Position numbers and translations under genes: made by a program
Shown here: in pieces, positions 1 to 64,000 of the stretch
Position numbering within the stretch: the first letter of the stretch is position 1
Layout of the letters: each line of letters starts with the position of its first letter
Source: Heterotrichella gracilis
Taxonomy: Eukaryota; Sar; Xanthophyceae; Tribonematales; Xanthonemataceae
Assembly: GCA_032358255.1 (NCBI GenBank)
Contig: JAULBX010012763.1
Coordinates: 37,308 to 101,307, forward strand
Direction of reading: 5' to 3'
DNA: 64,000 nucleotides
The notes under the pieces: generated by a model
Told to the model about the DNA's origin: nothing
Database searches by the model: none
What the model saw: only the letters and a program-made list of their open reading frames with translations

Positions 1-263
1 TGCCCCACTCAAGTGGGAGGGTTCAAGTCAATAGGCGGGCTACCCATGGTACTGGTCCTGGTACTACGCTTGTCCTCTGGCAGTAATTGAATTGTGGACG
101 CTACTCCATACGAACCCGCGCACCCAGCAATCACCGCAGACTGGGGCCTTCACCAGAGTGACGATTGAGACAGCGACAGACGAGCCTCATGTACTGCCAG
201 AGGGCTCCCGTCTTGGACTGATGCTATTTCGGCATTGGCCCTCGTGGGGAGCCTTGTGCACCC
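1..263. other. Left edge, no supported gene
   Basis: I see no convincing coding exon in this stretch. If the kinase gene to the right has a larger N-terminal ectodomain, its first exons may lie here or beyond the window edge. Confidence 0.4.
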
Positions 264-411
264 ATGGTGCAATGCTCGAGTGAGGCTCTGGGAGCAGGCT
301 TGCTTGCGGGGGTCTTCCTGACGGTCCTTGGCAGCCTGGTGGTTCTGGACTTGGGAGACCACAGCTCTCGCCCGCATTCCGATAGCGCGCCACCTCCTCC
401 CCTCACAGCAG
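264..411 (+). CDS. Candidate first exon of the TKL kinase (hydrophobic segment)
   Basis: The ATG at 264 opens a 49-codon reading frame containing a hydrophobic run (GAGLLAGVFLTVLGSLVVL) followed by a Ser/Pro-rich stretch. It ends at a possible donor (CAG|GTTGGT, 411/412) in phase 1, the phase needed by the transmembrane exon at 1250. Splicing across 412-1249 would give a kinase of about 557 residues with two hydrophobic segments. The donor is weak and no family match supports the exon, so the true start may instead be upstream of the window. This is inference from phase and hydropathy only. Confidence 0.33.
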
Positions 412-1249
412 GTTGGTAGCTTCGCACTGTAGCATTGCCAGGAGCAGCCATCCCCACCTAGCATTGCACTGCCATGCCGTTGGAAACTACAAACAGAGCG
501 TTTGCTTGTTTACCCGCGAAGGCAAAGGCTGCAGCTTCCACCAAAAAGAGTTATCCGTATCTTGCGTAACGTAAGGATTCGGTGACGTAGTTGTGAACGT
601 CACATACACAACGCGCGTGCAGCAGACCTGGGGGGAACAGTGCCCCAGGCTAGCAAGTGGTTTGGTCCGATTGCTGCTTGTGGTGTGATGCATGCACGGG
701 GTTGCTTGCATCCGCCTGATTTGTCGTAGTATTTTGAAAATCCCAGCCATGTATCAGTAAAAAATATCCAACAATATCCAACCCTTCAAAAAGGTTTTTG
801 CCAGCTTCCAACTAATCAGCACACCAGCTGCAGTTCATTCCTGTTTGTTGTGCCATTTTCCATGCTGGGCTGTGGCCATGCCTGTTTGAAAGGGCCTTGC
901 ACAGCAAACAGCGGACCCAACATGCACAGGGACTAGAATAGCACTGGGATAGGGATGCACTAACACTAGGGATATACTAGAACTGTAGGGATAGGACTAG
1001 GATAGAATAGGACTAGGAGTCCCACCTGCATGGGGGACATTCCCATAGGTACCTGTCCGGGACACTAACACAGGACGAGGCATGGGACTAGGGATAGTGG
1101 GATAATCCTACTGCTAGCCCCCTGCTTATGTGCACCTATCCCAGCGTGTAGTCTATGTCCCACTGGAACGCAAGGGGTACTTTATTATCCTTACTCATAT
1201 TCTTATTCTATGTGCACCAGCCCCACCCACCCGTTGTGCCACCCCGCAG

Positions 1250-4200
1250 AGGCGACAGCAGACGCGCAGCAAGCCGCGCTCACGCTCGAGAAAACCATCC
1301 TCACTGCCCTCCTGGGGTGCCTCACGGCTGTGCTGTTGGGGACACTGGTGCTGCCCAGGCTACCGCGGCGACAACCTAGGTATGTGTAGCAAACCCTAAG
1401 CCACAAACCCTGAACCCTAAACCCTACACAAGGGCGCTGGTGCTGCCCAGGCTACCGCGGCGACAACCTAGGTACGTGCAGCAAACCCTGAGCCACAAAC
1501 CCTGAACCTTAAACCCTACACAAGGGCGCTGGTGCTGCCCAGGCTACCGCGGCGACAACCAAGGTATCCGCTGCAAACTGGATAATAAAATTTACAACGG
1601 AACCGTACACTGGGATTCCTGGATTGCTGCTATGTATGGTACCAGCCACACTCGAACGCAGCCATATCCTTGTGAGCCGCGGCACAGCTCATCCTTACCT
1701 ACCCACAAAAATATACATGCACGCACAGGCAGCCAGTGGCGGGCACACACCCGCAACTCATTAGACATGATTGCACTTGTAAGGGCGCCCACAAGCACAC
1801 ACATCCTTGCGCCTGCCTACCCGGCAAAGTGCACTACAGCAGCCAGGCCTGGGCCCCACCAGCGCATGGCACTGGCTCCTGCCAATCAAACAGGCCGTGA
1901 CCCCAGCGAGCCACCAATTCCCAGGAACAGCGTCGCCTGGCGCACTGCCCGGGTTCCAAGGGGTGGGGTGGGGTGGGGTGGGGTGGGGCCACACCGCCAT
2001 TTGAGGGTGGGTAATTTTGCGCAGGCGCCACTCTCACCCAGGGCTAAGTCCCCCAGGGATGCTGCTGGTGGGTGGGCAGCTGGGCCGAGCCTCCCCACCG
2101 CAAGCCCCCGGACCATCACCCACCCACCCCCTACCCACCCACCTCCCAGGCTCTCACACCCACCCCCACCTCCCACGAACCCACTCCCCGCAGGCGCGCC
2201 TCCTCGCGCTTTTCCAACGACGGCGCCACCACCGCGCGCTCCCGCCGCAGCATCGAGGTGCTGCGGACGCTGCAGACGCGGCGGTCCGCTGACGCGACGC
2301 GCGCGGCTGCGGCGGCGGCCGATGCGGGGCTGGGGAGCAGGCGGACGGCGTCTGAGCACCTACTGCTGCCCTCGGAGGCGCTGAGGCTAAGTGCGTCTTG
2401 GGGGGTTGGGGTTCCCCTTGCGTATGAGGGTTAAGCAGACCGTCAGACCATCTACGGGGGTGCACACCCGGGTAGTTGTTGGTTTGCTGGACCGCACTGC
2501 GCCGCGCCTCCCACTCTGCCCCCTCCCCCTCTGGGTGCATGGCTGCCAGCATCACCCACCACCCCCTTGTTGCTGTCCCACTATTAACGTGTGCCTCTTT
2601 CCTTCCCCCAGGGCATGGTCCGCTGACTGGCGTGGAGGTTGGGGAGCTGCTGGGGACTGGGTCCTACGGGCGGGTGTACAGAGGTGCGCCTTAGGGTATG
2701 GGGTTGAGGGGTTAGGGTTCTCATAGGGGCAAGCTGCTAGGGACTGGGTCCTATGAGCGGGCGTACGCAGGTGCTCGCCACACATACACCCTTAGGGTTT
2801 TGGTAGGTGAACAGCTGCCCAGGCCGCAGAGGTGCGCCACACACCCGTAAGGCCAGTAAGCACTTGCGGGCGGCTGCACAGCGGTAGGCATACCTAGACG
2901 AGGCTTGCAATGAGTTTGTAGGTGGGCAGCGCCACAACCATTAGGGTTTGGGTGGGTGGCCAGCGGCGCACCCTTTAGGGTATTGGTAGGTGGGCAACGG
3001 CGTGGTACGCACCCTGAGCTTGATGGGGTGGATGGGGGGGAATGTAGGCAGGGGAGCATGGGCACCATTTCAATGGATGCGGCTGGTTCGTGGATGCTGC
3101 GGGTTAGGGTTTAGGGTGCGGCTGGTCCCCCTGGGGCCATGCTGGGCTCACGACCACCAAGCCGAGGAAAAGCCCTGATTTTCTAGGGAGGGTTTTAAAG
3201 TGGGTAACTTTTTTGGGGGGTGGGGGGTGACTGACTGAAAACTTGTGTGTGTGCTTGTGCCTAAAAATAGTTTATGGGTGTACGGTAGTACATTGCATCA
3301 CTGTGGACTCCGCCTTGCCTCCACACCTGCAGCTTTTCCCACCCTCTCCCCCCACCCCGCCCACCCCACACCCCCGCAGCGCGCTGGAACGGTGCTGTTG
3401 TTGCTGTGAAGATCATCGACCACATGGTGTACAAGACCAAGGGGGCGCTGCTGGAGAGGGAGAAGACGCTCAACACAACGCTCAGCCACCCTAACGTGGT
3501 CACCACCTTCAAGGTAATACCTCAAACCCTAACCCTAAGCCCTAACCCTAAGTCTTAAACCCTAAGTGCGCAACACAACGCTCAGCCACCCTAACTTGGT
3601 CACCACCTTCAAGGTAAACCCTAAACCCTAGAACAACGCTCAGCCACCCCATTGTGGTCACCACGTTCGAAGTAAATCCTAAACTTTAAACCCTAAGTGT
3701 TCCAGCAGGCACACTAGGCCTCAGAATAGGCAAAATCGACCTTCGAAACAGGCTAAACAGGCCTCACATTGGCAAATTCGGGCTGTCCTCTTTCTCACTC
3801 TTGCCCACCCCCCTGTAGGTGTACACCTTCAAGTCTCCCGTGCCCAGTGCTGACTCGAGAGACAGCCGGTCGTTGGATGAGGGGAGGGGGGAGCCGGAGG
3901 GTGCGTGCTTTTTGGGGGCCTGGTGGTGTGGGTGATGTGTGGGTGGGGGTGGGGGTGGGGTAGTGGTCACTCGAGGAACAGCCGGTGGTTGCATGGTGCA
4001 AGGGGAAGGAGCAGGAGGGATGTGTGGTGGAGGGTGGTCGGTGGGGAAAGGGGCTGAGGAGGCTGCATGTGGGTCAGGGGGGTGTATGGTACAGTGCTGC
4101 GGTGGACGATGGGGGCAAGGGTTTTAGGGTGCAGGGTGCAGCAAGGGTGCCACAGGTGGTTTACTTCCACCACAATGAGATTGCAAAAAAAGCCGGTGTC

Positions 4201-7103
4201 TGGCTCAAAGCCTTTCTTTGATTGTAGTTGTGGGGGTGTAGGGGGTGGGTTGCGGCTGGGATGGGGATTGAATCGGGCAAGGGGGGCGGGGGAGGAGGTG
4301 GGAGGCACTTTGATGGACCCCAGGAGTTGCTGTGTGAGACGCATCGGATCATGCGGGAGGATGGGTACAGGCTTTGGGGGGCTGCGGTGTTGCTTCTGGT
4401 CCAGACCCTAAACCTCAAGAGCGTGTGTGCCTTCATTCGAGACCTCACAACCTAAACCAAAGCCAATGCACCCCACACAAGTGGTGCGTGTCCCCACCCA
4501 CCCACTCAACCCCCACCCCTGCAGGTGGTCGGCCGCAGCCCGAGGAGACTTGGATTGTGATGGAGTATTGCGACAGGGGGTCGCTACTAGACGCAATCAA
4601 CGTGGGCAGGTTCCAGCAGCGCAGCCCGAACCCCAAGGCCCCCGACCTGGTGCGTGCGGGCAAAACCCTAACAAGAATACCCTACACTAAAGTTTAGGGA
4701 GGTCGTTTGCATCCATGGCATGGGCATTGCCCAAGGTTTAATTGCCAGCCGGTTCAAAACGTAGATGCTCTTCTGGAAAATCCTGCACCATGGCCATTAC
4801 GCCCGTGCCCAACCCTACTCAAACCACATGCCTGACCCTACACAATGCCTGTGTACACACACCCTGCGCCCAAGCACACTAGACAGGCTTGACTGGCTAA
4901 TGCACAGGCCCTTTAGAACCCTCAAACCCATCGCCAAACTCTACGCCAACCCTACCATCCTGCGCTCGCTGCGTGACATCGCATGACCTACTGCCCTTTG
5001 AGGGAACGTTCTACCCAGGCGCTACACCTCAACCCCAACCCTAAACGCTAAGGTTTGCCCTCGCAGGAGGCCATCCTTCGCTCGCTGCTCGACATCGCTC
5101 AGGGCATGACGTACCTGCACTCGGAGGGGATCATACACTCGGACCTCAAGTGCCCAAACGTGCTGCTGCGCTCAACGCTGCAAAACCCTCGAGGTACGGT
5201 TTGGGGCGCCGTGTTTTTGAACGCTTTCTGTACCTGTTGCGGATGGTGAGGGGGGCTGTGCAACTGAAAATAACAGCCAGGTAGCGCTTCACATGCATTA
5301 GTATGGGAGCTAACTACTGCTTCCCATGTACCCTTTAGGGTTTTCCTGCAAGCTGGCCGACTTTGGCCTTGCACGTGTGCTTGAGCCCGAGCAGACCACC
5401 ATCCACACGCGCACCTTTGGCACCATGAGCCACCAGCCGCCGGAGATGCTGACCAAGAACAAGCTGAGCAAGGCGGTGGACGTGTACGCCTTTGGCATAC
5501 TCAGTACGTGGCTGGAAAACCCTAAACCCTAGACACATTATTTCGGATTGAGTTGAGCGAGACACCTAAACCCTAGAGTCTGAACCCTTATCGAGCAAAC
5601 TGCTGAGAAGGACAATGGGCGTGTGTGCTTTTTGACATCTTGAGTGCGCGGCTTGAAATCATAAACCCTAGACACCCAACCATAAGCCGTGAACAAGCCA
5701 AGCAGATCTAAATTGCATACACCTTGTCACTAATGACAAGGTGTATAACAACCTCAGCCAGGGCCAATCATACATGGGAATCAAGGAGAACCTGCGTTAG
5801 GGTGTCGAGCTTTGTGTAGGGTTTTGCACGTTCTCCCTCATCCCCCTCTCCCTCTGCACCCCACACGCAGCCTTCTGACCCCCCAAACCCCCTCTCCTTC
5901 ACAGTGTGGGAGGTGTACACTGGTGTACAGCAACCACAGCCAGGGCCTGTCCAGACAGGGAACACCCTCAACCCTGCGATACCAAGACCCTAAACCCTAA
6001 CCCCCTCCCCCCGTGCAGTGTGGGAGGTGTACACTGGCGACAAGGTGTACAGCAACCTCAGTCAGGGCCAGCTGTATATGGGCGTCACGCAGCAAAACCT
6101 GCGGCCCCCAATCCCCACCGGCTGTCCCCAGTTCTATGTGGAGATGATGACTGCGTGCTGGGATAGCGACCCTACCAGGCGGTGAGTGGTCGGCTGGGAT
6201 CATGTGGGAATGGGGTGCGATCATGTGGATTAATGGCTGCTTGCTGGGATAGCAACACTACCAGGCGGTGAGTGACCGTGTGGGATCGTGTGGGATCATG
6301 TGTGGTGCGAACCTGATAAAAGCCAGTTGGGGACCAAGTGAGTTGAGTGGGGTTGTTTGGAACTGGCTGAAGGGATTTACATTCTGGCTGAAGGGATTTA
6401 CGCTGGTGGCCGGGCAAGGTGATGCCCAGTAATGCGTACTGTGCACCGTAACCATCGATCTACGCATCAACCCCAGAGATCAGCTGCATGCCATCCAAGT
6501 AACCCACCCCTCTCCACCCCCCAGGCCCCCCACCGGCACCATCCTCCAGCAGCTGCGGCGCGCACTGAGCCAGATGCGGCAGGCTGCGGGGGGGGCCGCA
6601 CGCGCCGCCCGCCAGCGCTCCTCCTCCATGCCCCCCACCCCCTCCGCCATCGGCAGCGGCAGGCGGCTGGTTGCGGCTGAGCAGCCCACAAACCCCGAGT
6701 CACAATGTGAGTTGCGCTAGGGTCTGGGGGTAGGGTTCAGACAACAGGCAGCAGCCCATGCCCTCCTGGCTTCACCCAGTCAGGGTACTTTTGAAGGCAC
6801 GTACGCTGTCACCCAAACCTTAGTAGCAACTATAGATCACCAATTTCCTCCCCTGCATGGGCTGATATTCCTCCTCCCCTGTACCCGCTCATGCCTCTCC
6901 CACTCCTGCCCAGCACCTACCACCGCTGATGCCCCACCCCTCCTTTGCATGCAGTCGAGGACTCAATGGGACCCGGGTCGGATTTGCCGGGGACGCATGA
7001 GCTGCATTCGGTCCCCGGGTCGGATGTGGCGGGGATGCCCAGGCTGGGCTCGGTCCCCGAACCAGATGTGGTGGACGGCCATGAGTGGCGCTCGGGGCAA
7101 TGA
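1250..7103 (+). CDS. Membrane-anchored TKL (Raf/MAPKKK-like) protein kinase, 5' end uncertain
   Basis: Exons: 1250-1379, 2194-2390, 2612-2683, 3380-3513, 3819-3900, 4525-4649, 5067-5193, 5339-5503, 6019-6181, 6525-6706, 6955-7103; intron phases agree throughout. Exon 1 encodes a transmembrane helix (TILTALLGCLTAVLLGTLVL) followed by an Arg-rich stop-transfer. An Arg/Ala-rich juxtamembrane region leads into the kinase domain: G-loop GTGSYGRVYRG, ATP-binding Lys in VAVKII, hinge IVMEYCDRGSLL, catalytic loop HSDLKCPN, DFG in ADFGLAR, PPE in place of APE, and WEVYTG in subdomain IX. The C-tail is Ser/Gly-rich. PPE and the VYAFGI(L)xWE(V)YTG pattern are typical of the expanded green-algal TKL family. 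HRD is HSD, so this is a non-RD kinase, but the catalytic Asp, Lys and DFG are present. It probably signals from a membrane by Ser/Thr phosphorylation; the ligand and substrate are unknown. Introns hold many exon-edge copies. Confidence 0.88.
1345..1566 (+). repeat. 92-bp tandem array copying the TM-exon tail and its donor
   Basis: The last ~35 nt of the transmembrane exon plus its 5' splice site recur at 1437 and 1529, a 92-bp period. The copies are separated by degenerate CCCTAAA units. The second copy keeps a GTACGT donor and the third has a GTATCC donor, so alternative donors are possible. Confidence 0.9.
3471..3672 (+). repeat. Exon-tail copies in kinase intron (3514-3818)
   Basis: The end of the kinase exon (3471-3513, encoding NTTLSHPNVVTTFK) is repeated at 3572-3614 with one visible change, and at 3631-3672 more diverged. 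Each copy ends in a GTAA-type donor and is joined by CCCTAA-like sequence. Confidence 0.9.
5717..5960 (+). repeat. Two decayed copies of the kinase subdomain IX-X exon
   Basis: Positions 5735-5799 translate to a degraded version of the real exon at 6019-6181 (DKVYNNLSQGQSYMG...NLR then stop, against DKVYSNLSQGQLYMG...NLR). A second partial copy at 5905-5945 keeps an intact CAG acceptor before TGTGGGAGGTGTACACTGG. The first copy also makes one arm of a perfect 13-bp inverted repeat, 5717-5729 with 5734-5746 around a 4-nt loop. Confidence 0.85.
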
Positions 7104-9458
7104 TCCATGCCCCCACCCACCTGGTGCTCCCGCCCAGCTACCAGCCAGCTACCACAGCGCAGCCCAGCGTATTTCAGTTGCCTGCAGTGCGCGCCAGCCC
7201 TTTCCGCCGCCCCGAAGCGCAGCTCAACCGTAAACCCTACACCCAGGCTGCAGCGGGCGGGCCCAGCAAGGCACGCACCCCATGCAGTGGGGCGCACATG
7301 CGACGCCGTTGAACCCCGGCTGTCGAGCAGCAGGCGCCTGCGCATGCGCTGGCCCATGGCTGGGTGGGCAGCACTGGTGCGGTTTGGCGTCAGGAGGCGC
7401 TGTGGACCCTACGGCAGGGTTCTGCTTTGGGAGGCGCTGTGGACCCCACGGCAGGGTTCTGCTTTGGGAGGCGCTGTGGACCCCACGCTAGGGTCCTTTC
7501 ATGCACGCGAGGTTTTCAGCCGAGTGCGTCCGCCATGTGGCCATTCGAGCCTAGCCTCGCACGCCCTGCCGGTCCATATTGTGTGTTTTTTGGGGTGGCT
7601 TGTTTTTGGCCGCTAGAATTTGCGGGGGGGTTATTTAGCCCCAAGTATTTTGGGTTGTTTCTGATTGGTCCCCTGGCAGCAGTGGGGCCACACAAGGATA
7701 GGTTCTCAGCACAGCCCCTCAGCAATGCAGTTGGCCCTCGCGGCGCTACGTGCCCTTTTGCCAGGGCATATAGGTACACGACATTGGTTTGAACTTACAT
7801 TGTTTTGGCAAAGCCTGGCCATCAGAGAATTGACCATGTGTGGGCTCTCTGCCCGATTTTCAACCGCCAGTTTTCCACCACCAATTCTTTGCCCACTGGA
7901 CCTTGGGCTTTTCACCCCCTGCTCTCTTGCATATGAATAGGGGGGTGTAATGCACAACTTTTACCCCCCCTGTTATCCAACCACCAGGTGTGCGCCGACT
8001 GCACCCCTTGGTACGAGGGTTTTCAGGGGCTTGCTATTCCTGATCCAGAGCTGTTTCTTTGGGGGTTTATTAGCCTGCCATCTGTAGACAGGAGATTGTC
8101 GTGGTTGACCCTATCGATACCCGGCTGCTCAAGTAATTTTGCCAGGCCCCGCATATGCACAGGGTTTGGGGTTGCCTGAAGCAGTAGTCCCCGCGTGCGC
8201 GCAGCGTAGCTGAGTTTCTCGCGTACACTTGTAGTACGTTTTTTCAAGTAATAGAGTGTTGGCCAGCTGCTGTTACAGTGTGGGTGGACCAAGCAATTCG
8301 TGGCATTGTAGGTATGGGGGAGGGCCGGGGCCTCGTGCTTTCATGCCTTGCTTTGCAGTAATGATTCATCCTTTGCAAAAACTGCAATCCGGTGCCCTTG
8401 TTAGGTTTGTGTAGCATGGGCTTTGCCAATGGTTAGGGTTTACAACCCTAATAGGGAACAGCTAGCTGAGTACGGCGCTGCAACCCTAGGGTTAGGGTTG
8501 TTTACAACTCCCAATTTCCCAACGCATCAAGCCGTTTAACGTTTTGAGTAGCATAATAGCAGTGGGCAGTTGGGACGCGCAGTTTGAACGCCGGTTATAA
8601 CAGGTGTGACATCAGGCTGGACCAGGTTTCAACTTGCCCTGCAGCAGCTCAAAACCGCATCTTCCTTTTTTTCGTTTTTTCTCCCACCTGGTGTTGGTAC
8701 CGTACGTTGACATTGTTACACTGTTTGCCGGTAGACACCTCACAACATCCCTGCAGTGCGTTACTGTGCACAAAAGGCAACTGACAAATATCTACTGGCA
8801 GTGTAGGCGTGTGCGTGACGCTTGCTACCATAATGACACTGTTGCTGCTGTAAAAGCGATAACTTCATGTGACCAAGCTGGGTTGAAACAACACAGAGGT
8901 ATTTTCTAAGGACCTTGACCTCCACTGTTTGCCCCCCTAGGCCAGCTGTGGCCGCGCCATTTCCAAAGTAGATAGGCATCGCCTCCTCAGGCTGCGGGAG
9001 GTATGTACCGGGTCCAAAGGAAGGGACGGACTGCGTGACAGCCCAAAAGAAACCCGCAGGGGTGCTGCATCTGCTTCACCAGGCACACATATGCAGAATA
9101 AACAGGGGAAGCACTCGCCTCAGGCACATTCTGCTGTTTCTTGGGAAATAGTTGGCGACATGCTCAGCTAGTTGCTGAATATTGCCCTCCAGACCTGGTT
9201 ACGAGAAGTGTCCATGTAACCAGTCTGTATCAGTCACTTTCATTCTTCCTCGGGGCCCTTGCTACTAGGCTTTTAGGGTGGTTAGGGTTATATTAGGGGT
9301 GTGGGCCCTTGTGGCTCTGTAACAACCCCCCTTGCCCAAGGACTTGGGTCACAGTAAAATACGGGTCCAGCGCACTTTCGCAGAGCACCAGTGGCAGTGG
9401 AAGATAGTGGTACACAAATCGCGAGGATTGTGCTATAGACACCACATCACGCTTCCAA
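7104..9458. other. Kinase 3' region and intergenic stretch before the SET gene
   Basis: No gene recognised. The stretch contains a 37-bp tandem repeat (7393-7500), a TGTAA motif at 7946-7950 that could end the kinase transcript, and telomere-like units near 8430-8505. Several open frames of 60-170 codons exist but none shows family motifs or consistent splicing. Confidence 0.5.
7393..7500 (+). repeat. 37-bp tandem repeat, about 3 copies
   Basis: A unit beginning GGAGGCGCTGTGGACCC repeats at 7393, 7430 and 7467 with one or two changes. It lies in the presumed 3' UTR or intergenic region after the kinase stop. Confidence 0.9.
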
Positions 9459-12400
9459 ATGAGTGTCGTCATGTGGTCACACCGGTTTGCCACGGCACAC
9501 AAACAACATCCAGCCATGCTTGTAACCAGTAGCACACCGACCATGCTACCCGCCAGCTTGGGTGCTGGCAGCAGTGTGCGTATCTGCCCACAGCCGTTCA
9601 CCTCCCCAGCCACTACACACGTCCGCAACCAAAAGGCTCGACTGCGAGCAAATCCCGTCAGTGCTGCAGCCCAATCAGCGTCGTACGAGGTGGCGAAAGA
9701 CACGCAGACCTCGAACTACGCGGCATGGGCCGCCAGCAAGGGTATCACCTCTCCCAAGCTAGCGCAGGCGGCCTTTGCGGGGCTTCGGGGCATGGTGGCG
9801 GTGGAGGTGGGTGGGGTACAGCCAGGCTCATGCGGATGTTGCCTGTCACCGGGTTCCGTACGCCACCTCACAGCCTCAAATCGGCGGATGTGCATGTTAG
9901 TTCGCGTCTTGTCACCTTGTAGTGGGGCGTTGCGTGGTGTATGCATATTACATTATGCATGCATATCCAACGGTGGCGATGCATGCATGCATCTGTTGTG
10001 TTTCACCTAGGCACAGATACTACCGTATGTCGGCCTGTTGAGGACGTTAGGATGGGACAGCAAAGCAAACCAGCACACACAACCCCCCTTAAACCCCTAT
10101 CCTAACGATGACCCTAATAAAACCCTACTTTGGGGCAATATAACCATCACCATGGTGTGCCATAGGCTGGATCAGTTGATTGCAGTGCCTGGACAGAGCT
10201 GGTTAATGCAAGGTATATAGGACTGCCTACAACGTAGCTCTATCGCTGGAGGTTTGTGGCTGACTACCTGTGTGGCATGCGTCTCACACCATACACATCG
10301 TATGAAAAACCCTAACCCTGCACAGTAAGAAGCCCTACTGTAGGAAATAGAATCAACACCCCTTGCCACGTGTTTCAGGATATTCCAGCTGCCGAGGCGT
10401 TCGTCACCCTTCCCCGGGACGCAGCCCTGGTGGTCCTCCCCAAGCAAAAATGCCCCCTGGGGGACCAAATAGACCCCAAATTCTGGGGCAGCACCCCCTG
10501 GTTCGCCAAGCTGGCCATCTTTTTATTGGCCGAGCGGGCCAAGGGGAGCGTATCAAATTACTGGGGATACATCCAGAATCTGCCCAAGGAGCATTATGAG
10601 ATGCCCTTCCACTGGAGTGAGGAGGAGCTGGCGGAGCTGCAATACCCTTACATCCTGCAGGAGGTGGGGGGAAACCCTAGCATAGGGTCTTAGGGTTTGG
10701 GATTTAGGTTTAGCAACGCATCAGGATGACCATGTCGGGGCTGTAGGATCCCATACGCTTTGCAGGAGGGGAGGGAAAACCCTGGCGCAGGGTTTTTAAG
10801 TCCCGTTGGTTGCCCCCTCGTTTCGAATCGCGCCTGGCCTTTTAGCTAATCTCTCTAACGACCACCCTGCCACTTTAGCTGCATTGCTGGCATGGGTGTA
10901 ACTAACCACAGGGAACTCACATGTACTGTTTTGGCACCCCCCTGCTGAGGCGGTGTTTCCTCCCCTGCCCTCCCGACAGGTAGCGCAACAGAAGGTGGCG
11001 TGGAGCAAGTTCCACAGCGACCTCCAGGCCAACTCCAAGGGTCTAGGGCTTTCGTACGAGGACGTGGTGTGGGCGCTGGAGAATGTGCGCAGTAGGGCAT
11101 TCAGCGGACCCTATGCAGGTGGGGAGGGATTAAATTTGGGGACTAGGGTTTTTGCGTGAGAATGTGGTGTCAATAACTGGTCCAGGCCTTCGCTTGAATA
11201 CAAATTGCATGGCCCCGGCAGGGTTATTACACAAAGGTATCCTGTGCACCTCAAATGAACCCTATGTGAACCCCATGCGAATCCCCATTTGATCCAGGTG
11301 GCAGCCAGGGGGATCGACTAGCGGCTAGGGTTGGGAGGGTTTGGGAGGGTTTCTCTTGCGCAGCACCATACGAAACCCTATGTGAAACCCTATGTGAGCC
11401 CCTTGTAAACCCATGTGATCCAGGTGGCAGCCTGCGGGAGCGCCTCAAGGTGGCGGGGCTGGTGGGGCTGGTGGGGGGGGCATACGTGGCAACCTCGGGC
11501 ATACCGCTGGAACAGGTGGGGGGGGAAGGGGGGAGGGTGGTGGTCGGCTGGTTGGATGTGGATGCACAGGTGTAGGATGTAGGGTTTTGGAAGCACACAG
11601 TGAAGGGTTTTGGGTGCACAGTGTGTAGGGTTTTGGGTGCACCGGGTGCAGGGTTTTGGAGGCACGGGTGTAGGATGTATCTACTTCTCATATAAGAGCC
11701 GGCAGTAATGCGTCTTTGGGTTCGTGCAGGCATTGAACGGCGCCATTGCGGCGGTTCTGTTCAACATCATGTATGACGTGCTGCTGTCTCAGAAGTTAAA
11801 GTGGTACGCGCTGCTGCCCGTGGTGGACTCCTGCAACCACAGCAGCAGGGCGCAGGTGCGGGAGGGCGGAAACCCTAAACCCTACTAAGAACCCTAATGA
11901 CAGTTCTGATTAAATTTCACTTGCTTCCCGTGGTGGACTCATGCAACTACTCTAGCAGGGCGCAGGTGTGGGAGGGCGCAGATCCTGAACCCTACTCCAA
12001 ACCCTAATGACAGTTCTCATGGAAACCGTAATTGCTGCCAGCGTGGTTTTGTGCAACTACAGCAGCAAAGGGCAGGTGCGGTAGCCCTGAACCCTGCTAA
12101 GAACCCTAATAATACCTGATGACGTCCCCCAATGGAAATCCCGATGGAAAGTACGGTGGGCTCGGGCAACAAAAGCAGCAGGGCCCAGGTGGGTGGGTAG
12201 TGGGGGGAGAGGGCAGACCCTTGAAGCCATGATGTGAATCCTTACCCGTATCATAAGGTCCGTATGGGACCCTGCGTGTGTACAAACAGCCTCCATCCGC
12301 CAGGGGGGGGGAAGGGGGATAACCCGCTCCCGCACGGCTTTGCCCAAAGCTCGCCCCTCCCATATGAGGAGCTGCTTAACCCCTCCCCCACCGTGCACAG

Positions 12401-13993
12401 CGATGTCTCCTACCAGTACTTCAAGGACCAATTCACCCTGGAGCTGGCTACTGCCTCACCCAAGGGCAAGCAAGTGTTTATCCATTGTGACCAAAACAAA
12501 TCATCACCCAATGTCATCGGCCTTGCTAATCTGATCCCTCCATCGTCCCACGGCACCCTCCCTTGCCTGACGAGGACCCCCTCCTCCCCCGCCTGCGCAG
12601 AGCGACGTGTCCTACCAGTACTTCAAGGACCAATTCACCCTGGCCACACCCTCCCCCAAGGGCAAGCAGGTGTTCATCAGCTACGGGGCCCAGAGCAACG
12701 ACCATCCAATCCTATGCAACAGACCCCACCAATCTGATTGGCACCCTCCCATTCCTGTCAAGAAACCGCCCCCCACCCCCCTCCCCCGCAGAGCGATGTG
12801 TCCTACCAATACTTCAAGGACCGATTCACTCTAGAATTGGCCACACCCTCCCCCAAGGGCAAGCAAGTGTTCATCAGCTATGGGACACAAGGCAACGACC
12901 AGCTGCTGCAGTACTATGGGTTCGTTGAGGGGAGCAACCCGCATGATGTGTATGTCATGACCAGCTTTGTGGAGCGGCTGGGGCAGCGGCTGGGGTTGGG
13001 GTTGGGGGAGGTGGAGGCGCGGGTGGGGGGGCAGGAGGGGCATCTCAAGGCGGCGCAGAAGGTGGGGGATGTGGGGTGGATTGCGTTGCGGGGGTTTGGT
13101 TGAGAGCATGTATGTTTGCCTGTCTGTGTACTTTGCAAGGTGTGGCTACTTTTTGCGCATGGCTTGTCAGCAACGATGGGTAACATTGTCCTGAGTTGCA
13201 GAGCCTGGTTTGACCCATGGTAGCCTGTCCCCCTCCTCCAAACCCTACAGCATGTAGTCCCAACCCTGTGCGCAGGCTCTGGTCACTCTCAGGGGCTTCT
13301 CCAACCATCCCATCCACCACAAACCCTACATCAAAAGCCTTACAAGCAGCAACCCCACATAATAAGCCCTAAACCCTAAACCCTAAACCCTACATGCAGG
13401 CCATCGTCACCGCTAAGGGTTTTTCCGAGGAGGCCCGCCAGGCCGCGCGCGCCGCCATTGGCCCTACCTGCACCGATGCGCAGCTGAGCAGCGTGCTGAT
13501 TGGGTGCCTGGAGGTCGAGCTGCTGGGCATGGGAACCACCCTGCAGCATGACAAGAGCCTGCTGGCCAAGGGGGGGATGCTGACTGAGAGGAGGCAGCTG
13601 GCGGTGCAGGTGGGTGACAGGGGGGGAGCCTGAACCCTACGCGGAGAGCCCTAAACAGTCAGTAAACCCTAAGGGGGCTGGAGGTTGAGCTGCTGGCTAT
13701 GGGTAGCACCTTACACTATGACAAGGGCCTGATGGCCAAGGGAGCACTGCTGACTGAGAGGGGGCAGCTGGCGGTGCACATGGGTGACAAAGGTGGAAGC
13801 TACACCCTAGGCCCCAAACCCTACGTTTATTTCATAAAATGAACTCAATGTCCATATGTCCATATGCTCTTCATGAGTACCCTGACTACCCCCCTCCTTG
13901 TGCCTGCAGTTCCGGGTGCTGAAGAAGGGTCTGTTGCTGGATGCGCTCAAGGCACTCAACCAGGCAGCCAAGAAGATGGGAGCGACACCCTAG
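9459..13993 (+). CDS. SET-domain protein-lysine N-methyltransferase, Rubisco-LSMT-like, plastid-targeted
   Basis: Exons: 9459-9806, 10379-10663, 10980-11118, 11424-11515, 11730-11855, 12792-13061, 13400-13609, 13910-13993; 517 residues from the ATG at 9459 (498 from 9516). The N-terminus is rich in Ser, Thr, Ala and Arg without acidic residues, as in a chloroplast transit peptide. SET motifs visible: ENVRSRAFSG, the SAM-site DSCNHSS, and VFISYG..ND.LLQYYGF. A C-terminal helical region fits the Rubisco-LSMT substrate-binding domain. Members of this family methylate lysines of plastid proteins such as Rubisco large subunit or fructose-bisphosphate aldolase; the substrate here is unknown. A Gly/Ala-rich hydrophobic insertion (about 40 residues, exons 4-5) precedes the NHS motif. 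The SDVSYQYF exon has two partial upstream copies. Confidence 0.9.
11815..12075 (+). repeat. Exon-tail copies (CNHSS motif) in the SET gene
   Basis: The end of exon 5 (the LPVVDSCNHSSRAQ coding segment, to 11855) recurs near 11921-11967 and again, more degraded, near 12035-12078. Each copy is followed by a GTG(T/C)G donor-like site and CCTAAACCC-type sequence. Confidence 0.85.
12401..12720 (+). repeat. Two upstream partial copies of the SET exon at 12792
   Basis: Copy A (from 12401) and copy B (from 12601) both follow a CAG acceptor and match the beginning of the functional exon. Both keep the frame through the KGKQVFI region. Copy B reaches SYGAQSND and lacks two codons; copy A diverges after VFI. 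Neither has the LLQYYGF continuation of the complete exon. Confidence 0.9.
13367..13392 (+). repeat. Near-perfect telomere-type tract (CCCTAAA) next to a splice acceptor
   Basis: Between three and four uninterrupted CCCTAAA units end only a few bases before the CAG acceptor of the 13400 exon. This is one of the cleanest interstitial telomere-type tracts in the window. Confidence 0.92.
13678..13795 (+). repeat. Diverged copy of the SET gene exon-7 tail
   Basis: The second half of exon 7 (CLEVELLGMGTTL...LTERRQLAVQ) is repeated downstream with several substitutions. It is separated from the exon by an AACCCTAAG-like linker and followed by GGTGACAAAGG. The frame remains readable over most of the copy. 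Confidence 0.85.
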
Positions 13994-15504
13994 CCAAGGG
14001 TTGAGGCCTGGCGCTGCTAAGAGGCATCAGACGCTGTGCTTGCGAGATTCCCGATTCCCATTGGATCCGCTGGGATTTTTGAACTCTATTGGGCTTGCGC
14101 AAGTTTTGTTGGTCACCAAAAGTGCGATGTCTCCTGTGCCTCTCAGCCTGAGGCCTTCCGCATGGGGTGCATCCAAAGAGAGAAAGAGAGAAAGGCTGCT
14201 GGGAAAGCACAATGCTGTTGATAATCATTGATTTTGCGATAATTATTGTTACACTGAACATGTATGCATTCCCGCATTCGTTTCGAATGGGCCAGAGGTT
14301 TGGCATTCCAAAGCAGTTGAAGCTGTCAAATTCGAGATTTTGTTCCAAAGTCTCAGAGAGTTATGTGTTTACATGCGCCCGGCGGAGAATATATTGTAAT
14401 AATAATACACCTCGGCATTAATATTGAACTGCTGTGCACAGCAACAGTTGCAGCTAGTATCTACTCAGTCTGTTGAGCAGGCATTGCTATGGCATCTGCA
14501 GAGTGAGTAATTATTGCAGAGTGAGTAATTATTGTACGCAGCCTGTCCCTGAATAGGCGCGTTCAACGAATCCAGTGATCCAGGAGTTATCAAAGATCTT
14601 GAGAACGGCATTGCCCTTCTGTCACAGTGGTCACAGTGCCAGTACTGTTTCTCCTACCATCATGGCACCTTAGGTGGACTCCAAATTGGGGTGGAGCAAA
14701 TGGGAGCAAATACATACATTATGCTTGGCACAGGCCCTGGGCGGCCCATAGCAAAGCATTGCGCGTAACGTTGAATTGATTATTGACAATTCCGCTCCAT
14801 GATTTCAAATGGAGTCCACAGTGACAGAATGTTTTTGCTGTACAAAAACGTCTTTTCTGGTATGCGCACACTTGCACATACGCTCTATGGCAATACTGCA
14901 GTACGTACGTTGCAGCAAGATCCGGATGGCCATGCATCATCATCAAGGAGGCAATGCCATGCACTGCATGCTGCATGGCGTGATGTCCCCTGGCACATCT
15001 ATGTAACCTGGTAAGGCCATTGCTTACAGCCTTCGTGAAATAAACTTTTATTTATTATTAATTACACATACTTATTAAAGGCCTGGTGAAATATAATGTT
15101 TTATTATATGCCTGATGAGACAAACTCCTACTAGGTTATAGGCTAGGTGAAATAATTCCCTATGTCCTTTAGCAAGGAATAGTTTTGGTGTCCACCAACC
15201 GACATTATTTGCCAGGAATAAGAAATAACCTACTTGTCTCAAACTCAAAGACGCTGGCTGTCCAAAGGACACGTTACCAAGTACAATTTGCGATGGACGT
15301 TTGCAAGTCTGTAAATGTGAAATTGGATTGAAAATTCGATAAGAGACTCTCAAGTTGATCATTTGGAGAATGACATGAGCTTGACATTTTAAAAAGATTG
15401 ATAATCTGCAAATGGCGCATGGCATCAAGCCTTAGACGCCAACTGAGTTGACAAAATCCGCAAGTCCACAAACTTTGGGCTGTTAGCGTTATGCATGCAT
15501 ACCC
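13994..15504. other. Convergent 3' region between the SET and PAO genes
   Basis: No gene recognised. The sequence is clearly more AT-rich than its surroundings and has no telomere-like tracts. A short direct repeat (GAGTGAGTAATTATTG twice) lies at about 14503-14534. It probably holds both 3' UTRs. Confidence 0.5.
14395..14399 (+). terminator. TGTAA poly(A) signal, SET gene candidate
   Basis: TGTAA lies about 400 nt after the stop at 13993. TGTAA is the established chlorophyte polyadenylation signal; use here is inferred. Confidence 0.4.
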
Positions 15505-17512
15505 TCAGCCCTTAACCTTTGCTGCCTTGAGAATGGCAGAAGCCTGTGCCCTGCCAGAGCCATATGCACCATGCACAGTGGCTTGGTAGGTGTAGTTGCA
15601 CGCCTCACCCGCAAAGTAAACCCTGCCATGTCGTTTCCCTAGGATATCGCTTGCACCATCGGGTGCGCCTGTGCCTATAAAAGAGTATGACCCATAACTG
15701 AAGGTGTCACTCCCCCACCGTGTGACCTTATAATCAATTGGAGCATCTGGAAGAGCAACATCAGGGTCATTTGCATACAAGCTGCGCAGTTTGCCAAACG
15801 CCTGCTGCATGATAGCCTTGTCGCTCAGTGCACTGGCCTCCAGCTGCCACGCAAAATCTGCCGCCATAAATGCAATTATGATCGGCTTGCCGCTGGAAGG
15901 AACTAAAGAATAATATTCAGCCCATCCGCCGCGTGGTGTGGCAATGCGGCCAAACCACTCCGCAGAGTTATCCCAAAATACCGAGTCAAATATCATGATC
16001 ACCTTGTTAAGGAGACCCATCCCCAAGCCCCTGATGGCAGCCGCCTTGTCCTGAGGCAGAGCCGGGGAAAAGGAGATGGTGCCCCTCTTGAGCACGCCCA
16101 AAGGAACCGTCACAAGTGCGTACTTCCCGTTGCACTTGGACCCTGCTTTCGTGGTCACTGTCACCCCCTTGGCCGATGTTGCAACGCTGGTGACCACTTC
16201 GTTCAGCTGTATGTTGGTGCCACTCGCCACAGCCTTGACTATCTGGGTATACCCCTTGGGGAACCACAGTTCATCCCCTACCAGCTCATCGCCCCCTTGA
16301 AACCTTGCAGCATCCAGCGCCGTGATTGAACCCGAGTACTCCTGCTCGATGTCGCTGTTGATCACGTAGTCCAGGGAAGCCCTATCAAAGGGTTTTTTCA
16401 CTCGCAACGGGTACTTTGCCAGGTACTGCTTCAGCACTTGGTCGATAGACTGGCCGTCTTGCGCGTTTGCATTCAGGTACGATTTGAAGGCACTGCCAAT
16501 GGCATCCACAGCGTTGGACTCGCCGTCTGTCAGGAGGCGTGGAGAGCTGCCTCCATCGTACACAATAGCAGACTCAAGGTCGGTAGACAGGGTGGCAAGC
16601 TTTAAATCCTTTGTAAGGGCTGCGATGGGGTTTCCAGGCCCCGCTCCGTGGATCCAAGCAGCGCCCAAGTCGATAGGACCTGTGCAGACATGGGGGGAGG
16701 GGTGGGATGGGGGTAACTTGCAATAACACCAACTTTTTCCAAGATTGACTGCAGATTAATCTCCAGTAATATGCCAAAGCACAACCTATACATTCCTTTT
16801 GGGGTGCAAATAGGGCCACAGGATCAGAAAAAATTAGACCGTTGCCCTATAGATGAGCCCTTAGAACCATCAGTTGCAGCAGGTCCCAACCCAGCACTGT
16901 GTGTTTATAACACCATGCATGCAGTTTAGCGCAAAGCAGCTGCACAGCCCTTGCATCTAGCCCTTGCGCTAGCCCTTGCCAACTTGCCTTTGCACTGCGA
17001 AGGAGCGGGGACATACCAAGCAGTGTCTATTTTCATGGTTGACCACTCATGGGTCACTTGTGTGCAACGCTGGCATGCATGCATTCGAATCAGGGAAAGT
17101 GTGTGAGGGGCTGTAGGATGCCTGTTTTTGGCTCAACAAGTTTACCCACCTCCCTCAATTGCAAGGTTTGCACCCTACCTCCTTTGGTGTCGACAGTCCA
17201 CATGCGGCCTCCGATTCGCTGCCTCCCCTCCAGCACCACCACGCTCAACCCCCCTGCTCGCAGCGTCTTGGCGGCGGCCAGTCCCGAGATGCCAGCCCCA
17301 ACAACCACCACGTCGGCATCACACGTTGCAGCGGCTTGCAGGCGCCGGCCGGTGGCATTCTGCGCGGATGCAGCAGCAGTCCTGATGGCGTCGTGCCCGT
17401 AGCTATCGATGGACCCTGGGGTGCTCAGCGCCACTGGGCGCACAGCGGCAGTGGATGGCAAGGTGAGAGCTACAAGATGGCACACTGCCAGGAGGTAGAG
17501 GTTGAACGCCAT
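15505..17512 (-). CDS. FAD-dependent amine oxidase (polyamine oxidase-like), secretory
   Basis: Two exons, 17512-17179 and 16679-15505, joined in phase 1; 502 residues. The start is the ATG at 17512. A signal peptide follows ([20 protein letters not shown]). The dinucleotide-binding motif is [20 protein letters not shown] with [13 protein letters not shown] after it, then DLGAAWIHG typical of polyamine oxidases. LLNKV holds the Lys expected near flavin N5. The C-terminal FAD motif is [20 protein letters not shown]. The length fits plant apoplastic PAOs (about 500 residues). The enzyme should oxidise spermine or spermidine and release H2O2 in the secretory or extracellular space; exact substrate not determinable. 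Unlike most genes here, its single intron (16680-17178) has no exon copies or telomere repeats. Confidence 0.93.
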
Positions 17513-18521
17513 CAAGATAGCGCTGAACAGCTGGCTAGCTGTTCAGCAGGGCGCTGGGGTACAGGGTGAGCCGAGCAGTACTGGTGTGACAGCAGTGTGG
17601 TTGGCTGTTCAGCGCGCCAGCCGTGGTGCCGGCATACAATCGCAGCCCAAGTGTGCAAAGTGTGTTTAAACTGGACTTTATCTGTGTGGTACAAAGTCCG
17701 CGCGCACCGGCAACCGCCGTTCTCGTGTGGTACTGTGCAACAAAGCACCTGCAGCAGCCTGGCAGCAGTACTCTGAGGCCCTCGAGTGCCTGGTGAGAAA
17801 TGGTATATTTTGTCGTTTTTTTGGACAAGGGGCAGTTGGCAGAACGGCTGTTTTTCTGCATATCGATACCGGAAGGCCGCGGCTTGGACTTAACTGTCCC
17901 TGACATACGCCTAGATGCGGGTAAACAAGAAATTGTCTTCGAGAACGCGTTCCCAGCAAGCGGGGGCGTTACCCGGGGCGTTACCCAGGTACTAACACCC
18001 TAGGGCTTGGCGTGCACATGTGCACTGGGGGCCTGTGAACCCAGGGTACCAATCCACTTGCTATGGGGGAGTTCTTGCACCTAGCCCTTGCACCAACTTG
18101 CCTTTGCCTTTGTTTGAAGGAGGCGGGGGCGGTCAATTGGGGCCCACACAACCCACAGCACGCGTCCTCCCACGCCCCACTTTCCAAACCCACGCACAGG
18201 GCCACAGTTGGCAGCATGCAATTGTACACAGTGCTGAACTTATTACAGCTCTGTTGACCACCTACCACCCGCCATCATAAAGCTTTGCACCCACACAACC
18301 GTATGAAGCCCAAAAACATGGTGGGTTTCCATATAAAATGACCAGGGCAACCCAAAAGGCGAAAGTCAAAACTAAAAGACGCGGGCCCATGGCTTACTGC
18401 ACCAAAATGTTGGCCCTTGAGGGGCAGCGCTGGTATGGCACCACAAGAGCAGCCGGCAGCCAAGCGAATGATGCCAGGGGACCACAAAAACCCATTAAAT
18501 AAATTCCATCCCCGGGACCGC
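17513..18521. other. PAO upstream region and 3' region of the ARM gene
   Basis: No gene recognised. It should hold the PAO promoter and 5' UTR (near 17.5-17.9 kb) and the 3' UTR of the next minus-strand gene. A reverse TGTAA lies at 18242-18246. Confidence 0.45.
18242..18246 (-). terminator. TGTAA poly(A) signal for the ARM-repeat gene
   Basis: TTACA on the plus strand reads TGTAA on the minus strand, about 276 nt after the stop at 18522. It fits the chlorophyte poly(A) signal by motif and position. Confidence 0.45.
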
Positions 18522-21500
18522 CTATGACCACGACGAGGACCGTCCCACTCCCGAGAATCCAGTCAGCAGCCTGAGGCCATCCATGAACGATCCCTGGGAC
18601 GCCACGACAGCGGCTGGGGATGGAGATGCGGCTGACGGCTTGGGCCTGGATACAGGGTGGAACAGGGTGAGAATGGGGTAAGGGGGAATTAAGTGGGGGG
18701 TATGAGACGGCGTCCCGCGGCTCAGAAAAAATAATGCCGTGTGATTGTAGATGCCCATGCGCATCCTCGCCCCATGGGTGAACCCACTGGGTGGCAGCCT
18801 GCAAAAATAAAATAACCAAGCAAATGCACCCACAAAGAGTCCCCCCACCCCACTCCCATCCCCACCGCACCTGGCCTGTGGCTGGTCCTCCAGGGGGAGT
18901 GATGATGCGGGTACGGGTGGTGGAGGGTGGTCTGCAGCCGCGCTCATCATGAACTGGATGAGGCGCCGGTGCAGCACCGCCTCCAGGGCAGGCGCCAGGT
19001 GGCGGCCGTGGGAGCGTGCCAGCTGGCGCACCACACCGTTGGCCAGCAGGACCTGTGGGGGGTGAGGGGTGAAGGAGTGAGGTGGAGGGGTTTGCTTTGC
19101 GAACAGTGCAGCAATACAGCCGGCTGACCTTCAAAGCTTGTCCTATACTGCAATCATTTACATGCATTCCAGCCCACACAACCTACACAAAGGCCAGAAG
19201 ATAGCTACGCTAACCTAACCGCCTCATCCCCTGTCCCAAGGTCCCCCTTACCCCTCATCTCCAACCACGTCACCAGTGTGTATGCCCCCTCGACCTCCGC
19301 CTCACCCCCATCTCCCCCATCAATACCCTACCCTAGGGTTTTCATCCCTCACCTCAAACCTCCCCACCAGCGTGTCTGCGACTACCTCCCTTAGCCTCGC
19401 TCCGGCACCCCCCGCAGCCCCGGCGTAGTCCAGTGCGCGCGCCATGGCGGGGGCGTCATCCAATGCGCCAGGGGCTATCCTCTCGCAGTGGTCTTGCAGG
19501 GCGTGCATCTGGGATGGGATGGGAAGGGGGGAACTTCGATAGGGTTTAGGGTTTTAAAACTGGCCACCCATGGGACCCCCAATGTGCTATGGGTAAATGT
19601 GGTGCTACAGAAAACAACCATTGTGTGGTTCTGTAGAGCAGGCAGTACTGTTCCAACCAACAAACAAACCAGCACCCTCACATCCCACTCCCACCTATAT
19701 TGTTTTATTAGTTATTGTATTCCACCCCGTCCTTGACCACACCCTCCACCTCCCTCCCCACCTTCAGGTGCGCCGCCACTGCCCACACATCCAGCACCTG
19801 ACTCTGCTCCACGCCGCCACACCCCCTGCGCCACAAGGAAACACACAACGCTGGTCACTGCATCGACATCAGGTGTCCAGGTAAGTGGTTTAGGTGTAAC
19901 AGTCAATAACATTGTTTTAGGGTTTAGGGTTTAGTTCCACGCAGCATACTCCTGCCTGGCTGCACCGCTGAAACGCACGCAACCGATCCACCCAACCATT
20001 GTAAAAGTAAGCTGTAGGATTCAGCATTTAGGTCTGGGCGCACCACTACCTGTAATAGTCTATGGCTGCTGACGTGGCCTCCCACGTGGCTTCAGGCGAC
20101 AGCAGGGGGGGTGGAGGCAGCACCAAAGGGTGGGCAGCATGGGTGCCAGGGGGGTGTAACAGGTCGCGCAGGACGGGGGAGGACTGCTCTGCCAGGCTGC
20201 AAGGGAGGACCATCTCGCGGCCTGCGGGGTGGGCAGGGCCAGGGGTGGGAGTGGGTGGTTACGTCTGAAGCGTGTATGAACGAGGCTCGGGCGATTGTGG
20301 GGGGTGGGGGGGTATCACAGCCACTGCCGGCTCACTGCCGATGAGGGCCACACGCACTGAGCTGCTTATGGAATGCATACTCCAACCCATGCAGGGTCAT
20401 TGCAAGGTGTGATGACCGCAAAACCAGCTGTGAAGCATCATCATGCAACCTCCGTTTTCGAGTTGTTACACCCACCTGCGACCAGGAACGTGTGCTCTTT
20501 GGCAGCCTCGAAATGGCCGGCGTCAATCCCCGCAACGCCATTGCCCTGTCCCCATTCCTCCCCTCCCCCCTCCCCGTCTTCGTCACCCTGCGGCAACCGC
20601 GCCTCCCCAACCCTCCGATCCCCTGATGGGGTCCCAGGGCTCGATGGCTGATCCAAACTTGCGTCCCCGTTCTCCACATCCCCGTTTTCTTCGTAATCAT
20701 CCCTAGGTCCGCCTCCCAGGGACGCAGAAATGGCGCTGCGGGGACTGGTGGCCAGGGTGGCCATGTTTGTTGAAATTGGGGAGGATGGGAGTGCCAATCG
20801 GAGATTGGAGTTTGATTCTCTGGGGATGTGAATTCCGGTGACGGGCACAAACGTGAGGGCCTGGGTGACTGACAGCATGGCGGTGGTGGCGTCCAGTTCT
20901 GCAGGGGGAGAGAACAGGGTTCAAGCCTGAAAGGCGCCCTATAGACACAAGTACATGTGTACCTGACACACAGCTGTTACCAGTGCATGCATGTTCAATA
21001 GTTCCAGTTACATGCATGCCCCAAGCGGGATGCACCCATCCAGATTCGCCCATTGACCCTTAGCAAACACAACTGGGGATACCTACCAAGTGGTGGCATT
21101 CCAATGCCATAAAAAAACAACTTCCAGGTTACACTCCCATGACCGGATTACCCACCCACCCACCTTCCCCACCCACCCCCGCCGCCCCCTCGTCCCCCCC
21201 CCGCTCCTGCTCCCCCACAAATGCCCCCACCAGCGCCGCCAGCCTTCCCCCCCTCAGCAGCAGGGGGGCGGATGCGGCTGTGTGGTTGAGCAGGTGACCG
21301 GCAGCCAGCGCTGAACCCACCACCGCTGAGGGCTGCAAGGGGGAAAATGGCATGATAATTTGTGAGAGGGTGTATGGATGGAAGGGTTTGGTGTATGTTT
21401 GTGAGCGCTACAACTCCTCGAATGCAGATGATTTGTTGGATACATGTGCAGGCACATGTAGGCGGTGCAATGCAGCATGAGGTTTCAATCAGTCACCTGG

Positions 21501-24500
21501 GGCAAGTGAGGGACATGCTGGTGCTGGTGAGGCAATCACCAGCACCAACCAATGGGTAAAAGCTCCCACCACCCCCATCCCTACCACACCGCCACCCACC
21601 ACCTTACACACCCCATGCACCCCCACCCCCACCCCCACCCCACCCACAGCCGCCCCACACCTGCACATTGGCAATCACCGCCAGCCCCCCCTCGCTCCCC
21701 GCCCTGGCCAGCACCAGCGGCGCAAGCTGGGGCAGCGCCAGTAGGCCCCCGAAGCAGCCTCCCACCACCGCGTGCATCACCACAACCACCCCCTCGCCCT
21801 GCAGCAGCCCCGCCAGCAGCTGCTGAGTGCACTGGCCCTCGGGGTCGTCACAATCCACTGCCAAGGTGGCGGCTCGCACCAGGGAGGAGAGCTCGGGCGG
21901 GCCCAACAGCGCGCGTACAACCTACAGGGTTTGGGGGTCAGATTTAGGGTGCAGCAGAACGCACACCATCCCAGGGGTAAACGGTTTAGGGTTCAAGGCC
22001 CAGCAGCTGCTGCGTGCACTGGCCCTCCGGGTCGTCACAGTTCACTTCCAGGGTGGCGGCCCGCACCAGGGAGGAGAGTTCAGGCGGGCCCCACAGCGCG
22101 CGCACAACCTATAAGGTTTGGGGTTCAGGTACTGTGGTTACAAGCTGCGCCAGGAAAGAGCTGCTTGGTACCGCATGTGCAAGACTGACTGCTAGAGGTA
22201 CAAGAAATGTCAGGACAGGGCTGGTGGCGCAAGCGTGTGCAAGCTGATTGCTGATCCGGCTGTGTTGCTGGAATGCATGAATTATTAAAGGGGGCGTAGA
22301 GTTTAGGGCCAAGCAGGACGCGCGCTACCTTGATGATGGGGCTAGGACACTCTGGCCGAGGGTTGAGTGCAGACCCTGGCCTGGGGCTTTGTGCACACCC
22401 TTGCCTAGGGTTTTGCACGCACCTGGAACGTGTCGTGGTCCTCACAGAGCGTTGTGAGCAGCTGCGCCACCCTGTGCTGCTGGCCCTGGGTGTGCAGGAG
22501 GCCAACCTGCGGGAGAGGGCAGGGTTATGTGCATAGTTTTTGGGTAAGGTTGTGTGTAGGGTGTGTGTAGGGTTTTAGGTAGGGTTCTGCGTAAGGTGCG
22601 AATTGCTGCTGGCCGACACATGCCCCACACCTCCTCACATGTGCAACATAGGCACCAAAATCACGCCATTACATCCAGATCACAGCTCAAGAAACAACCC
22701 ACGACAACAGGCAGACCCGCCGCCCCCAGTACCCACCAGCGCCGCCACCCCCCCTTCCTCCACCAGGAGCTTGGATGCACTGGCCACCTCCCCACTGCCA
22801 AGCATCTCATCAATGATGTCTAGAGCTGCAGGGGGGACGATTACGGCGTGAGAGGATGGCGGCAGATGGTAGGCCCAGGGGGGCAAGGGGAAAGAAGAAT
22901 AAGTAATTCCCCGGGGCATGACAATAACTGCGACAGAGTCGATGCGGACGGGAAGGAGGGATATGTATGGAGGGGCGAGGTATCAATTAATAAAGGTGTA
23001 CTGTTGAGGTGTACCCCAGAGTATATCCCACACTGGTACATGTGATGCCAAGCCTGCACTGTGATCCTGACTGTGACCTACAATTTGTGTTGCAGCATCC
23101 CTGAATCATCCCCGATACACCCTGCCACATGGTGGTGTGGGTAGCTCTCAAACCCTAATTACAACCCTACCACATCTCCAGCGCACCCCAACCACACCCC
23201 TACCACACACCATGGGCCAAACCCTCCTTGCACCCCCAACACACAACCCCCGGCGCACCTATCAACAGCGACACAGCGAGTTTCTTTGCCATCAACCTCC
23301 CCAACCTCCGCCACCACCTCTCAACCCCCACCTCCCCCCCCACACCACCACCGCCCGCGCACCTATCGACAGCGACAGTGGGTCCCTGCACTTTGCCATC
23401 AGCTTGACCAGCACCCCCATCTGCTGGATGAGCAGGCGGATGACATCGCGGGAGCGCCTGGCCAGGGGGCACAGCAGCGACATGAGCTCGCGGGCCCAGG
23501 CGCTCAGGCCCGGCTCGGGCATGTGGTCCAGCACGCCGCGCAGCAGGCGCACCTGGGGGGGGGGAGGGTTGTGAAGCGGGGTAATTATAGGGAGTGGGTG
23601 GGCGGGTGTTGGTTGGGGTTTGGGGGAGCGGGGTGTGTGTGTGCAAGAATAGTGGTCGGGATTTAGGCAAAGGAAACCACAATAGCGACATCCCAACTTG
23701 CTCAGGCCGGGCTCTGGCATGTGTTCAAGAAAGTCACGCAGCAGGCGCAAAAATACCCACCATGACCACCACGTTGAGGCCCTCTACCAGTGTCATCCTA
23801 TGTCCCCACTCATCCACCCATCCGCCCACACCCTCCCCAACGGTTTCCGCCCCATTACACCCACCCCCTTTTAGAACTGACCACCTCACCCTACCCCACA
23901 CCCAGCCGCCCACACCCTCCCCAAGGGTTTCCGCACCATTGCATCAAACCCCCCCGAGCTGACCACCTGGCTGGTGGCCGCCCCGCTGGTGTCGCTCCTG
24001 ACCAGCGCGTGCAGGGCCCGCACAACCTCCAGGGGCCCCTCGTCGTGGGGCTGGTACTTGAGCAGCTGGCACAGGGAGGGGACGGCGCCGGCGGCGATGG
24101 CGGCGTGCCTGTGGGGGGTTGTAAGTGTGTGGTGTGCAGGGGGGTTGGGGGGGGAGTGCGTGAGTAAACAATGAACCTTTGTAGCTAGGTTAGGTTTCTT
24201 TCAATCTGCCACCGCAGCGCCATACAGCCATTGTGGGGGCTTGGCCTGCTGGAGCAGCACCAGATACCCTATCGAGGGTACTTGCCTGCCGGCGCAGGAT
24301 GCGCACCCTATTAGCGTGTTCCTTGCCGGAGCTGAAACCGAAAACCCTGGCAGGGTTTTGACTGCCAGACCCGCACCACCCCGCCGCGCACATGTTCCTC
24401 GGGGTGTGCCTGGCCAGTGTAATCATCCCCATGGTGGCTGATAGTGACACCCTGTGTAGGGTTTCCGCTTCCCAGCGCAGGACCACGCACCCTATTGTAG

Positions 24501-25419
24501 GGTTTACCCTTGCCAGCCTGCACCACAAACCTCTACGTAGGGCTTTTCATCACCCCGCCACCCACCTGTTCATGGGGTTGTGCCTGGCCAGCGTTGTCAT
24601 GGCCATGGTTGCTGACAGTGACAGTGGCGTGAGGTCGCCATGGCGGGCCGAGGCCTGGTCAATCAGCTTGACCAGCATGGCGAAGCCATCCGCGTTCCGG
24701 AACTCGATCTGCACTGCTGAGAAAGACCAGCCCTGCCAGTTCTTGCTCAGCCCCTGCAGCGCCTGGAGCGCTGTCATCTGGCGGGCTTCATTCCTGGACT
24801 GCAGGGGGGGAGTGGTGGGGTGAAGGGATGTTGGTGTGGCGAGTGGGGGTGGAGTGAGGTGAGAGTTGGGGTGGCATGCGAGAGGGAGTGTGTGTGTTGG
24901 GTTGGTGTGGGAAGGGTGCTGGCATGGGGAGTGGGTTGTGTGGGAGGGAGAGGAAAAGAGGAGGTGTGTAAGGTGTTGGTGAGAGGGAGGGGGTGCGCGT
25001 TGAAGGTCACTGAAAGTGAAGCCCTCATGGTTTCCAAACCCCCTGTGATCTACTCCCCAACAGGGCTTCCCTGTGCGGAATGTTGCAGGAACTACAGAGG
25101 CTCGTGAGGTCTGGGTCACCCGCTTCTGTCAGCGGACACCCTTCTCCATAGGGCCTCATCTTTCTTTAGGGCCGGCTTGAACACAACAGTTGCCTTTCAC
25201 AGCCCTGCTCCTTTCACCCAAAGCTGCCAACAGGAGTGCACAGTGTGGCCTCCAAAACGGAGTCCCAGAAGCAATAGTGTTCTTCATTGTAAGAATACTA
25301 TTGCTTATTCCTTGGCTTACCTGGAGGTCAGTGAGCAAGGTCCCCAGCAGCACACTCACTCCCTGCTTCAGGAGGGCCTGCTGGGGCCTGTCCTTCTTGA
25401 CAGTGGTTTGGGTGGGCAT
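18522..25419 (-). CDS. Armadillo-repeat protein with BTB-like C-terminal region
   Basis: Exons (5' to 3'): 25419-25321, 24798-24566, 24108-23967, 23552-23363, 22825-22737, 22506-22423, 21921-21661, 21332-21173, 20898-20476, 20221-20050, 19825-19762, 19508-19353, 19052-18871, 18645-18522; all phases agree, 792 residues. The first ~380 residues are tandem Ala/Leu-rich helices of ARM/HEAT type (for example AAIAAGAVPSLCQLLKYQ, SASKLLVEEGGVAALVG). An acidic Gly/Glu-rich linker (20.5-20.7 kb) follows. The C-terminal part (ATWEATSAAIDYY, QVLDVWAVAAHLKMHALQDH) resembles the second half of a BTB/POZ fold, as in plant ARM-BTB proteins (ARIA, ABAP1) that can act as CUL3 adaptors. The BTB call is tentative. 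The first exon is the weakest; more 5' exons may exist. Confidence 0.72.
21826..22112 (-). repeat. Copy of the ARM exon (21921-21661) upstream of itself
   Basis: About 100 nt at 22008-22112, encoding VVRALWGPPELSSLVRAATL and onward, closely match the beginning of the real exon at 21921-21826, including the acceptor side. A TTTAGGG-like segment lies between the two. Confidence 0.88.
24390..24640 (-). repeat. Copy of ARM exon-2 tail with CTATAGGG-like linkers
   Basis: The exon tail at 24566-24640 (LSLSATMAMTTLARHNPMNR) reappears diverged at about 24390-24455. Further fragments mixed with AGGGTTT-like units follow at about 24190-24370. Confidence 0.75.
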
Positions 25420-28037
25420 TGTGATCCTAACGGTCTCAACGACCACGAGGAGTTACACCTGATCTACCCTGTCCAGTGGATGCTCTGCTGCAGCAGCTGG
25501 CGCAGTTTCCAGGCCACTTTGTGAGTGTGGAGTTGTAGGTAGTAGAAAATGTGAAGAGCAAAGCGACCGAATGTTTGCGGTTGAAGCGGTTTTTTTACTT
25601 TCTTCGTGTACTAGTGTGCTTTGGAGCAACCCCTCGTAAACAGTTTGGTTTAATACCGTCGTGCACTGAGAGGCCTTATGCATGCATATGGTTTCACCCG
25701 CCATACGGTCAACTGCCATGCGGTCAACTGCCAAGGACACGATGCACCGTATTGAACACGTCTGTTTGCGTATCTTAATTACTTTAAATGTCTGTTTGCT
25801 GAGACAAGAGGTTCATTTTTTGAAAACAAATGTTTAAATATAATATTTATAATGCGCCTGGGGACTAAGAGTTATATTTCATAGTCCCCGTGCACATTAG
25901 TTGGGGATCGGTATAGCAACCCCACTCTTTCCTGGTTGTGTGTTGGCTTGAGGCTACTAAAAGGCTAAAGGTGGCCTTGACCTGGTTGAACCTTGTGGGC
26001 TATGCAGTTAGGGCTGAGTCAACTTGTCAGCGTCCTTGACTTCACCTGTTGTGGCGAGCGCATGCACTGGGGACACCAACAAGGACCAAGGTGATCCAAC
26101 GTACGTGGAACCGATAGGATGATGCCAGCTGTGACAATGCAGGGCCACAGTAACCACAGAACGAACTGCTACACATCGCATTGCAAGTTTCCAGCTCCCA
26201 CAACCCGTACAGCGTGCATCCTGCGCCGGACCCACATTGTGATAATCAGTATGTGCATAGTCTCCAAGTGGTCCTGTTTCGCCCCTGAGCCACCCTGTTT
26301 TTGCTTCTTTGCCTTCCCCGTGCAATTGCTGTCGGTTAACGTGTTCAGCGGTTTCTATATGCATACAGGCTGAGTGCAGTCAGCCGCGGCGGTCCACCTC
26401 GTGTCTGCTTGGCGCCAAAGCAGTTCATGTTCATGCACGTCAACTGCTAGCAGCAGGACACCTCAGCAGGCACCACCCGCCCCGTGACTCTAGGTTGCAG
26501 GCAGGTACGTTGGCCCTGGTTGCCTTGAACGGCCCCGTAGGACTAGGCCTGGACCCTAGGTCTGTCTTTGCGACTAAGCGTTCGACTACATAATAGCAGT
26601 GAGCACCAATGAGGCTGTTCATGCTGAGAGCTGCTTCCTTGCCAGAAATATCCCCTGAACCGAGCACGTTCCCAAGCATTCCAGTGCCATCCAAGCTGCA
26701 GTCGGTGCTCAAGATGAGTCTTAACTGCGCTGCAAACAGTTCTTGGAGTACATCCAGGGTTTCCCCTAAGCCTCGACTGGGTGCTGACCACTTTTTTGTT
26801 GCAACACGTTCCGATTCTGTGACACTCACCCGCTCTCCTGCACAAGACCCACAGCTCAGACATCCCATTACAAATATAAAGGAGAAGCAGATATGAAACA
26901 GGTCAACGGGTCAGACAAGAACAGGTCCGAAGATCAAGCTTGCAAGGTCAGCTGACCCATGGGCCAGATGTTTTGAGCAGGTCATGGTGAGCATCACGCT
27001 GGCACAAGTTTAAACGGATATCATCGCCAACAGGCCAGCAGAAGGCATCGAGATTGAACCTGTGCACACCACCTTCGCACCTTGAAAGTTTGCGTTGCCC
27101 CTTCTTGCCAGTGCACCCACGCGACGATGTTGCTGTCCCAGGTCTCCAGGAGTGGCAGCCATGTGGCGTAGAGGTGCCGCAAGCCGATATAGCGAGGCAT
27201 GCCCCACGCGAGAAGAGGGGCTCCGAGCAGCCCAACTGATTTCTGTGTGGCCTGGGTGTGGGTGGACACGGTTCCCCCCATGATGTTGGGAGCGATCAGG
27301 GCACCGGTGTTACCCTTGAGAAAAGTGTATCTTTGGTGGCCTGCGCCCACCTTCTGACTTGCATCACGCTAAATACTTCGAAAGTTGCATGCATGCATGC
27401 CCCGAGTTTTGGGCAGCAAGTCTCAGGCACTCCGATGGCTTGATTTCCAACCAGTTTTCCCGACTTAACTAGTAGCGGTGAGGTACGAGACACGATGGGT
27501 TGCGTACAAGGTTTATACGACCCAAGTTTCGTGTGAACACGGACATCTGCCCATCGTGCCTTGTTTGAATTAGAATTAGAATAATAATGTACCCGTCGCG
27601 GCTCAGAAAGCCATAGACTACACGCTGGGACAGGGGCAGCATCCCTGCAGCGGAGGTGTGCAGAGCAATGCGCGCTCACATGCAAAAACAACGGTTCGCA
27701 AGAAAAGAAAATGATCCCCGGAAAAAAACTGTGCCTTGTTTGCCACAGTGCCAGCGCAGTGACAGTCCCTGGGATTGCCATTTTGCGGTTGGGCTATTTT
27801 AGGCTTTGCTCACAATTCCCATATAAATGCCCAGATAATGTCACTAGCATTCCACCCGCGCCTGCTGTTAAAAGTAAACTGCAGTTTTGGGTTGACTTAC
27901 TTTGGCAACATTAGCATTCCTCTAGGGTGCTGCAGTTCTAGAGTTGTCCAGCCAAAGCAGACGTGCCAATACCCATCAACTCCAAACTGCGCCGCGCATG
28001 ATGCCAAGAGGAGGACTAATAATTTGAACCATGCCGT
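25420..28037. other. Gap between ARM and GGT genes, no supported gene
   Basis: A minus-strand open frame of 142 codons (26868-26440, ATG start) is the best candidate. It has a few leucine-rich helical stretches but no recognisable domain, and I could not join it to the ARM gene in phase. The rest contains AT-rich sequence around 25.8 kb and GCATGC runs. Confidence 0.4.
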
Positions 28038-31000
28038 TCACCACGCCAGCGCATGCCCATCCGCTCTCATCTCACTACCCCCGGCCAGCACCCCCGTAAT
28101 CGGGTCCCGCACAATGATCTGGCCCCGCCCAAAAATACAATCCGAGTGGCCCAAGTCGCTGACCTTGACCGCATGCCCCATGCCTGCCAGCTGCTCCACC
28201 ATCTCCTTGTCGAAGCACGACTCCAAGAATACTTTGCTGGTGAGAACGCTGGCTGGCCCCTTGCATGAGTCCACCTGGTCCAGGTTGAACCTGGGTGCGT
28301 CCAGGGCCTCCTGAGGATCCATACCCAGGTCTACCATGTTGCTGATCACCTGGGGAGAGAGGAGGAGGGTTTTTTTGGTGTATCACATTGCTGTACTGTA
28401 GACACTAACAGTACATAGGGTCATGGTTTTAGTCATTTGTGGAAGAATTGTGATTGCTGTTATGGGTCCAATAAAACGGCCTCCAATATGAGGGTCAAGC
28501 TGTGCATGGCGTTGTGGGTAAAGAGCATAAAGCACTACCAGAAGGCCCCGCCCATCCAACAAAACAAATACTCGTCCCCATTCTTTTCCAAAATCACATG
28601 GCACCCACCTGTAAGTGGCCCTGGGGCTGCATGAACCCGCCCATCACCCCAAACACACAGTGCAGATCCTGGGTATCGTCATAGGTTGCCAACCCCGGGA
28701 TGATGGTGTGGTAGGGCCTTTTCTTGGGTCCCACGCAATTTGGGTGCTCGGGGTCCAAAATGAAGTTGTGACCACGGTTCTGCAGAGAAAACCCGCATCC
28801 CTCGGGCACGATCCCCGTGCCGAACCCCATGTAGTTGGAGTTGATGAGGGAGCATGCGTTGCCCCATCTGTCCACCGCGCATAGGAAAACTGTGTCGTGG
28901 TTGCCGCTGCCAGTGACCTCTGATCCCGCCCAGCCTGAGGGCTTGCCTGGAGTGACTTGAGAGGCCTGGAACCAAAACAAAGGGGGACGTTGAGTGAATG
29001 CGTTCTACACCACTTTCAGTGTCATCACCAATCTTTTCATTACATTTACAGAAAAATCCAGGTCAAGATTTAGAGAGGTAATGGGAATAAGAAAAAATGA
29101 ACAATGCCTGTGACTGTCTGGGCGCATAGCCAGTCCAGGTCATCCATGGGCGTGTTGTAAAGTAATATCTGTGGCAATAAACGTTCATCCCTTCAGCCAT
29201 CCGCGCACCTTTTCAGGGTCAATCTGCTTCACCCTCTCGGCTGCATACCCCTTATCCAGCAGGCCCTCAACTGGCACAGGCACCACATTAGGGTCGGCCA
29301 CGTACTGCAGGGCATCGGCAAACGCCAGGCGCATGCTCTCGATCTGGCAGTGTACCCTCAGCGCGCTGTCAAAGGGGAGCTTCTCAAAATCGGGGATTTG
29401 CTCCAGGATGTTGAGGGCCATCAGGGCGGTGATCCCCTGCACAAAATCAACAAATACAAAATTACAGTAAATAAATAAGGTAGATGGAGTATGCGTCTCT
29501 TTACAGCACGGGCATAATGCATTTGCATGAGTTTTAATTTCATCAAACTTTGTCAGCACCCCAACCACACCAAAAGATAGATCAAAAGAGTGCACCACCC
29601 CGGGAGGGCTTGCGCGCGTGTCACACGTCACAGCCATTTCCCTTCTGCCTCCGTACTAGACATGATGGAGGAGGACAAGAGAGGAAATATTTTGTAGATA
29701 ATTTAATTCAAATATATACCATGGTGAGCAACCCATTTGTGAGCAACCCTTGACCGAACTTGTTGACCCGCCTCCCAACCCAGCATGGCCGTACCTGGTT
29801 GGGTGGCGGGACCTGCCACACCCTGAGTCCCTTGTACGTGGTTGAGATGGGGTCGGGGCACAGGTGCTCGCTCCCCAGTGCCACGTGGTCCGCCAGGTCA
29901 GCAAGCTCCACAAAGCCACCTGCTTCCCTCAGCGCCTTGACAATGGCCTCGGCGATGCGACCGGTGTAGAATCCTGGGGGAGGCACAACCGCAGTCAGCT
30001 TGTAGGATGTAAGGTTTGTATGGTGTAGGATCTAGGGTTTGGGTTGAGAGGTTGAATTCGGAACCGTAAGCACCAAATGCAGGCGGGAGAATGAGAGATG
30101 CATGAGGCATGGTTGACGTGGCATTTGTCTGCTTTCAAATCGTCATTGCCAAGATTGAGGCGGAGAAGAGGGTGGGTAGCGATTTAGGGTTTGGGGTCTT
30201 TTGAACCACCCCAGCCAACCCACCTTTCTCAGCACCCTCCCTGCCCAGCTGCCGGAAGGTCTTGGCCAGGTTGGGATTCTTCATGATCATCCCCGGGGAT
30301 GGCCCATGGCCCTCGGGAGTCAAAAATGTCTTGGCAGCCTCCAGCCCCGCCTGCCTCAGCTTTGGTGCGCATGTGGACCACTGGCAGGCAGTGATGGGAG
30401 TCACCGGGAAGCCGAGCTCCGCCAGCTCAGCGGCAGGCTCCAGCACCTGCGGGATCACGTGGGTGTGCTGCTCAGAAAACCCTAAACCCTACACAGCGGC
30501 TCTAGGGTTTCCCTTTTCCTGGAAACCCTAAACAAGGACTACACCTACAATTTCCCATTGCCCCAGGTTCACTACCCAAAGCGTGCCAGGGCTGCATATT
30601 CAAGGCAGTATGATTACCTTACTGTACAGCGGCCATGCCAGGTAATTTACTAACCAAGTCCACTAGCTAAAGAGTTTACTAACAAGCCACTCCCCGCCAC
30701 CCGTGCACCCACCTCCGCCAGCTTGTTCTTGCCCCACTTGCCCTAAACCCTGAACCCTATATTCTAAACCCTAATCCCCAAAAAATCGCACACACCTCTG
30801 CCAGCTGTTTCTTGCCCCACTTGCCCACCGCATCCTCCCAGGCCTTGGGCGCACCCGGCACCACCACAGTCATGGCGTGGTAGGGGGGGAGCTCCTTACC
30901 CTCAACCCCCTTGGCTCGCACCGCGTCCAGGGTTAGGCCTGCGGGGCTCCTGCCCGAGCCCTGAATGCACTGCACGGTCTTGGTGGCGGCGTCGTAAAAG

Positions 31001-31594
31001 AGGACGAAGCAGTCGCCACCGATGCCTGCAGGGGTGTGGGGTGCAGGGTTTAGAGTTTAGGGTTTAGGATCCAGGACTTCAGACCTCGGCTAAGTGCTCT
31101 TGAGCGTGCAGGGGTTAGGGTTTAGGGACTAGGCAGCGTAGGGTTTGTTGGCAAGAATTCGCCCCTTCGGTATCTCACCACTCACAGGCAGCTTTATTGA
31201 ACGGTGTTTCACATACTCTTGACATCACAACCCCTACCAGTTGAGCATGGCTCGGTCACGTTGAGCTCCGCTGCCATGCGCCCAAGAGCTAGGGTTTAGG
31301 GTATAGGAAGCGAGCACCTAAAGTGTTTGCTTGGGAAGCAATACTCCCCTCAGCATCTCTACACTTACAGGCAGACCCAACTAACAGGCGTCACATCTCC
31401 TTACCAGTTGAGCATGGCTCAGTCACGTTGAGCGCTGCTGCCATGGCCACAGCGGCGTCAGCGGCGGTGCCCCCCATCTGCAGCAGCCGCATGCCCGCCT
31501 CGCTGGCCAGCGGCTGCGTGGAAGCCACCATCCCCCGGGTGCCCAGCACGCTGGACCGCCGGGAGATGAAGTCTGTGGCTGCCTTGCACAACAT
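28038..31594 (-). CDS. Gamma-glutamyltransferase, YwrD-like (N-terminal nucleophile hydrolase)
   Basis: Seven exons: 31594-31405, 31025-30796, 30446-30224, 29973-29795, 29436-29209, 28965-28609, 28349-28038; phases agree, 572 residues. N-terminal half: [36 protein letters not shown] and GIGGD, diagnostic of the family. Small subunit: [19 protein letters not shown] with the nucleophile at about Thr375, then [20 protein letters not shown] and [11 protein letters not shown]. The proenzyme self-cleaves before this Thr and then hydrolyses or transfers the gamma-glutamyl group of glutathione or similar compounds. The HDTV and SNYMGFG patterns resemble bacterial YwrD-type proteins more than plant GGT1-4. 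No signal peptide or membrane anchor is visible, so cytosol is likely unless a 5' exon is missing. It is divergent from the PHT4-like gene. Confidence 0.93.
30713..31450 (-). repeat. Exon-edge copies in GGT intron regions
   Basis: The end of exon 1 (31405-31450, the NVTEPCSTG donor side) is copied at about 31227-31278. The end of exon 2 (30796-30828) is copied at about 30713-30745. CCCTAAA/TTTAGGG tracts accompany both, including 31037-31065. Confidence 0.85.
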
Positions 31595-32099
31595 GGTGCC
31601 TGTTGGGTGGGTGGTGTGCAAGATAAGGAAGGGCGCTTGGACGTCAGATGTGGTACGGGTTATGCTGTGGGGGCTATCGTTGTTCAAAGGCGCTGTGCGG
31701 CCTGCATGGGTTGGTGTCCTGTGAGAAGTGCCTGTGAGATTTGTAGCGCTGTAGTTACGGGTAGCGACTGTAAGGCACCACTGTGGTTATTGCAGTCACT
31801 GCTGGTACCGTTGTACTTGCAATTCAAATTGTTTGAGTGAGCAAACACACAGGGCTCGTGTTAAGTTTCAATTGAACCTCGCAAATGTACATGCATGCAT
31901 ATGATGCCAGGCACGGGAGATTTCCCACGTGATTCCCCATTCACCAACTCGGCAAGTACCGGTTGCTTCGTGCGGTACAAAGCAAGTCAACCTGGTATTC
32001 AGAACCTGGGTAGACGGACCAGGATGTTGCCCTTTGTCGCAATTGACTGCGCAGTAGAGATTCGCAATCCCCGTGCGGCATCCTTCGCATGCAACCCAG
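31595..32099. promoter_or_regulatory. Divergent intergenic region, GGT (-) and PHT4-like (+)
   Basis: About 505 bp separate the two proposed start codons. It must contain both 5' UTRs and promoters, unless further 5' exons exist. It has a GCATGCATATGATGCC segment near 31890 but I can name no defined element. Confidence 0.5.
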
Positions 32100-35000
32100 A
32101 TGGCAGGCACAATCAGCTATGCTTCCCCACCCAATCAACCCCACCTTCACCGCACCAGAAGCCCCACACCTTTTCTCCCTCCAACACCAGTGGCGTGCAG
32201 AAGCCCCTTTCCCCCCCGCTGTGGCACTGCCCACCTGGCACCCCCCCTGTGCACCCACCACCACCCTAGATGGCCCAGGTGCCACAGAGGGCAGCACCAC
32301 AACCCGCAGTGGCGACCTGCCAAATGGAAACCAGCGTGTGCCGCAACCTCTGGCACGCAAGAGGTGCTTCCAACTCCCGAAGATGGCGCGGTAGGTGCAC
32401 ACACATGTGCCTAGATGCTAGCCTCGCCCGCTGCTCCCGCACATATGGCTAACCACTAGCGGGGCCCAAGCTGTGCAAAGGTAGCTACACATCCTGCTCA
32501 CCCCTAAAACGCATGTCAATAGATGCCTTCCCGTTATCCTGCTCACTCCCACGCCTGTCAGTTGTGCATGAAGCACATTTGGATGCTGAGCATCACGTGA
32601 AGAGACCACGCCATCTCATACCCCTTCTTCCTCCATGTACATTCACTGCTGTGTTGTGTGTGGCTGTGCAGTGGCGGGTGGTTGTGGCCATAGCCGCAGG
32701 GGCGCTCTTCCTGGCTGCCTTCCACCGGGTGACCTTCTCAGTATTAGCGGTACCCTTTGCGGTAAGTAGCTGTAGTCAGCAGACACAGTATGCCATTACG
32801 ATGTGAGATGCTTTTGTTGGCTGGGTTTGCCTCTCACGCACCCCAGTCACGCACACTTGACTGGGGTGTGGGTTCAGTGTCTAGGGTTTCAGATTCAGGG
32901 TTTAGGGTTTACATGAAACACTGGGTTGTGGCCACCTGTGGCTTGCCACTGACAGGTGGAGCCATGTGCATGCACTGTTACACCTTGACTCAGGCTGAGC
33001 CGTATCTGTAAGAGTGCATTTATTTGCGTAAGCTAACAGTTTCTGGTTTATGTGCCCACAGGAGCAATTTGGGGTGAGCCTGTCTACCCTAGGGCTTGTG
33101 CAGTCCACCTTCCTGGCTGGCTACCTCCTGGGACAGGTGGGCAGGGTAATGGACCCCCGAAGTACCCTCGATATGATCACGCTTCACTTGCTGGGGTCTT
33201 GCTAGGGGTTGTATCACAAAAAAATGTTAGAATGGTTGTTAAGGGGAGTGAAAGCACAATGCATTTTTGCTATGTCCAACCTCCATTCCAACCACGCTTC
33301 CCTTGCTGGGGTCTTGTTAGGGTTCACGAAAACTGTTAGAATAAAGCACTACGAAAGCACATTACATTTTTGCTATGTCCAACCCCTTTTCCAACCACGC
33401 CCACCATGCACCCGCGCCAAGCGGTGCGCACACACAACCATCAAAACCCACAAAATAATAAGCCCTTCCCTAGGTCCCAGCAGGCATCGCCGCAGACAGG
33501 CTGGGGGGCGCCCCCGTGCTCATCGCCAGCTGCGCGGCCTGGTCCCTGGCCACTGGTGGGGTGGGGTGGGTGCAGCGGTGGGGGGACCCGGTGGTGGCTC
33601 TGGCTGTGGCCCGGGGGGTGCTGGGGGTGGCGCAGGCGGGGATCATGCCATGCACATCAGCGCTGGTGGCTAGGTGCGGTCCCACAAACCCTAAACCCCA
33701 AACCTTAAACCCTAAACAGTCAGGGGTTGCAGGCGCTGGTGGCAAGGTGCAGTCACGGTCACATTTACTGGTACTACCACTGATGCTGTTACAGTCATAC
33801 CGATATAGTATGTACTGGTACCTACGTTGTTTAGTTAAGTCACAGTGTCTCCAACCATGCCGATTGTCTGCACGCAGCTGCATAGAAGGTGCGTTGCCAT
33901 GGTGAGTTGTGGAGTACTGCATGCACTCCCGTGGCATGCTGAATTTCAACCCTGTGATGTATTGAGTACATTACACCCAATGGTGTTGAGTACATGTTGA
34001 ATATTTGCCGCCACCCCCTCAGGTGGGTTCCCCCGGGCCAGCGCAGCCAATCGCTGTCCCTCATCTACGCATGCTTCAGCATCGGCACGGTGGCAGGGCT
34101 AGGCGGAACCCCGCTGCTGGCTGAGGCATTGGGGTGGGGCGGGAGCTTCCGCCTGCTGGCACTGATTGGCCTGGCGTGGGCGGTAGGTGGCGGGGCTGGG
34201 CGGAACCATGTTGCGGCACTGATTGGCCTGGCGGGGTGGTAGGTGGCGGGGCTAGGCGGAAGCATGTTGCGGCACTGATCGGCCTGGCGGGATGGTAGGA
34301 GCCCATGCTGTTGGGTGGGTGTAAACATGTGGCTGTCATTGGGAGTGGGGCAATGGGTTCCTGGGCATGGAGTCTGTGCCATACCCCATGCATTTGAACT
34401 GTGGCGGTGCACTCATACAATCTCACTGCATACTGGATTCAACAGCCTGGCTTGCTATACCCTTCCTGTCCCCCGTCCTCAAAGCGTTATGTGGCTTTGC
34501 CACAGGGTTTCAGCTGGCTTGTGCTGCCCACTAGCCCCCCTCCTAGAGACCCCGGACCACCCCCCTCCAAGCCCCTCCCCTCCCCTTCCTCTTCTCCACC
34601 CACCACCCCTTCCAAGCCCATCCCCTCCCCTTCCTCTTCTTCACCCACCACCCCCTCCCAGCCCATCCCCTCCCCTTCCTCTTCTGCTCCCACCACCCTC
34701 TGGAGTACATTTGCACAAATCGCACTGCTGTGCTGGACCCACAGTGTGATCAGCTGGGGATTCTTCGTCCTCCAAAGTTGGATCCCGCTGTACCTGCACT
34801 CCCTGGGGTTGGGCGGGGACAGCTTGTGGGTTCTGGGATCACTGAGCGCCCTACCCTGGCTGGTAAGTATTGGATATTTTAATCATCAGCTGCCTCGTGC
34901 ATGTGTATAAGGCGCGCACACATAAATCCCCATATTTAACCTGTTGAACCCTGGGCACTGCACGATCACAGTTGCATTTCACGGTTTTTACTTTTTACTT

Positions 35001-36214
35001 TCGCCACACCATCATTGATTGGTTGACCAGCTATCATGCCACTGATTGCCTCCAACCCCACCTCCCTTCCCTCTTATGCAGGCCGCAGCAGCCGTGGCTG
35101 TGCTGGTGGGCGGCGTTGCGGATTGGACGCACAACACGCTGCGCTGGCCGCTACCCCGTGTGCGCAGAGTGATGCAGACTGTGGCCACAATAGGTACGAT
35201 CAAATACATACAATCTATGTTTTGTCCTATTCCATTCAATGATCACTTTGGCAATGAAATTTGCACCAAATTTACTGATTTAAGTACACATTTTCCCTGC
35301 TCCCACTGACCCTGTTTTAGAATCCTATGCCGAAATCCTCCCTCCTCCCCCCCCCCTCTGCAGGCCCCGTGCTTGCCCTGCTCCCCTTGGCCCTGCAGCC
35401 CCATGTGACCCCCTGGCATGCCGTGGCCTGCCTCACAGCCACACTGTCCCTCCAGGCATGCTGCTACTCGGGGTTCCACGCCTACGTTCAGGTAGGAGGA
35501 GGGTTTCGGGTTCCGGGTTTCGGGTTCCACGACTATGTGCAGGTAGGGAGAGGGTTTAGGGTTAAGGGTTCCACGCCTATGTGGCAGGTAGGAGGAGGGT
35601 TTAGGGTTTAGGATTCCACGCCTATGTGCAGGTAGGAGGAGGGTTTAGGGTTTAGGGTTCCACGCCTATGTGCAGGTAGGGGGCAAGTAAAGAACACCCA
35701 TACTTATATGGCCGCAGGCATTCCAGCAGTACAACCAGAGTACGTCACCCATGTACAGCATTCCCACCCAGCTTTGTCTGTTAAAAACTAAAAAAAACAG
35801 ACCTTTAGTCCATGGCTTTTCTAAGCGCAATATGCAATTTCTCCCACAGGCAAAGCCGGTGGCACGCACTGCGTCGCCATGCAAATTCACTTTCTGATAT
35901 ATATGATCGTTGTACACACTGTGCCAGGATGTCATGACGATGGGCCAGATCAGGCCGATGACACCAGTTGTTTATTTCTTGCGGCTGTGCAGGATGTGGC
36001 TCCCCGGGACGCGGGGCTCATCCTCGGACTGACCAACAGCTGCGGCACATTTGTGGGCATCCTGGCAAACGTGCTGACGGGGCGGATGGCGGGGGGTGCC
36101 GGGGGCTATGCCGCTGTTTTTGGGTTGACTGCGGCGCTGTATGGGCTATCAGGGGTGACGTGGAATTGGTGCATGAAGGGGGAGCAGCTTGTGCTGGGGA
36201 TGGGATGGAAATAG
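32100..36214 (+). CDS. PHT4/SLC17-type anion (phosphate) transporter, MFS
   Basis: Exons: 32100-32390, 32672-32761, 33062-33136, 33474-33673, 34023-34182, 34506-34862, 35082-35193, 35364-35491, 35993-36214; phases agree, 544 residues. The first exon was read in the frame set by its phase-0 donor. It is Ser/Pro/His/Arg-rich and may be a plastid transit peptide. The MFS core has the usual PHT4 order: HRVTFSVLAVPFAEQFGVS, STFLAGYLLGQVPAGIAAD, RGVLGVAQAGIMPC, GFFVLQSWIPLYL, DAGLILGLTNSCGTFVG, and a final WNW. PHT4 proteins carry phosphate or organic anions, some across plastid membranes; the substrate here is inferred. A 119-codon exon adds a Pro/Ser repeat to the central loop. Introns carry exon-tail copies. 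Confidence 0.9.
34190..34302 (+). repeat. Two copies of the transporter exon-5 tail
   Basis: The end of exon 5 (GTGGCAGGGCTAGGCGG... CTGATTGGCCTGGCG) is echoed twice just inside the intron, at about 34192-34243 and 34246-34298. The copies differ by few bases and each has a GGTAGG-type donor. Confidence 0.85.
34562..34696 (+). repeat. 45-bp in-frame minisatellite in transporter loop
   Basis: Three 15-codon units (SKPLPSPSSSPPTTP, SKPIPSPSSSSPTTP, SQPIPSPSSSAPTTL) lie in the large loop between the sixth and seventh predicted helices. Confidence 0.93.
35474..35680 (+). repeat. Exon-8 donor copied four times with TTTAGGG tracts
   Basis: The end of exon 8 (GGTTCCACGCCTACGTTCAG|GTAGGA) is followed by about four near copies of the same exon end plus donor. 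TTTAGGGTTTAGGGTT and degenerate GGGTTTCGGG units lie between them. Confidence 0.92.
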
Positions 36215-37393
36215 CCGGGATTGCGATGAGCATGATGGCCATGGTGAGGCTTGAGCGGAGGCCTATGGGGCGCCCGGTATGCATTGCAAGAAATTTTCTT
36301 GGAGAAAGGGTTTAGAGTTCACAGATGTAAATCTGAGGTATCACATGACTTAAGATTGGGAGTCTCAGAGACCCGGGTTTTGGACTGATTCATGAACGAA
36401 TGACCTTGTTCTCATATGGTGACCTTGGCAAGATGTTACATGATTGGCTGCAAAAGTTGTTGCTGAAGCCTTCCACACTGTGACACCATTTTTATTCACA
36501 AACGATTGATTATGCACACTAAAGTTACTACTGTAGCTATAGCTTAGCTTAGCCTAATTACCAGTGCGTTGTTTGCCCGTCATGCATGCTGCCCCACCCT
36601 GGGCAAGACCCCGTCATTACGCATGCGTTGCAACATCTCAATTGCAGCATCACCGGCAACACATGTGCGTTCAAGTTGCGGCATGTGCACTGCAAAGACC
36701 AAACCAATGGCTCAACGTGCTGGGCTGGCAGTGGAAAGAATAGTATGCACCACCTGATGCCCACCATCTTACGGTAACTCCAAAAAATGCACGCTGGTGA
36801 ATCAAACCGAAATCAAAACAGATGATCACGGTACAGCTATAACTGACTTCAATTTTCAAGTCAACAGCCCCCCACAGCATCTACGAACACCACACTGCAG
36901 CGTTAAAAAAAATGGTCCTGGATAAACCCTTGAATATGTTAACCCTCCTCGATGTGCCGATAATCATTTGTAAACCCTGAAGAAAGTGGCCCCTCTATGA
37001 TGATCCAGACAATGTTCCAAACGCACAGGTACGCTGCGGCAATCCTGCCCTCAACAACCTGCTGCGGCAAAGTGCCAACCTTGCCCATGCTATACGATTA
37101 TTGAGCCACTCCAGCTATAAAGCAATTGGAAGCGCGGAGTACTTCCACTGTTGTCAACAAAATCCCTCCCCTCTCAACTCCCTCTCTAACCCCTCCAACT
37201 GCCCCCCATTGTTCCCCATCCAAACCCCCCACATACACCAGGCACCCAGCGAGTGCACCGCCCCTCCGCCACCACACTGCAAGCGACCCTGCTGCATCCC
37301 TGTAAGAATGCCGCACCCCATCCCACCTGCCCCGCAATCAAGCACCCTCTGGCATGTCTCCATGCATGGATGCGTATGTGCGCGCCCCCCCCC
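36215..37393. other. Convergent 3' region of PHT4-like and VIP1 genes
   Basis: No gene recognised. TGTAA at 36326-36330 is well placed to end the transporter transcript. The 3' UTR of VIP1 should enter from the right. Confidence 0.5.
36326..36330 (+). terminator. TGTAA poly(A) signal for PHT4-like gene
   Basis: TGTAA lies 112 nt after the stop codon at 36214, a typical distance for chlorophyte transcripts. Confidence 0.55.
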
Positions 37394-40300
37394 TCACATG
37401 TTGATTGAGTAGGTTGATGCCTTAGCGGGCGTGGAGTAGGGGGTGAGGAAGCTGGAGAGTGTGTCCCAGGGGACGTCGTTGCCTGTCACGGGGACGGGGG
37501 AGATCAGTGGGGGCTGTGCAGGATTTACAAAATCTTTGAAAAACACGCGACTGGTGGGCCCTCATCTTCCGCACTGAAAACAGGGCCAAGGAAACCTTGA
37601 CTTCTGACCAGGGTGCACCATATCCGTGCATGCTACCTGGCTTCAAACCCTTCCTCACAATATACACATTTGCAAATGCACCATACGTGCACGCCCCTTG
37701 GTGAACACGCACACATGCCACCCATGATATGTACACATACATGCGCGCCCCCAGCCCACATTACAGCAGCGCCCCCCACCCTCCTTCCCCCCCCACCCAC
37801 CTGCATGCAGCGGGTGCCTGGGCGCGATGGGCAGCGTGTGGTCGTCATTGAACACCGTTGTCTCAAAGGGGTTGTAGGCGGCACCCGGGCTGAACATGAC
37901 CTCAACTCTGAAGCGCTCGAGGCTGTCGACCGGAACCCTGCGGATGTGTGGGGTTCAGGGTCAAGGGTTTAGGGTTTAGGGCTGACCTCCACGCGGAAGC
38001 GCTCGTGGGTTGTCAACGGGAACCCTGTGGGTTTGGGGGTTTGGGGTTGAGGATTAAGGGTTTTGGGCTGACTTCCTGTATGGGTCCAGTGCAGGCAGGT
38101 GCATGGACAACATGCGATTGCATGATGACATGATTACAAATCAGATCAGATCAGATCATGGGTAATGATGTGCACCAGGTGCTTAAAGCGTTCGGGGGTA
38201 AAATTATTCTCAAACAGCCTGAAATCAGGACGCGCGTGAATTTATCCCTCCCCCCCCAATCAACATCCGACGCCCTCCACCCCTCTGCCCCTGCCTCGCC
38301 GCTTGTCCTCGTACAGCTTGAACAGTCACCCTAAACCCTAAACCCCCACTCCCCCCCTCAATCCCCACCACTCACCGCTTGTCCTCGTAGAGCCTGAACA
38401 GGAAGTGCGTGAGGTAGTCCAGCTCGTGGGTGTCATCAAGCAGGCGCTGGTTCTCAGGGGAAACAAGCGGATTGGGGACCTGGTCGTCCACGTCTGCAGG
38501 GTGGAAAAGGGAGGTTTAGGGTTTATAGTTGGGCACCTGTTCATCCACCATTGCAGGGAATTAAGGGTTGAACGGTAGGGTTTAGGGTTGGGCAACTAAT
38601 CGTCCACATCTGCAATGACGCACACTCCCACTATACCCTAAAAAATTCATTGAGCACGTGGCAAATTCAACCCGAATACCATTCAGATAACACAAACCCC
38701 AAGACCTGCTCACCCAGGTGGCAGCATCTCAACATCAACCCTAAAGCCTAAAACCCTATACCTCTGCGCAATACCTCAACACCAAGCCTAAAACCCTAGC
38801 CCCTTGCGCTCACCCAGGTGGCAGTATCTCAGCACGTTGAGCAGCGCGTGCATGTGGGATTCCGAGGTGAAGTAGATGCGCGTGCGCACGTGGCGCAGGG
38901 GCGAGTTGATGTCCTGCGCGTAGGTGGGGCACAGCCGGTGGATGGTCTCCTCGCCATTGCCAGTGTCAAGGGAGAACTCTGCGGGGGGGAGAAGGGGAGG
39001 AGGGCTGAGTCTCTAAATTAATGCATTTTCTATTTTATATAAAGAATAAAAGCTTGTGTATGGTCTCCTGGCCCTTGTCCTCATCAAGAGAGAAGTTTGC
39101 ATGGGGACTAGGAGGGGGCGTGAGCTGTGCGTGGGTAACGGTGGGGTGGGCCAGGACTCTGCCTAGGATAATAAGGTGATAAATTATTAAATCACTGATA
39201 ATAGTCTGATTACATCATTACCCTTGGCTCTGCATGGTCATGGAGATGCAGTTTCTTGTTTTGTTTTGGGCGGGTGGATTGCTGTGCAGGCAAGCCCTTG
39301 CCCATCCCACCCCCCCACCCCCACACCCAGCCTCACCCGCCACCCCGCAGATCCTTGCACAGCCAGTGCTAAGTGGTGTGGGCGCGTGATTACGGCATGC
39401 ACGTATATGATCAGGCGTCAGGAACCACCCCACCAGCCCCCACTCAACCCACCACCCCTCACTCCACCACCCTACCCCTCACTCCACCCCCATCCCCCAC
39501 TCACCCGCCGCCTCGCTGCCTGTTGCTGGTTGGTCCATCGGCGCCAGCGGCTGCGGGTGCGCCCTCTCCCCTTCATCCCTATCCGTGAGGTTCATCAAGG
39601 CCAGGTCCATGTATGAGTCGTAGTGGTGGTCGCCGATCTCGGTGTAGTCGGAGTTGTTGTCAAGGCCTGCGGCAGGGTTTAGGGTTTACGGTTTTGGCAT
39701 AGAGGTTCATGAGTGCTAGGTCCATGTATGAGTCGTAGTGGTGGTCGCCGATCTCGGTGTAGTCGGAGTTGTTGTCAAGGCCTGCGGCAGGGTTTAGGGT
39801 TTACGGTTTTGGCATAGAGGTTCATGAGTGCTAGGTCCATGTATGAGTCGTAGTGGTGGTCGCCGATCTTGGTGTAGTCGGAGTTGTTGTCAAGGCCTGT
39901 GGTAGGGTTTAGGGTTTTGGTGTGAGAGCATGCAGCGTCGGAGTTAACCGTACTGGCGATTATGGGTTGCTCCTTCAAACAAACAAATTGTAATTGCTTT
40001 TGCCAAAATCATGTACTTTAACATTCCTCAAAGGATGCAGCGACTGGTGTTCACGGTCATGTGCGGGCCTACACAAAAGGCCTTGGCAACCAAGCACCTC
40101 ATCGCCCCCACCCCCACCCCCTCACCTGCTGTTGCCAGGCTCTCATCGCGCATGTTTGCCAGGTCAGCAAGCAGCTCCCCCAGCAAATGCACTGGACCAA
40201 CCCCCCTCACCATAACCAATACAATCCCCCATCGCATTCAACCTCCCGCCCCCTACCACCCACTTGCCGCCAATGGCCAGACCCATTCGCCCCCATCCCC

Positions 40301-43300
40301 CCCACCCACCTGCTGTTGCCAGGCTCTCATCGCGCATGTTTGCCAGGTCAGCCAGCAGCTTGCCCAGCAGGTGCGAGCACACCATTGAGCCTATGCGCAG
40401 CTTGGAGGGGGGGGAGATGCCGTACTCGTTGGGGATGGCAACGTCAGCAAGCTGCTTGGCGACCTGCGGGGTAGGGTTTAGGGTTAAGGGTTTGGGGTTT
40501 AGGGCTGTTTGTACTCGATGGGGATGGCCACGTTGGCTTGCTCCAGTTTGAGCTCAGGGTGGCACATGGGCGAACCCACCACCACCACCACCACCACCAC
40601 ACCATACCAACCACTCCATACAGCTTCTCAGCCCAGCCTCAGTAGCCTCAATCCCCACCCTCTACCCTCCACCACTCCATCCCCCACTTCCTCTCCACAC
40701 ACGTACACACACACCACCACCTCCCCACCCCACCCACCCCACCCACCCTGTACAGTTTCTCCAGGCTGAGCCCCAGGTGCCTGTTGTGGATGGCATCATA
40801 CTTGACGGCATCGTATATGTCCGGCACCTTGCTGATGTCAAACTGCTTGCGCTTGGTGTTGAAGAAGGCCTTGAGCAGCTTGCGCCACCTGGCAAAGGGG
40901 CACTCAAGGTTATTATTATTAATATTATTATTGGCAGCACAGCACGGGAGGGCACTCGATGTGTGTGTGTGTGTGTGTGTGTGTGATCCAGGTTAATCTT
41001 TTTATTTTTCATGGGAAAATGGATGTTTAAATTTAAAATTTTGTAGCCCTTCATACTTTGGGCTACGAGGAGGGTGTGGCACGCTCACCATCAGTTCCCA
41101 AACCCAGTCCCCTCCCAACACCTATGCCTCCACCCACCACCGCCACGCACCCCCCCCACCACCCACCACCCCCCACCTGTCGAACATGAGCAGCAGCCTC
41201 TCCCCCCCACACGGCTTCCCCTCCTCCTCCTGCCAGTCCTTGGGGTCCTGGGTCATCACTGAGTAGCCGCTAGTCACCCCGTTTACACCCCCCTCCTCCT
41301 CAAGGCACTTCATGCGCAGCTGCTCAACGAGGACCTGCGGGGTGGTGGGGTGGTGGGGGAGGTGAGCAATGTAAAGGGACAGTGTAAGCTTTTTGTGTGT
41401 GGGGTGTGGTGGTGTGGTGGGTGTATGTGTGTGTGGTGGGTGGAGGGTGTAATTGTGGGTGGAGGTCGGGTCATGACTGTGAAGCAACCCTGATCTTCTT
41501 CTAGGTGCTTCATGCGCAGCTGCTCAACAAGGACCTGGGGGGTGGTGGGGAGCTGTTTAAACAAAAGGGGCAGTGCATGCTTGTGCGTGAGGTGGTGGTG
41601 GTTAATAGTGGGTGGGCGGGTATTTGTGTGTGGAGGTTGGGTCATGCTTGGCACCCCCCTCCTCCTCTAGGCACTTCATGGACAGCTGCTCAACAAGGAC
41701 CTGAGGGATGGCGGTGGGGAGCTGCTCAGCAAAAGGGGCAGTGTATGCTTGTGCGTGTGGGGGTGGTGGTTAGTGGGTGGGTGGGTATTTGTGTGTGGAG
41801 GTTGGGTCATGCTTGGCATCCCCCTCCTCCTCTAGGCACTTCATGGACAGCTGCTCAACAAGGACCTGAGGGGTGGCGGTGGGGAGCTGCTCAGCAAAAA
41901 GGGGCAGTGTATGCTTGTGTGTGTGGGGGGTGGGGCTTTGTGCGCATGGATGTGTGTGTGTGGTGTTGGTGGGTGCGGGTACGTTTTGCCCGTGGATGTG
42001 AGTGTGCATGTAGGGGCGTGCGCGATTGTGTGGCCAATCGCATGCCAACATTCCTTGCCACACAGCCTATCCACATCCCCACCTTCATGAGATCCACCAG
42101 CTGCTGGAGCCACTACCACCATAAAACCCTACAAACCCTGAACCCTCAAAACCCTAAGCCCTAACACCCACCTTCATGAGCTCCACCAGCTGCTGCAGCA
42201 GCTGCAGGGGGTTGTCGGGCATGGGGTGGATGTGGGGACGCTCGTGGGTGCCTGGGCCAATCCCCCCACCACTTGCCGATGAGCGGTTGGATGCGAATGC
42301 AGAGTTGGAGGACGCCTCGGGGGAGAGGGGGGTGGGGGGGGTGGCCAGGGAGCTGCCCTGGCGGTGGAGGGAGCCCGTGGGGGAAGGGAGGCCTGGGGCG
42401 GGGGCAGGAGAGAGCCGACTTAGCTGGAAAACCTTCAAGTCTTCTTTTGTACAAAACCAAATGGGCGAGGTATGTAGATTGTCATTTGCAAAATTATTGC
42501 ACTATCTAGATCCGTTCTGGACTGGAATGGAGTGCAAATTAATACTGCGCTTGTTTTCGTTTTCAGCGTAAGACCGAGGGTCCCTGGGATTGAAGGTGCG
42601 GTTGACTTAAATGTGATAACTCAACTGGATGATTTTAAATAGGTTGAGAGGACCTCGCCCCTCCCCTCCCCAACCACCATGCACCGCCCCCCCCACCCGC
42701 ACCCACCTTCCTCCGCATTCCTCCCGGCCTCCATTTTGGGCGAGGGCGGCGGCGACAGCAGCGGGATGATGGCGGCCACAGTGGGCGCGGCAGCCATCGA
42801 CTTGTCCTGCTGCGGGTCGTAGGTCATCTGCGCATACAGCTCCCCTTTGGCCTGCCGGATGTCCTCGCTGGCGCCCTTGCCAAACGCGTCAAGCATGCCG
42901 GCGTCCTTCTTCACCAGACTGCAGAGGACGATTTGTTTCGGGTTAAGGGAGGAGCGCCTCAAGATTAAGGTGTTTTGAGTGATCATTTTGGCAAATTGAA
43001 GTGGGTTATTTTTCCATTTTTTTGGGCCTGCCGAATGTCTTGCCAAATGCGTCACGTATGCCTTCTTCACCAGACTGAGGGGTGAAGGGGTTTTTGTCAA
43101 TGTTTGAGGAGGAGTGTGTTGAGATTTGGAGTCAGGATGCAGGTCTATGTTATGGTTGAGGAGTCCACCATGCGAATGATTTTTTTCCACAACGCCATTC
43201 TATCTCAATAATAAGTGCAGTCGAAGCCCAGCATGCCTACTTCTTTGCAAGTCCAAACAGAATGGGCAACAGCTTCCTCCCCCACCGTTCCCCCCTCTCG

Positions 43301-46300
43301 ATCCAGCATCCGCACAACCCACCGCACCTGACCAGTATGGGCGTCAGCCCCGACCCCTCCAGATCCAGCAGGCCCTGCGTGAACGCCGCAGCGCTGGTCT
43401 GCACCCGCCCCTCGTCGCTGGAGTAGATCTTGAGGTCATGGCGGTAGGTGGAGTGCAGGCGGAGCAACCCCCCACCCGCAGGCCCGTAGCGCGGGTACAT
43501 CACCATGCGGAAGATCTGCCCGAGGTGGGTGGCCTGCGCAGAAGGGGTGCGGGGTCCGGCGTGTGCAAGGGGGTTGGCGGTGAATGGGTAAAAAGGGTGT
43601 ATAGAAGACCATGTTTCAAAGGTAAATATTGCAAGGTCATGGCGGTAGGTGGAGTGCAGGCGGAGCAGCCCCCCTCCCGCTGGCCGTAGCACGGGTACAT
43701 GACCACGCGGAAGATCGTGGCCTGCGTGTGAGGGGTGTGGTTATTGGGTTAAAAAGAATTACATAACTTTTGTTAATGTTAAGACTTTCCAAATTTTCAC
43801 ATCTTCAATTGCAGTGAAAAATAAATTCTAACATTCGATTATGGCGGGCTTTAGCAGGCGTGCGAGGGTAGGCATGTGCATCAGCAGGCAAAGAAGGAGG
43901 GAAGGAAGCTGCCTTCGTAGAAGGCAGTGGAACGCGCGAGCCTTGTTGTACCCCGTGCATTATGCAGCACTGTGCAAATTGCTAGTGCGGGTACATCACT
44001 ACCCACCTGCTGCTTGCGTGAGCACCCCCTGTGCTTCACAATGAGCAGCGCCTCATCCTAGGGCCCCACGCCCCCCCTGTGACCACCACTCCCACCACCC
44101 TCTGCCCATCCCACCCACCCCACCCACCCACCTGCTGCTCGCCCGCATGCGTGAGCACCCCCCCGATCCACAATCGTGACCCCTCAACCACCACCTCCCA
44201 CCCACCCACCCATCCCCACCCACCCACCTGCTGCCTGCCCGCATGCGTGAGCACCCCCCCGTGCTTCACAATGAGCAGCGCCTCAACCACCTTGGGGGCC
44301 TCATCAGAGCCCTCGGGTGGCGTTGACCACCTGAGTGGCTTGATCTGCACCTTGCGGTTAATGCCGGCAAAGGCACCGCCCTGCTCAAGCACAGTCTGCG
44401 GGAGGGGGGAGGGTGTGGAGGTGATTGGTGGTGGTGGGTGTATACGGTGAGTGGTTGTCTGTGAGTAGCGTGTGTGTGGGTATGATGGTGGGCGAGGGGC
44501 GAGGTGGACGCGCCAGTGCTTCAGTGATACATTGTGAGGCATAATAGTCAGACGCAGTGACCCGACCCCCCGCCTCTCCTGGCAACTCTACAGGCAACCC
44601 TCAACCCTTCTCCCCACCACCTCACCCACCTGATTCCATCACCCACACCCCTCATACCCCCCCTTTCCTCACCTTGACAATCCTCAGCTTCTCCCTGATT
44701 TCATCATAGTCAGATGCAGTGACCCGCCCCCCCACCTCCTCGGGCCGCTCCATGCCCCTGAGCAGGTCCCGCGTGATGTCCAGCAGCTCCTGCAGCTCCT
44801 GGGGGGACTTGAGCTTGGCCTGCTTGCCCTTGGCGTCCTTGTGCTTCTCAAAAAGGTTGATGAACGCGCCCTGTGAGGTGGTTAGGGTTTGAAATGAGGT
44901 TTGTGCAAGGCCTGCATGCCCTAGGCGTCCTTGTGCTTCTCAAACAGGGTGATGAACGCGCCCTGGGGAGGGTTAGGGGTAGGAATTAGGGTCTAGGGTC
45001 TGGTGTTTGGGGTTGAGCTTGGCTTGTTTACCCCTTGGCGTTCGTGTGCTTCTTACACAGGGTGATGAACGCATCCCGGGTTGGGGTTAAAAGTTAGGGG
45101 TTAGGGTCTAGGGTCTGGTGTCTGGGGTTGAGCTCAGCTGCCTGCCCTTGCATCCTCGTGGGCTTACAGTGCGGTCCCCCGTGCCGCACTGGCCTGAACC
45201 CTAGCCCTGAACCCTAACTGCGCCCCCACCTGCGTGACCTTCATCTTCACCTTCTGCTCATGTGTGCTGTTACCAACCTTCAACACCCTAAATTGAGCCC
45301 TAAAAACCCTACTTGCGTCCCCACCTCAACCCTAGCCCTGAACCCTAATTGCGCCCCCACCTGCGTGACCTTCATCTTCATCTTCTGCTTGGGGGTGCGG
45401 TCCCCGTGGCGCACCACCGCCAGCACGCACCGCAGCTCCTCCCAGTTGGACCTGCAAGGGGTGGGGGCACACAGAGGGTCAGCAGGAACCGCTGGCTTGG
45501 AAAGCATTTTTGGGCCAGGGGGCTGGTGCATTCCAGCACCACATAAGCTGGCTCTGTAGTGGGGGATGACAAGATTGCTGGCCAATGCACGCCAACCCAG
45601 AAATCCTCTGTTCGAAGGTGGCAGACAACGAAATGCACTGCAAAATTGCAAACACCCCTTGCTCACCCCCATGGCTCAACCCCCCAGCCCCCACCACCTC
45701 CCCACCCGCCTCAATCGAGCCAGGTCTACACCCTCCTCCACCGTCAACCCACCAGCAACATTTAAACGAGGCCCCAAGCCTCCGCGCCTGCCTCCCCTCC
45801 CCGCCCCTACTCCCCCCCACCTCCGCCCCACACCCATACGCACCGTTCGTCGCCCAGGTCATCTGAGCTCATTGTGGGTGCGATCATGCGCACATCCTCG
45901 ATCGAGTTTGACAGCATGCGCTTGGAGGATGACCCGCCCATGTCGAAGGATGAGTCCCGGTGGACGCCCTCGGGGGTGCTGCCCAGCTGGCCCTGGCAGC
46001 GGGGGTTGCCAATTGCAATTGCGATCACAAGTGCAGATTTCTTTTATAGTTTTTATTATGCATTTACAGTTGCAATTTAAGTTAACATGAATGCAGATAA
46101 ACCTTGTCCTCTGGGGTGTCTGCCTAGCATGGCTTGCGTGTGAGAGGCTCAGCTACAACGCAGGATGGTGCCAGCATGTGACGTCTTGAACACCACAACA
46201 CGCACATGCCAATGCTTACACCACAAGGGGCCAAAGGCAACTTGCAAACCTATTCATTCAAACTACCAAACACCAATGAAACCCAGCTATTGCAGAATGG

Positions 46301-49300
46301 GAGCAGCTGCCTACCTGTGAGGGCCGTGGCGCGTGCAGCAGCCTGTGTGGTGCCAGCGCAGACAGGATGATGTTGCGAAGGATGCCGGCTGCATCGTCGT
46401 AGTACTGCAAACGGGGGGGGGGTCGGAGGGGGGGGGGGGGCGTGCAGGCGGCGAATTGCACACGGCACCTGCTTAGGGTTCCCCAGAGGGTTCAAGGGAA
46501 GAAAATACAGAGGCTGACGTGGCGAGCAACAAAAATGCAAAAAAAAACAATGAACATTGCCACTCATCTGCATGCGGCATGCTGATGGCAGTGCACTTGC
46601 AATACGATCAACCATGACCATGCATTGCTCCCCTAGGACCACCCACATGCCCCAGCTGCATTTAATCCTACACCCTGCACCCCCACCTTGTACGAATACT
46701 TGACAAAGCTCCACCCATCGACGTCACACACACGTGGACTTGCCGTGCCGAGCGCAGCCGGCAGATATGCAAGCCCTAAACCCAAACCATGCCACCCTGC
46801 ACCCCCACCTTGTGCGAGTTTTTGACAAAGCTCCAGCCGTTGACGTCGCACACGTAGGACTTGCCGTGGTCGGAGCGCAGCAGGTCAAAGCCGCACACCT
46901 TCTGGCCAAAGGCAAGGCACACCATGCGCGCAATCTCCTTCTCCTGCAACGCGATAAGAAAGGACATTATTCACATATAGATTGAAAAAAATACCTTACA
47001 GGACACGGATGCCAAAGGCACACCCTGCTCGCAACCTCCTCCTGCGATGTCATAGAGACAGCAAATGACATTTGATTGTTTCCGTTTAGATTGCTTAAAT
47101 GTTTACATTTTGAACTCCATTCAATTCATTGTTTTCTTGCTTGCAGAACTCATTACTTCAACAACAAAATGGCTTTGCGGCGCACCGATGGCGTGAGCAG
47201 CACCGGGAATCGCACTTCCTTGCCGTCGGCAGTGCGGTTGACCTTGCCATCCACCACGGGGGACTTGCGCGCCTCTGCGTGTGCATAGCGTGGCCCCACC
47301 GTGTACACCTTGACGTCGGTGCCGCCAGTGGTCAGGAACTCCTCGTAGATGAAGGAGCCGTTGCGTCTGGAAGATTAATGGATAATTAGAATGCCCTATA
47401 AATTTCGATTTTGTAATTAGTGATGCTTGAGTACTGAGGGTACGGGCCCCACCTGACGTTTCCTGGGTGTGCTGAGTCATAGTCCCCTGATTTGTCCTTG
47501 ATCTTCCTGAACAGCTTCTTCACCCCCCCGCCCATGGAGTGCGGGTAGTATATGTACACGTTGTGGTCCTCGCCATCAGAGGGCTTCTCAACAAAGGGCT
47601 TCAGGATCTTCACACCTGGGAGGATGATACCAAAATGTGAAGATTACAATATGCGGGATTGCGCAGCCTGCAAATCTGCCTGACGAGATGGGTCCAGTTG
47701 GGTCAATTTTCATTCCTCGTATTGGTAATTTGGACATGCATTTAGAAAAATTGTAAGGTCCTCGCCATCCGAGGGCTTCTCCACAAAGGGGTCGAGGATC
47801 TTCACACCTGGGGGGAAAGGACGGAAGACAATCTATACATGATGTGGGGATGCGCAGCCTGCAGGCATGCCTGACGAGATGGGCCACATTTTATTCCGTG
47901 GTACTGTTTTGTAAACATGTATTTTACACATGAATTTTGGGAATGGTGTGGTCCTCGCCATCTGAGCGCTTGTCAACAGAGGGTTTCAGAATCTTCAAAC
48001 CTGGGAGCATAACAGCAAAAGGTCACGATATAGGGCAATGACCACCAGCCACCAGGATGCAAACTGCCCCACGCGACCCATGGCTCTGCCTTGCACGTTG
48101 TCGCAGGCATACACATGGGGATGCACATGGGATGCACATGGGCATGCAGGGAAATGCCTGATGTTGTAGTCACAGTTAGTTTTTCTGAGCCGCGACGGGT
48201 ACATCAATATTCTATTTCTATACCTATAGTCACACTCAGTTACTATACATCAGTATTCTATTTCTATTTCTATTTCTATAATCACACTTAGTTACTATAC
48301 ATGCATTCCGGCAGCTAGCTGTTGACGTGCACGTGGGTACAGTCAGCTCATGCTGAGACCAATGAAAGGGAGAAAAAAGGGTCTTACGTGATCATTTATT
48401 ACAAAGTGAGCACAATTACCGTTCAGCGCCACATAGTCTTCTGTTTCCTCAAACCCCTCTGGGTCCTTGCCGCCATCCCGGTCCACGATGATGTGGTGCG
48501 GCAGCGGGATGCGGCTCTCCTGTATGTTACAATGATGACTTGAATAATGGAGTACCATGCTCGAGTGTAACCCAGCAAAAATCACATATAATCCGCAATG
48601 CCAGGAAGTGGAGCGCCCTCAATGTAAATGCGATGCGGGGCACCTCAATGCGATGCGGGGCACAGGCTGGTCCGGTACACGCTCCTAAACCCTAAACCCT
48701 AATCAGGCTCACCTGCAGGGTGCGGTACGCACTCCTAAACCCTAGGCCCAAACCCTAATCAGCCTCACCTGCAGGGTGCGGTACACGCTCCTAAACCCTA
48801 CACCCTAAGCCCTACACCCTAACCCTACTCAGCCTCACCGTGAGGGTCCTGTACACGCTCCGCCTGTCCAGAAGCACGTCTTGCAGCAGCAAGTCGTTGA
48901 TCAGGTAGGGTTTGCGCAGGACGGTGTACTGCTGCGCCTGCAAACAAGACAATGCCAAGGTTCAGGCGCCGCCAGGAAGCCCTAAACCCTGCCAAAACCT
49001 AGGCCCATTCAGTGGCACCTCCTCCAATATCTGTGGGCGCATGGCCATGCCCGATAGAGTGCCTGATGCTAAGGACCATCTTTCAATGGGTGGCGTTCCT
49101 AGTGCAATGCCAAGAGGCGTACAGAAAAAGTAGGAGTGAATTCAGCTATTTGCCATTCAGACGCCAACACCCATCTAGTGCAGTGTGTCTAGTGTGGCCA
49201 GAGGGCATGCCAAACCCTGCATACCTTCTTCAGCGGGTATCCCTCAGAGTGCCATGCCAGCAGGCATTCGCACAGCGGCCACTCCTCTATCGGCTTGTCA

Positions 49301-50089
49301 AGCAGTGTGTCATCCCCAAAGTACTCTATCTCAAACTCGCCAAAGCCCAGCAGCCGGTTTATGATGTTGGTCATGGGCTTGGACTTGGCCTTCTTGTCCA
49401 TTGCGCAGATGCCTATCTTGATTTTGGGGAGCGCTGTGCTGCCTCCTTCCATGGCCATGCCAGGTTCCTGGAACGCAGCAACGCTAAATTATGTGCTTGT
49501 CCCTACTGCACGAAAAGGATGAGTCATGCATGCATAAGCAACCGATACCGATGTGTGCACGCCACAAAGGATGCACTGCGGTAAGCCCAACATGGACTAG
49601 ATGTGCTTGCAACCGGTCCGCGAGCTTGTCCAACTGCGCCGTATTGAACATTGGGTAATGCATGCATATAGAGATATGTGCGAAGCCCACATGCCACAAC
49701 GAGCCAAACGCAAAACGTATTGCAACGGCGTCAATACCGACTGCAATTAATTTTTAGTGGCATATTTTGCGTATCCCCCGCGTGTGGCGAATGCATGCAC
49801 GGCACTGCTGGGCGAACCGCACCGAGAACGCCCTGGAAAGCGCCTTCAACTCTTGTTCCACCGCGGGGCTTATGCTCTTGCTGAACTGGAGGTTTTTCAG
49901 CACGTTTCTGTACCCCTCCTTTGTCGACTGTGCCCTCTGAGGGAGCGGTGGGGTCCCGAGGGAGGCCCCGCTCCTAGACGGAGACGAACCCGATGCGATG
50001 GGAGGAGGCTCCATGCTGTCCCCTGCTGGACTGTCTTGCTGTGCCCTATCATGGAACGCCGATGGTTTCAAGTTGCCCTTGGAAGTCAT
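37394..50089 (-). CDS. VIP1: VIP1/PPIP5K: diphosphoinositol pentakisphosphate kinase with histidine-phosphatase domain
   Basis: Exons: 50089-49823, 49467-49225, 48937-48839, 48519-48420, 47615-47453, 47366-47186, 46943-46809, 46404-46315, 45992-45844, 45451-45361, 44870-44673, 44395-44228, 43533-43328, 42918-42703, 42418-42172, 41334-41177, 40888-40747, 40463-40310, 39666-39505, 38978-38814, 38493-38376, 37937-37801, 37482-37394; phases agree; 1225 residues, or 1133 from ATG 49458 without the first exon. Kinase: [80 protein letters not shown]. Phosphatase: [59 protein letters not shown], all catalytic His/Arg present. The enzyme phosphorylates InsP6/InsP7 at position 1 to give InsP8 and can reverse it. 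Most introns hold exon-edge copies. Confidence 0.95.
39505..39905 (-). repeat. VIP1 exon 19 start present in three near-identical copies
   Basis: The 39595-39666 segment encoding [20 protein letters not shown] and onward is repeated at about 39710-39783 and 39826-39899 with only a few differences. TTTAGGGTTTACGGTTTTGG lies between the copies. All three keep a CAG acceptor on the minus strand. Confidence 0.95.
40123..40560 (-). repeat. Copies of both edges of VIP1 exon 18
   Basis: The 3' edge of exon 18 (40310-40370) is copied at about 40123-40190. Its 5' edge (40424-40463) is copied, diverged, at about 40511-40545. Confidence 0.82.
40959..40985. repeat. (GT)n microsatellite in VIP1 intron
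   Basis: A run of GT dinucleotides of more than 20 nt between VIP1 exons 16 and 17, next to an ATTATTATT-rich stretch. Confidence 0.9.
41310..41870 (-). repeat. Start of VIP1 exon 16 in four copies
   Basis: The acceptor-side segment encoding [14 protein letters not shown] (41300-41334) recurs at about 41503-41535, 41662-41702 and 41829-41869. A GT/GGTGG-rich spacer sits between each pair. All copies keep the CAG acceptor on the minus strand. Confidence 0.88.
43430..43715 (-). repeat. Copy of VIP1 exon 13 start
   Basis: The [22 protein letters not shown]-coding segment (about 43437-43520) is copied at about 43634-43712. The copy is in readable frame with small changes but is not followed by an obvious acceptor in the same register. 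Confidence 0.85.
44003..44280 (-). repeat. VIP1 exon 12 tail in three copies
   Basis: The [22 protein letters not shown] end of exon 12 (44228-44275) is echoed at about 44131-44185 and 44005-44052. Confidence 0.85.
44880..45260 (-). repeat. VIP1 exon 11 start and exon 10 end copies
   Basis: Decayed copies of the exon 11 start (FEKHKDAKG segment) lie at about 44905-44965 and 45025-45080. A copy of the exon 10 end (KMKMKVTQ) lies at about 45225-45262. CCCTAACC/GGGTTAGGG tracts run throughout. Confidence 0.8.
46683..46740 (-). repeat. Decayed copy of VIP1 catalytic exon 7 tail
   Basis: The minus strand reads [20 protein letters not shown], against [20 protein letters not shown] in the real exon (46809-46852). 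The linker contains AACCCAAACC/CCCTAAACC. Confidence 0.88.
47569..48003 (-). repeat. Two copies of VIP1 exon 5 start
   Basis: The exon start at 47569-47615 ([16 protein letters not shown]) is repeated at about 47756-47808 ([16 protein letters not shown]) and 47948-48003 ([16 protein letters not shown]). Each copy keeps an AG acceptor. These introns have few telomere units, so here duplication occurs without a clear TTTAGGG linker. Confidence 0.88.
48640..48860 (-). repeat. Copies of VIP1 exon 3 tail with CCTAAACCCTAAACCC tracts
   Basis: The exon 3 end (SVYRTLT donor side, 48839-48865) is echoed at about 48664-48730 and 48716-48795. The copies are joined by CCTAAACCCTAAACCCTAATC-type sequence. 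Confidence 0.85.
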
Positions 50090-51301
50090 ACTTTCCCTTT
50101 GCGTCCTACCAGCTACCCCTGGAGCGATATAGCTAGCTTCACCCTAGTCCCCTGGTGCTTTTCCACTGACCGACTCAGGGACAGGAGTCCGGAAAAGCAC
50201 AAGTGAAGGGAATATGCCGAACCCGAGTTATGTAACTCACGGAACTTGAGGACGCCAGTTGCGCTCCACTTTCAAAAGCCTCACGTTTTCTTCTCAGTTG
50301 CAGCGTACGATGCAGCTTATAGCGGCGTTGGTACAGCTGGACGAGCAGCATCTGCAAGAAAAGTTGCACATCTATCTCAGGCGCTTGCCTACAAGACGTG
50401 CCGGGGGCTTCAGGTACGCGTTCGGTCGCGCGACGTGGGATGCTTCTGTGGCCGCAGACTTTTGACGCGTCACACAGGCTTGTTAGCAACACACAAGCTG
50501 CCTCAACACGCGGCCTCAGCTCTTGTCGACGCATGCGCACGCCGTGTGTACACGTGTGGTGGCAATTAGGTTGAGTCGCGCAGTTGCGGTAGGGTCCCTT
50601 CGGGAGCCCCGTGCGGTGGGCCCCTTCGACACCCCTCCTTAGAAACGGAAACAAACCCCGCATCGAAGCTGGGTAGTGTGCGTTTGGTCGCACCGTGCTC
50701 GGGGAACCACCGTTCGCTGGTTTCGTCAAGGCCCCAGCCTTTGGTTCCGAGTCTATATGAGAAGATGTCTCAAGGGTCGGACTGCGGTACAACGTGACCA
50801 ATGGATGGTCATCAACGATAATTTCAGGAACCCTGCTGTGATCTTGCGTACTCGCGGTCGGAACGTTTGCTCTGTCAAGTGTCCTTCGAGGCAAGGGTGC
50901 ATGGCATCATGCCGTCGGGGTGCGGAGACTGTCATGTGGCGGTGGGAGCCTCTGTACCACTACTTGTACCACTAGCCTGCACACCTGGTATGCACCTTCA
51001 TACACGGCCTTTCACTCGTTGAGCAGCTTACTGTGTGATCCGCTGCGCTTCTGAGCGCACCACACCCATGGCGCCAGCTGGCTTCAAACCAAGGCCAAGG
51101 GTCCTTCCTAGGGAGTTCCACCTGCCTTCTCACACGAGGGCCACACCCTGCAGGTGAAGTCTACCACCTCCAACCCAGGATCACGGGAGCCGTCCATGAC
51201 CGTGCCAAGCTAGCTACAAGCGGCACAGCACTTCAAACACTGGACCTATAAGGGGCCCAGCATTTTCCTTCCTGCCCCACCACCTCAAAAAATTGGACCC
51301 C
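50090..51301. promoter_or_regulatory. Divergent region between VIP1 (-) and MYB-CC (+)
   Basis: About 1.2 kb separates the proposed start codons. A minus-strand open frame of 239 codons spans 50894-50175, but it starts with TTG, lacks recognisable motifs and is probably chance or an unrecognised 5' exon. A P1BS-type element lies at 50210-50217. Confidence 0.5.
50210..50217. promoter_or_regulatory. P1BS-like site GAATATGC
   Basis: It matches GNATATNC, the palindromic binding site of plant PHR1. It lies 121 nt upstream of the VIP1 start at 50089. One match in 1.2 kb is not far from chance (about 0.3 expected), so this is a candidate only. Confidence 0.3.
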
Positions 51302-54300
51302 ATGGCAGCCCAGCCCAACCAGAAGCCGCGCCTGCGCTGGACCCCCGACCTGCATGAGAGGTTCGTGGAGGCCATGGAGCAGCTGGGAGGCATACAGAAG
51401 GCCACGCCCAAGAGCATACTGGACGAGATGGAGGTCCAGGTAGGTGCACTCGCAGTGCCCGGAAACACCATTCCACACCGCGCAGCCAAACCCTAAAACC
51501 TAAACCCAATTTTACCACAAACTGTTCAGACATAATTTAGGTGTCATGACTGACCCAATTCAATCATTGCCTACACCCTATCCCACTATTACCACAAAAT
51601 TGTTCAGCTATGGTTTACATTTCGTGAGTCAACCAAACCAATCATCCCTTCCGCACAGGGCCTCACCCTACTCCACGTGAAGAGCCATCTCCAGAAGCTG
51701 CGAGCAGCCGCCGCCATCCGCCTGGGCCGCCGCGAGTCCAACCGCAGCCGCACCCACCCCTCGGGCGCCAGCCGCTCCTCATCCCACACCAGCGGCAGCC
51801 GCCTCCGGCGCCCACAGCGGCCACCCGCCACCCCCCACCACCTGCCACCTGCACCGCCACACGCCACGCCAGGTATGGTAGGGGAGGCGATGGATGGGCG
51901 GGTGTGCATGGATACCAGTTGCTGTGTGGTAGCTGGTACTGACATGCATTGCGCAACGGGATTGCCATGGGGCGTTAGGGCATGACGCGGTGCATACCTG
52001 AAAATGCTCCTTTTACTGAGTTAGTGCGCCTGTTTTAGCCTGCGCATGTATATACTCAAGTAGTGCTTTTTCCATTTGTGTTCCATACAGTATCATGCTG
52101 TACACAATATATACCGTACACATGAAAGCAGGTAGAGGAAGTGTTAGAAATTTTCATCGATGAAAAATTGATTAATTTCTGTCCCCCACCAGGTTTCAGC
52201 CTCAGCTCCCAGCCAGCACCTGCAGGGCTCATGCCGGTGCTAGGCGAAACCCCCAGCCTGCGCTCCGATGAGTCAGCAGCGGTTGCCTTCCATGTCACCA
52301 CCCCCCACGTGGTGGTGGACGGGCTGCAAGATGCGCTATGCGATGATAGCCTGCTGGACATGTACTACACCATGCAGGTGGGTGGGAAAGGGTTTAGGGT
52401 TTTAAACCTGAATATTAGGGTTAGGGTTTAGGGAGCAATTAGGTGATGACAGCCTGCTGGACATGTACTACATCATGCAGGTGGGGGGGAAAGGGTTTAG
52501 GGTTTAGGGTTTAGGGAGAATAAGGCTTGAGGATTTAGGGTTCAGGGAGAAAAGAGAAAATGATGACCAGCAGTGATTGAGGTAACACATAAAGCATACT
52601 ACGCACAGCATGTTGCAACATGCAATTAGCAATTAGCAATGGGAAGGATCACTCGAGCACCTCGGTGACACCCCGCACTCCTTCCACTGCAGGAGGATGG
52701 TAACCCACCCCACCGACAGGCGCCGCCTGAGCAGCCCGCCACCTCCGACCAATCCGACTGCTTCGATCTGGGGATGGGCCCCATCCCCCCCTGGGATGGA
52801 GAGGACGATCTGGAGGATATGCAAGTGGGCCAGGCGGGGGTCCAGGCGGGTGCCGGGGATCTGCAAACCGCGCTGGCTGGGGATGCGCTGTGCAGGCGGA
52901 GCATGCTTGAGGCGCTGCACATGCAGCTGGCCATGCAGAGGCAGCTGCAGGAGCAGCTGGAGGTGGGTGGTGGTGGTGGGTGGGTGGGCTGTGGCTGTGG
53001 AAGGGGATTTCGGGGGAGGGCGGTGCTTGTGGGGTGTTGCACTGGCTGGTGGTGTGGGGTTACGGTTTCCCTTGCGAGTTTGCTGTTGCTAGAGGTGGAG
53101 GTGAGGCGGCGGTGGAAAACCTAGAAGGCCCCAGGCCCAGCAGCAGCACCGTATCCCACGCCCTAATGTAGGGTTTCCCTCATATCCCAGACCCTAACTT
53201 AGTGTTTTCCCCCACCACAGGCCCAGCAGCAGCTCCAGAGACAGCTTGAGGCCAACACCCTAACCCAGACCCTAACTTGTGGGTTTCCCTCCACATTCCA
53301 GACCCTAACCTAGGGTTTTCTCTCCACAGGCCCAGCAGCAGCTCCAGAGCCAGCTTGAGGCCAATGCGCGCACCATTGCCGAGCTGCTGAGGGGGGACGG
53401 GGGGGTGGCGGGCAACCAGGTGCTCATCACAGGGGTGGGTGGCCACGGAGGGGACATCATGCTGGTCAACGCACACTCGCTCAACCAGGTGGGTACCCGT
53501 CGGTGGTGTGGAGGGTTCAGGGGCCTGTGGAGGGCCCAATGGCGTGCCCTGCACTGTAGGGGTGATGCCGTGCGCTGGGTTTGGGGTGTAGGGTTCAGGT
53601 CGAGTGCCGGCACTAGTCCTGTGCTCGTTGTATTGAACCAGGTGGGTAGCTTGCCCAAGTGCCATTATTTTCAGAAGCCTGTCTGGATTTTGTATGGCAT
53701 TTTCCACGTGAATTGCACATTTATAACCGCATGTGGTTAATTCAGCACACGCAACCATCCTGCACCACTGTCACACCCACCCACAATGCCCCGGCATCCG
53801 CAGGCCTTCATCTCCACCACCTCCACCACCACCGCTGGGGTGGGCGCCACCTCAGCACAGCCCCCCGCCTTCCACCCCCCACCCGTGCACATGGCTGCGG
53901 GTGGCAACCAGTGGGGAGTCAGCCACATGCCTGCGGAGGCCCTGGGGGCACAATCCGGGGATGGAAGAATGGCTGCTGGGGATGAGAAACTTGCTCCTGC
54001 ATCCCAGGGAGGTGCTGTGCGGCGCGGAGAAGGGGGCATGGGCCAAGGGGGGAGAGTGAGTCAGCAGCACGCGGGGGCATCACCGGCTTCTGGCATCCTG
54101 CAGGCCCTGGCGACAGGTGTGGTTGAGGGTTTAGAGTCTTAGGGTAGAGGGTTTTAGCATCCCGGAGGTCCTGGCAAGAGGTGTGGTTTAGGGTTTAGTG
54201 TTTAGGCGTCATGCCGGCCCTGGCAACATGCGAGGTGTGAGGCAGGGTGTGGGGCGCTGGTGGGGATTGGGGGTTGGTGGGGCTGGGATTGAGAGGGCAG

Positions 54301-54575
54301 GTTGGTTTGTGGGTGTACTTGCTTAAACACATTCACAGTACTCACCTTGCGAGCCTGTCTTGCGCTTAATCAAATCCAGTACTCTTGTGAGCCTGTATTG
54401 TAGTAATATATTGGTCATTGTACTTTATTTTATTGTGTACCATTTTCATTCATCTGCAGGCGCGCTCCTGTCTCCAGCCCCCCCTTCCATGCAGCTGCAC
54501 CAGGCCCCCAGGGGGAGCACCATGCGGGTGCAGGGGAGGGACCTCAAGCGCGCCGGTAGGAGCCGCAAGCGCTAG
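51302..54575 (+). CDS. GARP/MYB-CC transcription factor, PSR1/PHR1-like
   Basis: Exons: 51302-51439, 51659-51872, 52193-52377, 52693-52962, 53330-53488, 53804-54116, 54460-54575; phases agree, 464 residues. The ATG at 51302 is the first in-frame Met. Residues about 8-62 form the GARP/MYB DNA-binding domain (KPRLRWTPDLHERFVEA, ATPKSILDEMEVQGLTLLHVKSHLQKLR). Residues about 245-300 form the coiled coil with the MYB-CC signature (LHMQLAMQRQLQEQLE then AQQQLQSQLEANARTIAELL). Gln, Gly and Ala-rich regions and a basic tail (KRAGRSRKR) follow. Plant PHR1 and Chlamydomonas PSR1 share this pairing and regulate phosphate-starvation genes; InsP8-SPX binds the coiled coil. Other MYB-CC proteins have different roles, so the phosphate function is inferred from family and from VIP1 next door. 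Confidence 0.88.
52435..53262 (+). repeat. Exon-edge copies in MYB-CC introns
   Basis: The exon 3 end (SLLDMYYTMQ) is copied at about 52445-52482 next to TTTAGGG units (52497-52520). The exon 5 start (AQQQLQSQLEAN) is copied at 53221-53262 and partly at about 53133-53155. Each copy has an intact CAG acceptor. Confidence 0.9.
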
Positions 54576-56918
54576 GTGAAATAAACCCCATGCAGGGTCT
54601 GATGGGGGTGCCGATGACGAATTTTGGGTGGGAAGGTCTGTTTTGCGGTTTGGGAGCACAGATTATGTGCAATTTTTGTTGTGTGTGTGTGAGGTGAATT
54701 GTAACATTTGCATGTCTTTTTTGTTGCCCACTATCTTTATTCCAGCACTGGCTAGTCCTAGACGCCCCTAGTCAGTTCAACGTCCCCTTTTTGTACCATA
54801 CCTTTTTGTTGAGCAAACTGCACATTGATCACTTCCCTCATCAACAGTCTTTTTTTGTAGCGGTCTGTTTCAACAGACTTTGACCCTCTTGCAACTGCAT
54901 CCGGATGTACCCGTTTTTTGTGAATCAGCTCGGCATGCTGCACTGCACATTTGGTACTGGAAGTCCTTTATTGTGGCAAAAAATGCGATTCGGATCACCG
55001 CAGGCCATCAGGGTTGCAGTACATCTCCATCCAACTTTCATAGCGAAATGGTTGCCTCCCTCAACCTTTGTATTATGACGGGACGGGAACGCATGATCCG
55101 AGTTTTTGTTGCTGTGCAGCACAGCTGCAGCGTTGCTCCCTTGCCTTTTCTGGTAGCTACCTATGTCGATGGTCCAACTCACGATTCTGCTGATTCAGGA
55201 TCTGTCCGTCTACCTTGCATCAGTTTGTCTCCTTTTCCCCATGAGTGTGTACTCCCAGATTCTTGAATGCAAATGGGCAGTCTGAGAGAGTTAATGAGCA
55301 TTGTACGTTAATTGCTTTGTCACAGCATGTGGCTGTGTGCACCATTGCATGTTTCAGTGGCCTCTCATCGCAAGGTTGGTATGAAGTTTGGGAATGTCCC
55401 TTGCTAGCCAGTGCCCTGAATCTGCCAGCACGTTTCACTCTTTTTTGGTCAATCCTGGCATTCCTTTTCTCAGCGGTGCACTGCCACATTGCATGCAGGC
55501 GTCTGCAGCCTTTGTCTCAGCCCTAGAGCAGTCTTACTTATTACCAATGAATGCAGCTGTGACACAGTGGTGCTGCAGCCACTCTGGTGCTTGAGGGGCA
55601 CAGGGAGGAATTCAAGACGTGTGTAAACTCAATCCTTGAATTTGTCATGCGCATGATGATTCAAAGCGCGTTGAATCATCATCGGCAATGCAGCAATATC
55701 AGATATTGAGATTGTCGAACTGCTAAATGGCCCCATAACTGCGCCATGATTGTGACACTGGTTATTTCTTTCTGATTAATCATTCCAATTGCCAATTTAG
55801 ACTGCAACATCAATGGCATTTGCTGCATGCGGCATGCAATAGCATTTATATTAGAGGCAAAGCCCCGAGGTTTGTTCTATGAAGTCTTCATCAATTAATC
55901 AATCAATCAAGATCCAATTTGGCAATGCTTCAATATATTATATTATCATGACACACGGGCTGCCGCACTGTGCACGCGATTTGTGGTTGAACCTGACTCG
56001 ATCGACACAACCGTAATGGTTGATGCATCAGTCACTGTGATGAAGGGGACAATATCATATTACTGAATCCACAACTGGCAAACAGTGCACTGTGCACTGA
56101 ACAACAACGTACGTAGAACGTACATCGTATTACATCGTGTTACTAACCGTGCTTCATAAAAAACGTTTGTCAAGCACGAGTGCCTGTTTGAAAAAATGCC
56201 TGCCAATTGAATTGCGAACTTGCTGCCAGAAACTTTCCGAAATGATGTACCCGTATGAATAGCAAATATATTCGATCATGAACCAAGTCTTGCACATGAC
56301 CGACATTATGACAATGGCCTCATGCTGGAAGCATATGACTGATGAAGCCTTTGCAAATTGTTAAATGCCTTTGAAATTTGCCAAAAGACAGAATACGGGA
56401 AAGCCTTAGGCACAGTGCCACCTCACGGATGCTCGTGACCTAGGATGAATGTAAACAAGTTTTTATCGTGATTGGTCTTGTAGGACACTGTGGCAGCAAA
56501 AACCCTCAATACTGTACCAGGTCCTTCATCATCGATGTACACCGTAATTGAATTGATCCCGCCCCACCAGTTGTGCCATACCAGCTCTCCACAGGTACGA
56601 TGACCCATGGCATGGCATGCATGCTGCTTCAGCTGTGCCAATGTGCAACTCCTGAGCTTGAGATTTTGGTACGGCGCCTCTCTGAAAGTGACCCAGAAAA
56701 ATCAAACCTAGTGAAATCAAGCACCTCCATTTCACATCCTACCCCATCCAATGGGCCACTCACATGCCCCACACCCAGCCACCCTGAATCAAAGGCTTGG
56801 ATGACCAATCCGACCCCCCCATCCCCATCCCCATCCCCATCCCCATCCCCACCGCCACCACACGACTGCGCGCCCCACGTGGTATTGTACTAGCAACATT
56901 GCTCCCATACTCGCACTA
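54576..56918. other. Convergent region between MYB-CC and MogA genes
   Basis: No gene recognised. The sequence is AT-rich and free of telomere-like tracts over most of its length. TGTAA at 54700-54704 may end the MYB-CC transcript. A run of CCATCC/CCCATC units lies at about 56818-56852. Confidence 0.5.
54700..54704 (+). terminator. TGTAA poly(A) signal for MYB-CC gene
   Basis: TGTAA lies 125 nt after the stop at 54575, within the usual chlorophyte distance. Confidence 0.55.
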
Positions 56919-58862
56919 TCACGTGTCCCACAGACGGCCTCCCTGCATGACAGGTTTGGCCGATCGCTCATCCTTCTTAGGCCTAAAGGCTTTGACCACT
57001 TCCGGGTGCGTCTCGATGTAGGGCCCGCCGATGAGGTCGATGCAGTAGGGGATGGACTGGAATATCTGCGTAACCAGTGACACCGGTCAGGGCACGAGGA
57101 GCATGTCACAGGCCAGAGGCACTGGCGCACTGCACCAGGGGTTTACTAATATCTTACAGGACTGTTAGTAGATTAGCACACCCCTGGTGCAGCGAGCCAC
57201 TCGCCCGCACATGCCGTGGTCCAGAGGTACTGACTATCCCTGGCTGCACTACATGTGTGCTGCTGTGGAGGGTGAACACACTGCACATGGTACCAAACCC
57301 CAAGCCCTACATCTGTGCGCATGAGTGTATGCACTCAAGCTCCCACACACCTCATCTATCGTCTCCCTGATGGACTTTGGCTTCCCCGGCAGGTTGACTA
57401 TGAGGCTTCTCCCCCTGATGCCAGCTGTCTGCCGGGACAGCACCGCGGTGGGCACGTAGCGCAGGCTGATGGCGCGCATCCGCTCACCGTAGCCCGGGAT
57501 CATGCGCTGGCACACCTGGAAGCAGGGTTCAGGGTGTAGGATTAGACTGTAGGGTTTGTACTCGTATACTCAATGTACCAAATCAGTCTAGTAGTATACT
57601 CCTGCTGGAAGAAAGCGGGGTGTGTGGAGGGAGGGGGCATGCGGGTGGGTGAAGTGGGGGGTTATGTGGTTGGGAGAAAATGCGTGGAGTCAGATCCTTT
57701 GTGCAGCGATTTAGGGACTGTGAGCTTGCATGCCAAGCACATATCCATCACAGAGGGTGCTCGGTATGAACAGGAAACAACGAGGACATCTGCTCGCCAT
57801 GGTGGTATCCCTGTGCCGCATCCTGGCCAAGAGTGGGCATACCTACCACCCAGTGACACTCCAACCTGCGCCGATCACATGCCCATGCCACGCGTCATTG
57901 TGGTACATGCTTGCTGCATGCTTGAATATACTCATGCAAGTGGGGGCACCTGCTGGGTCGGCGCAGCCTATACCCTACCACAGGGTGTAGGGTTTCTGTC
58001 ACGGGTTTGCCGCCTGCACCCGCCGTACCGCTTCTGTAGCTTCCGGCGTTATGTCCCTGGGTGCTGGTCCCGTGCCCCCTGTGGTCACCACCAAGCAACA
58101 ACCCTCCTTGTCGCACTGCAATACACACATGAGTCTGACCCTGGCATAGCGAGTCTCACTGTGGCAAAGCAACTCGGGGTGAAACCCTGGTAGGGTTGTG
58201 ACGTGTCTACGCCTGAGGAATGCGGACGTTAAGACCAGGTAGACAGTTCGTTATGTGCTGTGATGCAGACTGGGGATATTGGTTTGTAGAAGGGAAGTGG
58301 GTGGGATAACTTGAGGCTGCTGGGCAAGTTTGTGGAACCCTCATCAATGCCTAGGTACGGCAGTGAGGCACGCGGTGTGCAAGCACAACGCACCAAATCG
58401 ATGAGTGCCTGCTGTATCATGGGCTGCTCGTCGGGAACCAGTTTGTGGACCGCCTGCCACCTGCAACGCCACCCAAGACCACCCATCAGGACGAGCTCAC
58501 CCACGAGGAGAGTGCACCTTGCTACCTTTGCGGGCCAAACAAGCTCTGCATTGCTGCCAGCAGGGTTATAAAATGAGCAGACATACATTGAAAAGGATAT
58601 GGGCGAGTGCCTGGGTGTACTTCTGCACGGGAAACACCACTGGGTTGTGTATAGGTCAGTGGCATGCATGCTGACGAGGTGTGTGCATGCACTTGTGCCA
58701 GATGTCGACGTACGGGGACTTGATGGCTTGCGCGTAGAACTGGAGTATGGCAGGGCCACTTTCGTCCTCGTAAATACCGGCCGTTGCTCTGTCGCTGACT
58801 GTGAGCACCCCAAGCTTGGCGAAATCGCCCACCGAGTCGGCACTGCCTCCTTGCCTGCCCAT
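56919..58862 (-). CDS. mogA: Molybdopterin adenylyltransferase, E. coli MogA type
   Basis: Five exons: 58862-58710, 58453-58394, 58115-58029, 57515-57351, 57065-56919; all joins keep frame, 203 residues (E. coli MogA has 195). The enzyme adenylates molybdopterin in molybdenum cofactor synthesis before Mo insertion. Visible motifs: KLGVLTVSDRATAGIYEDE, LVPDEQPMIQQALIDL, VVTTGGTGPAPRDITPEATEAV, MIPGYGERMRAISLRYVPTAVLSRQ, IVNLPGKPKSIRETID and a C-terminal PYCIDLIGGPYIETHPEVVKAFRPK like the bacterial protein. Plant Cnx1-G differs in these segments (for example LTLGGTGF and MPGNPNAV), so this is a separate bacterial-type MogA. No targeting peptide is visible. Partner enzymes (MoeA/Cnx1-E) are not in the window. 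Divergent from the RRM gene. The donor of exon 1 (GTCGAC) is unusual. Confidence 0.88.
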
Positions 58863-59343
58863 GGCTGCAGGCCTTGCTGCGGTCGGCGAGGATATTGCGC
58901 CGAAGTTAGAGACACCAGCAGGTACTCGGCGGGAAGCGTTTCAAGAATGGCTAGTGTTGCCACACCGGTAACCCTGGGCGCTGTTTGAATAGGGTAGGGT
59001 GCCCTACACAATACATGTGCATGCACACCGTCCAGCAGTGATGCCTCGGCGTGTTTGAAACGCCCTCGATACACGAGCTATTTGTAAGTGTATTGGGCTT
59101 GCAGCGAATAGTGCACTCTTTGTTTAAACAGGCAAGAAAGAGAACATGCATCAGCACTCCACTGCCAGCAGGGGGCCAATGACCCCTCCTTTGAAAGAAG
59201 GAGAGCGCTCTGCAAACCTAATCGTCCAGCAAGGGGCTGCATTGCCCGATAGTCAAGGAACACTCTCAGCTTTACACAGTTGTGCCGCTTTTTAACAGCG
59301 CCCCTGCCTTGTTCCGGCTCCCCACCCCTTCACCATCTGAGGG
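58863..59343. promoter_or_regulatory. Divergent region between MogA (-) and RRM gene (+)
   Basis: About 480 bp separates the two start codons. No specific element is recognised. It would hold both 5' UTRs and promoters if no further 5' exons exist. Confidence 0.45.
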
Positions 59344-62300
59344 ATGCAAGGCCTCCGCAACGAGTCTGTGATGCTGCGTATCAGCAACATACCCGGCTAC
59401 GTTCAGGAGGATGAGTTTGCTAGGAAGTTCAGCACTCTGCACGGGTATCTTGGGTGCCGGCTGACGAAGAGCCCGTCCGGCGAGTAAGTGACTGGACATC
59501 ATCATGCGTGCAATTGAAACGTGGCGGTGCACCTGAACACCACGCTGTTCTGCCCCTTGTTCCTCTGGCAAAATCATGAAACAGATTCTCCACTTGTGCC
59601 CTATCTCAGTTGCCAAAGCCTTGTTTTTTGTGTTTCGTAATGTGCCCGTCCGTCCACAGTGCAAAGAGGCGGGTTCACCTTCTAGGCAGTGGGTTCACTG
59701 AAAGGCTCTTATTCGCAGGGTCGTAGGCTTTGTGGAGTTTACGGACAGCTCTTCGGCAACCTCTGCCCGCAACGACTACCACGGCTGGCGGGGATGGGGT
59801 CTGGGCGGCTTGTCTGTCCAGTTCTTCAACAGCAACGAGTTCCAGGCCAAGAGGGGACGGGAAGAAGGTACGAACGCCGTTTGCACCCTTTCATAGTTGT
59901 CAAAGAGCGTCTGGTAACCTTTCTTAGGCTTGATCATGCGGCTGCGTGCTTCTGCGAACAACATCCAAGGCCATCAGCAGTACAAAACCGTGGTCCCATG
60001 TCCAAGTCCCTGACCTGCTTCGGGAGCTCAAAGAGACCCATTACAGGGTTTTGCAGTGATGGCTACTGCCACTGTTGTGCCTGCAGCGCCCCTATTGACA
60101 GGGCTGTTTCCAAGTTCATCTCTTCTTTGATTGACTGGTTTCGTTGTAGCTCGTCAGGCTTCCTTATGTGATACCGTGTTGCATAACCACAGTAAGGCGC
60201 AAGTAGGTTCACAGAGAGTGTAGTAAAGGTGCTGGCTGGCAACGCCTCCTTCGTTGGCCTGCACGCACTTGCACAGTCAGGATGTGGGTGGTGACAGTGC
60301 GAAAGACGATAGCTGACCCATAGGAATGTTTCGTGCTGCCTGGAGACTGAAGAAGCACTATAACAGTTTGTTGGATTGGGACCTCTGGTCCTATGAGGCA
60401 ATGTAGGTGGGCGCGCCAGGCAGGGTGGACCACTTGTGGCGGAAATAAACTTTGTAGTTGATTAAAATTCTACTTGCTATTAGGTTGCGGGTGCAATGGC
60501 AGCAGGCATCACTGCACGGTATATGCGTGCATGTACATTGCTAGCAGCCCAGTTTGCATTCGGGGGAATTGCATTCATACGCGGTATGGCATGTGGCTGT
60601 GTCTATGTACCTGGACGCAGGCAGCATTGTTTTCACTCTTATCATCGCTCAAGTTGCATAGAGTTATTGGAATAGCTACACACCATCGTAGCAAAACGAA
60701 CGGGGCTGCATGCACGGCAAGGAGTCGGATCGCACTGCTGCAGTTGTACAGTGTGCATCACGCACTGTGTGCATGCGACGCCATATTCAACCATGTTGCA
60801 GCGGAAATCGTGAAGCTATTTTCACAAATACATCATGACAGCCCCTGACCCTAAGCAGGCTTCTGAACCCTACACAGGCGTCTGAACCCTAAAGGGCACA
60901 CGTCAGGCTCCACAACCCTTAACAGCCCCCTGAACCCTTGACACCAGACCGGGCTGAGGTAGCCAACGTGCATTGACAAGCTGGTTGTCCCTGTATTGTG
61001 ACGTCACATGCGGGTTGCTGCACCCCTGGACCTGGGCATTCATGGTGGGTGTTACTGGCACCAGCTCAGCCACAGCTTATCTGCAACAGATTGGACGTAC
61101 TTGATGACAGTATAGCCCGCCCAACATGTCGTGGCACTGTTGGCCTGGTTGATCGTTTGGTGTACAGTATGGTGACCAACGCTCCAGCTGCTGAACTGAC
61201 GGGTGTGGACCAGTGGCGTGTTCCTGCTCCTGCAGTGATAGTCGGCGGAAAAAGTTCTGCATCTCCATTGTGCACCAGCGTTTTTTCCCAGGCTTCTTAT
61301 CTCACCTGTCTGCCATCTGTTGCTTAACATACCTTTCTGCACAAACCTGCACGGTTGTCTGAAAGCTGGATAGGTGTGATATCTCAACCAATTGACGGTT
61401 TTTCTTGCATCGCATATCCGAATATGCTTAATAACTAGTTCTTTTTTGGATGCATGTTATGGTATTTAGTTACATGTCCGTCAGCAGAGCAGCCATATTA
61501 GCAGCCAGCTTTGCACAAGCATGGGCCATAAATATCTGCCCTGGCATGCTTGTACCATCTCTGTACCTGGTTGTGTTATCTGAATGGGTTTTATGATGCG
61601 TACTATTTTTTATCACCACCTGTGCATTGCGTCATTTGTATTCATCATTACTGCTCGATCATACCGCATGCTATTTTTTACCGGCGGTCAATCAACTGGG
61701 TACTATTCATTATGCACGAGGGCTGTTTATTGGCAGTTAGCAAACATCTGCAACTCATGATGCACGTGTTGGTGTGCCACAGTCCAGCTCGTTCATTTCA
61801 AATTCACCAACACATGCATCATGAGTTGCAGATAATCGCATGAATCATTTGGCTTTTGTTGTTCCATGGCCGTCCTAGTACACTTTGTTTTAAGGTTGTT
61901 ATAAGGCATTCAATTGCAGCATTATTGTTTCTGACTTTTTCAGCGTGCATGTATGTTTTAGTGTGCCAGCATTCTTTTCATCTTTTATATGTGTCTCTTG
62001 GATCTCATTGCACTGCATCCAGCCGCCTTGGGTTACAGTTTGATACACCTCCAGCAGGATGGTAGCTGCTTGGGTTGGGTTCCACAATACATGCATATGC
62101 ATACTGGTTTGCGTAAATTTGACCTGTGTTTGCTGTCTGTTCCGACACCGCAATGGCCTGCTGCTGCCTGCCTGTGGCCAATAGCGGTGGCAAGGGCTTG
62201 GTACAGGTCCAAAATACAGCTGTGTCTCCACAAGGAGCTGAGTGGTGCAGCTGGGACCTTGTACTGCTACCTTTCCACCAGGCCACCTTGCTCCCTCTAA

Positions 62301-62404
62301 GACGACCCCTCCTCTGACTTGTGCTGACTGCGGTGTGATGACTTACAGAGCTGCAAGGCAACATGGGAGGCTATAAGCAGCCTCGTTCCATATCCGGTGA
62401 CATG
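59344..62404 (+). CDS. RRM RNA-binding protein, RBPMS/Cpo-like, 3' end incomplete
   Basis: Exons 59344-59483 and 59719-59867 are well supported: ATG with an in-frame TGA just upstream, and a phase-2 join. They form one RRM: LRISNIPGYVQEDEFARKF (RNP2 side), KSPSGEVVGFVEFTDSSSA (RNP1 side VGFVEF), LSVQFFNSNEF. This pattern resembles RBPMS/couch potato-type RRMs. A 56-nt exon at 62349-62404 (ELQGNMGGYKQPRSISGDM) has acceptor, donor and the required phase, but it lies 2.5 kb away, so it is less certain. More exons may sit between or beyond. Likely role is binding of mRNA; target unknown. The introns lack telomere-like tracts. Confidence 0.6.
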
Positions 62405-64000
62405 GTGAGTGGACCAACCTGCCTTGTGCTGTGATGCACTCGTTTAGCATTTGTGGCCATACATGTAAGGACATCTATCAGTTTTTGCATGACAGGGCCA
62501 GGTGGCTGTGAGGCTGCCATCAATCAGCAGTGACAATTGTAGTTCGTTCTGAGGGCATTAAGGCCAGGTTTCTGTCCTGTATCGTGCACATCATATTCAC
62601 CTGCTGCGTGTTGCCATGTATAAAATCAGAATATAGTTTGCAAATGAAATTATTGAGTTCTTAGGTCAGATGGGGGCTCAGACCCTCGTTCATGGTGGCT
62701 CTGGTGTGGCACAGTTCTGCAATGCAACACACAACAAGATTGGCCATATGCAATGCAACGCGGGGGACGTAATGGTGAACAAGAAAATCAGTGTGTGTCG
62801 GTTTCCATTGTATCAAATTAAACCTGAAGCTAGCATGAGCCCATTGTCTTGCTAATGTTCAAATACCTTTTCCAAGTTTAAAGCTTTGAATAACGCAACC
62901 CACTTAAATTGAGAAAGACACCACCACGACAGTGAGTAACAATGATTTAATCAAAGTATCACTGTTATTGCTGTCCTCCTGGTTGATGAGGCGAGCAGAT
63001 TGCACTATCTAAGCTTGGAGTGAACCAGGGTGCAACTTGCACCCCTGCATCGCAGTAAGCCTCAAATCAGTTTCTGCATCTTTGAAAATTAAAATGCAGT
63101 TGCTGAAGGGGGTGTACAGCAGCAGGATAGGCGTGCAAACACTGCGCAGTCATCTTTCTTGTCATCAATGCACAGCAGATCAGGTGGTTTGGATAAGTGT
63201 TGCAAGTTGTATGTACCATGGGAAGCGACTTGCAAGGCCACGGCATTTCAATTATGCTAGTGCCGTTTTGTGACGGACCAGCTTCTTAATCTGCTCAGTA
63301 CCTGCATCAGGGGGGTGCACCACAAAGGGTTCCTGCTTGCTTGTTTGACATCTTTCTCAAGGTTCAAGAAGGATGAACTGGTGGGTTAAAGGGTTGTGAC
63401 CCTAGAATGCTGTTGCGGCAATTATTGCATTGCATCTGGCTTGATTGGCGACCTGTGGAACCATGGTGCACTGAGTGTGCATGTGGCTGACTGCTGACAT
63501 CGACTTGGACTCTGAACAGGACATCACTGATACTGGGTGAATGCATAATGACTGTCAAATGAGCAAGGGTTTTGTGCGCCCCCTGCATGCTTATTATAGG
63601 AGGGGAGATTGTCGTAAAGAGTGCTGCGGGTCTTTCATTGGAACGACATTATCGCACAAGCCATGGTGCACTCGGCAATCTGATCATATGCAGCAATTTC
63701 CCCTATGCTTTTTGGAAAACTGTGTAGGTTTGAAACTTTGAATTTAGATTAGTTTTCAAGAAAACAAAGGTACCTTTATAAAATAGTGGGCAGATGGCTC
63801 CCTTGCTGGAACACATGTACAAGTAAACTTGGCGCATGTAGTGGCGTACGGGGTAGTGTACTGAATGGTGCACAGCAGGCTCAAACAAACATCTTTCGCT
63901 AAATGCACATGGTTCTTACTTGGTTCCCTCCAACGGTCGACCCAGCCGTTGGCTCAGCACCTGAGTTTGAGTTGAGTCTTGAGTTCAACTAAGCAAGGGG
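62405..64000. other. Right edge, no supported gene
   Basis: No further exon found with confidence. The sequence is relatively AT-rich, with CATGCAT-type runs and short open frames but no motifs. It may hold more exons or the 3' UTR of the RRM gene. Confidence 0.45.

Follow-up and report, generated by a model that had tools for sequence, protein, structure and literature searches.

The introns of the 64,000-nt stretch analysed here (the window) contain copies of the edges of their own exons, many of them joined to telomere-type repeats. This raises the questions of how an exon edge comes to be copied into its intron, and where the repeats at the joints come from.

The sample consisted of the window and 20 other 10-kb stretches of the genome, with 403 predicted introns and 806 edges. 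Exons were predicted with our own gene finder, given Viterbi training on the window plus 20 further loci, and all exon positions depend on its models. Window proteins gave Pfam matches to kinase, Arm/amine oxidase, GGT, PPIP5K and histidine phosphatase (VIP1), MYB-CC and MoCF; the Pfam search with the SET-type protein gave no match. Self-BLAST pairs were merged, where overlapping, into independent exon-edge or intron duplications of at least 70% identity (excluded: pairs spaced >400 nt, pairs <25 nt, <38 bits or at least 40% telomeric). One search gave 161 BLAST pairs, 135 of which survived its filters. BLAST spacings started at 63 nt, yet arrays with a 44-nt unit occur, so that short spacings are under-counted. 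One Smith-Waterman run (introns of at least 60 nt, exons of at least 20, 150-nt edges) yielded 69 matches; other limits gave 73. A held-out set of eight 3-kb loci, outside the Viterbi training, was fetched with a telomere 21-mer. Two loci overlap, and 8 distinct sites were obtained.

Exon-edge copies in introns

A direct copy of the intron's own exon edge was present in 67 of the 403 predicted introns (40/403 donor edges, 33/403 acceptor edges). No edge was copied in the shuffled control or in the reverse-complement control (0/806 each; donor 0, acceptor 0), and 2/806 matched another intron (donor 2, acceptor 0). Exon-edge copies in introns are real and occur across the genome sample. The window holds 37 independent duplications at BLAST level (identity at least 70%), spanning 1345 to 53364 (Table 1). 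Smith-Waterman alignment added a few weaker events, ending with one in the MYB-CC intron at 54117-54459. A sequence-only reading had placed such copies in more than 25 window introns, which agrees with these counts. It had also described the PAO, MogA and RRM genes as spared. This stands for copies, as tested (no exon-edge event at 13812-21813 and none after 54459), but not for telomere motifs, which were found in 3/5 predicted MogA introns. For the RRM gene it applies to the position of events only, as the gene finder predicts no gene after 58862.

Table 1. Duplications in the window, by position ("heptamer", telomere heptamer; SW, Smith-Waterman only, span by hand)
Gene	Feature	Positions	Strand	Remark
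Kinase	92-nt unit (exon end + donor + telomere-type tract), 2.5 copies	1345..1578	+	
Kinase	Donor-edge copy; joint with TTAGGG units	2645..2774	+	
Kinase	3 copies of exon end + donor; joint CCCTAAA-type	3468..3697	+	
Kinase	Donor-edge copy; span without heptamer	3846..4019	+	
Kinase	Acceptor-edge copy; joint with telomere unit	4955..5098	+	
Kinase	Donor-edge copy + telomere unit	5463..5675	+	
Kinase	Acceptor-edge copy + telomere unit	5882..6069	+	
Kinase	Donor-edge copy without heptamer	6136..6295	+	
Kinase	Tandem array, 37-nt unit, across last predicted intron; without heptamer	7393..7497	+	
SET-type	Acceptor-edge copy + telomere units	11258..11445	+	
SET-type	110-nt unit (exon end + donor + CCCTAAA), ~2.5 copies	11812..12110	+	
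SET-type	3 copies of exon with flanks, taken by gene model as repeated exons	12382..12901	+	
SET-type	Exon-edge duplication + telomere unit	13508..13812	+	
ARM	Exon-edge duplication; joint with telomere units	21813..22128	-	
ARM	Donor-edge copy; span without heptamer	23233..23377	-	
ARM	Acceptor-edge copy without heptamer	23502..23749	-	
ARM	Donor-edge copy + telomere units	24374..24623	-	
GGT	Exon-edge duplication + telomere unit; 10-residue stretch of model absent from best solved homologue	30705..30826	-	
GGT	Exon-edge duplication + telomere unit; 17-residue stretch of model absent from best solved homologue	31225..31445	-	
Transporter	56-nt tandem copies at exon end; joint without heptamer	34158..34299	+	
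Transporter	44-nt unit (exon end + donor + TTTAGGG array), 4-5 copies	35471..35683	+	Outside 37 merged events
VIP1 (C-terminal part)	Acceptor-edge copy + telomere units	37897..38076	-	
VIP1	Donor-edge copy + telomere units	38275..38401	-	
VIP1	Donor-edge copy; joint with TTTAGGG units	38708..38834	-	
VIP1	Weak acceptor-edge copy (75%), without heptamer	38938..39106	-	SW
VIP1	115-nt unit (CCCTAAA tract + acceptor + exon start), 3 copies, 84-97% identity	39587..39917	-	
VIP1	Duplicated exon end + donor, without heptamer	40102..40369	-	
VIP1	Short acceptor-edge copy; joint CCCTAAA-type	40422..40534	-	SW
Within VIP1	165-200-nt unit, 4 copies, without heptamer	41294..41963	-	Doubtful plus-strand gene placed by gene finder
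VIP1	Donor-edge copy; joint with telomere unit	42078..42199	-	
VIP1	Acceptor-edge copy without heptamer	42876..43077	-	
VIP1	Exon sequence copied on acceptor side, without heptamer	43423..43716	-	
VIP1	Exon-edge duplication without heptamer	44079..44291	-	
VIP1	Exon sequence copied on donor side, without splice site, without heptamer	44540..44738	-	
VIP1	Acceptor-edge copies + telomere unit	44809..45134	-	
VIP1	Duplicated exon end + donor + TTAGGG tract, 95% identity	45193..45389	-	
VIP1	Donor-edge copy; joint TTTAGGG	46671..46884	-	
VIP1	3 exon-edge copies; 14-residue stretch of model, from one copy, absent from best solved homologue	47562..48029	-	
VIP1	Donor-edge copies + telomere tracts	48684..48872	-	
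MYB-CC	Exon end + donor + TTTAGGG copied, 95%	52342..52505	+	
MYB-CC	Acceptor-edge copy + telomere units	53144..53364	+	
MYB-CC	Donor-edge copy (80%); joint with telomere unit	54085..54189	+	SW

The copied exon part measured 15-142 nt, and its exon-side end lay 20-70 nt from the junction in 58/69 cases. Identity ranged from 75 to 100%, in line with the described series from nearly identical to decayed copies. Introns with a copy were longer (median 343 nt vs 229.5 nt without). Coding-sequence ends without a splice site, a weak control, were copied in 3/90 cases vs 73/806 intron edges (p 0.07). At multi-copy sites, identities were inconsistent with growth rings in which the nearest copy is always the youngest (92 then 82% near 3470, 74 then 83% near 12380).

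Mismatches between copy and exon amounted to 10.3, 8.7 and 16.9% at the three codon positions, a pattern that fits an exon under constraint and a copy free of it. A frameshift or stop was already present in 19/59 copies. The copies decay as debris would. Assembly error is an unlikely source, as the copies diverge with this codon-position pattern.

The copies or tracts might instead be functional and kept by selection, as decoy or alternative splice sites, branch points or splicing enhancers. Most copied sites do keep GT (4 mismatches in 64 aligned bases) and AG (2/45), as had been noted; mismatches here were slightly, not significantly, rarer than at codon positions 1 and 2 (6/109 vs 187/1964; p 0.18). 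Near acceptors, where it resembles a branch-point context, CCCTAAA was commoner than TTTAGGG. A branch point, however, does not require arrays of several units on both strands close to donors, and neither VIP1's nor GGT's best solved homologue has the copied stretches. Together with the frameshifts and stops, this makes selection for function very unlikely. The suggested role as active decoy sites is unsupported at the sequence level, the copies differing from the exon at codon positions of all three kinds.

Position of the duplications and telomere repeat at the joints

Independent events of at least 80% identity comprised 70 exon-edge, 6 intron-only, 1 exonic and 0 intergenic duplications. 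In sampled DNA, 39/44 duplications of at least 88% identity adjoined exon edges. For comparison, 150 events of each kind were simulated, and the detected fraction was 0.71 at edges, 0.64 in introns and 0.61 in intergenic DNA. Intergenic events were thus almost equally detectable, yet none was found, which argues against random tandem duplication. The duplications are anchored to exon borders. They share with generic break repair that they are direct and local, with inserted sequence at the joint, but the spread through non-coding DNA generally that such repair leads one to expect was not seen. Ordinary duplications could still arise everywhere and be noticed or tolerated only at exon edges: one that spans a junction leaves the outer splice site intact and can therefore do no harm, and a review (PMC7407515) describes tandem duplications in the repair of breaks in rice. 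Tolerance should, however, extend to intron interiors and intergenic DNA, and given their counts of 6 and 0 against 70 in this sample, this account deserves very little credence.

TTTAGGG is the telomere repeat of this genome: all 33 perfect 56-nt matches (TTTAGGG x8) lay at or near the ends of 11 contigs. TTTAGGG x3 was found at 834 overlapping places in the genome (end arrays counted), TTTTAGGG x3 at 9 and a TTAGGG 21-mer at 2. As in interstitial telomere insertion, the inserted sequence is the telomere repeat of the species itself, other telomere motifs being rare, and it sits at a rearranged junction, though not in every event. A telomere heptamer was contained in 25/37 window events and in 55/86 overall, vs 22% of matched event-free spans. 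The proposed tie of copies to telomere-type tracts is upheld by this tally; telomere units at the joints, described as usual, are common and not universal, and the 31/86 events without a heptamer in the span count against a break-repair reading. On the donor side, the heptamer was present in the joint in 25/38 cases vs 8/38 in an equal length beyond the copy (joint only 17, beyond only 0; p 2e-5). The acceptor side gave 13/31 vs 6/31 (joint only 8, beyond only 1; p 0.04).

Perfect telomere runs of at least 10 bases occurred in 76/403 introns, 6/253 intergenic pieces and 2/399 exons. Telomere units were near background between genes, nearly absent from exons and concentrated close to splice sites, also in introns without a visible copy. 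The tract may therefore precede the copy. Tracts near splice sites could have come first, as fragile sites; template switching or slippage from one tract to another would then have duplicated the adjoining exon edge. Interstitial telomere tracts are described as fragile in PMC6410037, and a tract is present in every unit of several arrays. The tract was, however, mostly confined to the joint instead of flanking the copy on both sides; the spans without a heptamer also count against this order, and it leaves the position of tracts at exon edges unexplained. We regard this order of events as possible but rather unlikely.

Further observations also count against break repair: the tracts in copy-free introns, the heptamer in 5/9 intron-only duplications, the weak contrast between coding-sequence ends and intron edges, the dependence of exon positions on our gene finder, and the held-out telomere 21-mer sites, 2/8 of which have a duplication. 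Seven of these sites fell in predicted introns, but only three of them at most 40 nt from an exon (9, 15 and 28 nt) and the others at 81, 103, 126 and 155 nt; the eighth, 32 nt from an exon, was predicted to be intergenic. Also on this side, the perfection of the telomere units in a joint bore only a weak relation to copy identity (Spearman 0.19, p 0.14; rank test, one-sided, p 0.034), and by eye no clear strand order was seen in the joints. Viewed in the same way, counts from 322 introns gave no strong coupling of 5' TTTAGGG with 3' CCCTAAA across the intron. Slippage from AGGG-like donors, which had also been proposed, found no support: GGG was present in the first 9 intron bases of 14/38 introns with a donor-side copy vs 123/365 without.

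Proposed break repair at exon borders

Direct copies, exon-border anchoring, telomere units in many joints, decay, and many events of differing identity have to be accounted for. The best reading, about equally likely to be right or wrong in our estimate, is that breaks recur at exon borders, are filled by telomerase or with telomeric DNA and are sealed by end joining. Two nearby breaks or nicks, one in the exon and one in the neighbouring intron, would flank the splice site, and both ends would retain the intervening stretch. Filler, often the genome's own telomere repeats, would be added by telomerase or captured as telomeric DNA, and end joining would close the gap. The product would be exon edge and splice site, filler, and exon edge and splice site again, in a lengthened intron. 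The outer splice site would still function, so that the change would be tolerated while the inner copy decays. The direct, local nature of the copies and the empty reverse-complement control count for this reading. So do the excess of exon-edge events, the heptamers in the joints, the perfect telomere runs in introns, the match of the motif to this genome's telomere, the codon-position mismatches and the greater length of introns with a copy. The genome sample also supports the earlier suggestion of local duplication across exon-intron borders that leaves telomere-type DNA at the joints; telomerase repair would be the most economical source of filler.

Intron growth is usually ascribed to transposons or neutral drift. 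More tentatively, and with less confidence than in break repair itself, splicing may mark the DNA: borders would be break hotspots through something tied to splicing, and telomerase-assisted repair would be a main engine of intron growth, layering exon-edge copy and telomere tract. RNA-DNA hybrids of excised intron RNA, with ends at the junctions, are one idea for the cause of such breaks. Since most detectable recent duplications lie at exon edges, many with the telomere repeat, a link between splicing, breakage and telomerase is directly testable in a small genome. For gene annotation, exon copies with intact splice sites can pass for exons.

Comparison with known systems

Where an intron is gained because an AGGT site is tandemly duplicated, exon sequence is doubled around a splice site, and exon duplication adjoining an intron is the textbook picture. 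The copies could accordingly be scars of intron birth from an AGGT-containing exon, or of mobile Introners. Exon duplication at the splice site is common to both, but the signature expected between the two intron ends was absent: of 20 positions (n 335), the intron start matched the next exon start at 5.74 (unrelated 5.71) and the intron end the previous exon end at 6.55 (unrelated 6.44). Among 56 heptamer-masked joints, a single AT-rich stretch of 19 nt was matched between introns and a single 34-nt stretch matched another locus, which speaks against a mobile family. Both origins are highly improbable.

Introners (PMC9860276) likewise add sequence to introns genome-wide; by contrast, no dispersed family was found in the joints here, and each copy comes from its own exon. 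The rice tandem duplications of Vaughn and Bennetzen 2014, attributed to break repair in the account of the review PMC7407515, are also local and direct (10-1000 bp). That account mentions no tie to exon borders and no telomeric filler, both of which are present here. Nergadze et al. 2007 (PMC2246262) describe interstitial telomeric sequences that entered primate and rodent genomes at double-strand breaks. Those loci resemble the present ones in their short arrays of the own telomere repeat at internal sites, with flanking sequence sometimes duplicated. Duplications are a minority there (6/130 rodent, 4/25 primate loci), whereas the duplications detected in this sample mostly lie against exon borders, with 15-142 nt of exon copied.

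Sample and exon-edge copies

The window corresponds to bases 37308-101307 of contig 129 in a genome of 68.5 Mb (903 contigs). Its telomere repeat (TTTAGGG) and the genes present point to a green alga. Genes were modelled with a purpose-written gene finder that trained itself on the window plus a further 20 stretches of 10 kb each. It predicted 403 introns, with CAG/GTGAG-like donors and TGCAG/G-like acceptors. Window proteins matched the Pfam families kinase, Arm/amine oxidase, gamma-glutamyltranspeptidase, PPIP5K/histidine phosphatase (VIP1), MYB-CC and MoCF; the SET-type protein had no Pfam match, and the transporter was left out of this comparison.

Each exon edge was aligned to its own intron by Smith-Waterman (score at least 36). 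Copies were found at 40/403 donor and 33/403 acceptor edges, in 67 introns; controls (donor, acceptor) gave 0, 0 with shuffling, 2, 0 with another intron and 0, 0 with the reverse complement. Merged self-BLAST yielded 86 exon-edge events of at least 70% identity in the 264-kb sample, including 37 in the window. Exon-edge copies within their own introns, as described in the sequence-only reading, were thus confirmed. Spacing was 63-132 nt in 66 of 135 BLAST pairs, and arrays with 44-nt units were also present. The exon part measured 15-142 nt; the intron-side end of the copied unit varied widely, lying 3-10 nt past the junction in 14/38 donor-side units.

The copies look like decaying debris. 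Exon-copy mismatches at codon positions 1, 2 and 3 were 10.3, 8.7 and 16.9% (p 2e-8), the pattern predicted for an exon with mainly silent changes paired with a copy that changes at all positions. A frameshift or stop was present in 19/59 copies. Splice dinucleotides mismatched in 6/109 cases vs 187/1964 at codon positions 1 and 2, a non-significant difference (p 0.18). Some copies were called as exons by the gene finder (14 residues in VIP1, 17 and 10 in GGT); these stretches are absent from the best solved homologue. In the SET-type gene, the gene model contains three near-copies of one exon region, all open in frame (Table), some of which could enter the mRNA and lengthen the protein.

Telomere units at the joints

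All 33 perfect 8-unit TTTAGGG matches belonged to terminal arrays on 11 contigs (six at most 200 bases from the start, five at most 5 bases from the other end), and TTTAGGG was therefore taken as the telomere repeat of this genome. TTTAGGG and CCCTAAA together numbered 1.32 per kb of intron, 0.20 per kb of intergenic DNA and 0.02 per kb of exon; scrambled heptamers averaged 7.45 occurrences over all introns (approximately 0.14 per kb for two heptamers). Intronic units clustered within approximately 40 nt of splice sites; both orientations occurred near donors, and CCCTAAA predominated near acceptors. Held-out sites picked by a telomere 21-mer (n = 8) fitted less well: 7/8 lay in predicted introns, and only 3/7 of these within 40 nt of an exon. 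The commonest 10-mer in the window and the 20 stretches was telomeric (52×), followed by ATGCATGCAT (50×).

A heptamer occurred in 51/67 introns with a copy vs 117/336 without (Fisher p 6e-10). It lay in the joint vs beyond the copy in 25 vs 8 of 38 donor-side and 13 vs 6 of 31 acceptor-side cases (39 vs 18 of 61 in a coarser tally over BLAST pairs), and it was present in 55/86 event spans vs 22% of matched spans taken from edges lacking an event. The telomere-type joints reported earlier were hence borne out as an enrichment. Of nine intron-only duplications, five also contained a heptamer. Tracts also occur at the edges of introns lacking a copy, which could mean that the tract comes before the duplication or that older copies there have decayed past recognition. 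This order is the main uncertainty of the mechanism.

Slippage from AGGG-like donors, a source proposed earlier, was not supported, donor G-runs having no link to copies. Intron birth by tandem duplication was not supported, as the expected similarity between the two intron ends was absent. Nor was a mobile family in the joints supported: after masking of telomere units, a single cross-intron match (19 nt) and a single match to a different locus (34 nt) were obtained from 56 joints. Separately, a dispersed family with matches of approximately 50-120 nt was seen between introns and other places (Table).

Coordinates of dispersed-family matches and two further regions, in the window and in sampled 10-kb stretches outside it (L009-L028)
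Feature	Stretch	Positions	Strands (family as a whole)
Dispersed family	window	22134-22279	both
Dispersed family	L028	2823-2952	both
Dispersed family	L024	4386-4449	both
Dispersed family	L024	8047-8168	both
Dispersed family	L014	3760-3854	both
Dispersed family	L009	9670-9757	both
93-nt tandem array	L010	5363-5679	
SET-type near-copies	window	12382-12901	

Anchoring at exon borders and mechanism

Gene models predicted from the DNA sequence underlie all of the anchoring results, including the classes of merged BLAST events. At identities of at least 80%, 70 events lay at an exon edge, 6 were intron-only, 1 fell within a single exon and none was intergenic (39, 4, 1 and 0 at 88% or more). Simulated events of the same sizes, with ageing included (150 per class), were recovered at rates of 0.71 for exon edges, 0.64 for introns and 0.61 for intergenic DNA. 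Counting approximately 50 positions per junction, junctions amount to an estimated 40 kb, whereas intron interiors cover approximately 83 kb and intergenic DNA 75 kb; under random duplication, edge events should therefore be outnumbered by those in introns and intergenic DNA. Coding-sequence ends without a splice site carried copies at 1/41 starts and 2/49 stops vs 73/806 intron edges, a weak difference in the same direction (p 0.07). One intron-only tandem array lies directly upstream of an acceptor, without exon sequence (Table).

Two break processes, telomere-repeat insertion and tandem duplication, would explain the anatomy of the copies if combined at exon borders. The splice-site stretch would be retained on both ends, filler would be added and the ends joined, and selection would retain cases with a functional outer splice site. 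Selection by itself does not account for the border restriction, since such an event should also be tolerated inside introns and between genes; something linked to the borders would therefore have to promote breakage, and excised-intron RNA hybrids may be one candidate.

No description of the phenomenon was found among the open-licence papers listed, as judged by titles and abstract beginnings, nor was it mentioned in excerpts of a Coccomyxa genome paper or an Auxenochlorella paper. Telomere-repeat insertion at breaks (PMC2246262) and tandem duplication at breaks (as described in PMC7407515) are known processes and, as far as the excerpts of these two sources extend, the pattern agrees in parts with each. 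We rate the phenomenon as break-repair duplication in a new form, the surprising part being its anchoring at exon borders.
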